A DNA stretch of 64,000 nucleotides from Hymenobacter sp. YIM 151858-1 (GTDB lineage Bacteria > Bacteroidota > Bacteroidia > Cytophagales > Hymenobacteraceae). Where the stretch lies: positions 1,550,001 to 1,614,000 of the forward strand of contig NZ_CP110136.1 in assembly GCF_025979705.1 (NCBI RefSeq), given 5' to 3'. The notes beneath the pieces were generated by a model. The model saw nothing but the letters and a program-made list of their open reading frames with translations, made no database searches and was not told the origin of the DNA. Numbering within the stretch: position 1 is the first letter of the stretch; every line of letters starts with the position of its first letter. Positions 1 to 64,000 of the stretch are shown here, one piece after another. The translations under genes were made by a program, and so were the position numbers.

Positions 1-1444
1 TGGTAATAATGATGTCTTGGCGGCCCATCAGGGCCTCCCGGTCGGCGGGTTGCAATGGCTCGTCGGAATCGTCGAGCAATTCGGCCAGCTTCACCACCGG
101 AATGTGTTCTTCCTGCACTTTGGCCAGCAACATGCCGCCAACCGCGTGCAACTGCTCGGGCCGCAACGAAACCACCGAATCGGTGTGCATCAGCGGCAAA
201 GCGTACGAGTGGCCATCGAGCTGGAACAACAAAGCGCCTTTAACGGCAATTGAGGTGGGCAGCACCAGCGTAAAGGTGGTGCCTTGGCCCAGCTGCGACT
301 CCACGCGCAGCTGACCACCTAGGGAGTCGATGGCGAGCTTAACAACGTCAAGACCCACGCCACGACCCGAAATTTCGGTCACCTGCTCCGCCGTCGAAAA
401 CCCGGCCTCGAACATCAGGCCGTACACTTCAACGTCGCTCAGCCGACTGGCAACATCGGCTGGGATTTGACCGCGCTCCACCGCCTTGCGCCGCACGCGC
501 TCCACGTCGATGCCGCGGCCATCGTCGATAATCCGGATCAGTACGTCGTCGCGCTCCGTTTGGGCCGAAAGCGTGAGATGTCCCATCGGCGATTTGCCAG
601 CCCGAGCACGCTCTTCGGGCGTTTCGATGCCGTGGCCGATGGCATTGCGCACCAAGTGCAGCAACGCATCGGTGATAATCTGCAGGATGTTCCGGTCAAT
701 CTGGATATCCTGCCCGCTGATGGTCAGCTCCACCTGCTTCTGCTCGGCGGTGGCTACGTCGCGCACTACCCGCGGAAACTTGTTGAACAGCGTACCCACC
801 CCTACCAGCCGGGCATCCATTACGGAATACTGCAGGTCGTCGGCCAGGCGGCTGAGGTGCGCGGCTACGCTCGTCAAACCGATGTCGCCGATTTCCTGGC
901 TTAGGGTCAGCACCCGGTCCCGATCAATAATCAGCTCGCCAACCAGATTGAGCAGGTGGTCGAGCTTTTTGATGGGGATGTAAACCAGGTCGGAAAGCTC
1001 CAGCTTACGGTTGGCATCCTCGTCGGAGTGCGTAACCTGGTTGGCATCCAGCACGGGTTCTTCCCCGCGCATCACCCGGTCGAGGTTGTCCAGCAAGTCC
1101 GTGCTTTCGGGCAAGGGCTGGTTGGCGCCTACTGCCCGGATCATTTCACCTAGGGCATCGATGCCCGCAAACAGCACCGGCACCAAAGTACCTGAGAAAG
1201 TGCGCTCCTTGCTGCGGATTTCGCCGAAGATGGTCTCCATCCGGTGAGCCACCTCGCCAATCTCGGTATAGCCCATGGCGCGGGCGTTGGCCTTCAGATT
1301 GTGCATCAGGCGAAACAGCTCCTGCAGGGCAGCCTCGTCGTCGGGGCGCTTCTCCAGCACCGAAATGTGCTGGCTCATGGCATCGTAAGCCTCAAGGGCT
1401 TCAGCCATAAACAATTCCCGGTATTCCTGTTCGCGCGATTTCAT
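1..1444 (-). CDS. cheA: Chemotaxis histidine kinase CheA (3' end outside window)
   Basis: I translated this from the reverse strand: an open frame of about 481 residues that runs off the left edge. The CheA order is visible: an N-terminal Hpt domain with phospho-acceptor His48 in LMHNLKANA, a dimerisation segment, then the ATPase with N-box (LVRNAIGHGIE), G1 (DDGRGID) and G2 (GRGVGLDVVK), and the beginning of a CheW-like regulatory domain. It would phosphorylate the CheY and CheB encoded just upstream. The ATG overlaps the cheB stop as ATGA, so the two are translationally coupled. Oddity: the N-box residue that is usually Asp (RNAIDHG) is Gly here, so ATP affinity may be unusual. The C-terminus is not visible. 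Confidence 0.95.
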   Translation of the reverse strand, partial: MKSREQEYRELFMAEALEAYDAMSQHISVLEKRPDDEAALQELFRLMHNLKANARAMGYTEIGEVAHRMETIFGEIRSKERTFSGTLVPVLFAGIDALGEMIRAVGANQPLPESTDLLDNLDRVMRGEEPVLDANQVTHSDEDANRKLELSDLVYIPIKKLDHLLNLVGELIIDRDRVLTLSQEIGDIGLTSVAAHLSRLADDLQYSVMDARLVGVGTLFNKFPRVVRDVATAEQKQVELTISGQDIQIDRNILQIITDALLHLVRNAIGHGIETPEERARAGKSPMGHLTLSAQTERDDVLIRIIDDGRGIDVERVRRKAVERGQIPADVASRLSDVEVYGLMFEAGFSTAEQVTEISGRGVGLDVVKLAIDSLGGQLRVESQLGQGTTFTLVLPTSIAVKGALLFQLDGHSYALPLMHTDSVVSLRPEQLHAVGGMLLAKVQEEHIPVVKLAELLDDSDEPLQPADREALMGRQDIIIT

Positions 1445-2589
1445 CGGGTGTAGGAGCGGGAAACGGAAGTGGTTCGAGAAATCATCGGCCACGGGCGCAT
1501 CAACTGCGTGTGGGCGGTGATAAAGCGTGGTACCTCGCCCAGGCCGAGCACCACGGATGCATGACCGGCACGAATCACCGATTTGGGCATGCCGAATACT
1601 ACTGAGGATTCTTCGTCTTGGGCAACCACCGTACCACCAAGCTGACGCACTACCTGCGCGCCCACCGTACCGTCGTTGCCGAGCCCGGTTAGTACCACAC
1701 CTAGGGTATTGCGGCCCGCCGCACGGGCAGCAGAGCTAAGCAGCAAGTCGATGCTGGGTTCGTCGAGCGCGGGGGCCTGCTCAGTAGCCGGAGCCAGCCA
1801 CATTTGTTGCGGCAGGTTACCCTTAATCATCCAATGACGGCCGCCGGGTACCACCACTACTTTGCCGGGTTCGAGTCGCATGCCGGCAGCACCCTCTACT
1901 ACGGGTAGCACCGAGGCTTTGCGCAGCCGCTCCACCAGCGTAGCAGTAAAAGAAGCAGGCAAGTGCACCGCCACTACCACTGCATGCCGAAGTCCGGATT
2001 GCAGCTGACGCACAATTTGCTCAACCGCGGCGGCTCCGCCCGTCGATCCACCCAGTACCACTACTCCCCTAGGTGGAGCACTGCTAATGCGGCGGAAGGC
2101 AGCCACCTCTGTTGCAGCTTCGGCTTTATGGGCTGAGCGGCCAACGTACGCCGTAACCGCCCGACGTGAGCGGTGTACCTTTCTGAGCAGCTCCCGACGA
2201 GCAAACGCATGATCGGGGTGCGAGGCGGCGGGCATGGGGCCGAAATGATCGTACACGCCCCATTTGGCAGTGTCGCGCAGCAGGCCCGTGCGCAGTTGCT
2301 GAGCCGAATACAAGAGCACAGGCCCCCGGTGGCAGGTAGCCAGCTTGTGCAGCATTGGAGCCGATTGATCTCCTACAATAACCAAATCAGGACGCAAAGC
2401 CTTGGTTTGATCGAGCAGGTCGTCGGCGCCGGAGGTGCTGGCAACAATCCGCACGTCTTTGTCCGTCCGCAGCACCTTGGACACAGCCAGGCGCACCAAA
2501 CCTGGCAAATCGCCAAGTAGGATGGTCAGGGGTGCAGGCACAACGGAAGAATTAAGCAAAACGAAACTGGTGGATTGAAGTAGGCTCAT
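1441..2589 (-). CDS. cheB: Chemoreceptor methylesterase CheB
   Basis: The 382-residue protein has an N-terminal receiver-like domain and a C-terminal CheB methylesterase domain. Methylesterase signatures are visible: the nucleophile loop GGSTGG, a His in VVAVHLPASF and the catalytic Asp in TGLGNDG. It removes methyl groups from receptor glutamates and opposes CheR, which is not in the window. The receiver is degenerate: the usual Asp-Asp pair reads GD (ILLGDLP), while the expected phospho-Asp position is kept (IVGDQSAP), so phospho-control may be weakened. I chose the ATG at 2589; a TTG start at 2616 is possible but less likely. It lies between cheY and cheA and overlaps cheA by 4 nt. Confidence 0.9.
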   Translation of the reverse strand: MSLLQSTSFVLLNSSVVPAPLTILLGDLPGLVRLAVSKVLRTDKDVRIVASTSGADDLLDQTKALRPDLVIVGDQSAPMLHKLATCHRGPVLLYSAQQLRTGLLRDTAKWGVYDHFGPMPAASHPDHAFARRELLRKVHRSRRAVTAYVGRSAHKAEAATEVAAFRRISSAPPRGVVVLGGSTGGAAAVEQIVRQLQSGLRHAVVVAVHLPASFTATLVERLRKASVLPVVEGAAGMRLEPGKVVVVPGGRHWMIKGNLPQQMWLAPATEQAPALDEPSIDLLLSSAARAAGRNTLGVVLTGLGNDGTVGAQVVRQLGGTVVAQDEESSVVFGMPKSVIRAGHASVVLGLGEVPRFITAHTQLMRPWPMISRTTSVSRSYTR

Positions 2590-2636
2590 CCAAGCAGCTG
2601 CATTGGGCAGCTGCAAGCAAGCTCAGGCAAAAACTG

Positions 2637-3038
2637 TTACTCAGCGGTTTCCGAGGCCGACGAATCGCCACCGGCTTCTTGCAAAGCACTGCTCACGATT
2701 TCGAGTACTTTGTCCTCGGAGAAAGGCTTCACGATGTAAGCCATGGCACCGCTTTCGAGTGCTTCGTTTACAATAACCTCCTGCCCTACTGCGCTGCACA
2801 TCACGATTTTTACATCGGGCAGCTCCAGTCGGATGTCCTTCAGTACTTCCAAACCGGTGTTATCAGGCAAAATTACGTCGAGCGTAATCAGGTCAGGCTT
2901 GGTTTGCGAGGCCAGCTCCCGTGCCTGTTGGCCATTGGCGGCCTCGCCCACCACGTCGTAACCGGCGTCGGTGAGCATGTTCTTCAGCATCGTGCGCATG
3001 TAGAAAGAATCGTCTACGATGAGGATGCGGTTTTTCAT
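2637..3038 (-). CDS. cheY: Single-domain response regulator CheY
   Basis: The 133-residue protein is a stand-alone receiver domain. It has the acidic pair D9/D10 in LIVDDS, phospho-acceptor D54 in LITLDVILP, the switch residue in VMCSAVG and the conserved Lys in IVKPFSED. It has no output domain, so it should signal by protein-protein contact after phosphorylation by CheA. It sits between cheW and cheB in a leftward operon with 47-48 nt gaps. No flagellar genes are present, so the target is more likely gliding or type IV pilus machinery, or a non-motility output; that is inference. Confidence 0.93.
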   Translation of the reverse strand: MKNRILIVDDSFYMRTMLKNMLTDAGYDVVGEAANGQQARELASQTKPDLITLDVILPDNTGLEVLKDIRLELPDVKIVMCSAVGQEVIVNEALESGAMAYIVKPFSEDKVLEIVSSALQEAGGDSSASETAE

Positions 3039-3086
3039 AGGGTCGGATTAAGAAGACTCGATGGGAAAATGTGATTGAAATCAGGG

Positions 3087-3623
3087 CTATTTACGCTCAG
3101 CACTGGCAGAAGATGCTGCGCGAGGCCGGAGCTGCATGATTTCTTCGGGAGTGAGCAACTTGAGCATGTCCAACACGATGATTATGCGGTTGTCGACCCG
3201 AGCAATTCCCTCGATGTACTTGTCGTGAATGTTGATGTCCTGAATGAAGTCAGGAGCCTGTTCGATGCTGGAAGCCGGAATGGAGATTGGCTGTGGTACT
3301 TCGCGCACGATGATACCGATGGTATAATCACGCGCTTCGATTGCCAGCGTAAAGGTTTGCGCCGGCAAGGGCTGATCGGTCCGGCGCAACCGAAACCGCT
3401 CTTCCAGATCGATGATGGCAATAATGTCGCCGCGAAGATTGGCGATGCCCTTGACAAAACGAGGTGTTTTGGGCATACGGGCAATTTCCGGAGTCACCGT
3501 CACCTCTTTTACCTGCTCAATGCGGATTCCATACTCCTCGTTACCTAGGCGGAAAACGATAAGCTGAACAGGTGCTTCTGACTTTTGTGGCTTCTTTTCT
3601 GCGGCAGCCGAATTTTCAGTCAT
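3087..3623 (-). CDS. cheW: Chemotaxis coupling protein CheW
   Basis: The 178-residue protein consists of one CheW domain (core motifs VFRLGNEEYGIRIEQV, RFVKGIANLRGDIIAIIDL and PASSIEQAPDF) flanked by short charged tails. CheW bridges receptor tips and the P5 domain of CheA in a signalling array. It follows the receptor gene and precedes cheY in the same operon. The 85-nt gap upstream holds a perfect 15-bp hairpin, listed separately, that may change the receptor/CheW expression ratio. The start is the ATG at 3623. Confidence 0.93.
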   Translation of the reverse strand: MTENSAAAEKKPQKSEAPVQLIVFRLGNEEYGIRIEQVKEVTVTPEIARMPKTPRFVKGIANLRGDIIAIIDLEERFRLRRTDQPLPAQTFTLAIEARDYTIGIIVREVPQPISIPASSIEQAPDFIQDINIHDKYIEGIARVDNRIIIVLDMLKLLTPEEIMQLRPRAASSASAERK

Positions 3624-3655
3624 GCGCTAGGAGTAGCTGAGCGGAGCAGGCTGGT

Positions 3656-3689
3656 CGGGCAGAACGCATGCACTCATGCGTTCTGCCCG
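3656..3689 (-). promoter_or_regulatory. Perfect 15-bp hairpin inside the che operon
   Basis: Arms 3656-3670 and 3675-3689 are perfectly complementary with a 4-nt loop, between the receptor stop and the cheW start. No U-run follows on the transcribed strand, so a full terminator is unlikely. A processing or mRNA-stabilising hairpin is the simpler reading; it would let receptor and CheW/CheA levels differ. Confidence 0.55.
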
Positions 3690-3708
3690 CCAATTACCTT
3701 ACAGCGAG

Positions 3709-6700
3709 TTATTTATTCTTGCGTTTGGGAGCAGCCTTGGGTGCTTCGCCCTCTTCTTTCCCGGCCTTGGCCGTAGCCGGAGCATGCGGCTCGCCATTAG
3801 GAGCCGGCGGTGCCGGGCGACGTGCCGGAGCCTTTCGCGGAGCCGGGCCTGCCGGAGCCGCTTCGGCTGCTGCCGGTTTGCGGGTAGCACGGGCGGGCTC
3901 GGGCGTACCGTTCGATTGCGGACGGGGCATTGGCACCGGGCGAGTTGGGCGGCTAGGGGGCGTTACGGCCGTTCCGCTGTTTGCTACCGTGCGCGCCGCT
4001 GCCGCCGTTACCGAACGGTTAGGCGTGCGCGCTGCACGTGCCGCTACCTCTTCGCGTGCCGATACATGCCCTTGCTGCATACGCCGCAAGCTGCTGCGCA
4101 CGGGCGGCGCGGGCTCGTAGTACACGTCTTCGGCTAGGTGATCCATCAGCTGGAAGGCCGATAAACCAACCTGCAGGTCGTCGGCAATGTCGGTCAGCTT
4201 CTGGCTCGAAGCCGTCAGTTCCGACATCGAGCTCGAAAGCTGCTTGGCCGTGCTGGCTACCTGCTGCGTACCCGAAGCCGTTTGCTCGGCAATGGCTACT
4301 ACTTCCTCTACGTACTTTACTACGTCGCCAATCGAGGTCTTCTGAATCTCGGTTGCCGTGAGAATGTCGCGCGAGGTACGAAGGATTTCGCCCGAAGAGG
4401 TAGCAATGTTCTTAAAGGCCGAGCTGGCCTCGAAGGTTGCGTTCTTCCCTTTCAGTACTCGGCCTTCCATGGTCGAAATAGCGGTTGCGGCCGAGGCGGT
4501 GTCTTTCCGTACGTCCTCTACCAGCGTGGCAATTTCGTTGGCCGATTTGCGCGAGCCTTCGGCCAGCTTGCGGATTTCCTCGGCTACTACCGCGAAACCA
4601 CGGCCGGCTTCACCAGCACGGGCAGCTTCGATAGCAGCGTTCAGCGCCAGCAAGTTGGTTTGAGCAGCAATGTCGGTGATTACACCCAGCGACTTCGAGA
4701 TATCCTGCGAGCGAACCGAGAGTACATCGATGGTTTTGGCCGTTTGGGCCGAAGCGCTGGAGATTTCCTCCATGTTCTTAACCACTTCCGCTACCGTTTT
4801 CAGACCCAGCTGCGAGGTTTGCTCACCAAGGATGGCGGCTTTGTTTACCACGTCGGCCTTGTTGGCGGTTTCCTTCGTGGCCTGCATGATTTCCTCGATC
4901 AGCTTAAACGCCTGGTCGGTTTTCATAGCCTGGTTTTGCGCACCCTCTGCCATCTGTTGCATGGCAAGCGATACGTCAACCGTTACGCGGCTCATTTCGA
5001 GGCCTTTCTGCGCCATTTCTTCCGACGACGCCCCTACTACCAACGAAGAGTCGTTGATTTCAGCAAGCAGTTCGTTCAAGCTCTCAACGGCCGTGTTCAA
5101 GGCCATTGCCATGGCGTAGATATCACCCGCAGTGGGTACTTCTACCTTTTGCGTCAGGTCACCTTCCGATACGGCCCGTACCACACGCGATACTTCCAGT
5201 ACCGGCGAGGCAATCGACTCGATCAGGTCGTTCAGCGTGTCTACGATGTCTTTCCACGAGCCCGATACACCGGTTACCATGGCACGCTCGGTCAGCTTGC
5301 CTTCCACACCGGCTACGCGGCTTACTTCCTGCGCCAAGCGGTTCAGGTCGTCCACCATTCGGTTAATGGTTTCGGCCAGATCAGCCACCTCGCCGCGGGC
5401 TTCCAGGGTCAGCTTCTGAGTAAGGTCACCTTGCGATACACCGGTTACTACCTTCACGATACCACGTACCTGCGTGGTAAGGTTGGCAGCCATGCGGTTT
5501 ACGTTGTCGGTGAGGTCTTTCCATACCCCGCTCACGTTCGGTACGTTGGCCTGGCCACCTAGGCGGCCTTCGGTACCTACTTCCTGAGCTACACGGGTTA
5601 CCTCGCCGGCAAATACGTTCAGCGAGTCCACCATTCGGTTGATGTTGTCCTTAAGCTCCAACATCTCGCCCCGAACGTCTACCGATACCTTCTGGCTCAA
5701 ATCGCCGCGGGCTACGGCGGTGGTTACGTTGGCAATGTCTCGTACCTGCGAGGTCAGCGACGCGGCCATCGTGTTTACGTTGTCGGTCAGCTCCTTCCAG
5801 GTACCCCGAACGTTCGGCACTACTGCCTGGCCACCCAGCTTACCTTCGGTACCTACTTCGCGCGCCACGCGGGTTACTTCGTCACCGAACGTGTTCAGCG
5901 AGTCCACCATCTGGTTGAGGTTTTCCTTCAACTGTAGCAGCTCACCTTTCACATTTACCGTGATTTTCTGGCTCAAGTCGCCGCGGGCTACAGCGGTAGC
6001 CACGTTGGCAATGTCACGCACCTGAGAAGTCAGGTTCGAGGCCATCGTGTTTACGTTGTCGGTAAGGTCTTTCCATACCCCACCCACGTTTGGCACGTTA
6101 GCCTGACCACCTAGGATACCCTCGGTACCTACTTCACGTGCCACGCGGGTTACCTCGCCGGCGAAGATGTTCAGCGAGTCCACCATCTGGTTCAGAATGT
6201 TCTTCAGATCCAGCAGTTCGCCCTTAACATCTACCGTGATTTTCTGGGTCAGGTCACCTTTTGCTACCGCAGTTGCTACGTTGGCAATGTCTCGCACCTG
6301 GCTCGTAAGGTTCGAGGCCATGGTGTTTACGTTGTCGGTCAGTTCTTTCCAGGTACCGCCTACACGGGGCACAACGGCTTGGCCGCCGAGCTTACCTTCC
6401 GTACCTACTTCGCGTGCTACGCGGGTTACTTCGTCACCGAAGATGTTGAGCGAGTCCACCATCTGGTTCAAGATGTTCTTGAGCTCCAGAATTTCGCCCT
6501 TTACGTTCACGGTCATCTTCTGCGACAAGTCGCCGCGGGCTACCGCAGTTGCTACGTTGGCAATGTCACGCACCTGAGAAGTCAGGTTGGAGGCCATGTT
6601 GTTTACGTTGTCGGTGAGTTCTTTCCAAACCCCGCCAACGCCCGGCACCACGGCCTGGCCACCTAGCTTACCCTCGGTACCTACTTCCAGTGCTACGCGG

Positions 6701-8145
6701 GTTACTTCGCCGGCAAACAGGTTCAGCGAGTCCACCATCTGGTTCAGGTTCTGCTTCAGTTGGAGCAGCTCGCCTTTTACGTCTACCGTAATCTTCTGCG
6801 TCAGGTCGCCTTTGGCTACCGCGGTGGCTACATTGGCAATGTCACGCACCTGAGAAGTCAGGTTAGCAGCCATCGTGTTTACGTTGTCCGTCAGGTCCTT
6901 CCACACACCTGCTACGCTCGGTACGTTGGCCTGACCACCTAGACGGCCTTCGGTACCTACTTCCTGCGCCACACGGGTTACCTCACCAGCAAAGAGGTTG
7001 AGCGAGTCCACCATCTGGTTGAGGTTCATCTTGAGCTGCAACAGCTCGCCCTTAACATCAACCGTGATTTTCTGCGACAAGTCACCTTTGGCTACGGCCG
7101 TTGCTACGTTGGCAATGTCACGTACCTGGCTCGTCAAGTTGGCGGCCATGTTGTTTACGTTGTCGGTGAGGTCTTTCCAAACACCACCTACACCGGGCAC
7201 AACGGCCTGACCACCTAGCTTACCTTCGGTACCTACTTCTTGTGCTACGCGGGTTACCTCGCCGGCAAACGTGTTCAGCGAGTCCACCATCTGGTTGATG
7301 TTCTGCTTCAGCTGCAGAATTTCGCCTTTCACGTCTACCGTGATTTTCTGCGTCAGGTCGCCTTTAGCTACGGCCGTTGCTACGTTGGCAATGTCACGTA
7401 CCTGCAGGGTCAGGTTCGAGGCCATCGTGTTCACGTTGTCGGTGAGGTCCTTCCACACCCCGCCTACGTTCGGTACCGACGCTTGGCCGCCCAGCTTACC
7501 CTCGGTACCTACTTCCTGCGCCACGCGGGTTACCTCGCTGGCGAATACGTTCAGGTTGTCGATGGTTTTGTTGATGGTTTCGGCCATCAACTTAAAGTCA
7601 CCCGACACCGGAATCTGGAACGATTCGTCCAGGTTACCGCGGCTGATGTTCTTCAGTACCTTGCCTACCTCCAACACCGGTACGGCGATGGAGTCAACCA
7701 AACCGTTGATGTTGTTGATCATGTCGCGCCAGAAGCCCGTGGCGTTTTCGCCGGAGGCGCGCGCCTTCAGGTTGCCTTCTACCCCCGCTACTTTCGAGAT
7801 GCGCGATACCTCGCCACCTACGCCGCCGATCATCTCTACCATCGAGTTGTAGGCTTCGGCTATTTCGGCGAAGATGTCGTCGTTCTGTTTGGTCAAACGC
7901 ACCGAAATGTCGCCTTTTTTGAAGGCGTCGAGGGCGTACAGAACCCGGTTCAGCTGCTCGTTAACGTAGTCAGGGTCTTGCGTACCCGCCGAGCTGCCGC
8001 GAGCCGCCCCACGCTTGCGCGTCAGGTCAGAGCTCACGCGGTCTGGCGTTTCGGGCTTGCCCGTCTCAGCGTCAACGGGCAGATCAGCGTCGTCGTCGAG
8101 AGGCGTAAGGTTCGTAGCAGGTTTGCTGTTCTTACCGGAGGCCAT
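3709..8145 (-). CDS. Soluble poly-HAMP methyl-accepting chemotaxis protein
   Basis: The 1478-residue receptor-like protein has no hydrophobic membrane segment. It has an acidic N-terminus, two divergent HAMP-like units, then eight near-identical 92-residue units (recurring [19 protein letters not shown] and [18 protein letters not shown] blocks), another divergent HAMP, and an MCP signalling hairpin with tip [18 protein letters not shown]. It ends with about 130 residues rich in Ala, Pro, Arg and Lys. The units resemble HAMP arrays of fungal group III kinases (Nik1/Os-1). I chose the ATG at 8145 because the upstream in-frame start at 8232 lies beyond the promoter at 8221-8228. It is first in the che operon and should control CheA through CheW. 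Ligand and partners are unknown. Confidence 0.92.
5347..7554 (-). repeat. Eight tandem 276-bp units encoding HAMP repeats
   Basis: The landmark cgagtccacc recurs at 5899, 6175, 6451, 6727, 7003 and 7279, always exactly 276 bp apart, with variants at both ends. Each unit is 92 codons, so the frame is kept whatever the copy number. DNA identity between units is high, which implies recent duplication or gene conversion and makes copy-number change by recombination likely. Confidence 0.9.
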
Positions 8146-8220
8146 AGAAGGAAGGGTCGAAGCGCAAAAAAGCGCGGTGAAGGCAGGTGGCCGCCCGCTG
8201 GGGGTAGTGGGCAGCACTGA

Positions 8221-8228
8221 CAAAAGTA
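8221..8228 (-). promoter_or_regulatory. Bacteroidota -7 element of the che operon
   Basis: The reverse strand reads TACTTTTG, a perfect match to TAnnTTTG. It lies about 75 nt upstream of the receptor ATG at 8145 and rules out the in-frame start at 8232. No clear -33 TTG is visible. Confidence 0.6.
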
Positions 8229-8348
8229 GCAAACGCAGTTGGTTGCGCGCTACTATATATTCTTTTTGGCATCGGTGCCGTGGTTTTTATCGTTGACAGG
8301 GTATTGATCGGCAATACTTTCGGGAGGTCGAAACTCCTTTAGATACAT

Positions 8349-8427
8349 GGGTGTTGAACTTGCCCTAGGCGCTGTTTCCTAGCGAGGATGGATTATTCAC
8401 CCATCTTTGCGGCCGAGTTCAACACCC
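8349..8427. promoter_or_regulatory. 12-bp inverted repeat between che operon and topA
   Basis: GGGTGTTGAACT at 8349-8360 is repeated inverted as AGTTCAACACCC at 8416-8427, with a smaller GATGG/CCATC hairpin and a CCTAGG between them. The position between divergent genes fits an operator or a structured leader; no regulator is known. Confidence 0.45.
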
Positions 8428-8429
8428 TG

Positions 8430-8460
8430 TTGAGCTTTTTCGTTTCCTTTTTTACCTCCG
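8430..8460 (+). promoter_or_regulatory. Possible topA promoter
   Basis: TTG at 8430 and TACCTCCG at 8453 are 20 nt apart, the spacing expected for Bacteroidota promoters, although the -7 element matches TAnnTTTG only in part. It would give a leader of roughly 35 nt before the topA ATG. Confidence 0.35.
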
Positions 8461-8499
8461 CAGCTCCACTAGCGCCTTACCACTACCCACCCCTATTCT

Positions 8500-10938
8500 A
8501 TGGTTAAGAACCTCGTCATCGTGGAGTCGCCTGCCAAAGCCAAAACGATTGAAGGCTACCTAGGCAAAGACTTTATCGTTAAGTCAAGCTTCGGACACGT
8601 GCGCGACTTACCGAAGGACAACAACGCCATTGACATTCAGAACGGCTTTAAACCGACTTATGTCGTTTCGCCCGATAAGCGCGAGGTAATCTCTCAGCTG
8701 AAGAAGCTGGCCAAAGAAGCGGAAACCGTGTGGCTGGCAAGCGACGCCGACCGCGAGGGCGAGGCCATTTCGTGGCACCTGGCCGAAACGCTCGACCTGA
8801 CGAATGCCAAAACCCGGCGCATCGTTTTCCGCGAGCTGACGAAGAACGCCATCCTGAACGCCATCGATTCGCCCCGCGAGATTGACCTGAATCTGGTAAA
8901 CGCCCAGCAGGCCCGCCGCGTGCTCGACCGCCTCGTGGGCTTCGAGCTTTCGCCGGTGCTCTGGAAGAAGGTGAAAACCGGCCTCTCGGCCGGTCGTGTG
9001 CAGTCGGTGGCGGTGCGCCTGGTGGTGGAGCGCGAGCGGGAAATTCAGCAGTTCAAAACCTCGTCGGCCTACCGCGTGGTGGCACGCTTTGACGCGGGCA
9101 ACGGCGCCGTGCTCGAGGCTGAGTTGCCCCAGCGCCTGAAAACGCTGGAGGAAGCCGAGGCATTTCTGGCCCGGTGCGCAGGTGCAGCCTACCGCATCGA
9201 AACGCTGGAGAAAAAGCCCGGCAAGCGCAGCCCCGCGCCGCCCTTTACTACCTCTACCCTGCAGCAGGAAGCCTCGCGCAAGCTGGGCTTTTCGGTGGCG
9301 CAAACCATGAGCGTTGCGCAGCGTCTGTACGAGGCCGGCAAGATCAGCTACATGCGTACCGACTCGGTGAACCTGTCGCAGGAAGCCCTGAACGGTGCCA
9401 AGGCCGAAATTACCCGCGCCTACGGTCCGGAGTACTCCTACACGCGTCAATTCAAAACCAAAGCCGCTTCGGCTCAGGAAGCGCACGAGGCCATTCGCCC
9501 CACCGACTTTTCGTTGGTGAAAGCCGGCGAAGATTCGGCCGAGCAGCGCCTCTACGACCTCATCCGCAAGCGGGCCCTGGCCTCGCAAATGGCCGAGGCC
9601 GAAATTGAGCGCACGGTCGCTACCATTGGTATCAGCACCCAGCCGGGCGTAACGCTTACGGCCACGGGCGAGGTTATCACCTTCGAGGGCTTCCTGAAAG
9701 CATACAGCGAATCGAAAGATGAGGATGATAACGACGGCGAATCGTCGTTTTCGCGGGGTCTGCCCCCGCTCAACGTAGGCCAGCAGCTGCCGCTGCAGCG
9801 CCTGTCGGCTACGGAGCGCTACGCGCAACCGCCCGCTCGCTACACCGAAGCTTCGCTGGTAAAAAAGCTGGAAGAAATGGGCATTGGCCGCCCGTCGACC
9901 TACGCGCCTACCATCAGCACTATTCAGAAGCGCGGCTACGTGGAGAAAGACACCCGCGAGGGCAAGGAGCGCAAGTTTCATGTGCTGACGCTCGACGGCC
10001 AGCAGGTAAACACCGAAACCAAAACCGAAGTCTACGGCGCCGACCGCGGCAAGCTGTTCCCGACGGATACGGCCATGGTGGTGAACGACTTTCTGGTTGA
10101 GCACTTCCCGCTGATTATCGATTACTCCTTCACGGCCAAAGTGGAGGAAGAATTCGACCGTATTGCGGAGGGCCAGGAAGCCTGGGAGCAGATGATTGCG
10201 GGCTTCTACGGCACTTTCCACGAAACCGTGGAGCGCGGCAAAGAGGTGGAGCGCGCCGATGTGGGCACTACGCGCCTGGTGGGTGAGCACCCCGAAACCG
10301 GCGACAAGATTTACGCCAAGCTGGGCCGCTTTGGGCCCTATGTGCAGCTGGGTGAAGCCGAAGGCGAAACCAAGCCCGCCTACGCCAACCTGCGCAAAGG
10401 CCAGTTTATTGAAACCCTGACGCTGGAGGAGGCGCTGGAGTTGTTTAAGCTGCCGCGCGTGGTGGGCCAGCACGAGGAAAAGGACATGACGGCGGCCATC
10501 GGCCGCTTCGGACCCTACATCCGCCACGACGGCAAGTTTTACTCGCTGGCCAAAGGCCAGGACCCGCATACGGTTACGCCCGAAGAAGCCGTTCAGCTAA
10601 TCGCCGACAAGCGCAAGCAAGAGGCCGAAAAGGTGATTCTCACGTTTGAGCCCGAAGGCCGTGCCGATGTGCAGGTGCTCAACGGCAAGTACGGCCCCTA
10701 CATCGTGTGCGGCGGCAAAAACGTGAAAATCCCGAAAGGCGAAGAGCCCCGTAGCCTAAGCCTAGCGCGTTGCCTGGAGCTGGCCGAGGCTACGCCCGAT
10801 AAACCCGCCCGCGGCCGCTTCGGGGCCAAGAAAACGGCCGAACCCGCTGCCAAAGCTCCGGCTAAAAAGGCCACCGCAGCCGCCAAAAAGCCCGCCGCTA
10901 AGAAAGCTACAGGCACCACCAAAAAAGCCGCTAAGTAG
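8500..10938 (+). CDS. topA: DNA topoisomerase I (type IA)
   Basis: The 812-residue enzyme relaxes negative supercoils by single-strand passage. Its N-terminal TOPRIM domain shows VIVESPAKAKTIEGYLG and the acidic ASDADREGEAISWHL motif. The catalytic tyrosine is Tyr284 in GKISYMRTDS. The C-terminus has repeated GRFGPYVQLG, GRFGPYIRHDG and GKYGPYIVCGG modules that lack the zinc-ribbon cysteines of the E. coli enzyme, as in several other phyla. It ends in a Lys/Ala-rich tail of about 35 residues, probably a non-specific DNA-binding extension. It is followed directly by a strong terminator. Confidence 0.97.
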   Translation: MVKNLVIVESPAKAKTIEGYLGKDFIVKSSFGHVRDLPKDNNAIDIQNGFKPTYVVSPDKREVISQLKKLAKEAETVWLASDADREGEAISWHLAETLDLTNAKTRRIVFRELTKNAILNAIDSPREIDLNLVNAQQARRVLDRLVGFELSPVLWKKVKTGLSAGRVQSVAVRLVVEREREIQQFKTSSAYRVVARFDAGNGAVLEAELPQRLKTLEEAEAFLARCAGAAYRIETLEKKPGKRSPAPPFTTSTLQQEASRKLGFSVAQTMSVAQRLYEAGKISYMRTDSVNLSQEALNGAKAEITRAYGPEYSYTRQFKTKAASAQEAHEAIRPTDFSLVKAGEDSAEQRLYDLIRKRALASQMAEAEIERTVATIGISTQPGVTLTATGEVITFEGFLKAYSESKDEDDNDGESSFSRGLPPLNVGQQLPLQRLSATERYAQPPARYTEASLVKKLEEMGIGRPSTYAPTISTIQKRGYVEKDTREGKERKFHVLTLDGQQVNTETKTEVYGADRGKLFPTDTAMVVNDFLVEHFPLIIDYSFTAKVEEEFDRIAEGQEAWEQMIAGFYGTFHETVERGKEVERADVGTTRLVGEHPETGDKIYAKLGRFGPYVQLGEAEGETKPAYANLRKGQFIETLTLEEALELFKLPRVVGQHEEKDMTAAIGRFGPYIRHDGKFYSLAKGQDPHTVTPEEAVQLIADKRKQEAEKVILTFEPEGRADVQVLNGKYGPYIVCGGKNVKIPKGEEPRSLSLARCLELAEATPDKPARGRFGAKKTAEPAAKAPAKKATAAAKKPAAKKATGTTKKAAK

Positions 10939-10955
10939 CCCTGGCAACTCAACCA

Positions 10956-10989
10956 AAAAGCCCCGCCGCTAACCGCCGGCGGGGCTTTT
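10956..10989 (+). terminator. Intrinsic terminator of topA
   Basis: A perfect 13-bp stem (AAAAGCCCCGCCG with its complement) and 7-8 nt loop ending in TTTT lies 18 nt after the topA stop. The A-tract/T-tract ends make it usable in both directions. Confidence 0.85.
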
Positions 10990-11037
10990 GCTGTATTGAG
11001 CCTATACAATATTCGAGGCGGGCTGCGTTGCTGATTT

Positions 11038-11934
11038 ATGTTCTCGACATTGCCTCTGCCGGCCCTAGGTCTGGCACTGCTCCTGGCTACGGGCAGCCCC
11101 CTCGCCCCTCCCCATTTCGTTGCCCAGCCCAAACCACCTAGGGCCGGAGTAACCGACGGCAACGCCTACCGCTGGCTCACGCACCCCTACCACGAGCAGC
11201 AGACGTTGGCGGCACGCTTTGCACCGCCCGCGGGTTGCCAGCGCGTGGCCGCTGCACCCAACTCTTTTGCGGAGTGGTTGCGCCACTTGCCGCTGCGCCC
11301 GAAAAACACGCCCGTGTACCTGCACAACGGCCGCCTGAAAACGCCGCAAACCGTGCACGCCGCCGTGCTCGATATCGACACGGGCCCGCGCGATTTGCAG
11401 CAGTGCGCCGATGCCGTGATGCGCCTGCGGGCCGAGTATCAGTTTACCCGCAACTACCGGCAAATTCATTTTCACCTGACCAGCGGCCACGACATCTGGT
11501 TCGGCGACTGGGTTGAGGGCCGGGGCTTCCGGGTGCAGGGCGAAGAAGTACTGCCCGCACCCAGGGCCGCCGAGGCACCCACGCACGCCGCCCTGCGCCG
11601 CTACCTCGATCAGATTTTCACCTACGCCGGTTCGCTCTCGCTAAGCCGTGAGCTGCGGCGCGTGCCCCTGAACGATGTGCAGCCAGGCGACGTGTTCATC
11701 AAGGGCGGCGCGCCGGGGCATGCGGTAATGGTGCTTGATGTGGCCGAGCACGCTACCACCAAACGCCGCTACGCGCTGCTGGCCCAAAGCTATATGCCGG
11801 CCCAGGACATGCACGTGCTCCGCAACCGCCCCGGTCTGGGCCTGGGGGCCTGGTTTCTCATCGACCCCGCCGCCGAACTGATTGAAACGCCCGAGTGGGA
11901 TTTCACGGCTGCGCAGCTGATGCGCTGGCAGTAG
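11038..11934 (+). CDS. DUF4846 domain protein, exported
   Basis: The 298-residue protein has an N-terminal hydrophobic signal segment (about residues 5-20). The rest matches my recollection of DUF4846: YRWLTHPYHEQQTLAARF, SFAEWLRHLPLRP, the block around LQQCADAVMRLRAEY, TYAGSLSLSRELRRV, and GAPGHAVMVLDVAEH followed by LLAQSYMPAQDMHVL. The family is widespread in Bacteroidota and has no established function; its Gly-His and Gln-Ser-Tyr blocks look like a possible hydrolase or transglutaminase-like active site, but that is inference. It stands alone between topA and the sirtuin gene. Confidence 0.85.
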   Translation: MFSTLPLPALGLALLLATGSPLAPPHFVAQPKPPRAGVTDGNAYRWLTHPYHEQQTLAARFAPPAGCQRVAAAPNSFAEWLRHLPLRPKNTPVYLHNGRLKTPQTVHAAVLDIDTGPRDLQQCADAVMRLRAEYQFTRNYRQIHFHLTSGHDIWFGDWVEGRGFRVQGEEVLPAPRAAEAPTHAALRRYLDQIFTYAGSLSLSRELRRVPLNDVQPGDVFIKGGAPGHAVMVLDVAEHATTKRRYALLAQSYMPAQDMHVLRNRPGLGLGAWFLIDPAAELIETPEWDFTAAQLMRWQ

Positions 11935-12011
11935 CGGCTTAACTGCCCTAGGTGGTTTTGCGTTGAACAGCACCGGGCAGGGCGGTAAGCCAAGCCACTA
12001 TATTTCGGACC

Positions 12012-12719
12012 ATGACTCGCAAGAAAATCGTTGTACTCACGGGCGCCGGCATTTCGGCAGAAAGCGGCCTGGCTACTTTTCGGGCTTCGGATGGGCTTTG
12101 GGAAAACCACCGCGTGGAGGATGTGGCCTCGCCCGAAGGCTGGGCCAAAGACCCGAAGCTGGTGCTGGAGTTTTACAACCAACGACGCGCAGCCGCACGC
12201 CACGCGCAGCCCAATACCGGCCATTTGGCATTGGTTGAGCTAGAGAAAGCCTACGAGGTGGTAATCGTGACGCAGAACGTCGATGACCTGCACGAGCGCG
12301 CGGGCTCCAGCCACGTTATCCATTTGCACGGCAAACTGATGGAAGCCCGCAGCACCCGTTTCGAGGAGCTGGTGTACCCCGTTGAGGGCGACCGGATTGA
12401 GCTGGGCCAAACCTGCGAACGAGGCCACCAGCTGCGCCCCAACATTGTGTGGTTTGGCGAGTCCGTACCGCTGATGGAACGCGCCATGGAAGAAGCCGCC
12501 ACGGCCGACATAATGCTGGTAATTGGCACCTCGCTGCAGGTGTACCCAGCGGCCGGGCTTATTCATTACCTGCCCAGCAACTGCCCGCTTTACGTCGTCG
12601 ATCCGAGCTTGCCGAGGGTATCGCGGCGGGGCAACGTAGAGCTGATTGCCGAGCCGGCTACCGTTGGGGTGCCGCGGCTCGTGCAGGAGCTACTCGATCG
12701 GGCAACGGCCAACCAATAA
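12012..12719 (+). CDS. cobB: NAD-dependent protein deacylase (sirtuin)
   Basis: The 235-residue sirtuin removes acyl groups from lysine using NAD+. It has the NAD motif TGAGISAESGLATFR, the QNVDDLHERAG motif, the catalytic His in HLHGKL and GTSLQVYPAAG. Tyr55 and Arg58 form the YxxR pair that in class III sirtuins recognises succinyl, malonyl or glutaryl lysine, so deacylation of acidic acyl groups is more likely than simple deacetylation. The four-cysteine zinc module is absent: only one Cys (TCERGHQLRP) remains where two pairs are expected. The start is the ATG at 12012. Confidence 0.92.
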   Translation: MTRKKIVVLTGAGISAESGLATFRASDGLWENHRVEDVASPEGWAKDPKLVLEFYNQRRAAARHAQPNTGHLALVELEKAYEVVIVTQNVDDLHERAGSSHVIHLHGKLMEARSTRFEELVYPVEGDRIELGQTCERGHQLRPNIVWFGESVPLMERAMEEAATADIMLVIGTSLQVYPAAGLIHYLPSNCPLYVVDPSLPRVSRRGNVELIAEPATVGVPRLVQELLDRATANQ

Positions 12720-12854
12720 CCGGGCGAAGTGGGGTGGCCACACCCAGGCGCAACTGTCGTGTTATCCGCCTAGGTAGTTTTCGCGTAGGTAGTGCATTTG
12801 GTGCCGCGCACCACACCGTGGGCAGCGGCATTTCCGCTCCATTTCTGCTTATCT

Positions 12855-15800
12855 ATGAGCTATATCTACCGCCGGCTGCTTGTGGCTGGTTTGCTGCTGA
12901 CGGCTGCCTTGCCCGCCCGTTCGCAGTCGGTGCCGGCCGCGCACCATGTGTACCTGTTGGGCAATACCGCCGGCCCCATTCCGGAAGCCCGGCTTCGCTC
13001 CTTGCGCCGCACCCTGGAGCAGGAAACGACTCCCTTTACGGTGGTGCACCTAGGCGACATCGTAGGCAACGAGGGCCTGTCGGAAAAGCAGGATACCACC
13101 CGCGCCTCGCTCGAAGCCCGCGCCAACGCCTTGCTGGCATTGGTGAAAGATTTGCCCAACGGCCGCATCTACTTTGTACCCGGCGACAAAGACTGGAACA
13201 ACTCGGGCCGCGACGGGCAAAAGAGCGTACGGCGGTTGGAGAAGTACATCGAAGCGCAGCTGGGCGGCCAGAACGTGTTTTTGCCCAGCAACGGCTGCCC
13301 CGGCCCCGAAATCGTGGATGTGGCGCCGCTGGTGCGCCTCGTTGCCCTGAACACGCCGTGGTGGTCGCACCCCTTCGACCGGCCCGAGGCCCCCGATACC
13401 GACTGCAAAACCATGTCGGCCGGGGAGTTTCGGGAGCAGCTGCAGGATGTACTCGACGAAACCCGCGGGCGCAACGTACTGCTGGTGGGGCACCAGCCCG
13501 TTATCAGCAATGGCACCTACGGCGGCTATCAGCCCCTTAAGCGCCACCTCTCCCCGCCGGTGCTCGGCACCATAAACGCGGCATACCGGCAAAACGTGGG
13601 CACCCCGCGCGACATGGCCTCGCCTGGTTATCAGGCGTTTCGCAAAACCATGCTGAGCACGCTCAAGGAGCACCCAAACGCGCTGTACGTTGCGGCCCAC
13701 GATTTCAACCTGCAGCTTACGCCCTTCGAGCGTAACTACCATGTGGTGTCGGGCAGCTTTTCGCACGTCGAGCCGGTGGCCAGCAACGCCAAGTCGCTTT
13801 ACAACGAGGCCGAAGCCGGCTATACGCGCCTCGATTACGCCCCCGATGGCACCGTGAAAGCCGTGTTCATCACCTTTGACAAGCGCAACGCCGACACCAC
13901 AAAAGAGGCCTTTACGGCTACGTTGTTTCAGTCGGCTTGCCTGCCCGAAAACAAAGACGTACCCACCAACCCCTACCTGCCCAACTGCCCCTCCAACTCC
14001 AGCGCCGCTGGCGCACCTAGGGCCGAGGGCTCTGCAGCCACCACCGCTACTGTAACCCCAGGCCCGCAGTACCGGGCGCATGGTTTGCAAAAGCCTTTGA
14101 TGGGCCCGCTGTACCGTAGCACCTGGACGCAGCCCGTAACCGTACCCGTGCTCGACCTCAGCACCGAAAAAGGTGGGCTGCGCCCCTACAAACGGGGCGG
14201 CGGACGCCAAACCACGTCGCTCAAGTTTATTGCGGCCGACAGCTCGGAGTACACCTTCCGCTCGGTTGATAAAGACGTCACCAAAATTCTGCCGCCCGAG
14301 CTGCGCAATTCCGTAGCGGCCGATATCCTGCGCGACATCACCCCCACGGCGCACCCGTATTCGGCGCTGGTGGTGGCGCCGCTGCTCGACCGCACCGACA
14401 TTTTGCACGCCCGCCCCAGGTTGTTTGCGCTGCCCGACAACCAACAGCTCGGCACCTTTCGGGAGCAATACGCCGGGCTGCTCGGCACCTTGGAGGAAGA
14501 CCCTTGGGATAAGAAATACAACCTGCACGGCTTTGGTGGCGCCGATGAGGTGCGGCGCTCCTTCAGCATGTTTCGGCAACTCTACAAAGACAACGACAAT
14601 CGCGTTGATGCCCTGGCCCTAGGTAAGGCCCGCGCTTTCGACATGCTGGTGGCCGACTTTGGCAAGCACGACGACAACTGGAAATGGGCCGAGTACGACG
14701 AAGGCAAGCAGAAGATCTTTAAGCCCATTCCGCGCGACCGTGACCAGTCGTTCACCCTCTGGAACGGCGCCCTCACCTGGATTGCCAACCGCGAATGGGC
14801 CGTGCCCAGTATCGAGGATTTCGGCGAGCATTTCCGCGACCTGGAAAGCCTGAACTGGCCCGCTCGCCACCTCGACCGCGCCTTGCTGCAGTCGCTCTCG
14901 CGCGAGGATTGGCGCCGCATCGGCCAGTATCTGCAGCAGCGCATTACGCCGGCCGCCATCGACTCGGCTACGGCGCAACTGCCCCAGGAAATCCAGGGTA
15001 TTTCGGGCCGCGATATTAACCGCAAGCTGAAAAGCCGCATTCAGGAGCTGCCCCAGGCCCTCGACGAGTACTACCTGATGCTGGCCCGCGACGTGGACGT
15101 GGTAGGCTCGAACAAGGGCGAGGTCTTCGAGGTGCAGCGCCTGGCCGGCGGCCAGGTGCGGGTGCAGGTGAGCAAGCGCGACGACGACGGCAATGCCAAA
15201 GGCCAGCCCTTTTTCGACCGCACGTTTGTGCGCGGCGAAACGCGCGACATCCGGTTATACGGGCTCGATGGCCGCGACGTGTTTCGGCTGACCGGCAACG
15301 AATCGGGTAGCATTCGGGTGCGCGTTATTGGTGGCGAAGGCAAAGACCAGATTACCAACAACTCGAGCGGGGGCCGCACCGAGGTGTACGATGCAGCCGG
15401 CACCGAGCTGCTAGCCACCACGCCAACTGCCGATCGGCGCTCCAACCGCCTGGGCATAAACCACTACGACCGCAACGCTTTTGAGTACGACGGCTACGCG
15501 CCGCGGGGTGCCATCTTGTTCAACCGCAACGACGGCTTCGGGGTGGCAGCCGGTTTCGACTGGGTAAAGCAGGGTTTCCGCAAGCCCGATTACCGCGTGC
15601 GCTACGGCATTGATGCGCAGTACACCACCGGCGGCAACCGGCAGCTTACGGGCAACGTGCGCTGGCGCTACCTTTTCGGCAAAGTCGATTTTGGCGTGCG
15701 CGGCACCTACGGCAACTACTTCCCGTTCTACAACTTCTTCGGGCTGGGCAACAACACCCGCAAAGACGACGACCTCTTCGACGACAATTTTTACCGGGCG

Positions 15801-16574
15801 CGCTACCGTGGCTACCAAACCGAAGCCTTTTTTGAGCGTGTAATCCGGCAGAAAAGCCTGTTGCGCGTGGGCCCGGTGTACGAACAGTACCAAAGCGACT
15901 TTGCCCGCAACAGCTACCTAGGGCAACTGGTAAACCAGAACGGCCAGCCCATTCCTTCCGACGACCCCGTGCCCGATGTGGCCTTCCAGCGCCTGCTGGG
16001 CGGCCGGGCCGTGCTCGATCTGGATTTCCGCGACCGGAAGCAATTCGCCCGCAAGGGCGTGCGCCTCTACGGCGAGCATACCACCTGGCGCCAGCTCAAC
16101 CAAGGCAAGCGCACGTTCGGCCTCTCCGAAGGCTTTGCCGAGTACTACGGCACGGCGCGCCTAGGTATTCCGGTAACGCTGGTGGTAAAGGGCGGCGGCG
16201 GCAAAAACTACGGCCCCGTCGATGAAATTCCGTTTTACAAGTTCACGCAACTGGGTTTGCGCCAAAACCTGCGCGGCTACGTGCGCAACCGCTTCACCGG
16301 CGACGCCTCGCTGTACCTGAACTCCGAGCTTCGCCTGTCGCTGGGCTACGCCAACACCCAGTTTTTGCCGTTCTACTACGGCGTGTTCGGTTTCTACGAC
16401 CAGGGCCAGGTGTACTACAAAGGCGCGGCCGCGGGCGGGTGGCACCGCGGCTACGGCGGCGGTTTTTACATCTCACCCGTGTATGAAACGCTGGCTTTAT
16501 CCGTTTCGGTGCAAAGCTCGGCCGAAGAGAAGTACCTGCTGCAGTTTGGTTTAGGTTTCCGCATCGACCAGTAA
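12855..16574 (+). CDS. Metallophosphoesterase fused to outer-membrane beta-barrel
   Basis: The 1239-residue exported protein has a signal peptide (RRLLVAGLLLTAALPARSQ). Residues of about 30-330 resemble calcineurin-like phosphoesterases, with metal-site blocks VVHLGDIVG, FVPGDKDW, LLVGHQPV and VAAHDFNL. A long middle region follows. The last 380 residues or so look like a BamA/TamA-type surface-antigen barrel rich in alternating aromatic strands (for example RGAILFNRNDGFGVAAGF), ending LQFGLGFRIDQ. This suggests a phosphoesterase displayed at the outer membrane; substrate unknown. I chose the ATG at 12855 because it gives a clean signal peptide; an in-frame start at 12792 would put 21 unrelated residues before it. 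Confidence 0.85.
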   Translation: MSYIYRRLLVAGLLLTAALPARSQSVPAAHHVYLLGNTAGPIPEARLRSLRRTLEQETTPFTVVHLGDIVGNEGLSEKQDTTRASLEARANALLALVKDLPNGRIYFVPGDKDWNNSGRDGQKSVRRLEKYIEAQLGGQNVFLPSNGCPGPEIVDVAPLVRLVALNTPWWSHPFDRPEAPDTDCKTMSAGEFREQLQDVLDETRGRNVLLVGHQPVISNGTYGGYQPLKRHLSPPVLGTINAAYRQNVGTPRDMASPGYQAFRKTMLSTLKEHPNALYVAAHDFNLQLTPFERNYHVVSGSFSHVEPVASNAKSLYNEAEAGYTRLDYAPDGTVKAVFITFDKRNADTTKEAFTATLFQSACLPENKDVPTNPYLPNCPSNSSAAGAPRAEGSAATTATVTPGPQYRAHGLQKPLMGPLYRSTWTQPVTVPVLDLSTEKGGLRPYKRGGGRQTTSLKFIAADSSEYTFRSVDKDVTKILPPELRNSVAADILRDITPTAHPYSALVVAPLLDRTDILHARPRLFALPDNQQLGTFREQYAGLLGTLEEDPWDKKYNLHGFGGADEVRRSFSMFRQLYKDNDNRVDALALGKARAFDMLVADFGKHDDNWKWAEYDEGKQKIFKPIPRDRDQSFTLWNGALTWIANREWAVPSIEDFGEHFRDLESLNWPARHLDRALLQSLSREDWRRIGQYLQQRITPAAIDSATAQLPQEIQGISGRDINRKLKSRIQELPQALDEYYLMLARDVDVVGSNKGEVFEVQRLAGGQVRVQVSKRDDDGNAKGQPFFDRTFVRGETRDIRLYGLDGRDVFRLTGNESGSIRVRVIGGEGKDQITNNSSGGRTEVYDAAGTELLATTPTADRRSNRLGINHYDRNAFEYDGYAPRGAILFNRNDGFGVAAGFDWVKQGFRKPDYRVRYGIDAQYTTGGNRQLTGNVRWRYLFGKVDFGVRGTYGNYFPFYNFFGLGNNTRKDDDLFDDNFYRARYRGYQTEAFFERVIRQKSLLRVGPVYEQYQSDFARNSYLGQLVNQNGQPIPSDDPVPDVAFQRLLGGRAVLDLDFRDRKQFARKGVRLYGEHTTWRQLNQGKRTFGLSEGFAEYYGTARLGIPVTLVVKGGGGKNYGPVDEIPFYKFTQLGLRQNLRGYVRNRFTGDASLYLNSELRLSLGYANTQFLPFYYGVFGFYDQGQVYYKGAAAGGWHRGYGGGFYISPVYETLALSVSVQSSAEEKYLLQFGLGFRIDQ

Positions 16575-16579
16575 CAGTA

Positions 16580-16591
16580 GGCATGCCGAGT
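16580..16591. repeat. GGCATGCCGAGT motif before a terminator
   Basis: This 12-mer is three quarters of the 16-bp palindrome at 20582-20597 and, like it, lies a few bases before a terminator hairpin. Its meaning is unknown. Confidence 0.35.
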
Positions 16592-16595
16592 AAAT

Positions 16596-16622
16596 AAAGG
16601 CCGGGAATAACCCGGCCTTTTT
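16596..16622 (+). terminator. Intrinsic terminator of the phosphoesterase-barrel gene
   Basis: AAAGGCCGGG, a 5-nt loop AATAA, and CCCGGCCTTT followed by TT form a perfect 10-bp stem 21 nt after the stop. Confidence 0.85.
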
Positions 16623-16629
16623 ACCTTTG
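16622..16629 (+). promoter_or_regulatory. Bacteroidota -7 element of ppx
   Basis: TACCTTTG matches TAnnTTTG exactly and directly abuts the preceding terminator; the ATG is 30 nt further on. Confidence 0.6.
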
Positions 16630-16658
16630 CCCGTTTTCTGCCTTTTACCGCCTCTCTC

Positions 16659-17636
16659 ATGGAATACCCGCTGCTGAAACTAGCCGCCATCGACATCGGC
16701 TCCAACGCCGTCCGCTGTCAGATATCCGCCGTGCTAGAGTTTGGCGGCACCTACCGACTGAAGCGCGTGGAGTACGTGCGCTACCCGCTGCGCCTGGGCG
16801 AGGATGTGTTTGCCACCGGCCGGATTTCGCCGACCAAGGAAGAGAAGTTCGTGAAGTTTCTGCACGCGCTGAAGCTGCTGATGGAAGTGCACGACGTGGC
16901 GCACTACCTCATCTGCTCCACCTCGGCCATGCGCTCCGCCGAAAACGGCCGTGCCATTGCCGAGCGCATGCAGCGCGACCTAGGGATTGAGGTGCAGATC
17001 ATCGACGGGCAGGCCGAAGCCGCTTACGTGAACCGCGTAATTATGCAGCTGCTCGAAGACAAGCGCCACTACCTGCACATCGATGTGGGCGGCGGCAGCA
17101 CCGAGTTTAACCTCTACTCCGACCGCCGTAAAGTAGCGTCGCAGTCGTTCGAGGTGGGCTCCATCCGCCGCCTGCAAAACGACGGCCAGCCCGGCGCCCA
17201 ACTGCAGGACACCTGGCAGCAGATGGAAACGTGGGTAAAGGAAAACGCCCGGCGCTACCACGTAACCCGCGCCATCGGCACCGGCGGCAACATCAACAAA
17301 ATTTACGCGCTGGCACAGCTTCCGCCCGAGCAGCCCATTCAGCGCAAGCGCATCGCTGGCATCCTCGACCACTTGCGCAGCCTCAGTATGGATGAGCGCG
17401 TGAACCTGCTCATGCTCAACCCCGACCGCGCCGATGTCATCGTGCCCGCCGGTCAGATCTATTTGTCGGCCATGGAATGGTCGGGCGCCAAAGACATGCT
17501 GGTGCCCGATATAGGCCTAAAAGACGGCATGCTGCAGGCGCTGTTCGAAGACCACTTCGAAGAAATCAGGCCCATAACCGACCAGTCGCACAAAATGCCG
17601 GTGCCGGTAATTCAGAACGATTCGGAAGGAGCCTAA
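16659..17636 (+). CDS. ppx: Ppx/GppA-family exopolyphosphatase
   Basis: The 325-residue protein has the ASKHA-fold motifs of Ppx/GppA phosphatases: AAIDIGSNAVRCQI near the N-terminus, the catalytic glutamate region GQAEAAYVNRVI, and the phosphate-binding DVGGGSTEFNLY. It would hydrolyse terminal phosphates of polyphosphate and possibly pppGpp. It is the short two-domain form, without the C-terminal domains of E. coli Ppx. It faces ppk1 across a shared terminator, so polyphosphate synthesis and breakdown genes are neighbours but separately transcribed. Confidence 0.92.
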   Translation: MEYPLLKLAAIDIGSNAVRCQISAVLEFGGTYRLKRVEYVRYPLRLGEDVFATGRISPTKEEKFVKFLHALKLLMEVHDVAHYLICSTSAMRSAENGRAIAERMQRDLGIEVQIIDGQAEAAYVNRVIMQLLEDKRHYLHIDVGGGSTEFNLYSDRRKVASQSFEVGSIRRLQNDGQPGAQLQDTWQQMETWVKENARRYHVTRAIGTGGNINKIYALAQLPPEQPIQRKRIAGILDHLRSLSMDERVNLLMLNPDRADVIVPAGQIYLSAMEWSGAKDMLVPDIGLKDGMLQALFEDHFEEIRPITDQSHKMPVPVIQNDSEGA

Positions 17637-17639
17637 AGC

Positions 17640-17674
17640 AAAAGGCCCGCGTGCTGAGCACGCGGGCCTTTTTG
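17640..17674. terminator. Bidirectional terminator between ppx and ppk1
   Basis: AAAGGCCCGCGTGC and GCACGCGGGCCTTT form a perfect stem with a 3-nt loop and A/T-runs on both sides. It can end both convergent transcripts. Confidence 0.85.
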
Positions 17675-17714
17675 TTGCGGCTGCTGTTGGCACCTAGGCA
17701 GTTGCCCTAGGTGC

Positions 17715-20042
17715 TTAGTCCTGCTCCTCGGGCACCACCGGCGGCACCGGGCCGGGCGTAAGCGGATCGGACTGCGCCACGGCCAACACCGGTTCGCCAG
17801 CGCCATCGAGGAGCTCATCGGTGTCCTCGTCGGGCAGCACCACTTCTTCGCCGGCAATCAGGCTGTCCTCCGAAGGCGCTACGGTTTCGCCTTCGGGCAC
17901 GCGGGCCATGGGCATAGCCGCCAGAAAATCCTGGTACAGGGCCGTGTCCTGCACCAAACCGTAGTTCTTCAGGTAGAACTCCTTGTGCAGGTTAAACACG
18001 GGCTCCCCGTCAACGGGGTGGCGCTTGATGTACGCCCCGTCCTCGCGCATCAGGTAGGTGTTGTAGTTGTCCTTCAGGTTGAAGTAGAGGATGTTGATGG
18101 CCTCGCGCAGCAGCTGCGGGTTCACGATGAGGAACAAGGCCTCGATGCGGCGGTCGAAGGAGCGCACCATCACGTCGGCCGAGCCCGAGTACACCTTGGG
18201 CTGGCCGCCGTGGTGGAAGTAGAACAAGCGCGTGTGCTCGAGGTATTCGCCCACAATGCTGCGCACCTCGATGTTTTCGCTTAGGCCCGGCCGGCCCGGG
18301 CGCAGGCAGCAAATGCCGCGCACAATCAGCCGGATGGGCACGCCCGCTTTCGAGGCCTTGTACAGCTCGTCGATGATGTCGCGGTCTTCCAGCGAATTCA
18401 TCTTCATCACGATGCCCGAAGGCAACCCGCGCTTGGCGTTGCGGCCCTCGTCGCGGATGAGCTGAATGAGCTGCTGGCGCATGTCCTTGGGCGCCGTAAT
18501 CAGGTACTCGTAGTCGTCGGGCTGCGAGTGGCCGGTAATTACGTTGAAGAACTCCGACACGTCGTGGCCATACACGTCGTTGGTCGTGAGCAGGCTTACG
18601 TCGGTGTAAAAGCGCGAGGTTTGCTCGTTGTAGTTGCCCGAGCCGATGTGCACGTAGCGCGTCACCTTCTCGCCCTCCTTCCGGATAATCATGGCCATCT
18701 TGGTGTGCGTCTTGTACTTGCTCACCCCGTAGATGACAAAGCAGCCGGCTTTTTCGAGCTTGGCGCCCTCGCGGATGTTGCGCTCCTCGTCGAAGCGCGC
18801 CTTCACCTCGAACAGCACCGATACGTGCTTGCCGTTTTCGGCTGCTTTCAGCAGGGCCGCGGTTACGCGCGAGTCATCGGCCAGGCGGTAAATGGTTTGC
18901 TTGATGCCCAGTACGTGCGGGTCTTCGGCGGCCTGCTCCAGCAGCTTCACCACCGGCTCAATGGAGTTGTACGGGTGGTGCAGCAGCACGTCGTGGTGCT
19001 TCAGGTACTCAAACAGGTTCTCGTCGGCACCCAGGGGCAAGCTCAGGGGCTGCACGGGCGCCAGCAACCTAGGCAGCTTGTCGCGGAAGCTAGGGTGGCG
19101 CACAATCTGGTTTACGCCGCGCAAGTCGATGAGCGAGCTGATAACGAACACGTTGCCGTTGTCAATCTTCCACCGCTCCTTCAGCACCTGCATCAGAATG
19201 TGCGAGGCATCGGGCTCCACCTCCAGGCGTACCACGCGGCCCCGTTTGCGCGTCTTCAGGCCTTGCTGAATTTCCTGGATAAAGTCGACATCGATGTCGT
19301 CGGATTCTTCGAGCGTAAAGTCGCCGTTGCGGGTGATGCGGAACAGCGTGGCCGACACGATATCGACGTTGCGGAACAGCTTGCCTAGGTTGGCGCGCAC
19401 GATTTCCTCGATGGGCACGAAGATGACCTTGTCCTTGCGCGTCAGCTCGAAAAAGCGCGCCAGGTTGGCCGGTATCTGCACGAAGGTGAGGCGCTCCTGC
19501 CCTTCTTCCGGCCCCTCGCCGCTCATGCGCGTTACCACGCCGAAGATGAGCAGCTGGTTCATCATCAGCGGAAAGCCGTGGTACGAGTCGTACACCATCG
19601 GCGTGAGCAGCGGAAACACCGTGTTCTTGAAGTAGCCGTCGGCTTTCTTCTGTTCCACTTCCGTCAGCTCATCCACCCGCAAAATATCGAAGCCGTTGCG
19701 CGCAAACAGCGGCCGCAGCTCCTGCAAATACGTCTGCGACTGATCGTGCACGAAGCGGTGCGCAAAGTCGAGCAGCTTGCGCCGGAACGGCAGCTCGCGC
19801 AGGCCCGAGTAGTCGACGCGCACCTTGCCGTAGTCGAGGTAGTTGTACAACGACCCCACCCGAATCATGAAGAACTCGTCGAGGTTGGAAGCCGTGATGC
19901 TCAGGAAACGCAGCCGATCGAGCACCGTGCGAGCCGAGTCGCGGGCTTGGTCGAGTACGCGGTAATTAAACCGTAACCAGCTCAGGTCGCGGCTGATGTA
20001 TTTGCTCTTGCGGATGAGGTCCGACGACTTAAACAGTTTCAT
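17715..20042 (-). CDS. ppk1: Polyphosphate kinase 1
   Basis: The 775-residue enzyme reversibly makes polyphosphate from ATP. The N-terminal PPK domain begins SRDLSWLRFNYRVLDQA. The catalytic core contains the phospho-His region YVHIGSGNYNEQTSRFYTDV and a second PLD-like block with GICCLRPGRPG. The C-terminal acidic tail of about 80 residues (rich in Glu, Asp and Pro) extends beyond the usual core of about 690 residues. It converges with ppx. The ATG at 20042 begins the conserved MKLF...RKSKYISRDLSW start. Confidence 0.96.
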   Translation of the reverse strand: MKLFKSSDLIRKSKYISRDLSWLRFNYRVLDQARDSARTVLDRLRFLSITASNLDEFFMIRVGSLYNYLDYGKVRVDYSGLRELPFRRKLLDFAHRFVHDQSQTYLQELRPLFARNGFDILRVDELTEVEQKKADGYFKNTVFPLLTPMVYDSYHGFPLMMNQLLIFGVVTRMSGEGPEEGQERLTFVQIPANLARFFELTRKDKVIFVPIEEIVRANLGKLFRNVDIVSATLFRITRNGDFTLEESDDIDVDFIQEIQQGLKTRKRGRVVRLEVEPDASHILMQVLKERWKIDNGNVFVISSLIDLRGVNQIVRHPSFRDKLPRLLAPVQPLSLPLGADENLFEYLKHHDVLLHHPYNSIEPVVKLLEQAAEDPHVLGIKQTIYRLADDSRVTAALLKAAENGKHVSVLFEVKARFDEERNIREGAKLEKAGCFVIYGVSKYKTHTKMAMIIRKEGEKVTRYVHIGSGNYNEQTSRFYTDVSLLTTNDVYGHDVSEFFNVITGHSQPDDYEYLITAPKDMRQQLIQLIRDEGRNAKRGLPSGIVMKMNSLEDRDIIDELYKASKAGVPIRLIVRGICCLRPGRPGLSENIEVRSIVGEYLEHTRLFYFHHGGQPKVYSGSADVMVRSFDRRIEALFLIVNPQLLREAINILYFNLKDNYNTYLMREDGAYIKRHPVDGEPVFNLHKEFYLKNYGLVQDTALYQDFLAAMPMARVPEGETVAPSEDSLIAGEEVVLPDEDTDELLDGAGEPVLAVAQSDPLTPGPVPPVVPEEQD

Positions 20043-20096
20043 AAAGTAGTAATCCTACCTGCGTATTCGGGCCAGGCGATACGGAGTTACGCAGAG

Positions 20097-20474
20097 TTAC
20101 GAAATAATGGCCGTGGCTTCAATTTCTACCTGCAGCCGCGGATCAATCAGGGCACTCACTTCCACGATGGTGGTGGCCGGCCGGATGGTATCGAACACCT
20201 CGCCGTGGGCGCGGCCTACCTCCTCCCAGCGCCGCATATCGGTAATGTAAATGCGCGTGCGCACCACGTGCTCCAGGCTCGCTCCGGCCTCGGCCAGCGC
20301 GTCCTTAATCTTCTCCAGTATGCGCTTGGTTTGCGAGTACACATCGCCGCCGGTAATGGTAGGCCCATCCTGCGCGGTGGTGCCTGCTACCTCTACTACG
20401 TTGCCAACGCGCACGGCGCGGGAGTAGCCAACGGTGTCCTCCCAAGGCGAATTTGATGTAATCAGTTGTCGCAT
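20097..20474 (-). CDS. Rid-family (YjgF/YER057c/UK114) protein lacking the deaminase Arg
   Basis: The 125-residue protein has the Rid fold blocks VAGTTAQDGP, QTKRILEKIKDALAEAGASLEHVV and RIYITDMRRWEEVGRAH. In RidA the Arg in the PARSCVEV block binds the 2-imino acid; here the block is PATTIVEV, so the Arg is replaced by Thr. By family knowledge, Rid subgroups without this Arg do not deaminate 2-aminoacrylate and have other, mostly unknown, roles. It lies between gyrB and ppk1 in the same direction but after the gyrB terminator, so it probably has its own promoter. Confidence 0.88.
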   Translation of the reverse strand: MRQLITSNSPWEDTVGYSRAVRVGNVVEVAGTTAQDGPTITGGDVYSQTKRILEKIKDALAEAGASLEHVVRTRIYITDMRRWEEVGRAHGEVFDTIRPATTIVEVSALIDPRLQVEIEATAIIS

Positions 20475-20581
20475 TGTGCTTGTCTTATTTGTCGGGCGGG
20501 CCGTGGGTAGTTGGCCGACTGGCCCGCCGGTTGCCGGGTGGCCATTAGCTACGCTTGGGCCCCGCCCGCCACTGAAATTTT

Positions 20582-20597
20582 ACTCGGCATGCCGAGT
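20582..20597. repeat. 16-bp perfect palindrome
   Basis: ACTCGGCATGCCGAGT reads the same on both strands and lies just downstream of the gyrB terminator. It shares 12 nt with the motif at 16580. Confidence 0.5.
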
Positions 20598-20604
20598 GTG
20601 CAAC

Positions 20605-20631
20605 AAAAAAGCCCGCGCAAGGCGGGCTTTT
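20605..20631 (-). terminator. Intrinsic terminator of gyrB
   Basis: On the reverse strand AAAAGCCCGC, a 5-nt loop and GCGGGCTTTTTT form a classic terminator 16 nt after the gyrB stop. Confidence 0.85.
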
Positions 20632-20646
20632 CTGGCTGCAAGCTGC

Positions 20647-22638
<1,992 letters not shown>

Positions 22639-22862
22639 TTAAAGTTCAGCTCCTGTATAACACGCGAAGATACCGAAACATCCCTTTTTTACTAGATTTA
22701 ACCGGCTTTTCCGGTGAGAAAAACCCAAAAATAAAGGCCGCTCCGGATTACCCGAAACGGCCCTTGCTGTGGCAACCAACAGCGCCCTCAAAAAGCCAGG
22801 CCGTACAGCCCTGAAAGCCACCGCCGAACCTAGGGCCGGTGCCGCGGTTGCGGCTGCTTTGG

Positions 22863-24263
22863 CTACCGAATTACCAGCTTGCGCACCAGCGTCCCCTTGT
22901 TGGTTTCGACCTGCAGGTTGTAGAGGCCGGCTTTGTGCTGGCTCAGGTCGATGAGCACCTCCTGCGAGGTGGCTGCCGTTGGCTGCAGGGTGGCGCTGTA
23001 CACCTCCCGACCTAGGGCATCGGCTACTTGCAGGCGGCGCACGCGCAGGTTGGGCTCGCCCAGGCTCAGCTGAAACAGGCCGCTGGCGCTGGGGTTGGGG
23101 AAAGCCTTAACGGCCGCATCGGTAGCCACACTTACCCGCGTAGACGAGATTACCGAGTTGAGCTTGAACATGCCGCCGGTGCTGGCGCTGCCCGCCTCGC
23201 CGGTAAAGCCCCCGGTGTAGCCGATGGAAGGGCTCAGCATGTCGATTTCGAACTGGTACTTGCCGATGTCCATGTTCGTCCAGGTTTGGCCGCCGTCGCG
23301 CGAAATGGAGCTGCCGAAATCGTTGATGCTGCTGGCCTGCCGCACGTTCTGGCCCACGCTGATGTAGGTATTGGGCAGCCCGGGCACGGCATCGAGCCCA
23401 AACACCCGTAGCGGCCCCGTGTAGTTGAGGGTGCTGCTGGTGGCCCCGCCATCGGTGGTGCTGGCCAACGAAAAGCCTGTGTTCAGGAGGCCGCGCTGGG
23501 CATCGGTAAACGCAATGTTGAGAATAGCGCCGGTAATGGGCGTGTTGTAGGCGGCCCAGGTGGCGCCTCGGTCAGTCGATTTGAGCAGGCGGGCGCCGGC
23601 GTTGTTGGAGCCCAGGGTGCTCAGCCAAATGGTATTGCCCAGCACAAAGTACGAGCCCGTCATGCCGTATTCGGTGGCACTGGCCGAGGTGGGCGCGTTG
23701 CTCACGCGCGTCCAGGTGGTGCCGCCGTTGGCGGTGGTGTATATCTCGAACTGCGCGCCGGCGCCGCCGGGGTTCGGGTCGCCGAATGCCACGCCCTGGT
23801 TGGCGTCGAAGAAGTGTACCACGTTCGGGTAGGCATCGTCGCCGCTGAAGGTGGCGGTGGCCTGCCGCGTCCAGCTTTGGCCGCCGTTGGTGGTTTTGTA
23901 GATGCCGGGTGCCGTGGCGGTTTCGGTGGCCGCGAAGGCCGCTACCCAGGCCGTGTTGGCATCCACGGCGCTGATGTTGGCCACGCTCAGCCCCGCCGGC
24001 AGGCCGGTGAGCTGGCCGCCCGTCCAGGTGTTGCCGCCGTCGGTCGAGCGGGCGTAGCGGTTCACGAGGGCGTCTTCCGCATTTTCGCTGAGCAGTACCC
24101 ACACGGTAGAGGCGTTTACGGCCGTAACCTGCTCCACAATGTGGTTGGCCGGCACGGCGTTGGCGCCGAAGTTTTGCGCAATCCAGAACGGGGTGCTGCC
24201 CTGGCCCAGCGCGGCGGTGCAAGCCAGCATGGCGCCGGCCAGCGAGAGTAGGAGTTGTTTCAT
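22863..24263 (-). CDS. Secreted beta-propeller protein with type A T9SS sorting domain
   Basis: The 466-residue protein begins with a signal peptide (MKQLLLSLAGAMLACTAALGQ). The body is a sortilin/Ycf48-like propeller with repeated Asp-box-like motifs such as STDGGNTWTGG, TTNGGQSWTR, TANGGTTWTR, STDRGATWAA and SRDGGQTWTN. The last 80 residues form a Por secretion-system C-terminal domain (VKAFPNPSASGLFQLSL ... GLYNLQVETNKGTLVRKLVIR), which directs export through T9SS and surface attachment. The function of the propeller is unknown; binding or glycan hydrolysis is possible. The true start is the ATG at 24263 because it begins the signal peptide. Confidence 0.88.
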   Translation of the reverse strand: MKQLLLSLAGAMLACTAALGQGSTPFWIAQNFGANAVPANHIVEQVTAVNASTVWVLLSENAEDALVNRYARSTDGGNTWTGGQLTGLPAGLSVANISAVDANTAWVAAFAATETATAPGIYKTTNGGQSWTRQATATFSGDDAYPNVVHFFDANQGVAFGDPNPGGAGAQFEIYTTANGGTTWTRVSNAPTSASATEYGMTGSYFVLGNTIWLSTLGSNNAGARLLKSTDRGATWAAYNTPITGAILNIAFTDAQRGLLNTGFSLASTTDGGATSSTLNYTGPLRVFGLDAVPGLPNTYISVGQNVRQASSINDFGSSISRDGGQTWTNMDIGKYQFEIDMLSPSIGYTGGFTGEAGSASTGGMFKLNSVISSTRVSVATDAAVKAFPNPSASGLFQLSLGEPNLRVRRLQVADALGREVYSATLQPTAATSQEVLIDLSQHKAGLYNLQVETNKGTLVRKLVIR

Positions 24264-24522
24264 GGCAACGAGTACGTGGATGGTGGTGAGTCCGGCGGCG
24301 GGGCAAACGGGCAGGCACAAGCAAAGCCAACTACCGACGCGGAAAATGAAAGTACGCATAATTATATTTCATAACTTATATAAAACAGGATTTGGCAGCT
24401 TATCCAGGCTTCCGAGATACTTACAAGCAGCCCCGCTTGTTAGGCCCTAGGTGGTTGCCAGCCCAAGGCCCGAATGGAGCAGCAGCGCGCATCCGGCAAA
24501 ATTTTCAGTTGATTTGAAGTCT

Positions 24523-24915
24523 GTGAGCCTGTTTCGTTCTGCCATATTCGCCCTCAGCTGCACGTGGCTTGTTGCCATGTTCATGGGTGCGTCGCCCGCG
24601 GGCAATTTGGCCGAACCGACCGGTACGCGCTCCGGCAACCACGTGCTGCGCCAACAGCAGGGCCGGCCGCACAGCCGCCAGGCCCTGCAGCAACACGATT
24701 ACCTACGCTCCGACCAGGCGCACGGCGTGCAGCGGCTTACGCTGCCCCTGCCCGAGCGCAAGCTGCCGTGGTTGCCTACGCTGTCATCACTTTCGTTGCT
24801 GGTTGGCAAGCGGTGGGTGGTGGTATCGCCCGAGGTGCAGCTGAGCACCGCAGCCGTACCGGCTTTTTTTCGGTTGCGGCTGCTGCGGGCGTCCATCTAC
24901 CCCAATGCTCCCTAG
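24523..24915 (+). CDS. Hypothetical exported protein
   Basis: I do not recognise this 130-residue frame. It has a hydrophobic N-terminal segment (SAIFALSCTWLVAMFMGASPAG) like a signal peptide, then a polar region and a C-terminal hydrophobic/basic stretch ending in SIYPNAP. No ATG precedes the signal segment, so a GTG at 24523 is the preferred start; another GTG at 24451 would add 24 polar residues. The composition is like its neighbours. It may be a small secreted protein. Confidence 0.5.
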   Translation: MSLFRSAIFALSCTWLVAMFMGASPAGNLAEPTGTRSGNHVLRQQQGRPHSRQALQQHDYLRSDQAHGVQRLTLPLPERKLPWLPTLSSLSLLVGKRWVVVSPEVQLSTAAVPAFFRLRLLRASIYPNAP

Positions 24916-25093
24916 GTAGGATTTCCGGTTTCGCTACACCAGGCCTGCGCCGTGCGCAGGGGGCCTGGCTTTGCCCAATTGGTTTCATCCCGCGGCCGCT
25001 CGCGTTGCATTGGCCGCTGCTACCCGCGCATGTGCCCTAGGTAGCGGCGTGGCAATGCACTGCGGGCAGGCGTGCGGGCATCCTTCCTAGCTT

Positions 25094-26056
25094 ATGCTCA
25101 TTCAGCAACTCTTGCTTGAACGCCTCCGGCGGCAGCGCCAACAACGGCCTGCCCCGGCGGTTTCGCCCCCTATCCGGTGGGGTTATTTACTCTCGCGGCC
25201 GTGGTTTCGGCGCCAGCTCGTTCAATTACTTATGCTGGTAACCGGCGTGTTTTCGGCTGCCTTCGGCCTGAAGGGCTTTTTGTTGCCCAACGACTTCATC
25301 GACGGCGGCGTAACGGGCATTTCGCTGCTGGTTAATCAGCTTTCCGGCGTTTCGCTTTCGGTGCTGATCGTGGTCATCAACGTGCCCTTCATCGTGATGG
25401 GCTACTACCAGCTGGGCCGGGGCTTCGCCGTCAAAACCCTGGTTACCATTCTGGGGCTGGCCGTGGTGCTGCTGCTGGTTAGTTTCCCGACGCCCACGCA
25501 GGATAAGCTGCTGATTGCCGTGTTTGGCGGTTTCTTCCTGGGTGCCGGCATCGGCCTGGCCGTGCGGGGCGGCGCCGTGCTCGATGGCACCGAGGTGCTG
25601 GCCGTGTACCTAAGCAAGAAAACGCCCCTCAGCGTTGGCGACATCATCCTGTGCATCAACCTGATCATCTTCGGGGCGGCGGCCTTGTTGCTCTCCGTCG
25701 AAACGGCGCTGTACTCCATTCTGGCCTACCTCTCGGCGGCCAAAACCGTCGACTTCATCATCGAGGGCATCGAAGAGTACACCGGCGTTACGATTATTTC
25801 GGCGCGCAGCGAGGCCATCCGCATCATGGTAACCGAGCAGCTGGGGCGCGGCGCCACGGTATACGCCGGCAAGCGCGGCTACGGCTCGCACGGCCACCAA
25901 AGCCAAAGCATCGACATTGTTTTCACGGTGGTAACGCGCCTGGAAGTAACGCAGCTCATGGATGCCATCGACAAGATTGACCGCCAGGCTTTTGTGGTGA
26001 TGCACAGCGTGCGCGATACGCGCGGCGGCATGGTGAAAAAGCGCCCGCTGCACTAA
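25094..26056 (+). CDS. YitT family membrane protein (DUF161/DUF2179)
   Basis: The 320-residue protein has five to six membrane segments between residues 45 and 210, including LLMLVTGVFSAAFGLKGFLLPNDF-type sequence and GGVTGISLLVNQL, the DUF161 signature. The C-terminal 90 residues form the soluble DUF2179 domain (VTIISARSEAIRIMV ... AFVVMHSVRDTRGG). The role of YitT proteins is unclear, possibly transport. The first 40 residues are basic and Pro-rich. Confidence 0.88.
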   Translation: MLIQQLLLERLRRQRQQRPAPAVSPPIRWGYLLSRPWFRRQLVQLLMLVTGVFSAAFGLKGFLLPNDFIDGGVTGISLLVNQLSGVSLSVLIVVINVPFIVMGYYQLGRGFAVKTLVTILGLAVVLLLVSFPTPTQDKLLIAVFGGFFLGAGIGLAVRGGAVLDGTEVLAVYLSKKTPLSVGDIILCINLIIFGAAALLLSVETALYSILAYLSAAKTVDFIIEGIEEYTGVTIISARSEAIRIMVTEQLGRGATVYAGKRGYGSHGHQSQSIDIVFTVVTRLEVTQLMDAIDKIDRQAFVVMHSVRDTRGGMVKKRPLH

Positions 26057-26188
26057 CAAATTTTGGCTGGCCCTTCCGCTCCACCACGCAAAGTCAGCCT
26101 TCCGCGTATCGCCAAAGCTGCCCTAAATGCCGAAGCTGGCGTTTTATTTGCTGCTTTTAAGGCTACACCTTTTCCTTCTCCCCCGATT

Positions 26189-26755
26189 ATGGGCAAACAT
26201 TTGCTGCTCAGTATTGGCCTGATGGTGCTTACAGCGGGCACAGCCGTTGGCCAGCGCCCCAACAACGATGGCTTTCAGCGGCGCAACGGGCAAATGCACG
26301 TGCTGCGCAACGGCCAGTTGCGCCCGATGCAGCACGACGTGGCTTTGCCCAACGGCTCGGTTATCACCAAGGATGGCTTTGTGGTAGATGCCCGTGGCCA
26401 GCGCACCGAGTTACGCGAAGGCCAGGGCTGCGACCTCAAGGGCAACGCGGTGGGCGTGGTGCCTGCTGCCGGTGGCCTGGCCCTGGCCTCGCCAAGCAAG
26501 CGTCGCCAGGCATACACCGCTTACCCAGCCGCCGAACAGGTTCGGGCCGTGCTGGAAGACTTCCTGGGTGGAGACGACGAGCACGGCTACGAGGACGGCG
26601 AGTACGATAAAAAGCACGCTGAGAAAGCGCGCGAAAGGCGCAAAAAGCAGGAGGAATGGCTGCGCGAGGAAGCCAAACGCCGCGAAGAACACGAGCGCGA
26701 AGGCGGCAAAAAACGGAAAGAAAAATGGAAGGGCCGGAAAGGCTGGGATGATTGA
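26189..26755 (+). CDS. DUF6799-like secreted protein with charged helical tail
   Basis: The 188-residue protein has a signal peptide (MGKHLLLSIGLMVLTAGTAVGQ), a repeated pattern around NGQMHVLRNGQLRPMQHDV and LPNGSVITKDGFVVD that I associate with DUF6799 proteins of Hymenobacter, and a C-terminal stretch of about 60 residues almost wholly Lys, Arg, Glu and Trp (KKQEEWLREEAKRREEH), probably a single helix. The start at 26189 gives the signal peptide. Function unknown. It converges with the next gene across an unusual 27-bp palindrome. Confidence 0.7.
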   Translation: MGKHLLLSIGLMVLTAGTAVGQRPNNDGFQRRNGQMHVLRNGQLRPMQHDVALPNGSVITKDGFVVDARGQRTELREGQGCDLKGNAVGVVPAAGGLALASPSKRRQAYTAYPAAEQVRAVLEDFLGGDDEHGYEDGEYDKKHAEKARERRKKQEEWLREEAKRREEHEREGGKKRKEKWKGRKGWDD

Positions 26756-26774
26756 TTATTGTGCACTAGCACCT

Positions 26775-26831
26775 CCCCGAACAGCAACGGCCGCCCGCTA
26801 CTATGTAGCGGGCGGCCGTTGCTGTTCGGGG
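26775..26831. repeat. Perfect 27-bp-stem palindrome between convergent genes
   Basis: Arms 26775-26801 and 26805-26831 are fully complementary with a 3-nt loop TAT. Neither side has a U-tract, so it is not a standard terminator; an RNase III-type processing site or an exonuclease barrier for both transcripts is plausible. Confidence 0.8.
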
Positions 26832-26841
26832 CTTAGGTAAG

Positions 26842-27375
26842 CTAACCTCGGGGGAAGAGAATTTCCAGAATATCCTGCACCACAGTACCTGGGCGGCGGC
26901 GTTCCTCCTCGCGCCAGTCGTACTCGGCGTCGTAGGCTTGGTCGCCGTGCAAAATAAAGGCACCGGGCTCCAGACGTCGGCCAACCAGGCTGCGGCAATC
27001 GGTAGGCGGTGGCTGATGGCCGGGCGGGCGGTTGGGGTACCAAACGCGGCATTGGCCAGGGGGCGGGTAGTGCCCGCGCGGTACGCCCTCGAGGCGCCGC
27101 GGCCCTGCACTGCCGGCAGGCGGAAAAATCACCCGGCCCAAAATGCCACCTACCGAGCCCCTGCGGGTATCGTACCGGTCGTTGTCGCGCCCTTCGTGGC
27201 GGCGCTTGTCATCGTCCTTGTACCGGTCTTTGGCTTCCTTCTCTTTGTATTTATACTCTTTGTCCTTGTCGCCCTTGTACTCTTTCTTGTCTTTATCGTG
27301 GCCGCGCCCTTGCGCGAGCACGGCAGGCCCCGAAGCGAACGATATGCCAAGGGCAAGCAGCAGAGTGGGTTTCAT
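26842..27375 (-). CDS. Exported protein with GHYPPPGQCRVWYPNRPPG motif
   Basis: The 177-residue protein starts with a signal peptide (MKPTLLLALGISFASGPAVLAQ), followed by a highly charged Lys/Asp/Glu/Tyr/Arg stretch of about 50 residues and a conserved-looking block GHYPPPGQCRVWYP then RPPGHQPPPTDC. I have seen this Cys/Pro block in other exported proteins of Gram-negative bacteria, but no function is known to me; the two Cys may form a disulphide. The ATG at 27375 fits the signal peptide. The C-terminus is acidic/basic (YDWREEERRRPG). Confidence 0.7.
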   Translation of the reverse strand: MKPTLLLALGISFASGPAVLAQGRGHDKDKKEYKGDKDKEYKYKEKEAKDRYKDDDKRRHEGRDNDRYDTRRGSVGGILGRVIFPPAGSAGPRRLEGVPRGHYPPPGQCRVWYPNRPPGHQPPPTDCRSLVGRRLEPGAFILHGDQAYDAEYDWREEERRRPGTVVQDILEILFPRG

Positions 27376-27472
27376 GAGGTTGCGGAAATGATGTACCGGT
27401 GCGGGGTACAAAGTTTGGGCCAGATGCGCAGCAGGCCATAGCCTCCCCGGCCAGCGCCCCGCCTTACAGCAC

Positions 27473-28267
27473 TTAGGCGGCCAGGTACAGCTCCATCGCT
27501 TCGGCGGTTTCCGACGGGGCACTAAGTTGAGGGCAGTGGCCCGCAACGGGCAAGGTTATGAGCCGCGAAGCCGGAATATTGGCCTGTAGAAAATCCCCTA
27601 CTTCGGGCGGAGCAATCAAATCCTGTTCGCACTGCAGCAGCAAGCACGGAATGGGTATCTGGGCTACGTCCTGGCGGTTGTCGGAGAGAAAAGTGACGCG
27701 CGCGAATTGACGGGCAATGGCCGGGTTGGTTTGGCAAAGGCTGTGCGTAAGCTCGGCAGCCAACGAGGGCCGGTCGGGGGCGCCCATAATGAACGGGCCA
27801 AAGGTGTCGGCCCAGCTTACGTAGTCGCGCTCCATAAACTGCAGCATGGCCTCCAGATCGGCGCGCTCAAAACCGCCGTGGTACCCGTTCACGTTCATGT
27901 AGCAAGGCGAAGCCCCAATCATAATGGCGTGCCTGAACTGCTCGGGGCGGGCAATGGCGGCCAGGGCTCCGATCATAGCCCCTACCGAATGCCCCACCAG
28001 CACCGGCTGCTCGAGTTGCAGCTGCTCACAAATTTCCAACAGATCGTCGGCGTAGCTCTGCAGGCTGTTGTATTTCTCGGGCATGTAGGCTTCGCTGGCC
28101 GATAAACCGGCTCCTACATGATCGTACAGCACCATTTTGTAGGATTGGGAAAACGCGGGCAGCAGGTAGCGCCACATGGTTTGGTCGCAGCCAAAGCCAT
28201 TCACAAACAGCAGGGTTTGCTCTCCTTTCCCAAGCACATGCACGTTATTGCGCTGGATAATATTCAT
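27473..28267 (-). CDS. RsbQ-like alpha/beta hydrolase
   Basis: The 264-residue protein aligns closely from memory with Bacillus RsbQ: VNGFGCDQTMWRYLLPAF, YDHVGAGLS, the nucleophile VGHSVGAMIGALAA, SPCYMNVNGYHGGFE, PAIARQFARVTFLSDNRQD and the catalytic His in GHCPQLSAP. RsbQ-type enzymes (related to KAI2/D14 receptors) bind small butenolide-like or other hydrophobic ligands; in Bacillus RsbQ feeds the phosphatase RsbP. No RsbP or PAS-phosphatase gene adjoins here, so the signalling role is open. The ATG at 28267 matches the family start. Confidence 0.88.
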   Translation of the reverse strand: MNIIQRNNVHVLGKGEQTLLFVNGFGCDQTMWRYLLPAFSQSYKMVLYDHVGAGLSASEAYMPEKYNSLQSYADDLLEICEQLQLEQPVLVGHSVGAMIGALAAIARPEQFRHAIMIGASPCYMNVNGYHGGFERADLEAMLQFMERDYVSWADTFGPFIMGAPDRPSLAAELTHSLCQTNPAIARQFARVTFLSDNRQDVAQIPIPCLLLQCEQDLIAPPEVGDFLQANIPASRLITLPVAGHCPQLSAPSETAEAMELYLAA

Positions 28268-28559
28268 AAGCGCGATGCCGAATTGGATAAATAGTCTGAA
28301 ATACGGATGGGTGCGGCCTGAAAATATACCCAACTAAAACTTGGAATACAACCATTTTGGCCAGGCCTTGGTGGCCTAACAAGTTTGCCCGGGCAAATAA
28401 CTCCCGAAAAGCCCCGGCAAATCAAACTGCTTCCCATCACCGACCAAAAGCCAATTGAGCAAGCGACCACCTGGCCTGGCATTCGGGCCTGAGGCAAACC
28501 CAGTTTTGCCAAATACGTTAGCAGCCGGTAAATTAGCCCAAATTTTTAGCTAATCTGCA

Positions 28560-29033
28560 ATGGCTAACGTTTCCAAAGTCCGGGAGTCGGGCGTGCTTGT
28601 GGAGGAATTTGCCCTAGGTCCGGAAGCCGGCCAAGCGGCCGGCAGCGGCGCGGAGGCAACCCATACTCTGCAACGAACGCCGGAGGCAGCACTGCCCGCC
28701 GATGCTGTTGATGCCTCGCTTTGCCCGCTGTGCGCCGAACCGCTGGGCTGGCACGAAACGCCCTGCTTCAGCACGCAGCCCGAAAGCGCTCCGGACCCCG
28801 ACGAAGGCCCAACCGCCAGCCCCACGTTTTACTACCCCCCGGCCACCATTTTTGCTTTCAACCTAGGGCAGGCCGTTCAGGCAGCTTACAACAAACGGGC
28901 GCACCGCATTATCTGGCGCGGGCAAGTGAAGGAGCGCCACCCGGCCACCGGCCTGGTGCACCGCGTAAACGTGTACCGCCTGAACGACGGGTACTGGGAT
29001 TGTTACCGCGAAGACGACTTGCAAGTAGCCTGA
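28560..29033 (+). CDS. Hypothetical protein with CPLC motif
   Basis: I do not recognise this 157-residue protein. It is soluble, with an acidic Ala/Glu-rich N-terminal half, a CPLC motif near residue 55 (one possible metal-binding pair) and a more ordered C-terminal half (RIIWRGQVKERHP, VNVYRLNDGYWDCYREDDL). The C-terminal part looks like a small beta-rich domain. It stands alone with no near partner on the same strand. Confidence 0.65.
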   Translation: MANVSKVRESGVLVEEFALGPEAGQAAGSGAEATHTLQRTPEAALPADAVDASLCPLCAEPLGWHETPCFSTQPESAPDPDEGPTASPTFYYPPATIFAFNLGQAVQAAYNKRAHRIIWRGQVKERHPATGLVHRVNVYRLNDGYWDCYREDDLQVA

Positions 29034-29061
29034 CTGCCCCTGCTGCCGCCGCGGCTGCGAC

Positions 29062-29436
29062 CTAGGGTTGCCCGCGGCCGAGCTGAGCCTGCCGGGCCGC
29101 TACCCACGCACGCGCTTGGGCCATGCTTGGGGCCGCGTATTGGGTACCCCAGAACACGAACTCGCTTCCGCAGCCAACGCCCCGCTCGCAGTAGCGCGTT
29201 TGCTCGATGCTGTGCAGCACCTCCAGCACGTAGGCACAGTCGATAAGGTCGGCATCAGGGAAATAGTAGTCCAGCGTTGCCTGCACAGCGGTGCTGGCGC
29301 GTTGCGCAAACACATAAGCCAGCCACTCGGCAAAGCCTTCGGCGTAGGCCGGCTGCTCCAGTGCGCTTTTTGGCGGTGCCGGCGCAGTAATTGCCGCGGC
29401 GTGCTTGCGGCCAGCTATGCTCATCGGGCGCTTCAT
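29062..29436 (-). CDS. Hypothetical protein
   Basis: I do not recognise this 124-residue protein. The central part is likely helical (AYAEGFAEWLAYVFAQRAS, then VQATLDYYFPDADLIDC) and holds three Cys near the C-terminal half (CAYVLEVLHSIEQTRYCERGVGCG). No signal peptide is visible. I preferred this strand because the amino-acid composition is protein-like; the opposite strand also has an open frame rich in Arg and Cys that looks like a shadow. Confidence 0.55.
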   Translation of the reverse strand: MKRPMSIAGRKHAAAITAPAPPKSALEQPAYAEGFAEWLAYVFAQRASTAVQATLDYYFPDADLIDCAYVLEVLHSIEQTRYCERGVGCGSEFVFWGTQYAAPSMAQARAWVAARQAQLGRGQP

Positions 29437-29539
29437 GCGTCGGCAGAATTTGAGTGGTGTCTTCTACGAATCTGCCGCGCTGCGCGGCCGTACGCCCGAC
29501 CAAGAATAGTCGAAATTCTATTTAGCAATTAATAATTTA

Positions 29540-29547
29540 TACTTTCG
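29540..29547 (+). promoter_or_regulatory. -7-like element very close to a start codon
   Basis: TACTTTCG resembles TAnnTTTG and ends 3 nt before the ATG at 29551. If active, the transcript would be leaderless or nearly so. Confidence 0.4.
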
Positions 29548-29550
29548 GAC

Positions 29551-29994
29551 ATGGAAGCCCCTGCTGTTGCCGATCTGATTGTTGCCAATGCCGCTGCCGA
29601 GCTGATCAACGACTGCAATAACTGCCTGCGCCTCACCTGGCTGAGCGGCCCGCGCAACTTCGACGACTTTCGGCTGGTGATGAACGTGCTACTGCAGGCC
29701 TGCCGGCGCCAGGGCACGGGCAAAGTGCTTGTCGATCAGCGAAACATGGCAACCCTGTCGCCCGCCGAAGAAAGCTGGATTGCCGAAGACTGGCTGCCGC
29801 GCTCCGTGGTGCAGGGCAACTACCGCTACGCCGCCGTGCTGCCCCCCACCGACCCCGAGGCCCTGGCCTGCATGAAGGCACTGAAGTGGCCCCCGGTGCC
29901 CGAGGCGCCCCAGTTCGCCACCTTCGCCGACGAGGCCACCGCCCTCGGCTGGCTGCGCCGCCAGGTGCCCGTTGCCTCCCGGCATTTGGTTTAG
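29551..29994 (+). CDS. STAS/SpoIIAA-like protein
   Basis: The 147-residue soluble protein has the pattern of SpoIIAA-like STAS proteins: an N-terminal beta region (CLRLTWLSGPRNFDDFRLVMN), a helix, then GKVLVDQRNMATLSPAEESWIAEDWLPRSV-type sequence. The core strand VLVDQRNMATL resembles the strand/helix edge seen in the family. It may act in cytosolic signalling or stress sensing; the assignment is by fold pattern only, with no clear phospho-Ser. The promoter lies immediately upstream. Confidence 0.5.
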   Translation: MEAPAVADLIVANAAAELINDCNNCLRLTWLSGPRNFDDFRLVMNVLLQACRRQGTGKVLVDQRNMATLSPAEESWIAEDWLPRSVVQGNYRYAAVLPPTDPEALACMKALKWPPVPEAPQFATFADEATALGWLRRQVPVASRHLV

Positions 29995-30208
29995 CCTCGG
30001 CCAGGCTGCCCCGTCGCTTGCTGCCCTGCTCCCCCTCAACCGCCTCGGCACCTAGGCCCCCTGGCCCTAGGTTCATTCTCTGGGCTTGGGTTGAAAGACC
30101 AGCAACCCGTAGCCACCAACTTAGCATGCCGGGCAATAGCCCCGGCCAGGGCCTGCGGGCCATTGCGGCAGCTGCTTACTTTGCGAAGTTGTAGTTGCCC
30201 CCCAATTT

Positions 30209-31081
30209 ATGCCCCGTACGAATCGTGTTTCGCTGCCCCCGGTGGTGGCCGTATTGCTGGCCATTGTAAGCGTGCAAGGCGGTGCGGCCATTGCCAAAGG
30301 GCTGTTTCCGGTGCTTGGGGCAGCGGGCACCACCAGCATGCGCATCGGGGTTTCGGCCCTGCTGTTGTTACTGCTTGTGCGCCCCGGGTTGCGGCAGCTC
30401 AGCAAAGCGCAATGGCAGGCCGTGGCGCCCTACGGCCTGGCCCTGGGGCTGATGAACTTTCTATTTTACTGCGCGCTCGAACGGGTGCCGCTGGGCTTGG
30501 CCGTAACGCTGGAGTTTGTTGGGCCCCTCACGTTGGCGCTGGCTGGCTCGCGCCGCTGGTTCGATGTGGTGTGGGTGGCGCTGGCCGGCAGCGGCATCGC
30601 GCTCATCACGCCCTGGAGCAGCCACGGCATCGATGTGCTGGGATTGGCTTTTGCCCTCGGTGCGGGCGCCTGTTGGGCCGTGTACATCGTGCTTGGCCGA
30701 CGCACTGCCGCGCTACTGCCGGGCCCGGTGGCCGTGAGCGTTGGCATGCTGTTCGCCTTGCTGCAGGTGCTGCCGTTTGGCATTGCCGGTGGCCAGTTGC
30801 AGCTGCTTACGGTGCCGCTGCTGGTGCTGGCCTCGTTGCTGGCGGTGTTCTCGTCGGTGTTGCCTTTTTCGCTTGAAATGCAGGCACTTAAGGCCATGCC
30901 CACGCGCACCTTCAGCATCCTGATGAGCCTGGAGCCCGTGGCAGCGGCGCTTTCGGGCTGGCTGTTTCTGCGCGAGCAGCTTACGCTGGTGCAATGGCTG
31001 GCCGTTGCATTTATCGTGGTTGCCAGCATGGGCGCCACGCTTACTACCCCGCGCGCGCAGGCCGCAATAGGCGGCGAATAA
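30209..31081 (+). CDS. rhtA: EamA/RhtA-type inner-membrane exporter
   Basis: The 290-residue protein has about ten membrane segments in two EamA halves. N-terminal motifs such as VSVQGGAAIAKGLFPVLGAAG, YCALERVPLGLAVTLEFVGPL and the second half (YIVLGRRTAALLPGPVAVSVGML, TFSILMSLEPVAAALSGWLFLREQL) closely follow E. coli RhtA, which exports threonine and homoserine. Substrate is inferred from family only. The ATG at 30209 begins the first membrane domain. Confidence 0.85.
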   Translation: MPRTNRVSLPPVVAVLLAIVSVQGGAAIAKGLFPVLGAAGTTSMRIGVSALLLLLLVRPGLRQLSKAQWQAVAPYGLALGLMNFLFYCALERVPLGLAVTLEFVGPLTLALAGSRRWFDVVWVALAGSGIALITPWSSHGIDVLGLAFALGAGACWAVYIVLGRRTAALLPGPVAVSVGMLFALLQVLPFGIAGGQLQLLTVPLLVLASLLAVFSSVLPFSLEMQALKAMPTRTFSILMSLEPVAAALSGWLFLREQLTLVQWLAVAFIVVASMGATLTTPRAQAAIGGE

Positions 31082-31188
31082 CCGTTGCTGAAGCCTGTAT
31101 TTGCTTCGGAAGCAAGCCCCCACGGGCCCGCCGCTTGCACTATAACTTAAGCGGTTGTTTTTGTATTGTTGAGGTGATTTCCGCCCCC

Positions 31189-31719
31189 ATGCAAAAACAC
31201 CTACTGCTGCTTACTTCCCTGGCTTTCACAGCCTGCACCATCACGCTGCCCGAGCCCGCTCCGAAGCCCAAACCAGCGCCCGCCCCCGTACCCAAAAGCC
31301 ACACGGTACTGCTCTCGGCGCTGGTAATGAGCGAGGGCGACGCCAGCCAGCTGCCCTCCGAAGACCCGCTCGTATCGGTGAGCGTGCGGCGGGTGGTACC
31401 ACTGCCGGCCGGCGGCTTCGAGCTAAAACCGGCCGAGCTGATTTTGCCTCCTACGGCCCTCAAGCCGTACATGCGTTACTTCAACCTGCCCGCTATCGAT
31501 ACCTACGAAGGCGCACCCATGCCGGTGCTTATCGGTGAGGTAACAGTAAAAACCGCCCCGCCGCAGGGCGCCGGCTTGGGCTACCGGGTAACGGGCTCGT
31601 ATTCCATCGATGGGGTAGTAACCAGCAACATGCCCGCCATTTACTACATGGCGGGTGTGGCGGCAGCGGCTGGCACCCCGCTTTCTTACAAAACCGAATA
31701 CTCGATCCGGCACCAGTAG
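31189..31719 (+). CDS. Hypothetical lipoprotein
   Basis: The 176-residue protein has a lipoprotein signal (HLLLLTSLAFTAC) with the acylated Cys at residue 16, followed by a Pro/Lys linker and a beta-rich domain (TVLLSALVMSEGDAS, EVTVKTAPPQGAGLGYRVTGSYSIDGVV). I do not recognise the domain. It is probably anchored to the periplasmic or outer membrane. The ATG at 31189 is chosen for the lipobox; the same frame continues upstream without a plausible start. Confidence 0.7.
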   Translation: MQKHLLLLTSLAFTACTITLPEPAPKPKPAPAPVPKSHTVLLSALVMSEGDASQLPSEDPLVSVSVRRVVPLPAGGFELKPAELILPPTALKPYMRYFNLPAIDTYEGAPMPVLIGEVTVKTAPPQGAGLGYRVTGSYSIDGVVTSNMPAIYYMAGVAAAAGTPLSYKTEYSIRHQ

Positions 31720-31906
31720 TAAACAACTTACTGCGTACCTACGCTCAACGCCGGAAACCCAGAAGCAAGCGCAATGCTCTTGGTGCCCCGCTGCCGCAGC
31801 TTCAATTTCCACCTAGGGCAACCCGCTAGGGTTGCATACGCACCACCGGGCGTAGGGGCAACTCCTTGTTGCCTTTGCAGTACCTGTCGCGCCTTGAATA
31901 ACAATA

Positions 31907-31951
31907 CACCCCGCGCCGCTTCGCAGTGCTACTGCGAAGCGGCGCGGGGTG
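31907..31951. repeat. Perfect 21-bp-stem hairpin
   Basis: Arms 31907-31927 and 31931-31951 are perfectly complementary with a 3-nt loop GCT. It lies between the lipoprotein gene and a small leftward gene and has no U-tract. It resembles the palindrome at 26775. Confidence 0.8.
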
Positions 31952-32002
31952 CTCTACTTGGGCGGTGCTTCAGTCTGTCAGTTGCCATGGAGGCCGGCCC
32001 GT

Positions 32003-32128
32003 TCAGGCGCGGCTAACAGCAACGGAGTTACTGGAGGTAGCGGGCCCTGGTGCGGCTTCCTGTTCGGAACCACGGCTGTAGGCGACAAAGAGCAGTGCTG
32101 CTAATGCGGTAAGGTACAGTGTTTTCAT
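32003..32128 (-). CDS. Small 41-residue exported peptide
   Basis: I read a 41-codon frame from ATG 32128 to TGA 32003: a hydrophobic N-terminus (MKTLYLTALAALLFVAY) followed by a polar tail (SRGSEQEAAPGPATSSNSVA). The N-terminus looks like a signal or a single membrane helix. No family is known to me. It is too short to be sure it is real; a start followed directly by a typical signal sequence argues for it. Confidence 0.5.
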   Translation of the reverse strand: MKTLYLTALAALLFVAYSRGSEQEAAPGPATSSNSVAVSRA

Positions 32129-32270
32129 AGTGGAGTGGCGTTAGGCTAATAGATACGCATCAGCCGCCATTCCGTTGAGCAGATTACTGCACAGCTTTCA
32201 GATAGCCAATCTCCTCAGCACCAAACACAAATCAGCCACCTGGCCCGGCGGCTAAGTGGCTGATGGTAAG

Positions 32271-32347
32271 TGGTACCCCCGGCACGATTCGAACGTGCGA
32301 CCGTCTGCTTAGAAGGCAGATGCTCTATCCAGCTGAGCTACGGGAGC
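32271..32347 (-). tRNA. tRNA-Arg (TCT)
   Basis: The reverse strand folds as a cloverleaf beginning GCTCCCGTAGCTCAG, with anticodon loop CTTCTAA (anticodon TCT) and T-loop TTCGAAT. CCA is encoded. Confidence 0.95.
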
Positions 32348-32480
32348 TTATGTTTGGCTTTACGAGAATCAGAAGCTTAAGTCGCTACTTCAGCCGCGTA
32401 CTTATCACGACGCAAGTAGCTGGCTTTAAGCATCGAAAGCCGCCCACCCCACAAGGCGGGCAGACGGCTTCCGAAAGTTG

Positions 32481-32554
32481 TCGGGGTGGCAGGATTCGAA
32501 CCTGCGGCCTCCTGCTCCCAAAGCAGGCGCGATACCGGGCTACGCTACACCCCG
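32481..32554 (-). tRNA. tRNA-Pro (TGG)
   Basis: The reverse strand gives CGGGGTGTAGCGTAGCCCGG, anticodon loop TTTGGGA (anticodon TGG), T-loop TTCGAAT and a matching acceptor CACCCCG. CCA is not encoded. An AACATTTG element at 32565-32572 on the reverse strand may be its own -7 element. Confidence 0.95.
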
Positions 32555-32589
32555 AGTGCGGCAGCAAATGTTGCCACGCTATAAAAAAT

Positions 32590-32616
32590 CGGGCTTCCCG
32601 AATTACGGGAAGCCCG
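32590..32616 (-). terminator. Terminator after tRNA-Ser
   Basis: CGGGCTTCCCG, loop of 5, CGGGAAGCCCG, followed on the reverse strand by ATTTTTT: an 11-bp perfect stem with a U-tract immediately downstream of tRNA-Ser. It separates tRNA-Ser from the two following tRNAs. Confidence 0.8.
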
Positions 32617-32707
<91 letters not shown>

Positions 32708-32752
32708 GTATTTGAGGCTGATAACCTACTGGCCGCTTGCCCTTAGGTGCCG

Positions 32753-32781
32753 CAAATATACAAGCAGCATTCGGAAAACAA
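32753..32781 (-). promoter_or_regulatory. Promoter of tRNA-Ser
   Basis: On the reverse strand TTG (32781-32779) and TATATTTG (32760-32753) are 18 nt apart, an exact Bacteroidota promoter about 45 nt upstream of the tRNA. Confidence 0.7.
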
Positions 32782-32825
32782 TTGTTGAGCGAAAAAAAAT
32801 CTACGTTTCAGCTCAGCAGGGCCAT

Positions 32826-32833
32826 TATCTTTG
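32826..32833 (+). promoter_or_regulatory. -7 element of the vWA gene
   Basis: TATCTTTG matches TAnnTTTG exactly. It overlaps the in-frame TTG at 32831, so the ATG at 32867 is the more reliable start. Together with the tRNA promoter it makes a divergent intergenic region. Confidence 0.65.
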
Positions 32834-32866
32834 ACCTCTACCACCGCCCCAACCGGCTTCATTCGC

Positions 32867-33847
32867 ATGCTTACGTGGCTGTATTCCTGGACTATTTGGG
32901 AAGCCTTGCTGACCGCTGGGGTGCTGGTGCTTTATGTTGGTTACGTGTGGCGCACGGTGCGTCTTTCGCGGCCGCTAGGTATGTCGGGGTGGCGCCTGGC
33001 CTGGAAAGCTTTTCCCCGGATGCTGGCCTTCGGGCTGCTGCTGGTGGCCTTACTGGGTCCTGCTTACGGGCTTACGCAGCGGGCCGTGCGCACCGCCGGC
33101 AAAGATGTGTGGCTGCTCGTCGATTTGTCGCGCTCGATGGATGCTACCGATGTGGCCCCTTCGCGGCTGCAGAAAGCCAAGGCCGAGCTAACGGAGCTGG
33201 TGCAGCGCTTTCCGGCCGACCGCATCGGGCTGATCGTGTTCAGCTCCGAAGCGTTTGTGCACTGCCCCCTCACCTACGATCAGGAAGCCTTGCTGCTGCT
33301 GCTCAACACCCTCGACACGCGCCTTGTGCCCCGAGGAAGCACCGAGCTGGCCGAGCCGCTGCAGCTGGCGCTTACGCGCATGGCCACCTCGGCCATTAAG
33401 CCCGACAGCGCCGGCGCACCTAGGGCAACTGCCTTGGTACTGGTGAGCGACGGCGAAGACTACAGCGAAAACGTGGAAGGCGTGCTGCGCGAAGTGGTAC
33501 GCAGCGGCATGCGCCTCTACACCGTTGGGGTGGGCACAACGGCCGGCGGCCGCATACCTAGGGCGGGCGGCTACGTGCGCGATGCCCAAGGCAAACCGGC
33601 CCTTACTCGCCTCCAACCGGCCATGCTGCGCCGCCTTTCCGAAGCTACCGGCGGGGTTTACGTAGAGCTAACCGACCGCCGCAACGAATTTCCGCTGCTG
33701 CTGCGGACTATTTCGCGCCTAGAAGGCCAAACGCAGCAGGTGCGCACCGTAACCGTAGCCGACAACCGCTTTGTGTACCCGTTGGCGGCGGCGCTGTTGT
33801 TGCTGGCGCTCGATGTGGTGATTTCCGTAACCGTTGTGAAGCCCTGA
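32867..33847 (+). CDS. VWA-domain membrane protein, BatB-like
   Basis: The 326-residue protein has two N-terminal membrane segments (about 10-35 and 50-70), a VWA domain with a complete MIDAS (D86 in DLSRS, Thr in GSTELAEP, Asp in SDGEDY) and one membrane segment near the C-terminus (YPLAAALLLLALDVVISVTVV). This matches BatA/BatB proteins of the Bacteroides aerotolerance operon, thought to assemble a membrane complex. It is followed directly by a TPR protein with overlapping TGATG, as BatB and BatC are. Confidence 0.85.
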   Translation: MLTWLYSWTIWEALLTAGVLVLYVGYVWRTVRLSRPLGMSGWRLAWKAFPRMLAFGLLLVALLGPAYGLTQRAVRTAGKDVWLLVDLSRSMDATDVAPSRLQKAKAELTELVQRFPADRIGLIVFSSEAFVHCPLTYDQEALLLLLNTLDTRLVPRGSTELAEPLQLALTRMATSAIKPDSAGAPRATALVLVSDGEDYSENVEGVLREVVRSGMRLYTVGVGTTAGGRIPRAGGYVRDAQGKPALTRLQPAMLRRLSEATGGVYVELTDRRNEFPLLLRTISRLEGQTQQVRTVTVADNRFVYPLAAALLLLALDVVISVTVVKP

Positions 33848-34743
33848 TGCGCGGTTTGCTACTCGTACTGCTGTTGCTGGCCGGCGGCTGGTGGGGCGCT
33901 TTGCAGCGCGTTCACGATGCCAACCAGGCCTTGCGCCTGGGTGCCGGTGCCTACGCCCGGCGCGACTACGCCGCCGCCGCCGCCGCTTACGCCCGTGCCC
34001 GCGCCCTAGGTGCCCACGACGAATCGGTACTGCTAAACCTAGGGCATGCCTACGCCCGGCTCGGGCGCACTACCGAAGCCCGCCAGGCCTACGGCGGCCT
34101 GTTGCAGAGCGCTTCGCTGGAAGTGCGTAGCGTGGCACGCCAGCAGCTGGCCGTACTGGCTGCCACCGAAGGGAATTACCCCCAGGCAACAACTTTGCTT
34201 CGGCAAGCCCTGCTTGATAACCCGCGCAACACGGCTGCACGCTACAACTACGAGTTGCTCCGCCTCTACCACGGCCGCCGCAACGACCCGCAACTTCCCC
34301 CGCCTCCACCCCCACCTGCCGAACGCCAACCCCAGCCAGGCGGCTCCGATCAGCAATCGGGCGAAACGCAGCCCGGCCAGGCACCGCCGCAGCCGGCCCC
34401 GGCCAGCGGCAACCAGGGAACCGGGCAAGGCAGCAAAGCCGGCAACCTGGGCGGCAACACCAACCGCGAAACGGCACAGGGCAACAGTCCAGGCAATACG
34501 CGCGGACTGGATACCAGCGCCGAAGGCACCGATGCGGGCAACCGAAACGGTGCTGCCAGTGGCGAAGCGGCCAACCCCAACGACAACCGCGTGATTACGC
34601 GCCAGCGCCTCGCTCCGCTGAACCTCAACGAAGCCCAGGCCCGGCAGCTGCTCGATGCTTTGCAAGCCGCCGAGCAGCAGTATTTGCAGCAAATACCGCA
34701 CAAGGGTACGCAGCGCCCCGATCCGCGCAAGCCCGCCTGGTAG
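33847..34743 (+). CDS. TPR protein, BatC-like
   Basis: The 298-residue protein starts with a signal or membrane anchor (MRGLLLVLLLLAGGWWGAL), then three to four TPR-like helical pairs up to residue 135 (AYARRDYAAAAAAYARARALG, TEARQAYGGLLQSAS, NYPQATTLLRQALLDNPRN). A long low-complexity region rich in Pro, Gln, Gly and Asn follows, and a C-terminal helix (LNEAQARQLLDALQAAEQQ). The layout fits BatC-type partners of BatB. Its start overlaps the previous stop by one base (TGATG), so translation is coupled. A BatD is not next to it. Confidence 0.75.
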   Translation: MRGLLLVLLLLAGGWWGALQRVHDANQALRLGAGAYARRDYAAAAAAYARARALGAHDESVLLNLGHAYARLGRTTEARQAYGGLLQSASLEVRSVARQQLAVLAATEGNYPQATTLLRQALLDNPRNTAARYNYELLRLYHGRRNDPQLPPPPPPPAERQPQPGGSDQQSGETQPGQAPPQPAPASGNQGTGQGSKAGNLGGNTNRETAQGNSPGNTRGLDTSAEGTDAGNRNGAASGEAANPNDNRVITRQRLAPLNLNEAQARQLLDALQAAEQQYLQQIPHKGTQRPDPRKPAW

Positions 34744-34792
34744 CCCTAGGGGCTTGGGTGCGCAGTGCAGCCAGGCACCCGAAAATTCCTAC

Positions 34793-34800
34793 TACTTTTG
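34793..34800 (+). promoter_or_regulatory. -7 element of the thiolase gene
   Basis: TACTTTTG matches TAnnTTTG exactly, giving a leader of about 65 nt. No good -33 TTG is visible. Confidence 0.5.
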
Positions 34801-34864
34801 GCTTGTCGCTGCCTCCGGCAGCCTCAGCCCTACTTTCTACTACAACCCCACCCTTTTTACATTC

Positions 34865-36049
34865 ATGCAGACTAAAGAAGTCTATATCATTTCGGCGGTG
34901 CGCACGCCCATCGGCTCGTTTGGTGGCAGCCTGGCCTCGCTTTCAGCTACCGAGCTTGGCGGCATTGCCCTGAAAGGCGCCCTCGAGAAAGCCGGCGTTG
35001 AGCCCAAAGAGGTGCAGCAAGTAATCATGGGCAACGTGATTTCGGCCAACCTGGGCCAGGCTCCGGCCCGCCAGGCCGCCCTTAAAGCCGGCCTCGGCTA
35101 CGAGGTAGAGTGCACCACCGTAAACAAAGTGTGTGCCTCGGGCTCAAAAGCTATTATGATGGCCGCCCAAGCCATTATGCTGGGCCACGCCGATGTGGTG
35201 CTGGCCGGCGGCATGGAAAGCATGTCGAACGTGCCGTACTACCTCGACAAAGCCCGTTTTGGCGCGAAATACGGCCACGGTCAGATGATCGACGGCCTGA
35301 TGAAAGACGGCCTGTGGGACCCGTACCACAACTACGCCATGGGCAACGCGGCCGAAAACACGGCCAAGGAAATGGGCATCACCCGCGAAGAGCAGGATGC
35401 CTTTGCCATTGAGAGCTACACCCGCAGCGCTAACGCGGCCAAAGCCGGCAAGAAGAAAGACGAAATTATTCCCGTAACGATTGAGCAGCGCGGCAAAACC
35501 GTGGTGGTGGAAGACGACGAGGAGTACACCAAAGTCGACTTCGCCAAAGTACCGGGCCTGAAGCCGGCCTTTATCAAAGAGGGCGGCACCGTAACGGCGG
35601 CCAACGCCTCTACCCTCAACGACGGCGCCGCCGCCGTGCTGCTGATGAGCAAGGAGAAGGCCGAAGCCCTAGGTCTGAAGCCGATGGCGCGGGTACTGGG
35701 CTTTGCCGATGCCGAGCAGGCGCCGGAGTGGTTCACCACCTCGCCCTCGCTGGCTATTCCGAAGGCCCTGAAGTACGCTGGCGTAACGCCCGAGCAGGTG
35801 GATTTCTACGAAATCAACGAGGCTTTCTCGGTGGTATCGTTGGCCAACAACAAGCTGCTGAACCTCGAAGGCTCGAAAGTGAACGTGTACGGCGGTGCCG
35901 TGTCGCTGGGCCACCCGCTGGGGGCTTCGGGTGCGCGCATCGTAACCACCCTGCTGAACGTGATGAACAACGAAGGCGGCAAGATTGGTGTAACCGGCAT
36001 CTGCAACGGTGGCGGTGGCGCCAGCAGCCTCGTGTTCGAGAAGCTGTAA
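34865..36049 (+). CDS. Acetyl-CoA C-acetyltransferase (thiolase)
   Basis: The 394-residue enzyme is a type II thiolase that condenses two acetyl-CoA or cleaves acetoacetyl-CoA. Active-site residues are visible: the nucleophile C90 in NKVCASGSKA, the His in GHPLGASGARI and the second Cys in CNGGGGASS. Length and order fit the family. The start at 34865 begins with the usual thiolase strand KEVYIISAVRTPIGSFGG. It has its own promoter and a strong palindromic terminator, so it is probably monocistronic. Fatty-acid or ketone-body use is the likely role. Confidence 0.95.
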   Translation: MQTKEVYIISAVRTPIGSFGGSLASLSATELGGIALKGALEKAGVEPKEVQQVIMGNVISANLGQAPARQAALKAGLGYEVECTTVNKVCASGSKAIMMAAQAIMLGHADVVLAGGMESMSNVPYYLDKARFGAKYGHGQMIDGLMKDGLWDPYHNYAMGNAAENTAKEMGITREEQDAFAIESYTRSANAAKAGKKKDEIIPVTIEQRGKTVVVEDDEEYTKVDFAKVPGLKPAFIKEGGTVTAANASTLNDGAAAVLLMSKEKAEALGLKPMARVLGFADAEQAPEWFTTSPSLAIPKALKYAGVTPEQVDFYEINEAFSVVSLANNKLLNLEGSKVNVYGGAVSLGHPLGASGARIVTTLLNVMNNEGGKIGVTGICNGGGGASSLVFEKL

Positions 36050-36113
36050 GCGCAAACCCGCCGGATTTGGCCGCCTTTGCTGGCCTGCCAGGCCGCTGTA
36101 TTTGCGAACAACC

Positions 36114-36157
36114 AAACAGGTGCCGCGGCCCATGGGCCGCGGCACCTGTTTTTTTAC
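36114..36157 (+). terminator. Terminator of the thiolase gene (loop-less palindrome)
   Basis: Positions 36114-36151 form a 38-nt perfect palindrome centred on CCATGG and followed by six more T. It can end transcription as a classic terminator, with the central bases as loop. Confidence 0.85.
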
Positions 36158-36327
36158 CTAGGGCTGTGTTGTGCCCTAGGTGCTCCGGGGCTGAGTTGTA
36201 AGAAGCAGGTTTGCAGCACCTTTACGCCAAATGCATTGTTGAGCCCACTACCCGACAGCGCATCTTCAGCTTCGGCACAATTTTTCCTGCACCAGCGCTA
36301 TTAATTCGAAAGCGCATATTTGACGGC

Positions 36328-37734
36328 ATGAACAAACTACTGCTGGCGGGCTCCCTCCTGCTGCTGGCGGCTCCGGCCTGGGCGCAGCGCCCCCGCGTCT
36401 TCACCACGTACTACGATACCACCCACACCAAAAAGCGCGAGGTATACCGCGCCCTGGTTGGTGCCGATACCGTGTTGGAAGGCCCCTACAAACGCTTTTA
36501 CCGCACGGGCAAGCTGGAGGTGCAAACCAGCTACCGCGGCGGCAAGCTCGATAGCGCCTACGTCGAGTTTTTTGAGAGCGGGCAGCGCCGCCTGGAAGTA
36601 ACCTTCAGGGAAGGCCAACGGCAAGGGCCTTTCCGTACGTTTTACCCCACGGGCAAAGTAGCGCAGGAGGGCTCCTACGTCGACGATCAGCCCACGGGTA
36701 ACATCAAGATGTACCACCCTTCGGGCGAGCTGAAACTTGAAACCACACTCGACCGGGGCCAACCCTCCGGCGTGGTGCGCCAGGTATATGCCTCGGGCAA
36801 GCCCCAGGTTGAAATGACCTACAAAGACGGGCAGCCCAACGGCGTGGTGCGCACCTATTTTCCCAATGGCCAGCTGCAGAGCGAAGGCGCTTACCGCAAC
36901 GGCCTGCTGGCCGGCGGCTACAAAACGTGGTACAGCAACGGCCAACTCGAAACCGAGGTGACCATGGATAACACCGGCCGCGGCACCATGCGCACGTACT
37001 ACCCCACGGGCAAGCTACGCACCGAGGGCAACTACGTGCCTGCCACCGCCGCTACCCGCCAGGTAACCAACCAGCTCGGCGACGACCTTACCAAGCGTGC
37101 CCAGCAGCTGGCCCCCGGTACGGCCAACCTCGAAGGCGCCGTAAAAACCTACTACGAAGACGGCAAGCTGAAAAGCACGCAGAACTACAAAGCCGGTTTG
37201 CTGACGGGCCTGTCGCGCTACTTCTACCCCTCGGGCAAGCCCGAGCAGGAAGTGGTGTACTCCAACGCGGCCAAAGACCGCAAAGTGACCGTGTTCTTCG
37301 AGGAAGGCGGCGTGAAAGAAGAACAGGAGTACAAGAACACCCAGCGCAACGGCACGTGGCGCACCTTTTTCCCCAACAGCAAGCAGGTGCAGCGCAAGGA
37401 AACCTACCTCAACGGCCGTTTGGTGGGCGAGCAAACCACCTATTTCGCCTCGGGCCAGGTGCAGCGCAAGCTAAACTACGAGGGCGGCAAAGCCGTGGGC
37501 ACCGAACAGGAATACTACCAATCGGGCAAGCTACGCAGCGAAACTGCCTGGAAAGCGGGGCTGAAATCGGGCCCGTACCGGCAGCTGCGCGAAGACGGCA
37601 CCCTGGAGGTGCAGGGCCAGTTCCGCAACAACCGCGAAACGGGCGTATGGAGCTACTTTGGCCCCGATGGCAAAGCTGTATCGGAAAAGAAGACGTTCCG
37701 GAACGGGCAGGTAGTTGCCCCCGGCACCAAGTAA
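36328..37734 (+). CDS. Exported MORN_2 / YwqK-type repeat protein
   Basis: The 468-residue protein has a signal peptide (MNKLLLAGSLLLLAAPAWAQ) and more than fifteen MORN_2-type repeats of about 22-24 residues, pattern YxxGKLxxExxYxxGxxxGxxxxFYPTG (for example FYPTGKVAQEGSYVDDQPTG). Database labels often call this family a YwqK antitoxin, but no toxin lies next to it and an exported scaffold or envelope role seems more likely. It ends at a strong terminator. The ATG at 36328 begins the signal peptide. Confidence 0.85.
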   Translation: MNKLLLAGSLLLLAAPAWAQRPRVFTTYYDTTHTKKREVYRALVGADTVLEGPYKRFYRTGKLEVQTSYRGGKLDSAYVEFFESGQRRLEVTFREGQRQGPFRTFYPTGKVAQEGSYVDDQPTGNIKMYHPSGELKLETTLDRGQPSGVVRQVYASGKPQVEMTYKDGQPNGVVRTYFPNGQLQSEGAYRNGLLAGGYKTWYSNGQLETEVTMDNTGRGTMRTYYPTGKLRTEGNYVPATAATRQVTNQLGDDLTKRAQQLAPGTANLEGAVKTYYEDGKLKSTQNYKAGLLTGLSRYFYPSGKPEQEVVYSNAAKDRKVTVFFEEGGVKEEQEYKNTQRNGTWRTFFPNSKQVQRKETYLNGRLVGEQTTYFASGQVQRKLNYEGGKAVGTEQEYYQSGKLRSETAWKAGLKSGPYRQLREDGTLEVQGQFRNNRETGVWSYFGPDGKAVSEKKTFRNGQVVAPGTK

Positions 37735-37760
37735 ACCGCAGCCCGTTCGGTTACAAACAC

Positions 37761-37795
37761 AACCGCCAACCCGTACCGGGTTGGCGGTTTTTTTT
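37761..37795 (+). terminator. Intrinsic terminator of the MORN_2 gene
   Basis: AACCGCCAACCC and GGGTTGGCGGTT with a 5-nt loop are followed by TTTTTT. Confidence 0.9.
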
Positions 37796-38300
37796 GCCCT
37801 AGGTGGCCTCGGCGAAAGAGTGGGGTGCGCCCTGCACATTTATATATGATGTAGCATATAATTAGGGGGGGCTGCAGCGTTAATGAAAAAATCAGGGGCC
37901 GCTGTAACCATTGCCCTAGGTCGGAGTTTCCACCTTCGCATTCAGGCATCGAAAAAAATTTTACCGCCAGATGCATCCTACGAAATTGTTCGTAGTCTTT
38001 GGTTTGAATGGTGAGTGAAAAGGACGGCGGACCGCGGCCGTCGTTCTACCCGCTCTCGTTCGGCTTACCCATCAGCCAATTTGTTGCGGCTGTTGGTACT
38101 TACCGAACTCCGGCTGGCCTACAACTAGGCTGTACTGGTAATCCGCATGCTGCTGGCAGCAACTTAGTTGGCCCAGCACCTAGGAAAAAACTTTATTACC
38201 TAGGCAACGCCTCTCTCCGACTTTCCATCTACCCTTCTGAAAACGCCCCACAAGCATAGCAGAAGGCGAATTGAAGATTAACAATAAAAAAATATAGCAA

Positions 38301-38321
38301 GTACCTTGCGTTACAAAGTAC
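38301..38321 (+). promoter_or_regulatory. Inverted repeat operator-like motif, copy 1
   Basis: GTACCTTG, 5 nt, CAAAGTAC (one mismatch) lies just upstream of the -7 element at 38329, over the -33 region. A protein bound here would block or activate the promoter. The same motif is before the gene at 39298. Confidence 0.55.
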
Positions 38322-38328
38322 CTATTAT

Positions 38329-38336
38329 TACCTTTG
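38329..38336 (+). promoter_or_regulatory. -7 element of the 38.6-kb CarboxypepD-reg gene
   Basis: TACCTTTG matches TAnnTTTG exactly. Its leader of about 235 nt before the ATG at 38577 is long for this organism. Confidence 0.55.
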
Positions 38337-38576
38337 AAACGTTGAAAGAGTAAGCCGCATGCGGGGCACGGTAACCGACCGGACTGCCAGCCGCCCACCA
38401 ACGGGCTGCAACCCGCACACGGTATTTGGCGACTATCAACTACCGATACTTCCTTGAAGATCAACCGATAGTCTTGCGTCTGCCATCGTTGGTCGGACGG
38501 ACAGCACAGAGTGGAACCGCGGCCACTGGCTGCCCGACGGCACCCCCGTTCGTGTAACCTTTTTCTCTCTCAAGTC

Positions 38577-39020
38577 ATGTTACTTTCAATGTTCAACCGC
38601 GCCCTGATGGGTGCTGGCCTCCTCGCTGCATCCATTTCGCAACCCGCTGCCGCCAACTTCTCGGAAGCACCCAGCACCCACACCGGCGTGCAAATCACCG
38701 GCTCCTTCAGCGGTACGCTCATCGACCAGTACACTGGCCGCCCGCTAAACCAGGCCACCGTAGCCTTGATGCGCCAAGACAACGAACAGCTGATTGCCGG
38801 TGCCGTAACGGCTGACAACGGCGAATTTCGCCTTGACCGCGCCGCCTTTGGCCGCTACATGCTGCACGTAGAAGTTGCTGGTTACGAGCCTCTTCACGAA
38901 GAAGTAATCATTGCTGCCGGCCGCGATGTAGTGGACCTAGGCAGCTACGGCCTCATCCCGCTGAAGGCAGTAGCTGCCAACTCCACGCCGCCGAAAATGA
39001 CGCTGGTAGCTCAGGATTAA
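38577..39020 (+). CDS. Small exported CarboxypepD-regulatory-like protein
   Basis: The 147-residue protein has a signal peptide (NRALMGAGLLAASISQPAAA) and one CarboxypepD-reg-like (beta-sandwich) domain: GSFSGTLIDQYTGRPLNQATV, TADNGEFRLDRAAFGRYMLHV and VAGYEPLHEEVIIAA. Such domains usually head TonB-dependent receptors; here it stands alone, with no plug or barrel. It shares its operator-like repeat with the barrel gene next door, which suggests joint control. The ATG at 38577 fits the signal peptide; a second ATG at 38589 is possible. Confidence 0.75.
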   Translation: MLLSMFNRALMGAGLLAASISQPAAANFSEAPSTHTGVQITGSFSGTLIDQYTGRPLNQATVALMRQDNEQLIAGAVTADNGEFRLDRAAFGRYMLHVEVAGYEPLHEEVIIAAGRDVVDLGSYGLIPLKAVAANSTPPKMTLVAQD

Positions 39021-39212
39021 TCACCTGCTACCTGCCTCGTATGCGTCTCCTTCCCTCCTTTCGCGCTTCAATTACCTATTCGTGCTTAGGCACGCTATTT
39101 AGCCCAACCGGGGAGCAAGCATTGGAAAAACCGCCTTGCTCCCCGGCCGAAGGGCCACCTGGCTGCCCCCTTTGCTAACCTATTCGCGGATCCGATCCGC
39201 ATTTTTTTCCGC

Positions 39213-39239
39213 CATGTACCTTGCTTAACAAGGTACATG
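39213..39239 (+). promoter_or_regulatory. Inverted repeat operator-like motif, copy 2
   Basis: CATGTACCTTG, loop CTTAA, CAAGGTACATG forms a perfect 11-bp inverted repeat 59 nt before the ATG at 39298. It shares GTACCTTG-N5-CAA-GTAC with copy 1. No clear TAnnTTTG element is visible close to it. Confidence 0.6.
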
Positions 39240-39297
39240 CTAATACACAAACAGATAAGCGGCCGTCGCGCTGCCCCTCACCTCACCATTCAAGCTC

Positions 39298-41772
39298 ATG
39301 TTTGCACTATACTCATCCAAAGCCCTGTGGTGCGCTCTTCCGGTAGTGGTTTGCACGTCGATGGCCGCTCAGGCCCAACAAGCTCCTGGCTCGGTAGCCG
39401 GCACTTTGCTCGACAAGGCCAACAACCAGCCACTGCCCTTCGCCAACGTGGTACTGCTTCGTGCTCAAGACTCGACACTGGTAACCGGCACGGCTACCTC
39501 CGAAACCGGCCGCTTCAAGCTCGATAAAGTAGCGCCCGGCACCTACGCCCTGCGGGCCACGGTTTTGGGGTATCAGCCGCTGCGCCGCACGGTTACGGTG
39601 GGTACCAACGGCGGGGATGTGGAGCTGGGCACGGTGACGCTGCAGCCCACCACGCAACAGCTGAAGGGCGTGACGGTAACGGGTGAGCGCGCCGCTGTGC
39701 AGGATAACCTGGATAAAAAGGTCATCAACGTAGAGAAAGACCTGACGAGCGTAGGTGGCACGGCCGTAAACGTGCTGCAAAACGTGCCTTCGGTGGCCGT
39801 ATCACCCGATGGCACCGTGAGCATGCGCGGCAGCTCCAACATCACCATCCTTATCGACGGTAAGCCCACCGGCGCGGCTAACGGCGGCGTGGGCAACCGG
39901 CTGGAGCAAATCCCGGCCAGCAGCATCGAGAAGGTGGAGGTAGTAACCAACCCCTCGGCCCGCTACGATGCGGCTGGCGCGGGTGGCGTCATCAATATCA
40001 TTCTCAAAAAGCAGAAGAAAGACGGCTGGAACGGCCAGGCTACGGCCACCATCGGCACCCGCGACAAATACAACGGCAGCCTAAGCCTGAACCGCCGCGC
40101 TGGCAAGCTGAACCTGTTTGCCTCGGCCGATGTGCGCGATATGGACTTCCGCTCGACGATGTGGATGGACCAGTACACCACCGTGGAGGGCTACGCGCTG
40201 CGCACCGCGCAGCAGGGCGGCAACCTGCGCCAAAACAAAACCTACAACGGCCGCCTGGGCTTCGATCTGAACCTGCCCGCCAACCAAAGCCTGACCGTTG
40301 CCTTTGAGCCGAACCTGAACCGCAGCCGCAACACCGGCTGGCAAGTAGCCACCCTTACCGATGCCGCCGGCTCGCGCCGCATTGCCAGCACCCTAGGTGT
40401 GCGCGAAAACGTAGACAACCACGAAGCCTCCGCCGATTACCGCCGCACCTGGGAGCAGCACAAGGGCCGCGAGCTGACGGCTAACCTAGGCTACACCTAC
40501 CTGATGGCCAACGTGGTAGTGGGCCAGCGCAACACCGAAGGCCAAGTTACCGACGACCTGCGCGAGTGGAAGCAGGACATCGGTGTGAACCTGCACGGTG
40601 TGGCTGGGCAGGCCGACTATGCGCACCCCCTAGGTGAAAAAACCCGCCTCGACCTAGGCCTGAAGGGCCAGTGGCAAACCAACGACGGCACCTACGACTT
40701 CATGCGCCAGGACGCCGAAGGCGAAGAGGCCAAGCGCGTAGCCGACCGCTCGTACGCCTACACCTTTACCGAGTACACCCAAGCCGCCTACGCCACCTAC
40801 CAAACCGAAGTAGGCAAATGGAACGTGCAGGGCGGCCTGCGCGCCGAGTACACCAACACCAGCGGCGCCGTGAAAAACGGCCAAGGCCCCTTCAAGCTGG
40901 AGTACCTCAACCTGTTTCCGTCGGCAACGGTGGTGCGCACCTTGCCTACTGCCGACCAGCGCGTGCAGTTAAGCTACTCGCGCCGCCTGAACCGGCCCAA
41001 CTTTATGCAGCTGTTGGCTTTCCCGCTCTACCAGGATCAGCGCAGCTACCGCATCGGAGACCCCAGCCTGCGCCCCGAGTACATCAATGCCCTGGAGCTG
41101 GGCCACCAGATTACGCTGGGCCAGGCCAGCCTAAGCTCGACGCTGTTCTACCGCCAAACGAACAACGCCATTCAGCGCCTCACCAAAATTGATACGCTGG
41201 CTACGCGCCTCTACGGCAACGGTGCGGTTATTACGGGCCAGTACGCCGACAACTTTGGCCAGGCCTACAGCTACGGCGCCGAAATGTCCTGGAACCAGCC
41301 GCTGGCGAAGTGGTGGCGCGTAACGGCCAACGGCTCGTTGTTTCAGACGAACGTAACGGCCGCCACGGGCAACGAATCGAGCCGCCGCACGGTGTCGGGC
41401 ACGGCCCGCCTGATGAACTCCTTCAGCCCCACGCCCAAGCTCGATGTGCAGCTCACCGGCAACTACCGCGCGGCCGTACTCACGGCGCAAGGCCGGGTAG
41501 CGCCCGTAGGCTCGGTGGATATTGCCTTGCGCCAACGCCTCTTCAACGATAAAGCCGCGCTTACCCTGCGCGTGTCCGACATCTTCGACACGCAGCGCAA
41601 CCGCGTGGAGGCCTTTGCCCAAACGCCGACTACCGATTACCGCGCCACCATGTACAACAAGTGGGAGTCGCGCGTGGGCTACCTCGGCTTCTCGTGGTAC
41701 ATGGGCAAAAACAAGCCGCCCAAAAAGATTGAAAACCAGCCGCAAGGCGGCGGTGGCGGCTTCGGTGGCTAA
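39298..41772 (+). CDS. Outer-membrane beta-barrel receptor (CarboxypepD-reg / plug / barrel)
   Basis: The 824-residue protein has a signal peptide (LWCALPVVVCTSMAAQAQQ), a CarboxypepD-reg-like domain at about 30-115 (GSVAGTLLDKANNQPLPFA), a plug-like domain (GVTVTGERAAVQDNLDKKV, LQNVPSVAVSPDGTVSMRG, IPASSIEKVEVVTNPSARY) and a long barrel of the OMP_b-brl_3 type. It lacks an evident TonB box, as is usual for this family. It likely imports or secretes an oligomeric substrate; which one is unknown. It is a paralogue of the protein at 43596, with long shared blocks. Confidence 0.88.
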   Translation: MFALYSSKALWCALPVVVCTSMAAQAQQAPGSVAGTLLDKANNQPLPFANVVLLRAQDSTLVTGTATSETGRFKLDKVAPGTYALRATVLGYQPLRRTVTVGTNGGDVELGTVTLQPTTQQLKGVTVTGERAAVQDNLDKKVINVEKDLTSVGGTAVNVLQNVPSVAVSPDGTVSMRGSSNITILIDGKPTGAANGGVGNRLEQIPASSIEKVEVVTNPSARYDAAGAGGVINIILKKQKKDGWNGQATATIGTRDKYNGSLSLNRRAGKLNLFASADVRDMDFRSTMWMDQYTTVEGYALRTAQQGGNLRQNKTYNGRLGFDLNLPANQSLTVAFEPNLNRSRNTGWQVATLTDAAGSRRIASTLGVRENVDNHEASADYRRTWEQHKGRELTANLGYTYLMANVVVGQRNTEGQVTDDLREWKQDIGVNLHGVAGQADYAHPLGEKTRLDLGLKGQWQTNDGTYDFMRQDAEGEEAKRVADRSYAYTFTEYTQAAYATYQTEVGKWNVQGGLRAEYTNTSGAVKNGQGPFKLEYLNLFPSATVVRTLPTADQRVQLSYSRRLNRPNFMQLLAFPLYQDQRSYRIGDPSLRPEYINALELGHQITLGQASLSSTLFYRQTNNAIQRLTKIDTLATRLYGNGAVITGQYADNFGQAYSYGAEMSWNQPLAKWWRVTANGSLFQTNVTAATGNESSRRTVSGTARLMNSFSPTPKLDVQLTGNYRAAVLTAQGRVAPVGSVDIALRQRLFNDKAALTLRVSDIFDTQRNRVEAFAQTPTTDYRATMYNKWESRVGYLGFSWYMGKNKPPKKIENQPQGGGGGFGG

Positions 41773-41814
41773 GCAGCCCCACGCCCGCTTCTCTCCTGCT
41801 GAAACGACGTGCAA

Positions 41815-41847
41815 CGGGGCTGCTTCCGTAGGGAGGCAGCCCCGCTG
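41815..41847 (+). terminator. Probable terminator of the barrel gene
   Basis: CGGGGCTGC and GCAGCCCCG pair around a 12-nt loop, then CTGTTT. The U-tract is weak. Confidence 0.6.
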
Positions 41848-42000
41848 TTTACCGGCTTAGCGCAACGGCGCCTCACCCAATAATGTGGGCCCGCTGCCGA
41901 GCTGGCCCCTAGGTGAAAAATACCCAGAAAAAAGATACAGCAAAAACCGCTCTTGCGCGCTTAAAACGCACATTTTCAATTGCATCACATCATCGTGCGA

Positions 42001-42032
42001 TTGATACGCGCCTCCACGCCAGGCTACCTTTG
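42001..42032 (+). promoter_or_regulatory. Promoter of the 42.2-kb gene
   Basis: TTG at 42001 and TACCTTTG at 42025 with a 21-nt spacer form a near-consensus Bacteroidota promoter. Confidence 0.65.
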
Positions 42033-42212
42033 TAACGTTAGCTCAGAGCAACCTAGGCGCCCGGTAAGCAACTGAAAGCCACCGCGCCAACCGCCCCCGG
42101 CAGCCCTGCCAACCGCTCTCGCTTCGCATCCTTCGGGCACCGGCCACGAGCAGTACCGCGGCTGCTTCGGGCCACCGCCCCTCCAGCATCACAACTTCGA
42201 CCAACCACTACC

Positions 42213-42644
42213 ATGAAAACGACTGCAGCCTTCCGTTCCCTTCTTTCGGCCCTCGCCCTCATGCTGGCCCTCTACGCCACCGCCGCCGTTACTTCCCGAA
42301 CAGGTCAGATAACGGGCACCGTGCTCGATGCGGCCACCAAGGAAAGCATTCCGCGAGCCCACGTGGTGCTGCTCCGGGCCCGCGACAACGCCTACGTAGC
42401 TACGGCCACCACCGCCCCCGATGGCAGCTTCCGCTTCCGGAACTTGCCCTTCGGCCAGTACAAGCTCCGCACCACTATTTTGGGCTACGAGGAGCCGCAC
42501 ACCATGCTGAATGTAAATGCTTTGCAGCCACGCGTCAACCTGGGCAAAGTGCAGCTCGAGCCGCTTAGCCTGCCATCGGAGCAAAGCCCGCTAGCGTTGA
42601 TTCAGCCTACCCAACTGGGTACTACCGCCCTCATCATGCACTAA
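42213..42644 (+). CDS. Small exported CarboxypepD-regulatory-like protein
   Basis: The 143-residue protein begins with a signal peptide (LLSALALMLALYATAAV) and has a single CarboxypepD-reg-like domain (GQITGTVLDAATKESIPRA, TAPDGSFRFRNLPFGQYKL, TTILGYEEPHTMLNV), then a 30-residue tail. It resembles the N-terminal domains of both neighbouring barrel proteins, especially in HVVLLRARDNAYVAT versus VVLLRAQDSTLVT, so it could be a detached paralogue. The role is unknown; binding a periplasmic partner is possible. Confidence 0.75.
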   Translation: MKTTAAFRSLLSALALMLALYATAAVTSRTGQITGTVLDAATKESIPRAHVVLLRARDNAYVATATTAPDGSFRFRNLPFGQYKLRTTILGYEEPHTMLNVNALQPRVNLGKVQLEPLSLPSEQSPLALIQPTQLGTTALIMH

Positions 42645-42672
42645 GCCTCCCTCCTTTCTGAGCTATGGCCGG

Positions 42673-42705
42673 GCGGGGCCGCAGGTATTGAACCTGCGGC
42701 CCCGC
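42673..42705 (+). terminator. Hairpin after the 42.2-kb gene
   Basis: GCGGGGCCGCAGGT and ACCTGCGGCCCCGC form a perfect 14-bp stem with loop ATTGA; the U-tract is weak. Confidence 0.6.
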
Positions 42706-42781
42706 TTGCGTTTGGGTTACCAGCGGCTGAGGCCTGGCATAAACACTTGCCCTAGGTACTGCGGCACCTAACATTGTGCGT

Positions 42782-43471
42782 ATGCGTTGCTGTCCCCGTA
42801 TCCTTCGCCTGCTCATGTCTGCTTTCGTTGCCATTGTGGTGTTGCTGATGTCCGGGAGCTTGATTCCGCGCAACGCCGCGTTTCGGCAAACACCCGATGG
42901 CGTGCCCGTGTACGTGGTGTCGAATGGCTTTCATACCGATTTGGTGCTGCCCATTTACGAGCCGCGCACCAACACCAACTGGCTGCAGCGCACCGGCAAC
43001 GCCGCCCTGCAGGCGCGGTTTGCGGGCTACGAGTACGTGGCGTTTGGCTGGGGCAACGAGGCGTTTTACCTGGAATCGTACGGCGGGCGCATGCCCAAAT
43101 TGGGCACGGTACTCCGGGCGGTGCTGCCGGCGCGCACCCTTATGCACGTGGGCTTTTACCGCGCGGCACCTAGGGCGCGCGAGTGGGTGGTGCCCTTGCG
43201 TATTTCGGTTGATGAGTACCGGCAGCTCACCAGCTACATCGAGCAGTCGTTCCGGCCCGATTCCCTAGGTAACTGGGCACTGCGCAACCAGGCAGGCTAC
43301 TCGCCCGATGACTTTTTCTTCCGGGCCCGGGGCCGCTACCACGCCCTGCGCACCTGCAACGACTGGACCAACCAAGGCCTGCGCCGCGCCGGTATCCGCT
43401 CGGCACTCAAAGCACCGCTGGCCGCCTCCGTGCTGTACCAGGTGCGCCAGGCTGCCGAAAAAACTGAATAA
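42782..43471 (+). CDS. DUF2459 (TIGR02117) family protein
   Basis: The 229-residue protein has an N-terminal membrane segment (LLMSAFVAIVVLLMSGSLIP) and then a periplasmic domain with the DUF2459 pattern: VYVVSNGFHTDLVLPI, EYVAFGWGNEAFYLES, RTLMHVGFYRAAPRA, and TCNDWTNQGLRRAG near the end. These His, Trp and Cys blocks resemble a NlpC/P60-like active site, but the family has no established activity. A GTG at 42776 would add two residues; I chose the ATG at 42782. Confidence 0.82.
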   Translation: MRCCPRILRLLMSAFVAIVVLLMSGSLIPRNAAFRQTPDGVPVYVVSNGFHTDLVLPIYEPRTNTNWLQRTGNAALQARFAGYEYVAFGWGNEAFYLESYGGRMPKLGTVLRAVLPARTLMHVGFYRAAPRAREWVVPLRISVDEYRQLTSYIEQSFRPDSLGNWALRNQAGYSPDDFFFRARGRYHALRTCNDWTNQGLRRAGIRSALKAPLAASVLYQVRQAAEKTE

Positions 43472-43595
43472 CGCGTGCAACACCTCGGCCGGGGCCGGGT
43501 CTTTGCTCGGTTTTCCGCCGCAGCGCCTGAGCAGGACTTTGTAACCTCCGGCGCTGTGGTGAGTTGTTGAGCCGTGCGTTGTCAATTCTCTTTCA

Positions 43596-46139
43596 ATGAG
43601 TTCAGCTTTTACTTCTTCATCGCAGCAGCTGCCTAGGCTGTTGCTCGCCTTTTTATTGTTGTTGCCGCTGAGCGTGTGGGCCCAAACCACCGGCTCGGTT
43701 ACGGGCACGCTGCTCGATGGCTCTAACAATCAGCCGGTACCCTTTGCCAACGTGGTGCTGCTCCGCGCGCAGGACTCGACCCTGGTAACGGGCGCCCAAA
43801 CCGCCGACAACGGTGCCTTCAAGATTGAGGGGGTTCCGTTTGGTAACTACTCCTTGCGCGTAACGCAGCTGGGCTACCGCCCGGCCCGGCGCCCCATTAC
43901 GCTGTCGGCCGAGCAGCCTACGCTGGCCCTAGGTCAGCTGCGCCTGCGCTCCACCACGCAGCAGCTGAAGGGCGTGACAGTTACGGGCGAGCGGGCCATT
44001 GTGCAAGACAACCTCGATAAGAAGGTCATCAACGTATCGAAAGACCTGAGCACCGTGGGCGGCACCGCCGTGGATGTGCTGCAGAACGTGCCTTCGGTGA
44101 ACGTGGACCAGAACGGCTCGGTGTCGCTGCGTGGCTCGCAGAACGTTACGATATATATCGACGGCAAACCTACCGGCGCTGCTGGGGGTGGCCGCGCCGT
44201 AAATCTCGACCAGATTCCAGCTTCGCAGATTGAAAGCGTGGAAATCGTGACGAACCCCTCGGCGCGTTACGATGCCGAAGGTTCGGGCGGTATTCTGAAC
44301 ATTGTGCTGAAGAAGGAGCAGCGCAACGGCCTGAACGGCTCGACTACGCTGAACGTTGGCACCCGCGACAAATACAACGGCTCGATAGCCTTGAACCTGC
44401 GCCAGGGCAAGTTCAACTTCTTCGGCAACTACGACGCCCGCTACGATAACCGCTTCACGCGCCGCAACCTCGATCAGGTAAGCATCCTGCGGGGCCGCTT
44501 GGAGCGCGATTCCACCATTCTGCTCACGCAGCGCGGCCGCGGCGACCGTACCGGCGTTTCGCACAGCGGCCGTTTCGGCTTCGATTACACCATTACGCCG
44601 CAGCAAACCATTACGCTCTCGGTGCAGCCGCGCCTGAACACCTCGGAGGCTATTGAAACGCTGAATGCCAACCGCAGCTACGCCGTTACCGGCGCCGACC
44701 GCGGCTCTTTTATCCGCCGCAACGACTCAGAAGGCCGCAACCGCTCCACCGATTTCACCCTCGACTACCGCCGCACCTGGGCCGGCCAGAAGCGCCGCGA
44801 GCTTACGGCCATGGCCGTGTTTACGCCCATCCGCAGCGAAAACACCACCGACTCGCGCCTCGACTCGGTGCAGGCCCGCCGCCAGCCCGCGCAGCCGCAA
44901 TTGCAGCAGCAACGCAGCGACAACCGCCTCGACCAGGGCTCGGCCCAGATTGATTACGTGCACCCTCTGGGTGAGAAAGGCCGCCTCGACCTAGGGCTAA
45001 AAAGCGTGATGCGCCGCACCGATGCCGACTTCCAGTTTCTGCTGGGCCTTTCGGATGTGCTGCCCCTTACCTACGACCCCAGCCGCTCCAACCGCTTTAA
45101 GTACGCGGAGTACATTCAGGCCGCTTACCTCACGTACCAAAACGTGCGCGGCAAGCTGAACTACCAGGCCGGCCTGCGCGCCGAGCAAACCAATGCACAA
45201 GGCCGCCAGTACAACACCGCGCCGGCGCCCGGTGGTCAGCCCTTCCCGGCCCAGTTCCGCCGGAACTACCTAGGGCTGTTCCCGTCGCTTACGTTGGCTT
45301 ACGACGTTACGCCTTCGCAGCGGGTGCAGGCCAGCTACTCGCGCCGCCTCAACCGCCCCGATGTCAACAGCCTTAACCCCTTCATCGACTACTCCGACCC
45401 GCTGAACTACCAGCAGGGCAACCCCTACTTGCTGCCCGAGTACATCAATGCGTCGGAGCTGGGCTACCAGTGGTTTAAAGGCCGCACCAGCTTCACGGGC
45501 ACGGCGTTTTACCGCTACTCCACGGGCGTGGTGCAGCGCCTGCGCGAGCTCGACGCCGAAACCGGCGTAACAATTACACGCCCGCAAAACATCTCGAACA
45601 GCAAGTCATATGGCCTAGAGGCCTCGTTGGCGCAGCCGCTGGCCAAGTGGTGGCGCGTGTCGCTGAACGGTTCGGCTTTCCGCAACATAATTGCCGCAAG
45701 CACTGGTACCGAGCTCGACAACAAGAACTTCGCTTACACCGGCCGCCTCAACTCGGTGTTCACGCCCATAAAGTCGCTCGATTTGCAGGTATCGGCTTTC
45801 TACCGCTCTCGCACCGTTACCACGCAGGGCTCGTTCGGCCAGATTTTCTCTACCGAACTCGGCGCCAAGTACAGCGTGCTGAAAGACCGCGGAGCCATCA
45901 CGCTGCGCGTGTCGGACTTGTTCAACACCCAGGAGTTCAACATCAAGTTCCGCGGCCCCAACTTCAGCAGCGACAACCAGTTTAAGCGCGAAACCCGCGT
46001 GGGCTTCATCGGCTTCACCTACCGTTTCGGCCAAGCGCCGGGCGAAGGCGGCCCGCAGCGCGGACGTGGCCGTGGCCGCGGCGAGCAGCAGCAACCGCAG
46101 CAGGATGACAACCTAGGCGGTGGCGACTTCGGCGGCTAA
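43596..46139 (+). CDS. Outer-membrane beta-barrel receptor, paralogue of the 39.3-kb gene
   Basis: The 847-residue protein has a signal peptide (RLLLAFLLLLPLSVWAQ), CarboxypepD-reg-like domain (GSVTGTLLDGSNNQPVPFA), plug-like domain (GVTVTGERAIVQDNLDKKV, LQNVPSVNVDQNGSVSLRG, IPASQIESVEIVTNPSARY) and a barrel ending in a Gly-, Arg- and Gln-rich tail (GPQRGRGRGRGEQQQPQQ). Long near-identical blocks show recent common origin with the gene at 39298, while barrel loops differ, implying different substrates or ligands. Confidence 0.88.
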   Translation: MSSAFTSSSQQLPRLLLAFLLLLPLSVWAQTTGSVTGTLLDGSNNQPVPFANVVLLRAQDSTLVTGAQTADNGAFKIEGVPFGNYSLRVTQLGYRPARRPITLSAEQPTLALGQLRLRSTTQQLKGVTVTGERAIVQDNLDKKVINVSKDLSTVGGTAVDVLQNVPSVNVDQNGSVSLRGSQNVTIYIDGKPTGAAGGGRAVNLDQIPASQIESVEIVTNPSARYDAEGSGGILNIVLKKEQRNGLNGSTTLNVGTRDKYNGSIALNLRQGKFNFFGNYDARYDNRFTRRNLDQVSILRGRLERDSTILLTQRGRGDRTGVSHSGRFGFDYTITPQQTITLSVQPRLNTSEAIETLNANRSYAVTGADRGSFIRRNDSEGRNRSTDFTLDYRRTWAGQKRRELTAMAVFTPIRSENTTDSRLDSVQARRQPAQPQLQQQRSDNRLDQGSAQIDYVHPLGEKGRLDLGLKSVMRRTDADFQFLLGLSDVLPLTYDPSRSNRFKYAEYIQAAYLTYQNVRGKLNYQAGLRAEQTNAQGRQYNTAPAPGGQPFPAQFRRNYLGLFPSLTLAYDVTPSQRVQASYSRRLNRPDVNSLNPFIDYSDPLNYQQGNPYLLPEYINASELGYQWFKGRTSFTGTAFYRYSTGVVQRLRELDAETGVTITRPQNISNSKSYGLEASLAQPLAKWWRVSLNGSAFRNIIAASTGTELDNKNFAYTGRLNSVFTPIKSLDLQVSAFYRSRTVTTQGSFGQIFSTELGAKYSVLKDRGAITLRVSDLFNTQEFNIKFRGPNFSSDNQFKRETRVGFIGFTYRFGQAPGEGGPQRGRGRGRGEQQQPQQDDNLGGGDFGG

Positions 46140-46151
46140 GCTCAAAAGAAC

Positions 46152-46300
46152 GTCATGCCGAGCCCCGCCGAAGCATCTCTACCGCTTCGCCAGCATGTAG
46201 CGCGGACTTCAGTCCGCAGCCCACAGATAGTAACCTCCCCAATAAGTGAGGATACTCTCAGGAAACTCGGTAAAGATGCTTCGGCGGGGCTCAGCATGAC
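46152..46300. repeat. MITE-like inverted-repeat element, family A
   Basis: The ends GTCATGCCGAGCCCCGCCGA and TCGGCGGGGCTCAGCATGAC form near-perfect inverted repeats extending about 29 bp, with an internal hairpin GCGGACT/AGTCCGC at about 46203. The element lies between the barrel gene and hisS. The same ends occur at 55771-55852. Confidence 0.75.
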
Positions 46301-46322
46301 ATTCGAAGAGTAGCTGAAACTG

Positions 46323-46361
46323 AAGAGGCCGGTTCTGCTTGCAGAACCGGCCTCTTGTCTT
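46323..46361 (+). terminator. Terminator hairpin upstream of hisS
   Basis: AAGAGGCCGGTTCTGC and its complement form a perfect 16-bp stem with loop TT, followed by GTCTTTT. It probably ends transcription from the barrel gene through the repeat element. Confidence 0.75.
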
Positions 46362-46434
46362 TTAATGCATCAAACTCGGCCCTCTCCGACCTAGGCAGTA
46401 CCTTCGCGGCCACATTTCCGCATTCACCTCTCGA

Positions 46435-47844
46435 ATGAGCGCTCAGAAACCCAGCATTCCCCGCGGTACCCGCGACTTCGGTCCTCAGCAGGTAGCCCGG
46501 CGCAACTATATTTTCGGCACCATCCGCCGCGTGTTTGAAAAGTTTGGCTACGCGCCGCTCGAAACGCCCACCATGGAAAACCTGTCGGTGCTGACGGGCA
46601 AGTACGGCGAAGAGGGCGACCAACTGCTGTTCAAAATCCTGAACTCGGGCGACTTCGCGAAAGATGTTTCGGCTGAAGACCTGGCCGCTGGCGCCAAAAA
46701 GGTGCTGCCCAAAGTAGCCGAGAAAGGCCTGCGCTACGACCTCACGGTGCCCTTCGCGCGCTACGTGGTGATGAACCGCAACCAGCTCACGCTGCCCTTC
46801 AAGCGCTATCAGATTCAGCCCGTGTGGCGCGCCGACCGCCCGCAGCGTGGCCGCTACCGCGAGTTTGTGCAGTGCGATGCCGACGTGGTGGGCACCACTT
46901 CGCTGCTCTGCGAAGCCGAGATTGTGCTGATGATCGACGAGGTGCTGTCGACCCTAGGGCTGACGGACTTCACCATCAAGATTAACCACCGCGGCGTGCT
47001 CTCCGGCATATACCAGGCCCTAGGTGGCGTGGGCACCGAGTCGGACTTGTTCGTGGCCATCGACAAGCTCGACAAGATTGGTGTGGAGGGCGTAAGCAAC
47101 GAGCTGCGCCAGCGCGGCTTCACCGACGAAGCCATTGAGAAGGTGTTCGATTACCTGCAAGTGGATGGCTCGTTCGAAGAGAAGTTAACCCAGCTTCGCA
47201 CCGCTTTCGGTGCCGATGGCGTGCTGGCCGATGCCGCTGCCGGCCCCGCCAAAGGCCTCTCCGACCTGGAGCAAGTGCAAGGCTACTTGCAGGACTTCGG
47301 CTTCGAGAACTTCCAGCGCCTCGATTTCGACGTGACGCTGGCCCGCGGCCTGAGCTACTACACCGGCTGCATCTTCGAGGTAAAGGTGAACAACGTGCAG
47401 ATGGGCAGCATTTCGGGCGGCGGCCGCTACGATAACCTCACCGGCGCCTTCGGCCTGCCGGGCCTGTCGGGCGTGGGCTTCTCGTTCGGCGTCGACCGCA
47501 TTTACGACGTGCTCGAAGAGCTGCAGCTGTTTCCCGAAGGCGCCGTATCGGCCCCACTTTGCCTCATAGCCAACTTCGACCAGGAGGGCCGTGCCACCGT
47601 GCTGCCGCTGCTGCGCCAGCTGCGCAACGCCGGTCTGGCCGCCGAGCTGTACCCCGAAGTAGCGAAGCTGAAAAAGCAGTTTGAATACGCCGACAAGCGC
47701 CGCATCCGGTACATGCTGCTCGCCGGCCCCGATGAGCGCGCTGCTGGCCTGGTAAAGCTCCGCGACATGCGCGCCGGCAGCGAGGTTGCCATGCCTGCCG
47801 AGGAAGTGATTAGCCAACTGCTGGAGCTCAGCACCGAACGCTAG
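46435..47844 (+). CDS. hisS: Histidyl-tRNA synthetase
   Basis: The 469-residue class II synthetase charges tRNA-His. Motif 1-3 blocks are visible: PRGTRDFGPQQVARRNY, RYDLTVPFARYVVMN, RADRPQRGRYREFVQCDAD and the His-specific region LARGLSYYTGCIFEVK with GSISGGGRYDNL. The anticodon-binding domain is at the C-terminus (LRQLRNAGLAAELYPEVAKLK). A TACCTTCG element near 46397 may be its -7 promoter. It ends at a strong terminator. Confidence 0.96.
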   Translation: MSAQKPSIPRGTRDFGPQQVARRNYIFGTIRRVFEKFGYAPLETPTMENLSVLTGKYGEEGDQLLFKILNSGDFAKDVSAEDLAAGAKKVLPKVAEKGLRYDLTVPFARYVVMNRNQLTLPFKRYQIQPVWRADRPQRGRYREFVQCDADVVGTTSLLCEAEIVLMIDEVLSTLGLTDFTIKINHRGVLSGIYQALGGVGTESDLFVAIDKLDKIGVEGVSNELRQRGFTDEAIEKVFDYLQVDGSFEEKLTQLRTAFGADGVLADAAAGPAKGLSDLEQVQGYLQDFGFENFQRLDFDVTLARGLSYYTGCIFEVKVNNVQMGSISGGGRYDNLTGAFGLPGLSGVGFSFGVDRIYDVLEELQLFPEGAVSAPLCLIANFDQEGRATVLPLLRQLRNAGLAAELYPEVAKLKKQFEYADKRRIRYMLLAGPDERAAGLVKLRDMRAGSEVAMPAEEVISQLLELSTER

Positions 47845-47869
47845 CCGGTTTGCTTGCTGCTTGCTTTGC

Positions 47870-47907
47870 CACCTGCCCGCCGAGTTCTCGGCGGGCAGGT
47901 GTGTTTT
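47870..47907 (+). terminator. Intrinsic terminator of hisS
   Basis: CACCTGCCCGCCGAG, loop TT, CTCGGCGGGCAGGTG, then TGTTTTT: a perfect 15-bp stem 26 nt after the stop. Confidence 0.9.
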
Positions 47908-47951
47908 TGGCACCTAGGGTTTGTTCGTGGTTTTTCCGGCGTTGTTTGCAA

Positions 47952-48161
47952 ACGTTGTTTACCCTGTCTTCCTGACGCAGGAAGGACCTTATCACGCCTG
48001 CGCAACCTCCCTAGGTCGTTGTCAGGCCGCGCCCAGCCGAGGGCATCTCGCGTGCTGACTTCGGATACTAACCGCTCCCCCTCTCTTGTGGAAAGGGGGC
48101 CGGGGGGTGAGGTACCCAAAAGCGCCTTCGCTTGGTCTCAGGATGACAGGGCAAACAACGT
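47952..48161. repeat. MITE-like inverted-repeat element, family B
   Basis: The left end (47952-47975, beginning ACGTTGTTTACCCTGTC) is repeated inverted at 48138-48161 with 2 mismatches in 24 bp. The inside holds a TTCCTG/CAGGAA hairpin (47969-47983), a CCTAGG and a run rich in C, T and G (about 48075-48115). No transposase frame is present. Further short repeats (GTCCTTC/GAAGGAC) continue to about 48236. Confidence 0.65.
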
Positions 48162-48352
48162 CAGCAACCCAGCAGCCGCGCTTTGCGCGACACGACAGCC
48201 GCGCCCTAGGTCCTTCGCCTGACGCCTCAGAAGGACAGCCACAAAACCCCACCCGCCCAAAACTTCCTGCCCAACCCACACCCATAATCTTCAGCCAAAC
48301 GAGTAGTTTCCGGCCTTGCTAGCCCACCCACTAGCTGTACCCTCCCCCACCC

Positions 48353-49849
48353 ATGCCCGAAACTTTCCATCTCAACCCCGCTACTTACCTCGACCTTGCC
48401 ACCCTCGAACAGGTAATTCAGCAAAAGCACAGCATTGCCCTCAGCGACGATGCCCGCCAGCGCATCGAGCACTGCCACCACTACCTGCACAACCGCTTAG
48501 CGCACTCCGATGCGCCGGTGTACGGCATCAACACGGGGTTTGGCGCGCTGTGCAACACCAGCATTTCGCCCGCCGACCGTAGCCAGCTGCAGCAAAACCT
48601 GATGATGTCGCACGCCTGCGGCACCGGCGCCGAGGTGCCCGCCGAGCTGGTGCGCCTAATGCTGCTGCTGAAAGCCCAAAGCCTGAGCTACGGGCACAGC
48701 GGCGTGCAAGTGGCCACCGTGCAGCGCCTGCTCGATTTTTACAACCGCGGCATTGTGCCGGTGGTGTATCAGCAAGGCTCCCTAGGTGCCAGCGGCGATT
48801 TGGCTCCCCTGGCTCACCTGTGCCTGCCGCTGATTGGCTTGGGCGAAGTGCTGTTCGAGGGCTACCGCTTGGCCGCCGCCGATGCTATGCATTTGTTTAG
48901 CTGGCAACCCATTGCCTTGCAAGCCAAAGAGGGCTTGGCGCTGCTGAACGGCACGCAGTTTATGCTAGCCTACGCCGTGCACACCACCCTGCGCGCCCGC
49001 CGATTGCTGCTCGCCGCCGATGTAATTGGGGCTATTTCGCTGGAGGCGTTTGATGGCCGCCCCGAGCCGTTTGATGAGCGCCTGCACCGCATTCGGCCGC
49101 ACGTAGGCCAAGTGGCGGTGGCGCGGCACATTCGGGAATTGCTGCACGGCAGCGAGCTGCAGCAGCAGGCCAAAACCGCCGTGCAAGACCCCTACTCGTT
49201 CCGCTGCATGCCCCAGGTACACGGCGCCTCGCGCGATGCGGTGCAGCACGTAAGCCAGGTGGTGGAAACCGAGTGCAACGCCGTTACCGACAACCCCAAC
49301 ATCTTCCCCGAAACCGACGCCATTTTGTCGGGTGGCAACTTCCACGGTCAGCCCCTGGCCCTGGCGCTCGACTACCTGGCCATTGCCGTGGCCGAGTTGG
49401 GCTCGATTTCGGAACGCCGCACGTACCAGCTCATCAGCGGGCAGCGCGGCTTGCCGCCTTTCCTGGTAGCCGAACCGGGCCTGAACTCGGGCCTGATGAT
49501 TCCGCAGTACACGGCTGCCAGTATCGTAAGCCAGAGCAAGCAGCTGTGCACGCCCGCCTCCGTGGATAGCATCGTGAGCAGCAATGGCCAGGAAGACCAC
49601 GTAAGCATGGGCTCGAACGCGGCCACCAAAGCCCTGCGCGTGCTCGAGAACACCGAGCAGGTATTGGGCATCGAGCTGCTGAATGCCGTGCAGGCCCTGC
49701 AGTTCCGCCGCCCCAGGCGCAGCTCCGAGGCGCTGGAGCAAGTGGTGGCTGCTTTTCAGGAGCAAGTAAGCTTTGTAGCCGCCGACCGCGTGCTGTACCC
49801 GTCGCTGCACCAAGCCGCCGAGTTTGTGCGCACGTATCAGTGGGCATAA
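48353..49849 (+). CDS. hutH: Histidine ammonia-lyase
   Basis: The 498-residue enzyme converts histidine to urocanate. The MIO-forming triad A146-S147-G148 lies in GSLGASGDLAPLAHL. Other family blocks are YGINTGFGALCN, HACGTGAEVP, SFRCMPQVHGASRDA, ECNAVTDNPNIFP and GGNFHGQPLALALDY, and the length matches. No other hut gene is nearby, so the rest of the degradation pathway must be elsewhere. The start is the ATG at 48353, after a gene-free region of about 500 bp. Confidence 0.95.
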   Translation: MPETFHLNPATYLDLATLEQVIQQKHSIALSDDARQRIEHCHHYLHNRLAHSDAPVYGINTGFGALCNTSISPADRSQLQQNLMMSHACGTGAEVPAELVRLMLLLKAQSLSYGHSGVQVATVQRLLDFYNRGIVPVVYQQGSLGASGDLAPLAHLCLPLIGLGEVLFEGYRLAAADAMHLFSWQPIALQAKEGLALLNGTQFMLAYAVHTTLRARRLLLAADVIGAISLEAFDGRPEPFDERLHRIRPHVGQVAVARHIRELLHGSELQQQAKTAVQDPYSFRCMPQVHGASRDAVQHVSQVVETECNAVTDNPNIFPETDAILSGGNFHGQPLALALDYLAIAVAELGSISERRTYQLISGQRGLPPFLVAEPGLNSGLMIPQYTAASIVSQSKQLCTPASVDSIVSSNGQEDHVSMGSNAATKALRVLENTEQVLGIELLNAVQALQFRRPRRSSEALEQVVAAFQEQVSFVAADRVLYPSLHQAAEFVRTYQWA

Positions 49850-49883
49850 ACCTGCGAAGCCGACTGGCGCTTATTTTAAGCAC

Positions 49884-51872
49884 ATGAAATATGAAAACGG
49901 GCGTTGGGGCGTTGGCACTGGCATGATGATGCGCTGTTTGCTGCTGGGCTTGTTGCTGGTGCTGAACCTAGGGCCCGCACTGGCGCAGGTGTGCACTAAT
50001 GATGCCTTTGGCCCCACCGCCTGCTTTCGGGTGTACGACGACGCCACCGGCCAGCTGCTCGATGTACCCGGCCAGCCCGTAACAGTGCTTTGCGCTGGCT
50101 CGCGCATTCGGTTGCGCGACTGCAGCGGCCAGAACTACCCGCGCCAGAACATCCGGTACATTTTCGATTGCTTTTCGACGACCAACACCAACCTCGATAC
50201 CGTAACCACCCGCACCGTGCCCAACACGCCGGGCACACTCATTATTCAGCAGAACACCCCCAACCCCGGTGGCCCAGGCTACCCCACGGGCACAGGGCAG
50301 CTGTTTTCGCGGCGGTTTGAGGTGCGCGCCCGGCCGCAACCCGATTTTACGTTTGCGTACTGCGGCACGGCCCGTACGCAGGTGCAAATCACCATTCTGC
50401 AGCCGCAGGCCAACGTGCAGTACGAGGTGCAAGTAGGCAGCGGCCCGCGCCAGCCGGTTACGCAACCCACGGCCGTATACGCTGCCACACCCGGCGCAAC
50501 TAACATTACAGTATACGGCAGCTACCGCGACGCCCGCATTTGCGAAGGCGCCACCACCAAGCCCTACCCTGTGCAAGTTGCCCCGCAAAGCCCGGTGTTG
50601 CAGCGCTTGGCCGTGCAGGGCAATACGCTCGAGTTGGGCTTTGCCGCGTTGCAGCCCGAGTACCGCTACGTGCTCGAGCAAGATGGCAGCAGCGTGGCCA
50701 CGCTGCCGGCCGGTAGCACCACCTTTTCGCTGCCCAACGGCGCCCTAGGTAGCTGCTACCGCTTGCGCCTTACCGATGCCTGCGGTACGTTGTCGCTGCC
50801 CTCGGCGCAGCTTTGTCCGGTTAGCCTCACGGCCACTTCGGCCAACGGGCAAAACCAGCTGAACTGGGTGCAGCCACCCGGCAGCAACGTTACCGATTAT
50901 CAGATTAGCTGCAACGGGCAACTGCTGACCACCGTGCCAGCTACCACCACGGCTTACACCGATGTGGCCGTAACCTGCGGGCAAACGTACCGCTACCAGG
51001 TTGCGGCGCGCACCGCCAACGGCACCTCGCTCTCCGATACGCGCACGGTGCAAACCAGCGTGGGGCAGCCCGCCGCCCCGCCGCAGCTGTCGGTGTCCAT
51101 CGCGCTTGATAATACCGTGGAAATAACCACGCTCGGGCCGGCCCTAGGTGCCGGCACCCGCCTGCAGCTACGCCGCCGGGTGGGCAGCGCCGCCCCGCAG
51201 TTGCTGCCGCCCGCCCAGCAACTGCCCGTTACCGACCAGCCCGGCACGGCCTCGCCCCGGCGCATTCCGTGCTACACGGGCGTGCTGATTGATGAGTGCG
51301 GCACTACTTCGGCCGAGGGCCCGGCGGCCTGCCCGCCCACCCTAGGTGCCCAAGCCGCCAACGCCGACGGCAGCCAGGTGCGCCTGCGCTGGACGGAGCC
51401 CTCGGGCCAGGGCACCGGCTGGACGTACCGCCTCCTCACCCTCGATGCCGCCAACCGCGAGCTGCGCAACCAGCCCGTAACCGACACCACGTACCTCGAT
51501 GCCCAGCCCCCCGCCGAGCGCCAGGTGCTGCGCTACCGCCTGGCCGCCACCAGCAATGGCCGCACCGTGTACAGCAACATTGCCACCGTAAGCCGCCCGG
51601 TGGTGGTGGTGGTGCCCAACGCCTTCAGCCCCAACGCCGACGGCCTGAACGACGTGCTGGAGGTGAAAGGCCGTTTCCTGAACACGTTCAACTTCACCAT
51701 CTTCGACCGCAACGGCGTGGTGGTGTTCCGCGGCACCGACCGCACCCAAACCTGGGATGGCCGCGTGCGCGGCGTGGTAGCCGCGCCGCAGGTTTTTTCG
51801 TTTCAGTTCGAAGCCATCGACGAAACCGGCCAGCGCGTAGTGCAACGCGGCACCATTACGCTGCTCAGGTAG
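49884..51872 (+). CDS. Secreted protein with type B T9SS sorting domain
   Basis: The 662-residue protein has a signal peptide (MMMRCLLLGLLLVLNLGPALAQ within the first 35 residues), an N-terminal region rich in Cys, several fibronectin-III-like beta domains (LNWVQPPGSNVTDYQISC, LRWTEPSGQGTGWTYRL) and a C-terminal gliding-motility-associated (CHU_C/type B) sorting domain (VPNAFSPNADGLNDVLEV, FTIFDRNGVVVFRGTDR, WDGRVRG). It is exported by T9SS; the substrate role is unknown, maybe adhesion. ATG 49884 is the first in frame; ATG 49923 is an alternative close to the signal. Confidence 0.85.
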   Translation: MKYENGRWGVGTGMMMRCLLLGLLLVLNLGPALAQVCTNDAFGPTACFRVYDDATGQLLDVPGQPVTVLCAGSRIRLRDCSGQNYPRQNIRYIFDCFSTTNTNLDTVTTRTVPNTPGTLIIQQNTPNPGGPGYPTGTGQLFSRRFEVRARPQPDFTFAYCGTARTQVQITILQPQANVQYEVQVGSGPRQPVTQPTAVYAATPGATNITVYGSYRDARICEGATTKPYPVQVAPQSPVLQRLAVQGNTLELGFAALQPEYRYVLEQDGSSVATLPAGSTTFSLPNGALGSCYRLRLTDACGTLSLPSAQLCPVSLTATSANGQNQLNWVQPPGSNVTDYQISCNGQLLTTVPATTTAYTDVAVTCGQTYRYQVAARTANGTSLSDTRTVQTSVGQPAAPPQLSVSIALDNTVEITTLGPALGAGTRLQLRRRVGSAAPQLLPPAQQLPVTDQPGTASPRRIPCYTGVLIDECGTTSAEGPAACPPTLGAQAANADGSQVRLRWTEPSGQGTGWTYRLLTLDAANRELRNQPVTDTTYLDAQPPAERQVLRYRLAATSNGRTVYSNIATVSRPVVVVVPNAFSPNADGLNDVLEVKGRFLNTFNFTIFDRNGVVVFRGTDRTQTWDGRVRGVVAAPQVFSFQFEAIDETGQRVVQRGTITLLR

Positions 51873-51997
51873 GCCCGCCCAGCGGCGGCTACTTGCGCCC
51901 TGCGCCGTACTTTTGGCGCCGCTGTGTGCTCTTGGGTTTACTCAGGGGCAGCACTGGCAATTTTGTAACAACTAACAATCAACAACATACCTCGCTT

Positions 51998-52333
51998 ATG
52001 TTTGATATGATGGGCATGATGGGTCGCTTCAAGGACCTGCAGGAGAAAGTAAAACAAGCCCAGGAAGAGCTGAAGAACATCACGGCCACTGCCGAAGCCG
52101 GCGGCGGCATGGTGCGGGCTACGGCCAACGGCAAGCGCCAACTGCTGAAGCTCGAAATCGACGAGACGCTGCTTTCGCCCCAGGACAAGGACATGGTAGC
52201 CGACCTGGTGGTGGCTGCCGTGAACAAGGTGATGGACGAGGTGAACGAGAAATCGAAAGAGCACATGAAGCAGCGCACCAGCGGCCTGCTGCCCAACATT
52301 CCCGGTCTCGACCTAAGCGGCTTTGGCTTATAA
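51998..52333 (+). CDS. ebfC: YbaB/EbfC nucleoid-associated protein
   Basis: The 111-residue protein has the EbfC pattern: MFDMMGMMGRFKDLQEKVKQ, helical AQEELKNITATAEAGGGMV and a C-terminal VNKVMDEVNEKSKEHMKQR, ending in NIPGLDLSGFGL. Family members bind DNA as dimers and may organise the nucleoid. The next gene begins inside its last codons, so the two are co-translated. Confidence 0.93.
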   Translation: MFDMMGMMGRFKDLQEKVKQAQEELKNITATAEAGGGMVRATANGKRQLLKLEIDETLLSPQDKDMVADLVVAAVNKVMDEVNEKSKEHMKQRTSGLLPNIPGLDLSGFGL

Positions 52334-53381
52334 TACCCCAGCTGATGGCGACTACAACGCCTCCGATGTAGCCGTAGTCATCCTGAACTGGAACGGGCAG
52401 CGCTGGCTGGAGCAGTTTCTCCCGTCGGTGCTGGCCCACTCCGACAATGCCCGCGTGGTAGTGGCCGACAACGCCTCCTCCGATAACTCGGTAGCCTGGC
52501 TGGCCGCGCACTACCCGCAGGTGCAAGTGCTTCAGCACGCTGAAAACCTAGGTTTCTGCCAGGGCTACAACCAGGCCCTAGGTCAGCTGCCCGGCTACAA
52601 CTACTACGTGCTGCTCAACTCCGATGTGGAGGTAACTGCCGGCTGGCTGCGGCCCCTGCGCGAACTGCTCGAAAGCAACTTGAAAGCAGCCGCCGTTCAG
52701 CCGAAAATCAGAGCCTACAACGCCCGTACCGAGTTCGAGTACGCCGGGGCGGCCGGCGGCTACCTCGATCGGCTGGGCTACCCCTTCTGCCGCGGCCGCC
52801 TGTTCGATGCCCTCGAAACCGACCTAGGCCAGTACGACGACCCGCGCCGCGTGGCCTGGGCTACCGGCGCCTGCATGATGGTGCGCGCCGCCGCCTGGCA
52901 CTCGCTGCAAGGCCTGGAGCCCGAGTTTTTCGCGCACATGGAGGAAATAGACCTCTGCTGGCGACTCTGGAATGCCGGCCACGAGGTTTGGTACCACGGC
53001 GGCAGCACGGTGTACCACGTGGGCGGCGGCACCTTGCACAAATCAAACCCGCGCAAAACCTACCTCAACTTCCGCAACGGCTTGGCTTTGTTGTATAAGA
53101 ACCTAGCCCCGGGCGAGTTGTGGCCTACCCTGCTTACCCGCTTTGCACTCGATTATGTAGCCGCAGCGCAAATGCTGACTAAAGGCAACCCCGCCGATGC
53201 CGCGGCCATCGTGCGGGCGCATCGGCACTTCTTCGGTAAGCTAAGCTACTGGCGCGAGCGGCGCAGGCTGGCCAGGCCGCAACTGCCCGCTGCCCAACGC
53301 CCCGGCACCTACCTGGGCAGTTTGGTATGGGCCTACTTCGGCCAAGGCAAACGGCGCTTTTCAGAACTGAAATTCAACTGA
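52323..53381 (+). CDS. GT2-family glycosyltransferase
   Basis: The 352-residue enzyme has the GT-A core of family 2: VAVVILNWNGQRWLEQFLPS, a nucleotide-binding region (ADNASSDNS), the DxD-like LLNSDVEVTAGWL, and GACMMVRAAAW with EEIDLCWRLWNAGHEVWYHG. It is likely rhamnosyl- or other sugar-transferring, for envelope polysaccharide. The only start available before the conserved core is TTG at 52323, inside the ebfC stop region (11-nt overlap). It has no membrane segment. Confidence 0.9.
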   Translation: MAYNTPADGDYNASDVAVVILNWNGQRWLEQFLPSVLAHSDNARVVVADNASSDNSVAWLAAHYPQVQVLQHAENLGFCQGYNQALGQLPGYNYYVLLNSDVEVTAGWLRPLRELLESNLKAAAVQPKIRAYNARTEFEYAGAAGGYLDRLGYPFCRGRLFDALETDLGQYDDPRRVAWATGACMMVRAAAWHSLQGLEPEFFAHMEEIDLCWRLWNAGHEVWYHGGSTVYHVGGGTLHKSNPRKTYLNFRNGLALLYKNLAPGELWPTLLTRFALDYVAAAQMLTKGNPADAAAIVRAHRHFFGKLSYWRERRRLARPQLPAAQRPGTYLGSLVWAYFGQGKRRFSELKFN

Positions 53382-53410
53382 CATCAGCCTTAGGTCGGCT
53401 AGGTGGCCAG

Positions 53411-53449
53411 AAAAAACAACAGGTCGGCAACCGGGGTTGCCGACCTGTT
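53411..53449 (-). terminator. Intrinsic terminator of the PspC-like gene
   Basis: AACAGGTCGGCAACC, loop, GGTTGCCGACCTGTT: a 15-bp perfect stem, followed on the reverse strand by GTTTTTT. It also lies downstream of the GT2 gene and may serve both. Confidence 0.8.
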
Positions 53450-53494
53450 ATGCTATTGTGTCAAGGGCCTAATTGCCCCAAGTGCCGATGCCGA

Positions 53495-53713
53495 TTACAA
53501 ATCCCACACGGTGCTGCGCTGGCGGCGCATAGCCCGGCGTACGTTCATCCAAAAGGCCAGGGCGAAGTACAGCACAATGGGCGAGCCGAACGTGAAGAAC
53601 GACGCGTACACAAAGGATAGCCGCACGCTGCTGGTCGAAAAGCCCAGTTTGTTGCCCAAGGAGCTGCACACCCCGAAGCTCTGCTGCTCAATAAAGTCCG
53701 TAATTCGTTTCAT
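53495..53713 (-). CDS. Small PspC-domain membrane protein
   Basis: The 72-residue protein has an N-terminal amphipathic part (KRITDFIEQQSFGVCSSLG), one membrane segment (LSFVYASFFTFGSPIVLYF plus ALAFW) and a basic C-terminus (RRAMRRQRSTVWDL). This is the PspC-like small-protein pattern common in Bacteroidota. It may sense envelope stress. The gene is monocistronic with its own terminator. Confidence 0.78.
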   Translation of the reverse strand: MKRITDFIEQQSFGVCSSLGNKLGFSTSSVRLSFVYASFFTFGSPIVLYFALAFWMNVRRAMRRQRSTVWDL

Positions 53714-53863
53714 AGCTGGGTGATGGTCGAGGCTGTTCAGTCGATAATATAACTTGCGGCGAGCCGAGCGTCAAGCATAGCAGCAGTAAATTTTGCTGCT
53801 GCTATGTCCGAAAAGCGGCTAATTGCGTTAAGGGTGCTGATTTTGCCGTCTGAATTTAGTTGC

Positions 53864-55678
53864 ATGAGAGTTACGCGCACCGCGCTTCTACGCCTCCTTC
53901 CGGTCGTTACGGCCGCTACCCTGCCTGCTTGTACGCTGCCGCGCATGCTGCGGGTTGCGCAAGAGGGTCAACAAGTTCAGGTGCGGCCGCCGGTGCTCGA
54001 GGCCAACGGCGAGAATGTGCTGGCCGAGCTGGAAGTACGCGTGCCGGCCAGGCACCTGCACAAAGGCGCGGTGTACGAGCTGCCGCTGCGCTACCGCTAC
54101 GACAACGGCCTGCGCGAAGATACCGCCGGCACCGTGCGCTTTTTGATGGGCGAATACGTGTACGACGAGCAAGACCGCAACTTCCTCGTTATCAAGAAGC
54201 CCATTGCCTTTCCGTACGAACCCCGCAAAAACCCCGGCCAGCTGGTAGCGGTGCCGCAGGTGCGCCGCCTGAAATCAGGCGGCAAAGTGCTGAAGGCCGA
54301 GCAGGAGCTGCTGGTTGCGCGCGGCGTGGTACTGCCCAGCCGCTTGGTGGTGCGCGAGGCTGAGCGCGTAACCTATTTGCCCGAAGAAGCCAGCCTGGAG
54401 GGTGGCGGCACCCGCGTGCTGCCTTTTTTCTTTGATGAAGGCCAAAGCGCTATCCGCAACTACCTAGGCACCAACGTGGCGGCCCTGGAGGAATTTATCG
54501 AGGCCAACCAGCACACCCAAAAGGTGATGATTGTGGCCGGCCACTCGCCCGATTCGCTCGACTCGCACGACCCGCGCCTGCCCGAAAAGCGTGTGCAGGC
54601 CCTGATGCGCTACTACAAGCGCCGCCTCGACAACAACTCCTACCTGAATTCGCTCAGCTCGGTTAAGTTCGAAACGCAGACGTACCGCCGCCGCTGGGAT
54701 TTGTTCCTGAGCAAAGTGCAGGCCTCGGCCCTGCAGCCCGAGCAAATCGATTCGGTGGTCAGCATCATCAACGACTCGCGCGGCACCTGGGCCCAAAAGG
54801 AAAAGCAGCTGCACACGCTGTCGTTCTTCGATTACATCGAGCAGTACGTGTACCCCGTAATGCGCTTCGGTACGGTGGCCGTGCGCTACACGGCGCCGCA
54901 GCGCCTGCAGTCCGAGATTTACATCCTCTCGAAGAAGATTGTCGAAAAAGAGCTGGAAGCCGACGCCCTCACGCCCGAGGAGCTGCGCTACTCGGCTACG
55001 CTAACGCCCCTGCTGGCCGAAAAGCAGCGCATCTACGAAACCGCCGTGGCTACTTCGGGCCGCTGGGAAGCCTACCACAACCTGGGCGTGGTATTGCTCG
55101 AGCGTTCCGAGAAGGAAGTAAGCGACAAAGTGCGCCGCGCCTACCAGCGCCGCGCCGCCACCAACTTTACCCTGGCCGCCCACCGCAACCCAACGGCCAC
55201 CATGTTCTCGCACGTGGCCACTGCCTGGCACCGCGCCGGCGACCGGCTCGAAGCCCTGCAGAACTACGATTACGCCATCAAGCTTGGCGGCCCCAAACCC
55301 GTGCTCGACAAAGTATTTGCCGACAAAGCCGCGCTGGAAATCGAAATTGGGCAGGTAGATGACGCGCTGCGCAGCCTGAGCTACAGCGACAAATCGTACC
55401 AGAACGTGATGAACCGCGCCCTCATTTACCTTACCAAGGAGAATTACGACGGCGCCGCACAGATTTACCAGGAGGCACTCAACCTCAAGCCCAACGACCC
55501 CATGGCCTACTATTGCCTTGCCGTGGTGGCCGCCCGGGCCCAGCGCGAAGGCGACGTAGGCCAATACCTGCGCCGCGCCGTGCAACTCGACCGCACCTTT
55601 GCCCAGCGCGCCGTCGAAGACCTAGAGTTCCGCAGCTACGCCGGCAGTAAAACGTTTATTGAAGCGCTGCGGCAATAG
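53864..55678 (+). CDS. TPR lipoprotein with OmpA-like region
   Basis: The 604-residue protein begins with a lipoprotein signal (LLRLLPVVTAATLPAC, Cys at residue 23). An Ig-like N-terminal domain is followed by an OmpA/MotB-like peptidoglycan-binding-type block (LPFFFDEGQSAIRNYLG ... IVAGHSPDSLDSHDPRLPEK) and C-terminal TPR pairs (RAYQRRAATNFTLAAHRNP, EALQNYDYAIKLGG, YDGAAQIYQEALNLKPNDP). It likely anchors an envelope complex. The ATG at 53864 gives the lipobox; the upstream in-frame ATG at 53804 does not. Confidence 0.78.
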   Translation: MRVTRTALLRLLPVVTAATLPACTLPRMLRVAQEGQQVQVRPPVLEANGENVLAELEVRVPARHLHKGAVYELPLRYRYDNGLREDTAGTVRFLMGEYVYDEQDRNFLVIKKPIAFPYEPRKNPGQLVAVPQVRRLKSGGKVLKAEQELLVARGVVLPSRLVVREAERVTYLPEEASLEGGGTRVLPFFFDEGQSAIRNYLGTNVAALEEFIEANQHTQKVMIVAGHSPDSLDSHDPRLPEKRVQALMRYYKRRLDNNSYLNSLSSVKFETQTYRRRWDLFLSKVQASALQPEQIDSVVSIINDSRGTWAQKEKQLHTLSFFDYIEQYVYPVMRFGTVAVRYTAPQRLQSEIYILSKKIVEKELEADALTPEELRYSATLTPLLAEKQRIYETAVATSGRWEAYHNLGVVLLERSEKEVSDKVRRAYQRRAATNFTLAAHRNPTATMFSHVATAWHRAGDRLEALQNYDYAIKLGGPKPVLDKVFADKAALEIEIGQVDDALRSLSYSDKSYQNVMNRALIYLTKENYDGAAQIYQEALNLKPNDPMAYYCLAVVAARAQREGDVGQYLRRAVQLDRTFAQRAVEDLEFRSYAGSKTFIEALRQ

Positions 55679-55688
55679 AACAGTAATT

Positions 55689-55942
55689 CCCCTCCTCAGA
55701 TGAGGAGGGGTGCCCGAAGGGCGGGGTGGTTGACAATCGTTGGCTAACGCCTGAAAAATTACCCTAGGTCGTCATGCTGAGCTTACCGAAGCATCTCTAC
55801 CGCTTCGTTGAGAATGTTATCCGCAGAGATGCTTCGGCAAGCTCAGCATGACTTGCTGGTTGGTTGAGGTTAGTATCTGACGCGAGGCCAACCACCCCAG
55901 CGTCAGCTAAAGCTGCCGCGTCCCCTCCTCAGCTGAGAAGGG
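55689..55942. repeat. Outer repeat element with inverted arms
   Basis: The left side has CCCCTCCTCA-GA-TGAGGAGGGG and GGGGTGGTTG (55723-55732); the right has CAACCACCCC (55889-55898) and CCCCTCCTCAGCTGAGAAGG. The arms are inverted copies around the inner element at 55771-55852, suggesting an insertion into an older repeat. Confidence 0.55.
55771..55852. repeat. MITE-like inverted-repeat element, family A (short copy)
   Basis: GTCATGCTGAGCTTACCGAA and its inverted copy extend to about 30 bp with 2 mismatches around a short centre (TACCGCTTCGTTGAGAATG). Ends match those of the element at 46152-46300. Confidence 0.8.
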
Positions 55943-55998
55943 GAGCTTTTCGTTCAGCTAATGATTTGCCCACTCCCGCCTATCATTGTAGCTTTACG

Positions 55999-56028
55999 GG
56001 CCGGTTCCTCGTGAGCCGGCCTTTTTTT
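55999..56028 (+). terminator. Terminator-like hairpin in the leader of pdhB
   Basis: GGCCGG and CCGGCC pair around an 11-nt loop and are followed by seven T, 34 nt before the pdhB ATG. It could end upstream transcripts or act as an attenuator for pdhB. Confidence 0.55.
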
Positions 56029-56061
56029 CATTGACCCGATTTTTCCTTTCCTGACATCTAC

Positions 56062-57039
56062 ATGCGGACGATCCAATTCCGGGAAGCCCTGCGCGAAGCA
56101 ATGTCCGAGGAAATGCGCCGCGATGCGAGCGTGTTTCTGATGGGCGAAGAGGTAGCTGAATACAACGGCGCCTACAAAGTAAGCCAAGGCATGCTCGACG
56201 AGTTTGGCCCCGAGCGCGTAATCGACACGCCCATTGCCGAGCTGGGTTTTGCTGGCATTGGCGTGGGCGCGGCCATGAACGGCCTGAAGCCGATCATCGA
56301 GTTCATGACGTTCAACTTCTCGCTCGTGGCCATCGACCAGGTCATCAACTCGGCCGCGAAGATGATGTCGATGTCGGGCGGGCAGTACACCGTTCCGATC
56401 GTGTTCCGCGGCCCAACCGGCAACGCGGGCATGCTCTCGTCGCAGCACTCGCAGAACTTCGAGAACTGGTACGCCAATACTCCCGGTCTGAAAGTGGTGG
56501 TTCCCTCGAACCCTTACGATGCCAAGGGCCTGTTGAAGTCGGCCATCCGCGACCCAGATCCGGTGATTTTCATGGAGTCGGAGCTGATGTACGGCGACAA
56601 AGGCGAGGTACCCGAAGAGGAATACCTCGTTGAGATTGGCAAAGCCAACGTGGTTCGCCAGGGCAAGCACGTAACCATTGTGTCGTTCGGCAAGATGATG
56701 AAGGTGGCCCTAGGTGCTGCCGACGAGCTGGCCAAAGACGGCATCGAGGCCGAAGTAATCGACCTGCGCTCGGTACGCCCCATCGACTACGCTACGCTGG
56801 TGGAATCGGTGAAGAAAACCAACCGCATGGTGGTGGTAGAGGAAGCCTGGCCGCTGGCCAGCATTAGCTCGGAGCTGGCCTACCACGTGCAGCGCTACGC
56901 CTTCGACTACCTCGACGCGCCCATCCGCCGCATCACCTCGGCCGATGTGCCCCTGCCCTACGCTCCCACGCTCATCGAAGCCGCGCTGCCAAATGTAGCC
57001 CGCACGGTGAAGGCCGTGAAGGAAGTGCTGTACCGTTAA
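56062..57039 (+). CDS. pdhB: Pyruvate dehydrogenase E1 component, beta subunit
   Basis: The 325-residue protein has the transketolase-like E1-beta fold: MRTIQFREALREAMSEEM, FLMGEEVAEYNGAYKVSQGM, DTPIAELGFAGIGVGAAM and GNAGMLSSQHSQNFENWYA, with the C-terminal domain VVVEEAWPLASISSELAYHV. It forms the heterotetramer with E1-alpha, oxidising pyruvate to acetyl-CoA; E1-alpha and E2/E3 are not in this window. It is followed by a 48-bp palindrome with CCTAGG at its centre. Confidence 0.94.
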   Translation: MRTIQFREALREAMSEEMRRDASVFLMGEEVAEYNGAYKVSQGMLDEFGPERVIDTPIAELGFAGIGVGAAMNGLKPIIEFMTFNFSLVAIDQVINSAAKMMSMSGGQYTVPIVFRGPTGNAGMLSSQHSQNFENWYANTPGLKVVVPSNPYDAKGLLKSAIRDPDPVIFMESELMYGDKGEVPEEEYLVEIGKANVVRQGKHVTIVSFGKMMKVALGAADELAKDGIEAEVIDLRSVRPIDYATLVESVKKTNRMVVVEEAWPLASISSELAYHVQRYAFDYLDAPIRRITSADVPLPYAPTLIEAALPNVARTVKAVKEVLYR

Positions 57040-57053
57040 GGTTCACGCTTAGC

Positions 57054-57101
57054 AAACGAACACGCCCCGCCGGACCTAGGTCCGGCGGGGCGTGTTCGTT
57101 T
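57054..57101. repeat. Loop-less 48-bp perfect palindrome centred on CCTAGG
   Basis: Positions 57054-57101 read identically on both strands, with CCTAGG exactly at the centre. The palindrome lies between pdhB and the convergent membrane gene and probably serves as a shared 3' end; U-tract is short (GTTT). Confidence 0.85.
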
Positions 57102-57102
57102 A

Positions 57103-58503
57103 TCAGGGCCAGAGCAAACGCGGTCCGGAGCTGGCGTGAAGCAGCGTATTTGCCGAGAGCATTAGGCAAACCGCCACAAACGCGAGGTAGCTGAGCGCAA
57201 CGGGCCAACGCCAGAGTAAGGCTTGCCAGTTGCGCGGCCAGGCAAAGCACAACACGGCATAACAGGCCACGTGCAACGGAATAAAAAACCGGCACTCGAT
57301 AGCCGTAGGAATGGCCAACGCCACGGGCGCCAGGAGTATGCCGGCCACCAGCCAGAAGCGGATTGCAACCCAGCGGCGTCGGTTGTGCCAGAGCACGAGC
57401 AATGCCAGAAACAGCACCGTGTAATTCAGCACCGACAAGGGCAGCGTGGGGCCCGAGAGCTGTTTGATGTAAGGCGTGGCATATTTCAAGTCGAGCCCGT
57501 TGAACACGTGCCGGCCGTACAGCGTGGCGGCCTCAGGCAGGTTGCGCCACATGGCTTGAGCGTAATGCCCCGGGCTGGGTATGCCCTGCTCAAACGAAAG
57601 ATGCTCCGAATCGAGGATGCGCTGGCCTACGGGGTCGGTGTACATGATGCGCGGATCGGCTGCCGTAGGGTCAATCGTGCCCTCAAACTTTTGCACCGCC
57701 AGGCCCCAGGTAAGCTGGGCCAGGTACAGGCCCGTTGGGTGCGCCGGGTTGCGGGTAGCCAGCACCAGCGGGGTAGCCTTGTGCCAGTGCCGAAGGTTGA
57801 TGGCTAGTTGCGGTCCTCCTATCAGCAATACACCTAGGGCAAATGCCGCAATGCTTTTCCAGAATACTGCTTGCGCAAGCGCATGCCGGTTCAGCCAGAC
57901 GTGAGCTGCAAACAAAAAAGCAGCGCTGCTCAGGTAAATAGGCCGGAAGTTGGCCGCCGCCATGCACAAGCTGCCGCACAGCAGCATGGCCCCTAGGTAC
58001 CGAGGCCAGCGCAGCATCAGCCAGCAAGCTACTACCAAGCTGAGGAACGCCGGAAAATCAGATAGCGGGAAGTTAAAGTAGTCGCGCCAAAACAGGAACC
58101 CGAGCCCGGCAAAGGCGGGCCGGCGACGCCAGCTCAGCCGCCCGGATAACAATACTTGCTGCCAAAGTGCCGGCACCGCCCACCCAAACAAAACGGCCGC
58201 CAGCGCAGCCCCAAGCAGCCGGCACCATTGCAGCGGCGCAATGCCCGTAACCACCGAGCCAACCTTAAGCGGAAACAACAGCAGCGGCAGCAAGTAGCCC
58301 CGCAGGCTGTTGTGGTACGAGAGTAGATGGAAACGCTTGAACTCGAAGTAAAACTGCCCGCTAAGCTCCCAATACGTATTCGAATCGTAGTAAAGTGCCT
58401 GGTAGCCACTGCCGAAGAGGTACAGCAGGAACACCCCGAACACAGCTAAGCAAACCCGCAGCGTTACGCGCGTTTCGGAGGCAGAAGACGTAGGTGCCGA
58501 CAT
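57103..58503 (-). CDS. Polytopic membrane protein, GT-C-like
   Basis: The 466-residue protein has ten or more membrane segments. A first external loop with acidic Asp (YYDSNTYWELSGQFYFEF) and FWRDYFNFPLSDFPAF resemble the catalytic loops of polyprenyl-phosphate-sugar-using GT-C glycosyltransferases. The end has ECRFFIPLHVACYAV. Function is inferred from topology and motifs only. It is a paralogue of the next gene (shared RHVFNGLDLKYATPY/RHIFNGLDLLYPTPY). The ATG at 58503 is the better start; an in-frame start at 58566 adds 21 residues. It has typical high GC. Confidence 0.72.
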   Translation of the reverse strand: MSAPTSSASETRVTLRVCLAVFGVFLLYLFGSGYQALYYDSNTYWELSGQFYFEFKRFHLLSYHNSLRGYLLPLLLFPLKVGSVVTGIAPLQWCRLLGAALAAVLFGWAVPALWQQVLLSGRLSWRRRPAFAGLGFLFWRDYFNFPLSDFPAFLSLVVACWLMLRWPRYLGAMLLCGSLCMAAANFRPIYLSSAAFLFAAHVWLNRHALAQAVFWKSIAAFALGVLLIGGPQLAINLRHWHKATPLVLATRNPAHPTGLYLAQLTWGLAVQKFEGTIDPTAADPRIMYTDPVGQRILDSEHLSFEQGIPSPGHYAQAMWRNLPEAATLYGRHVFNGLDLKYATPYIKQLSGPTLPLSVLNYTVLFLALLVLWHNRRRWVAIRFWLVAGILLAPVALAIPTAIECRFFIPLHVACYAVLCFAWPRNWQALLWRWPVALSYLAFVAVCLMLSANTLLHASSGPRLLWP

Positions 58504-58626
58504 TGGCTGCAAAGGTGTACCTTTTGCCCGAGGCCGCGTCAAACACGCTGCGGCCTTCTGCAGCACGTTTGCTCAACCCTGATTGAACTGCACGGCGGCC
58601 ATACCGGCCAATTGTTGTCTGGCACT

Positions 58627-60048
58627 TTACGGCTCAATTATTTTCGTACTCAGTTGTAATGTAGCCTGAGTGCTCGAGGAGAACGTGAAGCAGATCAACA
58701 CAAAAATCCCGTAGGCTCCTAACAGCCGTAAGCGTTGGCTTCCGGATAAATCATGCCATATCCAATTACGCGAAAAACCAAAGCACACCACCGCGCTGAG
58801 CATTAGGTGCAACGGCAACATAAATCGGCATTCAATTACAATGGGGATGCAGGCAACACATGGCACGAGTAACGCCCCAACCACCAGCCATTGCCCCACA
58901 GACAACTTCGCTCCTCGTGAAGAAATAGCCAAAACCGCAAAAAATAATACAGTATAATTCACAAATGACATGAACAACGAATTATTGTGCACTTTATAAA
59001 CATACGGAGTAGGATACAGCAGATCTAATCCATTAAAAATATGCCTGACGTAAAGCGCAGCCATATCTACTGGTTTAGTTACAACAAACTCAATATATTC
59101 ACGGTACGAATTTATCACCTCAATATTTTTTGCCTGAAGTAGCGCTTTTCCGGAAAGATCATTAAATCTCACCTGCGGACTCGGATAATCCGTTCCAACA
59201 TTGGTTTCGTAACGCTGAACAATCAGACCAGCATTTAATTGCCATAGATACAGGTTTGGCTTGCCATTTACTTTGTAATTTTCATCGTTAGCCAAAACCA
59301 GTGGGTTTTTGACGTTAAAATGACGAACGTTGATCATCCATTGCGGGATGGCTACCAACACGCATCCCAACGCAAAAGGCAAGATATACGAATGCAAAAG
59401 CGCCCATTTGGATCTGAGTATTGGTAATGCATAGTACGCGCCTACCAAGAACATTACCGGTGCTGATACGATGTATATCGGACGGATGTATACTGCACAG
59501 GCAAAAAGAACGCCGGAAACAAAAGCTCCTGCTAATTTTGGTACTCTGACTACTACGATTAGCGAAGCCATTAAAGCCGCAAAGGCCGGAAAATCAGATA
59601 AAGTAAAGTTGAAATAATCGCGCCAGAACAGTAATCCGTATAGAATAAAGAGCAGCCTACGCAGCCAATGCACCTTATCTCTGCTAGTAATTGCCATCCA
59701 TAGCTGTGGTGCCAACCAGCCAAAAATAGCTGCCGCATACAAAGCTCCCGATATTTTAATTGCCAGTAGCTCCTGAGATGAAATATTCGGGCTTTTATGC
59801 ACAAATGCGTATAGCGGGTAATTCAAAAGCGGGTACATATATCCCCGAAGTGGTTGACTGTAATTTAACAACGAGAATTTACCGTCAACAGCAAATAGGC
59901 CCGATAATTTCCAGTAAACATCTGCGTCATAGTATAACTTGTTGTACTTAGATGTCAACAGATGCACCAAAAAAACCAAAAAGGCCAGGGCGTACCAGAA
60001 AAAACCGTATTCGTATATTGATTTACCAGGCGCTTTAGTTGGTTCCAT
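58627..60048 (-). CDS. Low-GC paralogue of the GT-C-like membrane protein
   Basis: The 473-residue protein matches its neighbour in length, topology and blocks (YYDADVYWKLSGLF, FWRDYFNFTLSDFPAF, FVNYTVLFFAV, ECRFMLPLHLML), but its DNA is roughly 38-47% GC in lines I counted, with AT-rich codons, and it contains no CCTAGG. Neighbours are 60% or more. This is a sign of transfer from a lower-GC relative or unusual selection. It may use a different sugar donor or acceptor. The ATG at 60048 is the only reasonable start. Confidence 0.75.
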   Translation of the reverse strand: MEPTKAPGKSIYEYGFFWYALAFLVFLVHLLTSKYNKLYYDADVYWKLSGLFAVDGKFSLLNYSQPLRGYMYPLLNYPLYAFVHKSPNISSQELLAIKISGALYAAAIFGWLAPQLWMAITSRDKVHWLRRLLFILYGLLFWRDYFNFTLSDFPAFAALMASLIVVVRVPKLAGAFVSGVLFACAVYIRPIYIVSAPVMFLVGAYYALPILRSKWALLHSYILPFALGCVLVAIPQWMINVRHFNVKNPLVLANDENYKVNGKPNLYLWQLNAGLIVQRYETNVGTDYPSPQVRFNDLSGKALLQAKNIEVINSYREYIEFVVTKPVDMAALYVRHIFNGLDLLYPTPYVYKVHNNSLFMSFVNYTVLFFAVLAISSRGAKLSVGQWLVVGALLVPCVACIPIVIECRFMLPLHLMLSAVVCFGFSRNWIWHDLSGSQRLRLLGAYGIFVLICFTFSSSTQATLQLSTKIIEP

Positions 60049-60394
60049 ATATCAACGCAAAGATTGCAAGCAAATATAGCTCAAGTGGGGTTTTCGGCTT
60101 GATGCCTTGGGGCACTAACCACAGCGGCACGGATGCCCTTGGCCTGGAGTTGCCAAAGCCCAGAAAGCCAAAAAATGGGCGGGCTTCAAAAACCTCTAGG
60201 GCATGTCTGTACAAGTGGGCCTTGCGGCAGCGGTGCCGATTAGCCCGAACCGACCTGGTTACTTAGGCCCAACAGCCCGGTATCACGCACCTGTGTCGCG
60301 GTTCGGAAAAGTGCGCAAGAAAGGGTAAAATTGAGCGCAAAGGTGGGGCCCATACATAGGTTCGGCCAGATACATTGTCTTCTTGACTGCCTCC

Positions 60395-60949
60395 ATGAAT
60401 CACCGCTTGCACCTCCGCTTCGAGCAACTCGAAAACGCCACGGAAAAGCTGCTCCGATCGGCCGAAACGCTGGGCGAGCAAGCCTACCACGCTCCGGCGC
60501 CGGGGCAGTGGTCGGCGGCGCATGTGGTGCACCACTTGCTGGCCTCGGAGGCGGCCATTGGGCAATACCTGCAGCAAAAGCTGCGCGAACAAACCACGCT
60601 AGCCAACGGCACCCTGGGCATGCGCCTGCGGGCCGGGTTGCTGCGGCTAATGCTGCGCCTGCCGGGCATCCGGTTTAAGGCGCCCGGCCGGGTGGCGGCT
60701 CTCACGCCCACGGCCGCTACCGATTTGCCTTCGCTGGCCGACATGCGCGCGCAGTGGCGTGCCAGCCGCCGGCAGCTCGAAAACCTGCTGAACGAGTTTC
60801 CGGCTCAACTCGTCAGTCGGGCCATTTTTAAGCACCCGCGGGTAGGCATGCTCACGATTCAGCAAACGCTCGATTTTATGCTCGACCACGTGTTGCACCA
60901 TCAGCAGCAGTTGGGCCGCATCAGCAAAGCCCTGCGCCAAACGGTTTAG
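60395..60949 (+). CDS. DinB-family protein
   Basis: The 184-residue protein has a four-helix DinB/DinB_2 bundle: LRFEQLENATEKLLRS, WSAAHVVHHLLASEAAIGQ and LDFMLDHVLHHQQQLGRIS, with three His positions forming the usual metal-binding site (HVVHH and HVLHH). Substrates of the family are often thiol compounds such as bacillithiol; here unknown. I chose ATG 60395 over a TTG at 60383. It overlaps the convergent thioesterase gene by 4 nt. Confidence 0.8.
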   Translation: MNHRLHLRFEQLENATEKLLRSAETLGEQAYHAPAPGQWSAAHVVHHLLASEAAIGQYLQQKLREQTTLANGTLGMRLRAGLLRLMLRLPGIRFKAPGRVAALTPTAATDLPSLADMRAQWRASRRQLENLLNEFPAQLVSRAIFKHPRVGMLTIQQTLDFMLDHVLHHQQQLGRISKALRQTV

Positions 60950-61401
60950 GCACTGGCTTGCGGGCCCCGCTCGATTTCGGCGTACGAGCTGTGCCGTTCC
61001 AGCCGACCTAGGGCTTCGGCCAGCTCGGCGGGCGGCGTGGCGAGCTTGCGCTGGCGCAAATCTAGCCAGGCCCCGTCGACGGTGATGATGGCCGACTCGC
61101 GCCCATCGGCTTTGTAAATGGTGTGCACGATGCGCCAACGGCTGCCATCGGCGCTAAGGCCGGCCAGCTCGGCACCCACTTTAATGGTTTCGTTGGGGCT
61201 GATTTCCTTCAGGAACCGGGTGTCTTCGCGAAACAGAATCGGGCCAATGCCCAGTTTGGCAAACTTGGCCAGCGGAAAACCGGCATCCTCCAGAAAGTCC
61301 AGGCGAAGTTGGGCGGCGTAGTCGTTGTACGCGGAGTGGCGCATGTGGCCGTTGGGGTCGAGGTCGGCCCAACGGATGGGATATTGCTTGTGGTAGTGCA
61401 T
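60946..61401 (-). CDS. Hotdog-fold acyl-CoA thioesterase (4HBT family)
   Basis: The 151-residue protein has the 4HBT pattern: YPIRWADLDPNGHMRHSAYNDY with the conserved Asp and Asn/His region, then a long helix (AQLRLDFLEDAGFPLAKF) and strands TIKVGAELAGLS and RWRIVHTIYKADGRESA. It would hydrolyse acyl-CoA esters; chain length is not predicted. It converges with dinB by a 4-nt overlap. Confidence 0.85.
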   Translation of the reverse strand: MHYHKQYPIRWADLDPNGHMRHSAYNDYAAQLRLDFLEDAGFPLAKFAKLGIGPILFREDTRFLKEISPNETIKVGAELAGLSADGSRWRIVHTIYKADGRESAIITVDGAWLDLRQRKLATPPAELAEALGRLERHSSYAEIERGPQASA

Positions 61402-61443
61402 GTAGTTGGCAAGTAAGCTCCCTGTTACGGGAAAGCGCCAATG

Positions 61444-62169
61444 TTAGCCGCGGCGGGTGAGGCGCACCAAAAATTGCTGCTGGTCGTCTTCGTCGATGAA
61501 TTCGACATCGTAACCGGCTTCTTCAGCGTAGTCCTGCACGATGGTGGGGTCGGCGAACAGCCAGTGAAATTGCGGACCGGTTTGCTCCTGGTAGCTCATC
61601 TGGTACTCCACCTCGCCGTAGTATGGGCCGTTGAGGTTGAAGTTGAGCGCGCCGTCCTCGTCTTCATAAACGTAGCTGATATCGGAGCTGGTAGCCAGAA
61701 TTTGGCCGCCGGGCAACAGGAGCTGGTGGGCCTGTTGCAGAAATTTGGCCAGCCCATCGAGGGTGCCCACCACGCCCAGGCCGTTCATCAGCATCAGCAG
61801 GGTATCGTAGCGCTCGGCCGAGGCGGCGGTCAGCTCGAAGATGTTGTGGCGGGCCACCTCGCGCACCCCGCGCTGCTGCATTACCTGCACGGCCCCGGCC
61901 GATACGTCGATGGCTTTCACCTGAAAACCGCGGTTTTGCAGCTCCAGGGCGTGGGCCCCAGCGCCAGCCCCTAGGTCGAGCACGCGGCCGCGGCACTCGT
62001 CGAGGGCGGTGCGTTCGAGCTCAGGCATTTCCCACAGCGTCCGGAAAAAGTATTTCGCGGGCAGCGGCTCGTCTTCGGCCACGCTGCTGTGCACCGTAAG
62101 GGTTGCCGAGTGGTTGCCGCCCAGGTAGTCGAGAAGCGCAGCCCCGATGGGGTCGAAAGCAGAAGCCAT
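61444..62169 (-). CDS. Class I SAM-dependent methyltransferase
   Basis: The 241-residue protein has the Rossmann SAM-binding motif GRVLDLGAGAGAHALELQNRG (motif I), an acidic motif II (VKAIDVSAGAVQV), and LLMLMNGLGVVG with LLLPGGQIL. A substrate cannot be predicted. It lies in a leftward group with the thioesterase and the YdcZ-type transporter, each with its own spacing. Confidence 0.85.
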   Translation of the reverse strand: MASAFDPIGAALLDYLGGNHSATLTVHSSVAEDEPLPAKYFFRTLWEMPELERTALDECRGRVLDLGAGAGAHALELQNRGFQVKAIDVSAGAVQVMQQRGVREVARHNIFELTAASAERYDTLLMLMNGLGVVGTLDGLAKFLQQAHQLLLPGGQILATSSDISYVYEDEDGALNFNLNGPYYGEVEYQMSYQEQTGPQFHWLFADPTIVQDYAEEAGYDVEFIDEDDQQQFLVRLTRRG

Positions 62170-62247
62170 GTGAGGTAGTAAGTAGGGAGTAGGTGGTAGT
62201 GGGCAGTTGGCTTTTCGGGCCAGGCACCCGCTATTAGATACTGCTGG

Positions 62248-62697
62248 CTAAAAGCGGCGGATGAGTAGTACGCCAACCAGTAACAAAAGTATGCCGGCCA
62301 CGCGGCCCACCGATACGCGCTGCATCGGCAGGCCCAGCAGCCCAAAATGATCGAGCGCCACCGAGAGCAACAGCTGCCCGGCAATCAGCAGCCCGAACGT
62401 AAGGGCCACGCCCAGCCGCGGCGTGAGCACGGTTACGGAGCCCACATAAAACGCCCCGATTACCCCGCCCAACCACACGGCCGGCGACTCGGAGCGGGCG
62501 GCCCCTGCCAGGCTGCTCAGGCGCATGCCCGAACCTAGGGCAATCAGCAGCAGCGTTACGGTGCCAATGGCAAACGATGCCAGGGCGGCAATTACGGGTC
62601 CTCCTCCGGCGCGGGCCAGACGGGCATTCAGGGCCGCCTGCACGGGCAGCAATGCGCCCATGCTCACGGCCAGCAGCATCAACAACAAACGATTCAT
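62248..62697 (-). CDS. YdcZ/DUF606-type DMT membrane protein
   Basis: The 149-residue protein has about five membrane segments starting with LLLMLLAVSMGALLPVQAAL. The block NARLARAGGGPVIAALASFAIG and GGVIGAFYVGSVTVLTPRLG matches the DUF606 half-DMT pattern. It likely dimerises to make a transporter; the substrate is unknown. Confidence 0.82.
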   Translation of the reverse strand: MNRLLLMLLAVSMGALLPVQAALNARLARAGGGPVIAALASFAIGTVTLLLIALGSGMRLSSLAGAARSESPAVWLGGVIGAFYVGSVTVLTPRLGVALTFGLLIAGQLLLSVALDHFGLLGLPMQRVSVGRVAGILLLLVGVLLIRRF

Positions 62698-62780
62698 AAA
62701 CCGGAAATGAAAAAACGCGGCAAGTTAGCCACAACCAAGCGCAAGGCCCGCGGTTTACTTGGGCAAAGCCCCGCTTGCCT

Positions 62781-62972
62781 ATGCCTGCCCGCTCCGCCGC
62801 CCCGCGCTACACCAAAAGCACCTTGCCCACTAAACCGTGCGCTACCTGCGGGCGGCCCTTTGCCTGGCGCAAGAAATGGAGCCAGTGCTGGGACGAGGTA
62901 AAGTACTGCGGCGAGAAGTGCCGCCGCAACCGCCCGGGGCCCGAAGTTGGTAGCGGCCCCGCCACTTCCTGA
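62781..62972 (+). CDS. DUF2256 small zinc-binding protein
   Basis: The 63-residue protein has the DUF2256 core TKPCATCGRPFAWRKKW, WDEVKYCGEKCRRNR. Four Cys in CxxC and CxxxC arrangements would hold one zinc. Function unknown. The ATG at 62781 is preferred to a TTG at 62775. The family usually occurs as a small single-domain protein. Confidence 0.82.
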   Translation: MPARSAAPRYTKSTLPTKPCATCGRPFAWRKKWSQCWDEVKYCGEKCRRNRPGPEVGSGPATS

Positions 62973-63051
62973 GGCGCCCTACCGGCCCCTAGGTGTATCC
63001 CTGGCCGAGGAGCTTGCGTTGAGTACTTACTACACCCTTCTCTGCTGAGCC

Positions 63052-63447
63052 ATGTCATCGAACCTCGATTACCTCAACCCCAACCTCGTACCCCTGGAGC
63101 AAAAAGTAATAGCCTACCTCGAAGCCGAAGAGGACTTGCGCCAAACCGAAGTTGAGGCCCGCAACCTGCAAACGGCGCACCCCTCGGGGGCCGAAGTAGC
63201 GGCCAACAACTTTATCCAGAACATTCCGGCCGTGGAGCCGCCCCGCCCCCTGGCCGAGGTAGAGCAGCAACGGCAGCAGCTGCAGCAAACCATTGCCCAG
63301 CTGCGCGACGAGATAATGCAACTGCTGCCTGCCCGCGACGAGTGGGTGAAGGTGAACCTAGGCTACGGCCCCAGCCGCGTGGGCGCTTTCCGGCTCGACA
63401 ACCCCAAACCCGGCCAGCCCGAGTACATGCTACGCATCGTGCACTAA
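63052..63447 (+). CDS. Hypothetical coiled-coil protein
   Basis: I do not recognise this 131-residue soluble protein. It has two helical, Glu/Gln-rich stretches likely to form coiled coils (KVIAYLEAEEDLRQTEVEAR, EVEQQRQQLQQTIAQLRDE), separated by a Pro-rich linker, and a C-terminal beta-like part (WVKVNLGYGPSRVGAFRL). The start at 63052 is the first ATG after a leader and codes for a well-composed N-terminus. Confidence 0.6.
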   Translation: MSSNLDYLNPNLVPLEQKVIAYLEAEEDLRQTEVEARNLQTAHPSGAEVAANNFIQNIPAVEPPRPLAEVEQQRQQLQQTIAQLRDEIMQLLPARDEWVKVNLGYGPSRVGAFRLDNPKPGQPEYMLRIVH

Positions 63448-63470
63448 TTGCGCCCGACCAATACCAAACA

Positions 63471-63505
63471 AAAAAGCCGCTTCCTGATGCAGGAAGCGGC
63501 TTTTG
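63471..63505. terminator. Bidirectional terminator between hypothetical gene and tRNA-Glu
   Basis: AAAAGCCGCTTCCT, loop GATGC, AGGAAGCGGCTTTT: a perfect 14-bp stem with A and T runs on either side. Confidence 0.85.
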
Positions 63506-63508
63506 TTG

Positions 63509-63580
63509 TACTCCGTAGGGGAATCGAACCCCTGTTGGCAGAATGAAAATCTGCAGTCCTAACCCCTAGACGAACGGAGC
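63509..63580 (-). tRNA. tRNA-Glu (TTC)
   Basis: The reverse strand gives GCTCCGTTCGTCTAGGGG, anticodon loop ATTTTCAT (anticodon TTC), T-loop TTCGATT and acceptor ACGGAGT. CCA is not encoded. The gene lies opposite a terminator and has an exact -7 element upstream. Confidence 0.95.
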
Positions 63581-63598
63581 GTTTGTCGTTTGACGATG

Positions 63599-63630
63599 CA
63601 AAGGTAAGCAAAGCCTTTTTATTTCCGCAA
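63599..63630 (-). promoter_or_regulatory. Promoter of tRNA-Glu
   Basis: On the reverse strand TTG (63630-63628) and TACCTTTG (63606-63599) with a 21-nt spacer form an exact Bacteroidota promoter about 19 nt upstream of the tRNA. Confidence 0.7.
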
Positions 63631-63847
63631 GCCTGAATCGTGGTTCAGGCCACAAAAACGCACTTCACGGCCTTACCCATCTGATTTCCAACTACAAAAT
63701 TTAACCTGCGGGTAACTTTCGCTGGGGAGGCTGTTGTGCCCACCTGGGTGAAAACCCGACCGCAGCGTGCCGGAACGGCTCGGCTGCAACCAAACACGCG
63801 CTTGCCCGGTTGCTGGACTGGCGTGCTTGGTTGCAGGTGGCCGATGG

Positions 63848-64000
63848 TTAGATTTTTTCCGGAAGCAGCAGGGCGTCTTCGTAATTGCCGAGCACGGGTT
63901 GGCCGTTGCTGGCCTGCGTTACGGCCTCTACCAGCAGCTTGCCGCCCACGAAGGCCCCTTTCCACGACTCGCCTAGGCCGCCGAACACCTCTTCCCGGTC
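63848..64000 (-). CDS. C-terminal end of a protein, possibly aldehyde dehydrogenase (partial)
   Basis: I read a reverse-strand frame open at the right edge, ending at TAA 63848-63850: DREEVFGGLGESWKGAFVGG, then KLLVEAVTQASNGQPVLGNY and EDALLLPEKI. The GLGESWKGAFVGG pattern recalls C-termini of 1-pyrroline-5-carboxylate dehydrogenases, but only 50 residues are visible, so the product is a guess. Confidence 0.5.
   Translation of the reverse strand, partial: DREEVFGGLGESWKGAFVGGKLLVEAVTQASNGQPVLGNYEDALLLPEKI

Follow-up and report, generated by a model that had tools for sequence, protein, structure and literature searches.

We report a short word, 5'-ACCTAGG(G>C)C-3', which is iterated along the chromosome of one clade of the Hymenobacteraceae, together with a second, weaker box, gCTGCC, at a fixed distance of 22 bases upstream of it. 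Taken together, we tentatively read the two as a clade-specific self-DNA signal, whose reader would most likely be a DNA-uptake receptor. Few lineages are known to iterate a word throughout the genome, and apart from the uptake sequences and Chi there is little understanding of what such words do. Here a word with a second box, in some 4,600 copies, sets one clade of a genus apart from near relatives that do without it, and sister clades have other words, which turns the origin of such words, their readers and species isolation into testable questions in cultured environmental bacteria. In the open-licence literature searched, no iterated word has been reported in Hymenobacteraceae; should the present one prove to be an uptake signal, none would have been established earlier in Bacteroidota within that literature, and its receptor would have to be one with no relation to pilins.

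A directional word in the window and the genome

The window, i.e. the whole stretch of 64 kb analysed, contains exactly 88 copies of CCTAGG, against a count by eye of close to 88 in the initial annotation, whose random expectation of about 21 agrees with the zero-order value of 20.8; 100 dinucleotide shuffles give 13.5 +/- 3.7, with a maximum of 23. The excess over a Markov expectation, which that annotation had proposed to check, is thus evident against shuffles but not against a maximal-order model, under which the hexamer is unremarkable (88 vs 77.4), because the 5-mers CCTAG and CTAGG already hold the excess. An equal excess of other CTAG hexamers, named there as an alternative, was not found in the window (TCTAGA 0, ACTAGT 0, GCTAGC 6). 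In a 464-kb sample, ACCTAGGGC was observed 223 times vs 3.7 expected and ACCTAGGG 329 times vs 8.2, while one-mismatch variants of ACCTAGGGC, its last two positions excepted, reach at most 3.7-fold over expectation, and therefore codon use alone does not explain the excess.

The unit is a directional word and no palindrome, as which CCTAGG had at first been described. ACCTAGGS occurs 79 times in the window vs 3.5 expected, the commonest flanked forms among the 88 sites are CCCTAGGT (n=34) and ACCTAGGG (n=24), and just 6 of the 88 carry flanks that extend the palindrome (CCCTAGGG, ACCTAGGT and GCCTAGGC, two each), the last of which is entered in a table of PMC1939737 as a palindrome of unknown effect. 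The whole-genome count proposed in the initial annotation yields 5,325 CCTAGG in 4.62 Mb. The directional seven-letter word occurs once per ~870 letters of chromosome (1.2-1.3 sites per kb in samples), near balance between the strands both genome-wide (2,272/2,286) and in the window (46 ACCTAGG on +, 39 on -). The reversed word GGATCC, found 75 times genome-wide, makes a poor control, being avoided in its own right (the 464-kb sample has 5 where 52 are expected), and the reversed-word controls of the genome-wide and across-genome counts alike contain it.

Table 1. Bipartite sites (CTGCC box, 22+/-1 nt, ACCTAGG) and pairs of the word in the window
Feature	Positions	Strand	Basis
CCTAGG, 88 sites (79 ACCTAGGS), genic and intergenic	1..64000	.	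word counts
Bipartite site	2068..2102	-	
Bipartite site, within topoisomerase I gene (8500-10938)	8531..8564	+	
Bipartite site	11064..11096	-	
Bipartite site	11947..11980	-	
Bipartite site	25036..25069	-	
Bipartite site	28613..28645	-	
Bipartite site	29034..29066	+	
Bipartite site	51341..51373	-	
Bipartite site	62505..62539	+	
Bipartite site	63329..63362	+	
Inverted pair, closely spaced	17692..17712	.	
Inverted pair, closely spaced	30050..30072	.	
Inverted pair, closely spaced	36156..36181	.	
Inverted pair, divergent	34005..34043	.	
Inverted pair, divergent	40629..40658	.	
Direct pair, against the inverted tendency	38178..38204	+	
Direct pair, against the inverted tendency	52547..52583	-	

A second box at a fixed distance upstream

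Among 1,047 sites pooled from the carrier genomes G000 and G005, CTGCC at position -27 was found 54 times vs about 2 expected, with the word on either strand. The best 4-mer at a fixed distance reaches z=28, whereas no control word unrelated to it exceeds 10.7; this 4-mer test alone stands out, since the single-base information at -26 is matched by 3 of 64 test words (one of them the reverse complement of the word itself, the other two a single word and its reverse complement). In whole genomes, CTGCC-N22-ACCTAGG occurs 245 times in G000, 236 in G005 and 133 in G007, the three carriers, and 0, 0, 0, 1 and 0 times in G001, G002, G003, G004 and G006. The box accompanies intergenic, sense and antisense sites alike, which indicates that the signal is read at the DNA level. 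A hairpin or RNA element was rejected, as the distal box is independent of the other flank and the sites lie in both orientations relative to genes; so was a piece of a longer repeat, as box-bearing sites compared by eye have no further sequence in common. A REP-like repeat was also observed, which is free of the word.

The spacer of intergenic sites shows a wave of A+T content with a period of roughly 10 bp. The bump was not seen in the G007 sample (190 sites), and in other dialects it is weak and at partly different places (z 2.3-3.0 in G079, 3.7 and 2.8 in two Pontibacter groups). A distal box and a helical A+T wave are also what DNA wrapped or bent on a protein would display, and the word may accordingly be viewed as the site of a sequence-specific chromosome-organising or repair protein, kept by selection for binding. 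The bipartite site with A+T content phased at ~10 bp, the DNA-level reading in every gene context and the near-random spacing along the chromosome (CV 0.94-0.96) all speak for such a protein. Nevertheless, we consider it rather unlikely: no such protein was found, five of the eight genomes of the genus manage without the word, and the sampled stretches of two small replicons and a prophage, which nonetheless persist, hold hardly any sites.

Distribution and conservation among relatives

Counts in related species, which had likewise been proposed, show ACCTAGGS to be abundant in three of the eight genomes of the genus (4,558-4,831 copies in the carriers), the other five having 25-67 copies. At positions aligned to carrier sites, both boxes are mostly missing from these five. 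The relatives differ there through base changes, rarely gaps, typically at 2-3 of 7 positions and with varied substitutions. The direction of change was probably a gain in the carrier clade. An ancestral distal box as the guide of this gain was rejected, since 3 of the 247 aligned rows from the five relatives have TGCC at -26, the figures being 19 of 208 for G000 and 17 of 256 for the other carriers; with -27 to -25 combined, the counts are 11, 35 and 27, respectively, and the distal box may have made a slight ancestral contribution.

The word is better conserved than near-identical words: 120 of 183 sites are exactly conserved in G005 vs 203 of 464 for one-mismatch words, and 56 of 96 vs 114 of 254 in G007. 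The flanks of conserved sites are slightly below average conservation in G005 (0.852-0.854 vs 0.868), and show no clear difference in G007 (0.851-0.873 vs 0.865). A pure mutational or repair bias without any reader would fit the base changes and few gaps by which word-free relatives differ. This explanation is extremely improbable, however, given the variety of the substitutions, the distal box that accompanies the word from 22 nt away, and the prophage and small contigs that do not share the word.

Other Hymenobacteraceae carry different words, e.g. AAGTATAA, of which a Pontibacter has as many as 7,030, and further ACCTAG[GC]T, AGGTATAG and others, some of which are palindromes (ACCTAGGT, CCCTAGGG). 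A screen for such words is insensitive, having missed L014 and L075 though the words of both are visible in another count. A signal of CACTCACTC in Rufibacter was a tandem repeat and was discarded.

Placement in genes, on strands and in mobile DNA

In genes, the word was said to encode mostly Leu-Gly or Pro-Arg, and so it does, with 264 and 22, respectively, of 286 ACCTAGG in the 464-kb sample. Antisense sites (492) somewhat outnumber sense ones (387). The density is 2.33 per kb between genes vs 1.02 within them, values that are approximate because the home-made gene finder probably under-calls (coding share 76% in one sample, 82-83% in another). Close pairs of the word (<40 bp) are not in excess, and 28 of 35 are inverted. 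Mobile DNA is nearly free of the word, with 3 ACCTAGG in 80 kb sampled from the small contigs C2 and C3, which are presumed plasmids (a conjugation-type protein was seen on C3 alone), and 2 in 60 kb sampled from the prophage. Word density can be used now as a marker of prophage and other acquired DNA.

A replication-strand bias was absent from 21 and 20 sampled stretches of chromosome (283 + and 253 - in G000, 275 + and 246 - in G005), and in an arc test 457 and 730 of 2,000 random draws were equally extreme; a preponderance of + sites among the matches listed was an artefact, absent from these stretches. These results bear on a Chi-like recombination signal for a RecBCD/AddAB-type helicase-nuclease of the clade, which would account for a word that is directional, over-represented on the chromosome and nearly missing from mobile DNA. 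With the strands unbiased, we find it improbable; moreover, the Chi of E. coli is about five times sparser than the present word, and we know of no second box 22 nt away from it.

Candidate readers and methyltransferases

In none of the 13 genomes did a T2SSE-family ATPase (PF00437) exceed the cut-off, one match in G113 falling below it, and ComEC was found in all 13, word-bearing or not. With no type IV pilus-type ATPase over that cut-off, the carriers lack the known DUS/USS machine, a type IV pilus with a DNA-binding minor pilin as receptor. Riemerella, another member of the Bacteroidota, relies for transformation on ComEC together with proteins that do not belong to the known machinery, and R. 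columbina shows a preference for its own DNA (PMC8459023, PMC7965970); the authors listed candidate k-mers only. PF18942, the Riemerella fimbrial-type partner, does not follow the word, having no match in G000, matches below the cut-off in G005 and G007, and matches in non-carriers too. The comEC neighbourhood in one carrier and one non-carrier holds no candidate reader.

A link to a DNA methyltransferase had also been suggested. In Elhai's model for HIP1, here with an orphan CCTAGG methyltransferase, methyl-directed mismatch repair would ratchet the sites up. A strict word near 1 per kb resembles HIP1, and Elhai's account notes genomes that are rich in HIP1 but lack the methyltransferase (PMC4390886). 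Among the four Pfam families compared (PF01555, PF00145, PF02384 and PF02086), none is common to all three carriers, which weakens the link rather than kills it. The extension is non-palindromic and joined by a distal box, and the dialects G079 and G199, at 2.5-2.7 per kb, exceed the saturation near 1 per kb that the model predicts, and we regard methylation as a highly improbable origin.

A putative uptake signal

We suggest that the signal would be read directly on double-stranded DNA, and that cells would preferentially take up, or recombine, naked DNA bearing the word. The word would spread whenever a fragment taken up replaces a resident allele, and would accumulate on the chromosome to about 1 per kb, limited by coding constraint. 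Since no T2SSE-family ATPase exceeded the cut-off and ComEC is found in all 13 genomes, the reader would be part of a machine without type IV pili. That a protein reads the word, that its role lies in DNA uptake and that the copies arose by molecular drive are inferred rather than observed. Its density, balanced strands, direction, distal box, conservation and sparseness in mobile DNA support an uptake signal, as do the A+T wave in the spacer, the inverted tendency of close pairs, the differing words of sister clades and the transformation of Riemerella described above. Against it stand the lack of a reader protein, the absence of the known DUS/USS machine from the carriers, ComEC occurring equally in genomes without the word, PF18942 not tracking the word, close pairs without excess, the A+T bump absent in the G007 sample, a slight flank divergence seen in G005 but not clearly in G007, antisense sites outnumbering sense ones, and palindromic sister words; the known uptake sequences are, to our knowledge, not palindromic. 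The recombination signal and the nucleoid protein that the initial annotation had offered may still apply. A DNA-uptake signal was not among its suggestions.

It is conceivable, though we would call it somewhat doubtful, that the Hymenobacteraceae hold a new family of self tags, in which each clade has its own word in thousands of chromosomal copies, one common family of readers, part of a pilus-free uptake or recombination machine, recognises the words, and the words act as barriers to gene exchange. Donor DNA carrying an added word might aid the transformation of carrier species.

Comparison with known systems

Chi resembles the present word in being directional, over-represented and chromosome-borne, whereas the word is without strand bias, denser and bipartite. 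The analogy with HIP1 and the alternate HIPs of cyanobacteria, drawn in the initial annotation, stands for the strict short word, its frequency of ~1 per kb and the use of other words in other clades or species. It fails in the palindrome, which is kept in all the extensions that Elhai reports (PMC4390886), while here the word is non-palindromic with a distal box, and it lacks support in the methyltransferase, of which the four families compared offer no common one.

The DUS of Neisseriaceae and the USS of Pasteurellaceae differ from the present signal in that it belongs to Bacteroidota in which no type IV pilus-type ATPase was found, has a distal box 22 nt upstream, has some palindromic sister words and shows no excess of close pairs, its role in uptake being putative. 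Neisserial DUS occur once per 400-1,100 bp and are, as stated in PMC7371117, drastically reduced in islands, and an inverted arrangement of close pairs is reported as frequent among them in PMC2397512. Like both of these systems, the signal described here is a directional short word, present at ~1 per kb on both strands, conserved, sparse in acquired DNA, split into clade dialects, and inverted in most of its close pairs.

A directional word in genome-wide excess

The initial annotation had proposed CCTAGG as an over-represented palindrome. The over-representation is borne out: the window contains exactly 88 copies, compared with 13.5 +/- 3.7 (maximum 23) in dinucleotide shuffles, and the whole source genome (G000; 4.62 Mb in three contigs) contains 5,325, therefore the excess is genuine and spread over the entire genome. 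The palindromic unit did not hold up, as 58 of the 88 sites read ACCTAGGG in one orientation when piled up by orientation, with the palindrome continuing into the flanks at only 6. Among the top words in 464 kb of this genome, ranked against a trinucleotide model, ACCTAGGG was found 329 times (8.2 expected), ACCTAGGGC 223 times (3.7 expected) and CACCTAGGGC 122 times (1.2 expected). One-mismatch variants, the last two degenerate positions excepted, reach only 0 to 3.7 times their expectation, and thus the word, ACCTAGG(G>C)C, is strict. The finding, a directional, bipartite, clade-specific genome-wide word that is one among several in the family, is genuine and of more interest than the initial annotation had put it.

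Other features of the sequence are collected in the table. The 10-mer CCCCTCCTCA of the REP-like repeats has 39 matches in the 464 kb when both strands are counted. CGATCG (18 versus 246 expected), GGATCC (5 versus 52) and TCGCGA (22 versus 157) are strongly avoided in G000, and their avoidance extends over the samples of G000, G005, G007, G001, G006 and G079, carriers and non-carriers of the word alike.

Features of the window and of chromosome C1 of the source genome
Feature	Location	Remarks
tRNA cluster	window 32271-32707	three genes: Arg-TCT, Pro-TGG, Ser-GCT
tRNA-Glu	window 63508-63580	separate
REP-like repeats around CCCCTCCTCAGATGAGGAGGGG	window 55689-55710 and 55922	often paired about 80-275 bp apart; likewise in sampled loci L084, L088, L089, L090, L094, L096, L098, L099
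Perfect 48-bp inverted repeat	window 57054-57101	centred on CCTAGG; just downstream of 57103-58566 ORF (- strand)
Prophage region, at least 60 kb	C1:1060001-about 1136000	loci L210, L211, L086, L212; terminase, portal, virion-type, GDSL-lipase and beta-helix proteins; giant protein with weak DarB-like match

A distal box and a phased spacer

Upstream of ACCTAGG, TGCC/CTGCC is enriched at a constant spacing from the word. CTGCC lies at position -27 in 24 cases in G000 and in 30 in an independent sample of G005, a second carrier (1.1 expected in each); the pooled samples give 54 at -27, 23 at -28 and 15 at -26, where chance would give about 2, and no more than 14 at any remaining position from -60 to +59, that maximum falling at +8, adjoining the word. 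When 64 words, ACCTAGG and both strands among them, were compared for their best fixed-distance 4-mer, z was 28 for ACCTAGG and at most 10.7 for words unrelated to both boxes; single-base information was not exceptional within the same test. Genome-wide, CTGCC-N22-ACCTAGG occurs 245 times in G000, 236 in G005 and 133 in the third carrier, G007, where about 11 per carrier genome are expected by extrapolation from sampled frequencies; the non-carriers G001-G004 and G006 have 0-1 each, G079 has 16 and G058 has 1. CTGCC at -27 accompanies 36/432 intergenic, 18/387 sense and 18/492 antisense sites, and the box shows no dependence on the other flank of the word.

Between the boxes of intergenic sites, A+T content oscillates with a period near 10 bp, peaking at -14 (0.54) and -4 (0.48), with troughs at -19 (0.32) and -8 (0.31). 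The scaled power of this wave is 0.87; among 67 controls, those not overlapping the word reach at most 0.30, and one overlapping it reaches 0.53. The A+T bump at -15 to -12 tops the scanned windows in both G000 and G005, and is absent from G007, a smaller sample. The box and the wave together suggest that one protein or complex contacts about 37 bp. That the word is read by a chromosome-binding protein, the main rival to the uptake signal discussed below, appears rather unlikely.

Taxonomic spread and conservation

Among 197 genomes searched, ACCTAGGS is found 4,558 times in G000, 4,682 in G005, 4,831 in G007 (Solirubrum puertoriconensis MC1A), 1,824 in G079 (Hymenobacter cavernae), 581 in G058 (H. 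polaris) and 491 in G160, and at most 242 times in every remaining genome; within the genus, three of eight genomes carry it and the other five hold 25-67 copies. H. cavernae has the dialect ACCTAG[G/C]T (ACCTAG, 1,007 versus 165 expected in 400 kb), with which the distal box was not found in its sample. AAGTATAA is present in 3,503-7,030 copies in five Pontibacter genomes, in 352-419 in a second Pontibacter group of four and in 37-497 in nine further genomes searched, and G203, a member of this second group, has the dialect AGGTATAG instead (186 versus 6.2 expected in 200 kb). When the named loci of 12 kb or longer, 77 in all, were passed through an insensitive screen, 30 gave some word, in several cases a weak one, and the other 47, mostly from Hymenobacter, gave none. 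Candidate iterated words were also noted in sampled loci: GGGGCCCC/AGGGCCCC in Hymenobacter nivis, H. coccineus and a MAG (L047, L048, L043), CTACCCC/CCTACC in other Hymenobacter (L007, L012), and AATATT- or ATATTGC-type words in Adhaeribacter (L063, L074).

In alignments of 164 kb, with G000 sites as reference and one-mismatch words as control, the sites are exact in G005 at 120/183 (control 203/464) and in G007 at 56/96 (control 114/254), and turnover is seen in 74 additional sites present in G005 alone and 50 present in G007 alone. Flanks of the conserved sites score 0.852-0.854 in G005, slightly below the average of 0.868, and 0.851-0.873 in G007, not clearly different from the average of 0.865. 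In G001, a relative without the word, 1/109 sites is exact versus 55/303 one-mismatch words; such relatives mostly differ at 2-3 positions of the aligned sites, and TGCC at -26 is found in 3/247 of their rows versus 19/208 in G000. Because the word is missing from almost every relative searched, we infer that a single clade probably acquired it jointly with the box, through base changes.

Distribution along the genome

The spacing of the word is near random (CV 0.94 and 0.96), and the strands are almost balanced genome-wide (2,272 and 2,286), without strand bias in any arc of the sampled chromosome. Close pairs (<40 bp) are not in excess, and 28/35 are inverted. With a home-made gene finder, the density is 2.33 per kb in intergenic regions versus 1.02 per kb in genes, where 492 sites are antisense and 387 sense; part of this asymmetry may reflect codon constraint, since 264/286 in-gene sites use the Leu-Gly frame. 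The small contigs C2 and C3, presumed plasmids, have 3 ACCTAGG in the 80 kb sampled (60 kb of the 158-kb C2 and 20 kb of the 101-kb C3); a TraG-type protein is encoded on C3. On the chromosome, positions 1,060,001-1,120,000 contain 2 in 60 kb, and in the next locus, L212, all 4 fall within the final 4 kb. Since L210 carries genes for a large terminase and a portal protein and the stretches after it encode more phage-type proteins, the region from 1,060,001 is a prophage.

Candidate readers and comparison with known systems

A link to a methyltransferase, as first suggested, finds no support in the four families searched at E <= 0.001: PF01555 has no match in G005, PF00145 matches only G000 of the three carriers, PF02384 has no match in G007, and PF02086 has none in any of the three, so that none is common to G000, G005 and G007. 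ComEC is found in 13/13 genomes, carriers and non-carriers alike; the T2SSE/type IV pilus ATPase family is above cut-off in 0/13, with one sub-cut-off match in G113, and the presence of PF18942, a Riemerella fimbrial-type partner family, does not follow the word. Transformation of Riemerella anatipestifer, also of the Bacteroidota, requires ComEC, DprA, ComF and RecA, as well as four proteins without homologues in well-known machinery (PMC8459023). A preference for DNA of its own kind is reported for R. columbina, whose frequent k-mers the authors listed without settling what they do (PMC7965970). Taken together, these requirements and this preference make it plausible that the phylum has an uptake machine that works without pili and favours self DNA.

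A DNA-uptake signal is the best-fitting reading of the word, and we hold it tentatively. Chi is strand-biased, whereas the ACCTAGG word is not. The extended USS of Haemophilus is helically phased. In its density, its dialects, its conservation and its rarity in acquired DNA, the word resembles what is reported for the neisserial DUS (PMC7371117, PMC2397512). HIP1 has a similar density and likewise has alternates; it differs in that its extensions stay palindromic and methyltransferases mostly accompany it (PMC4390886).
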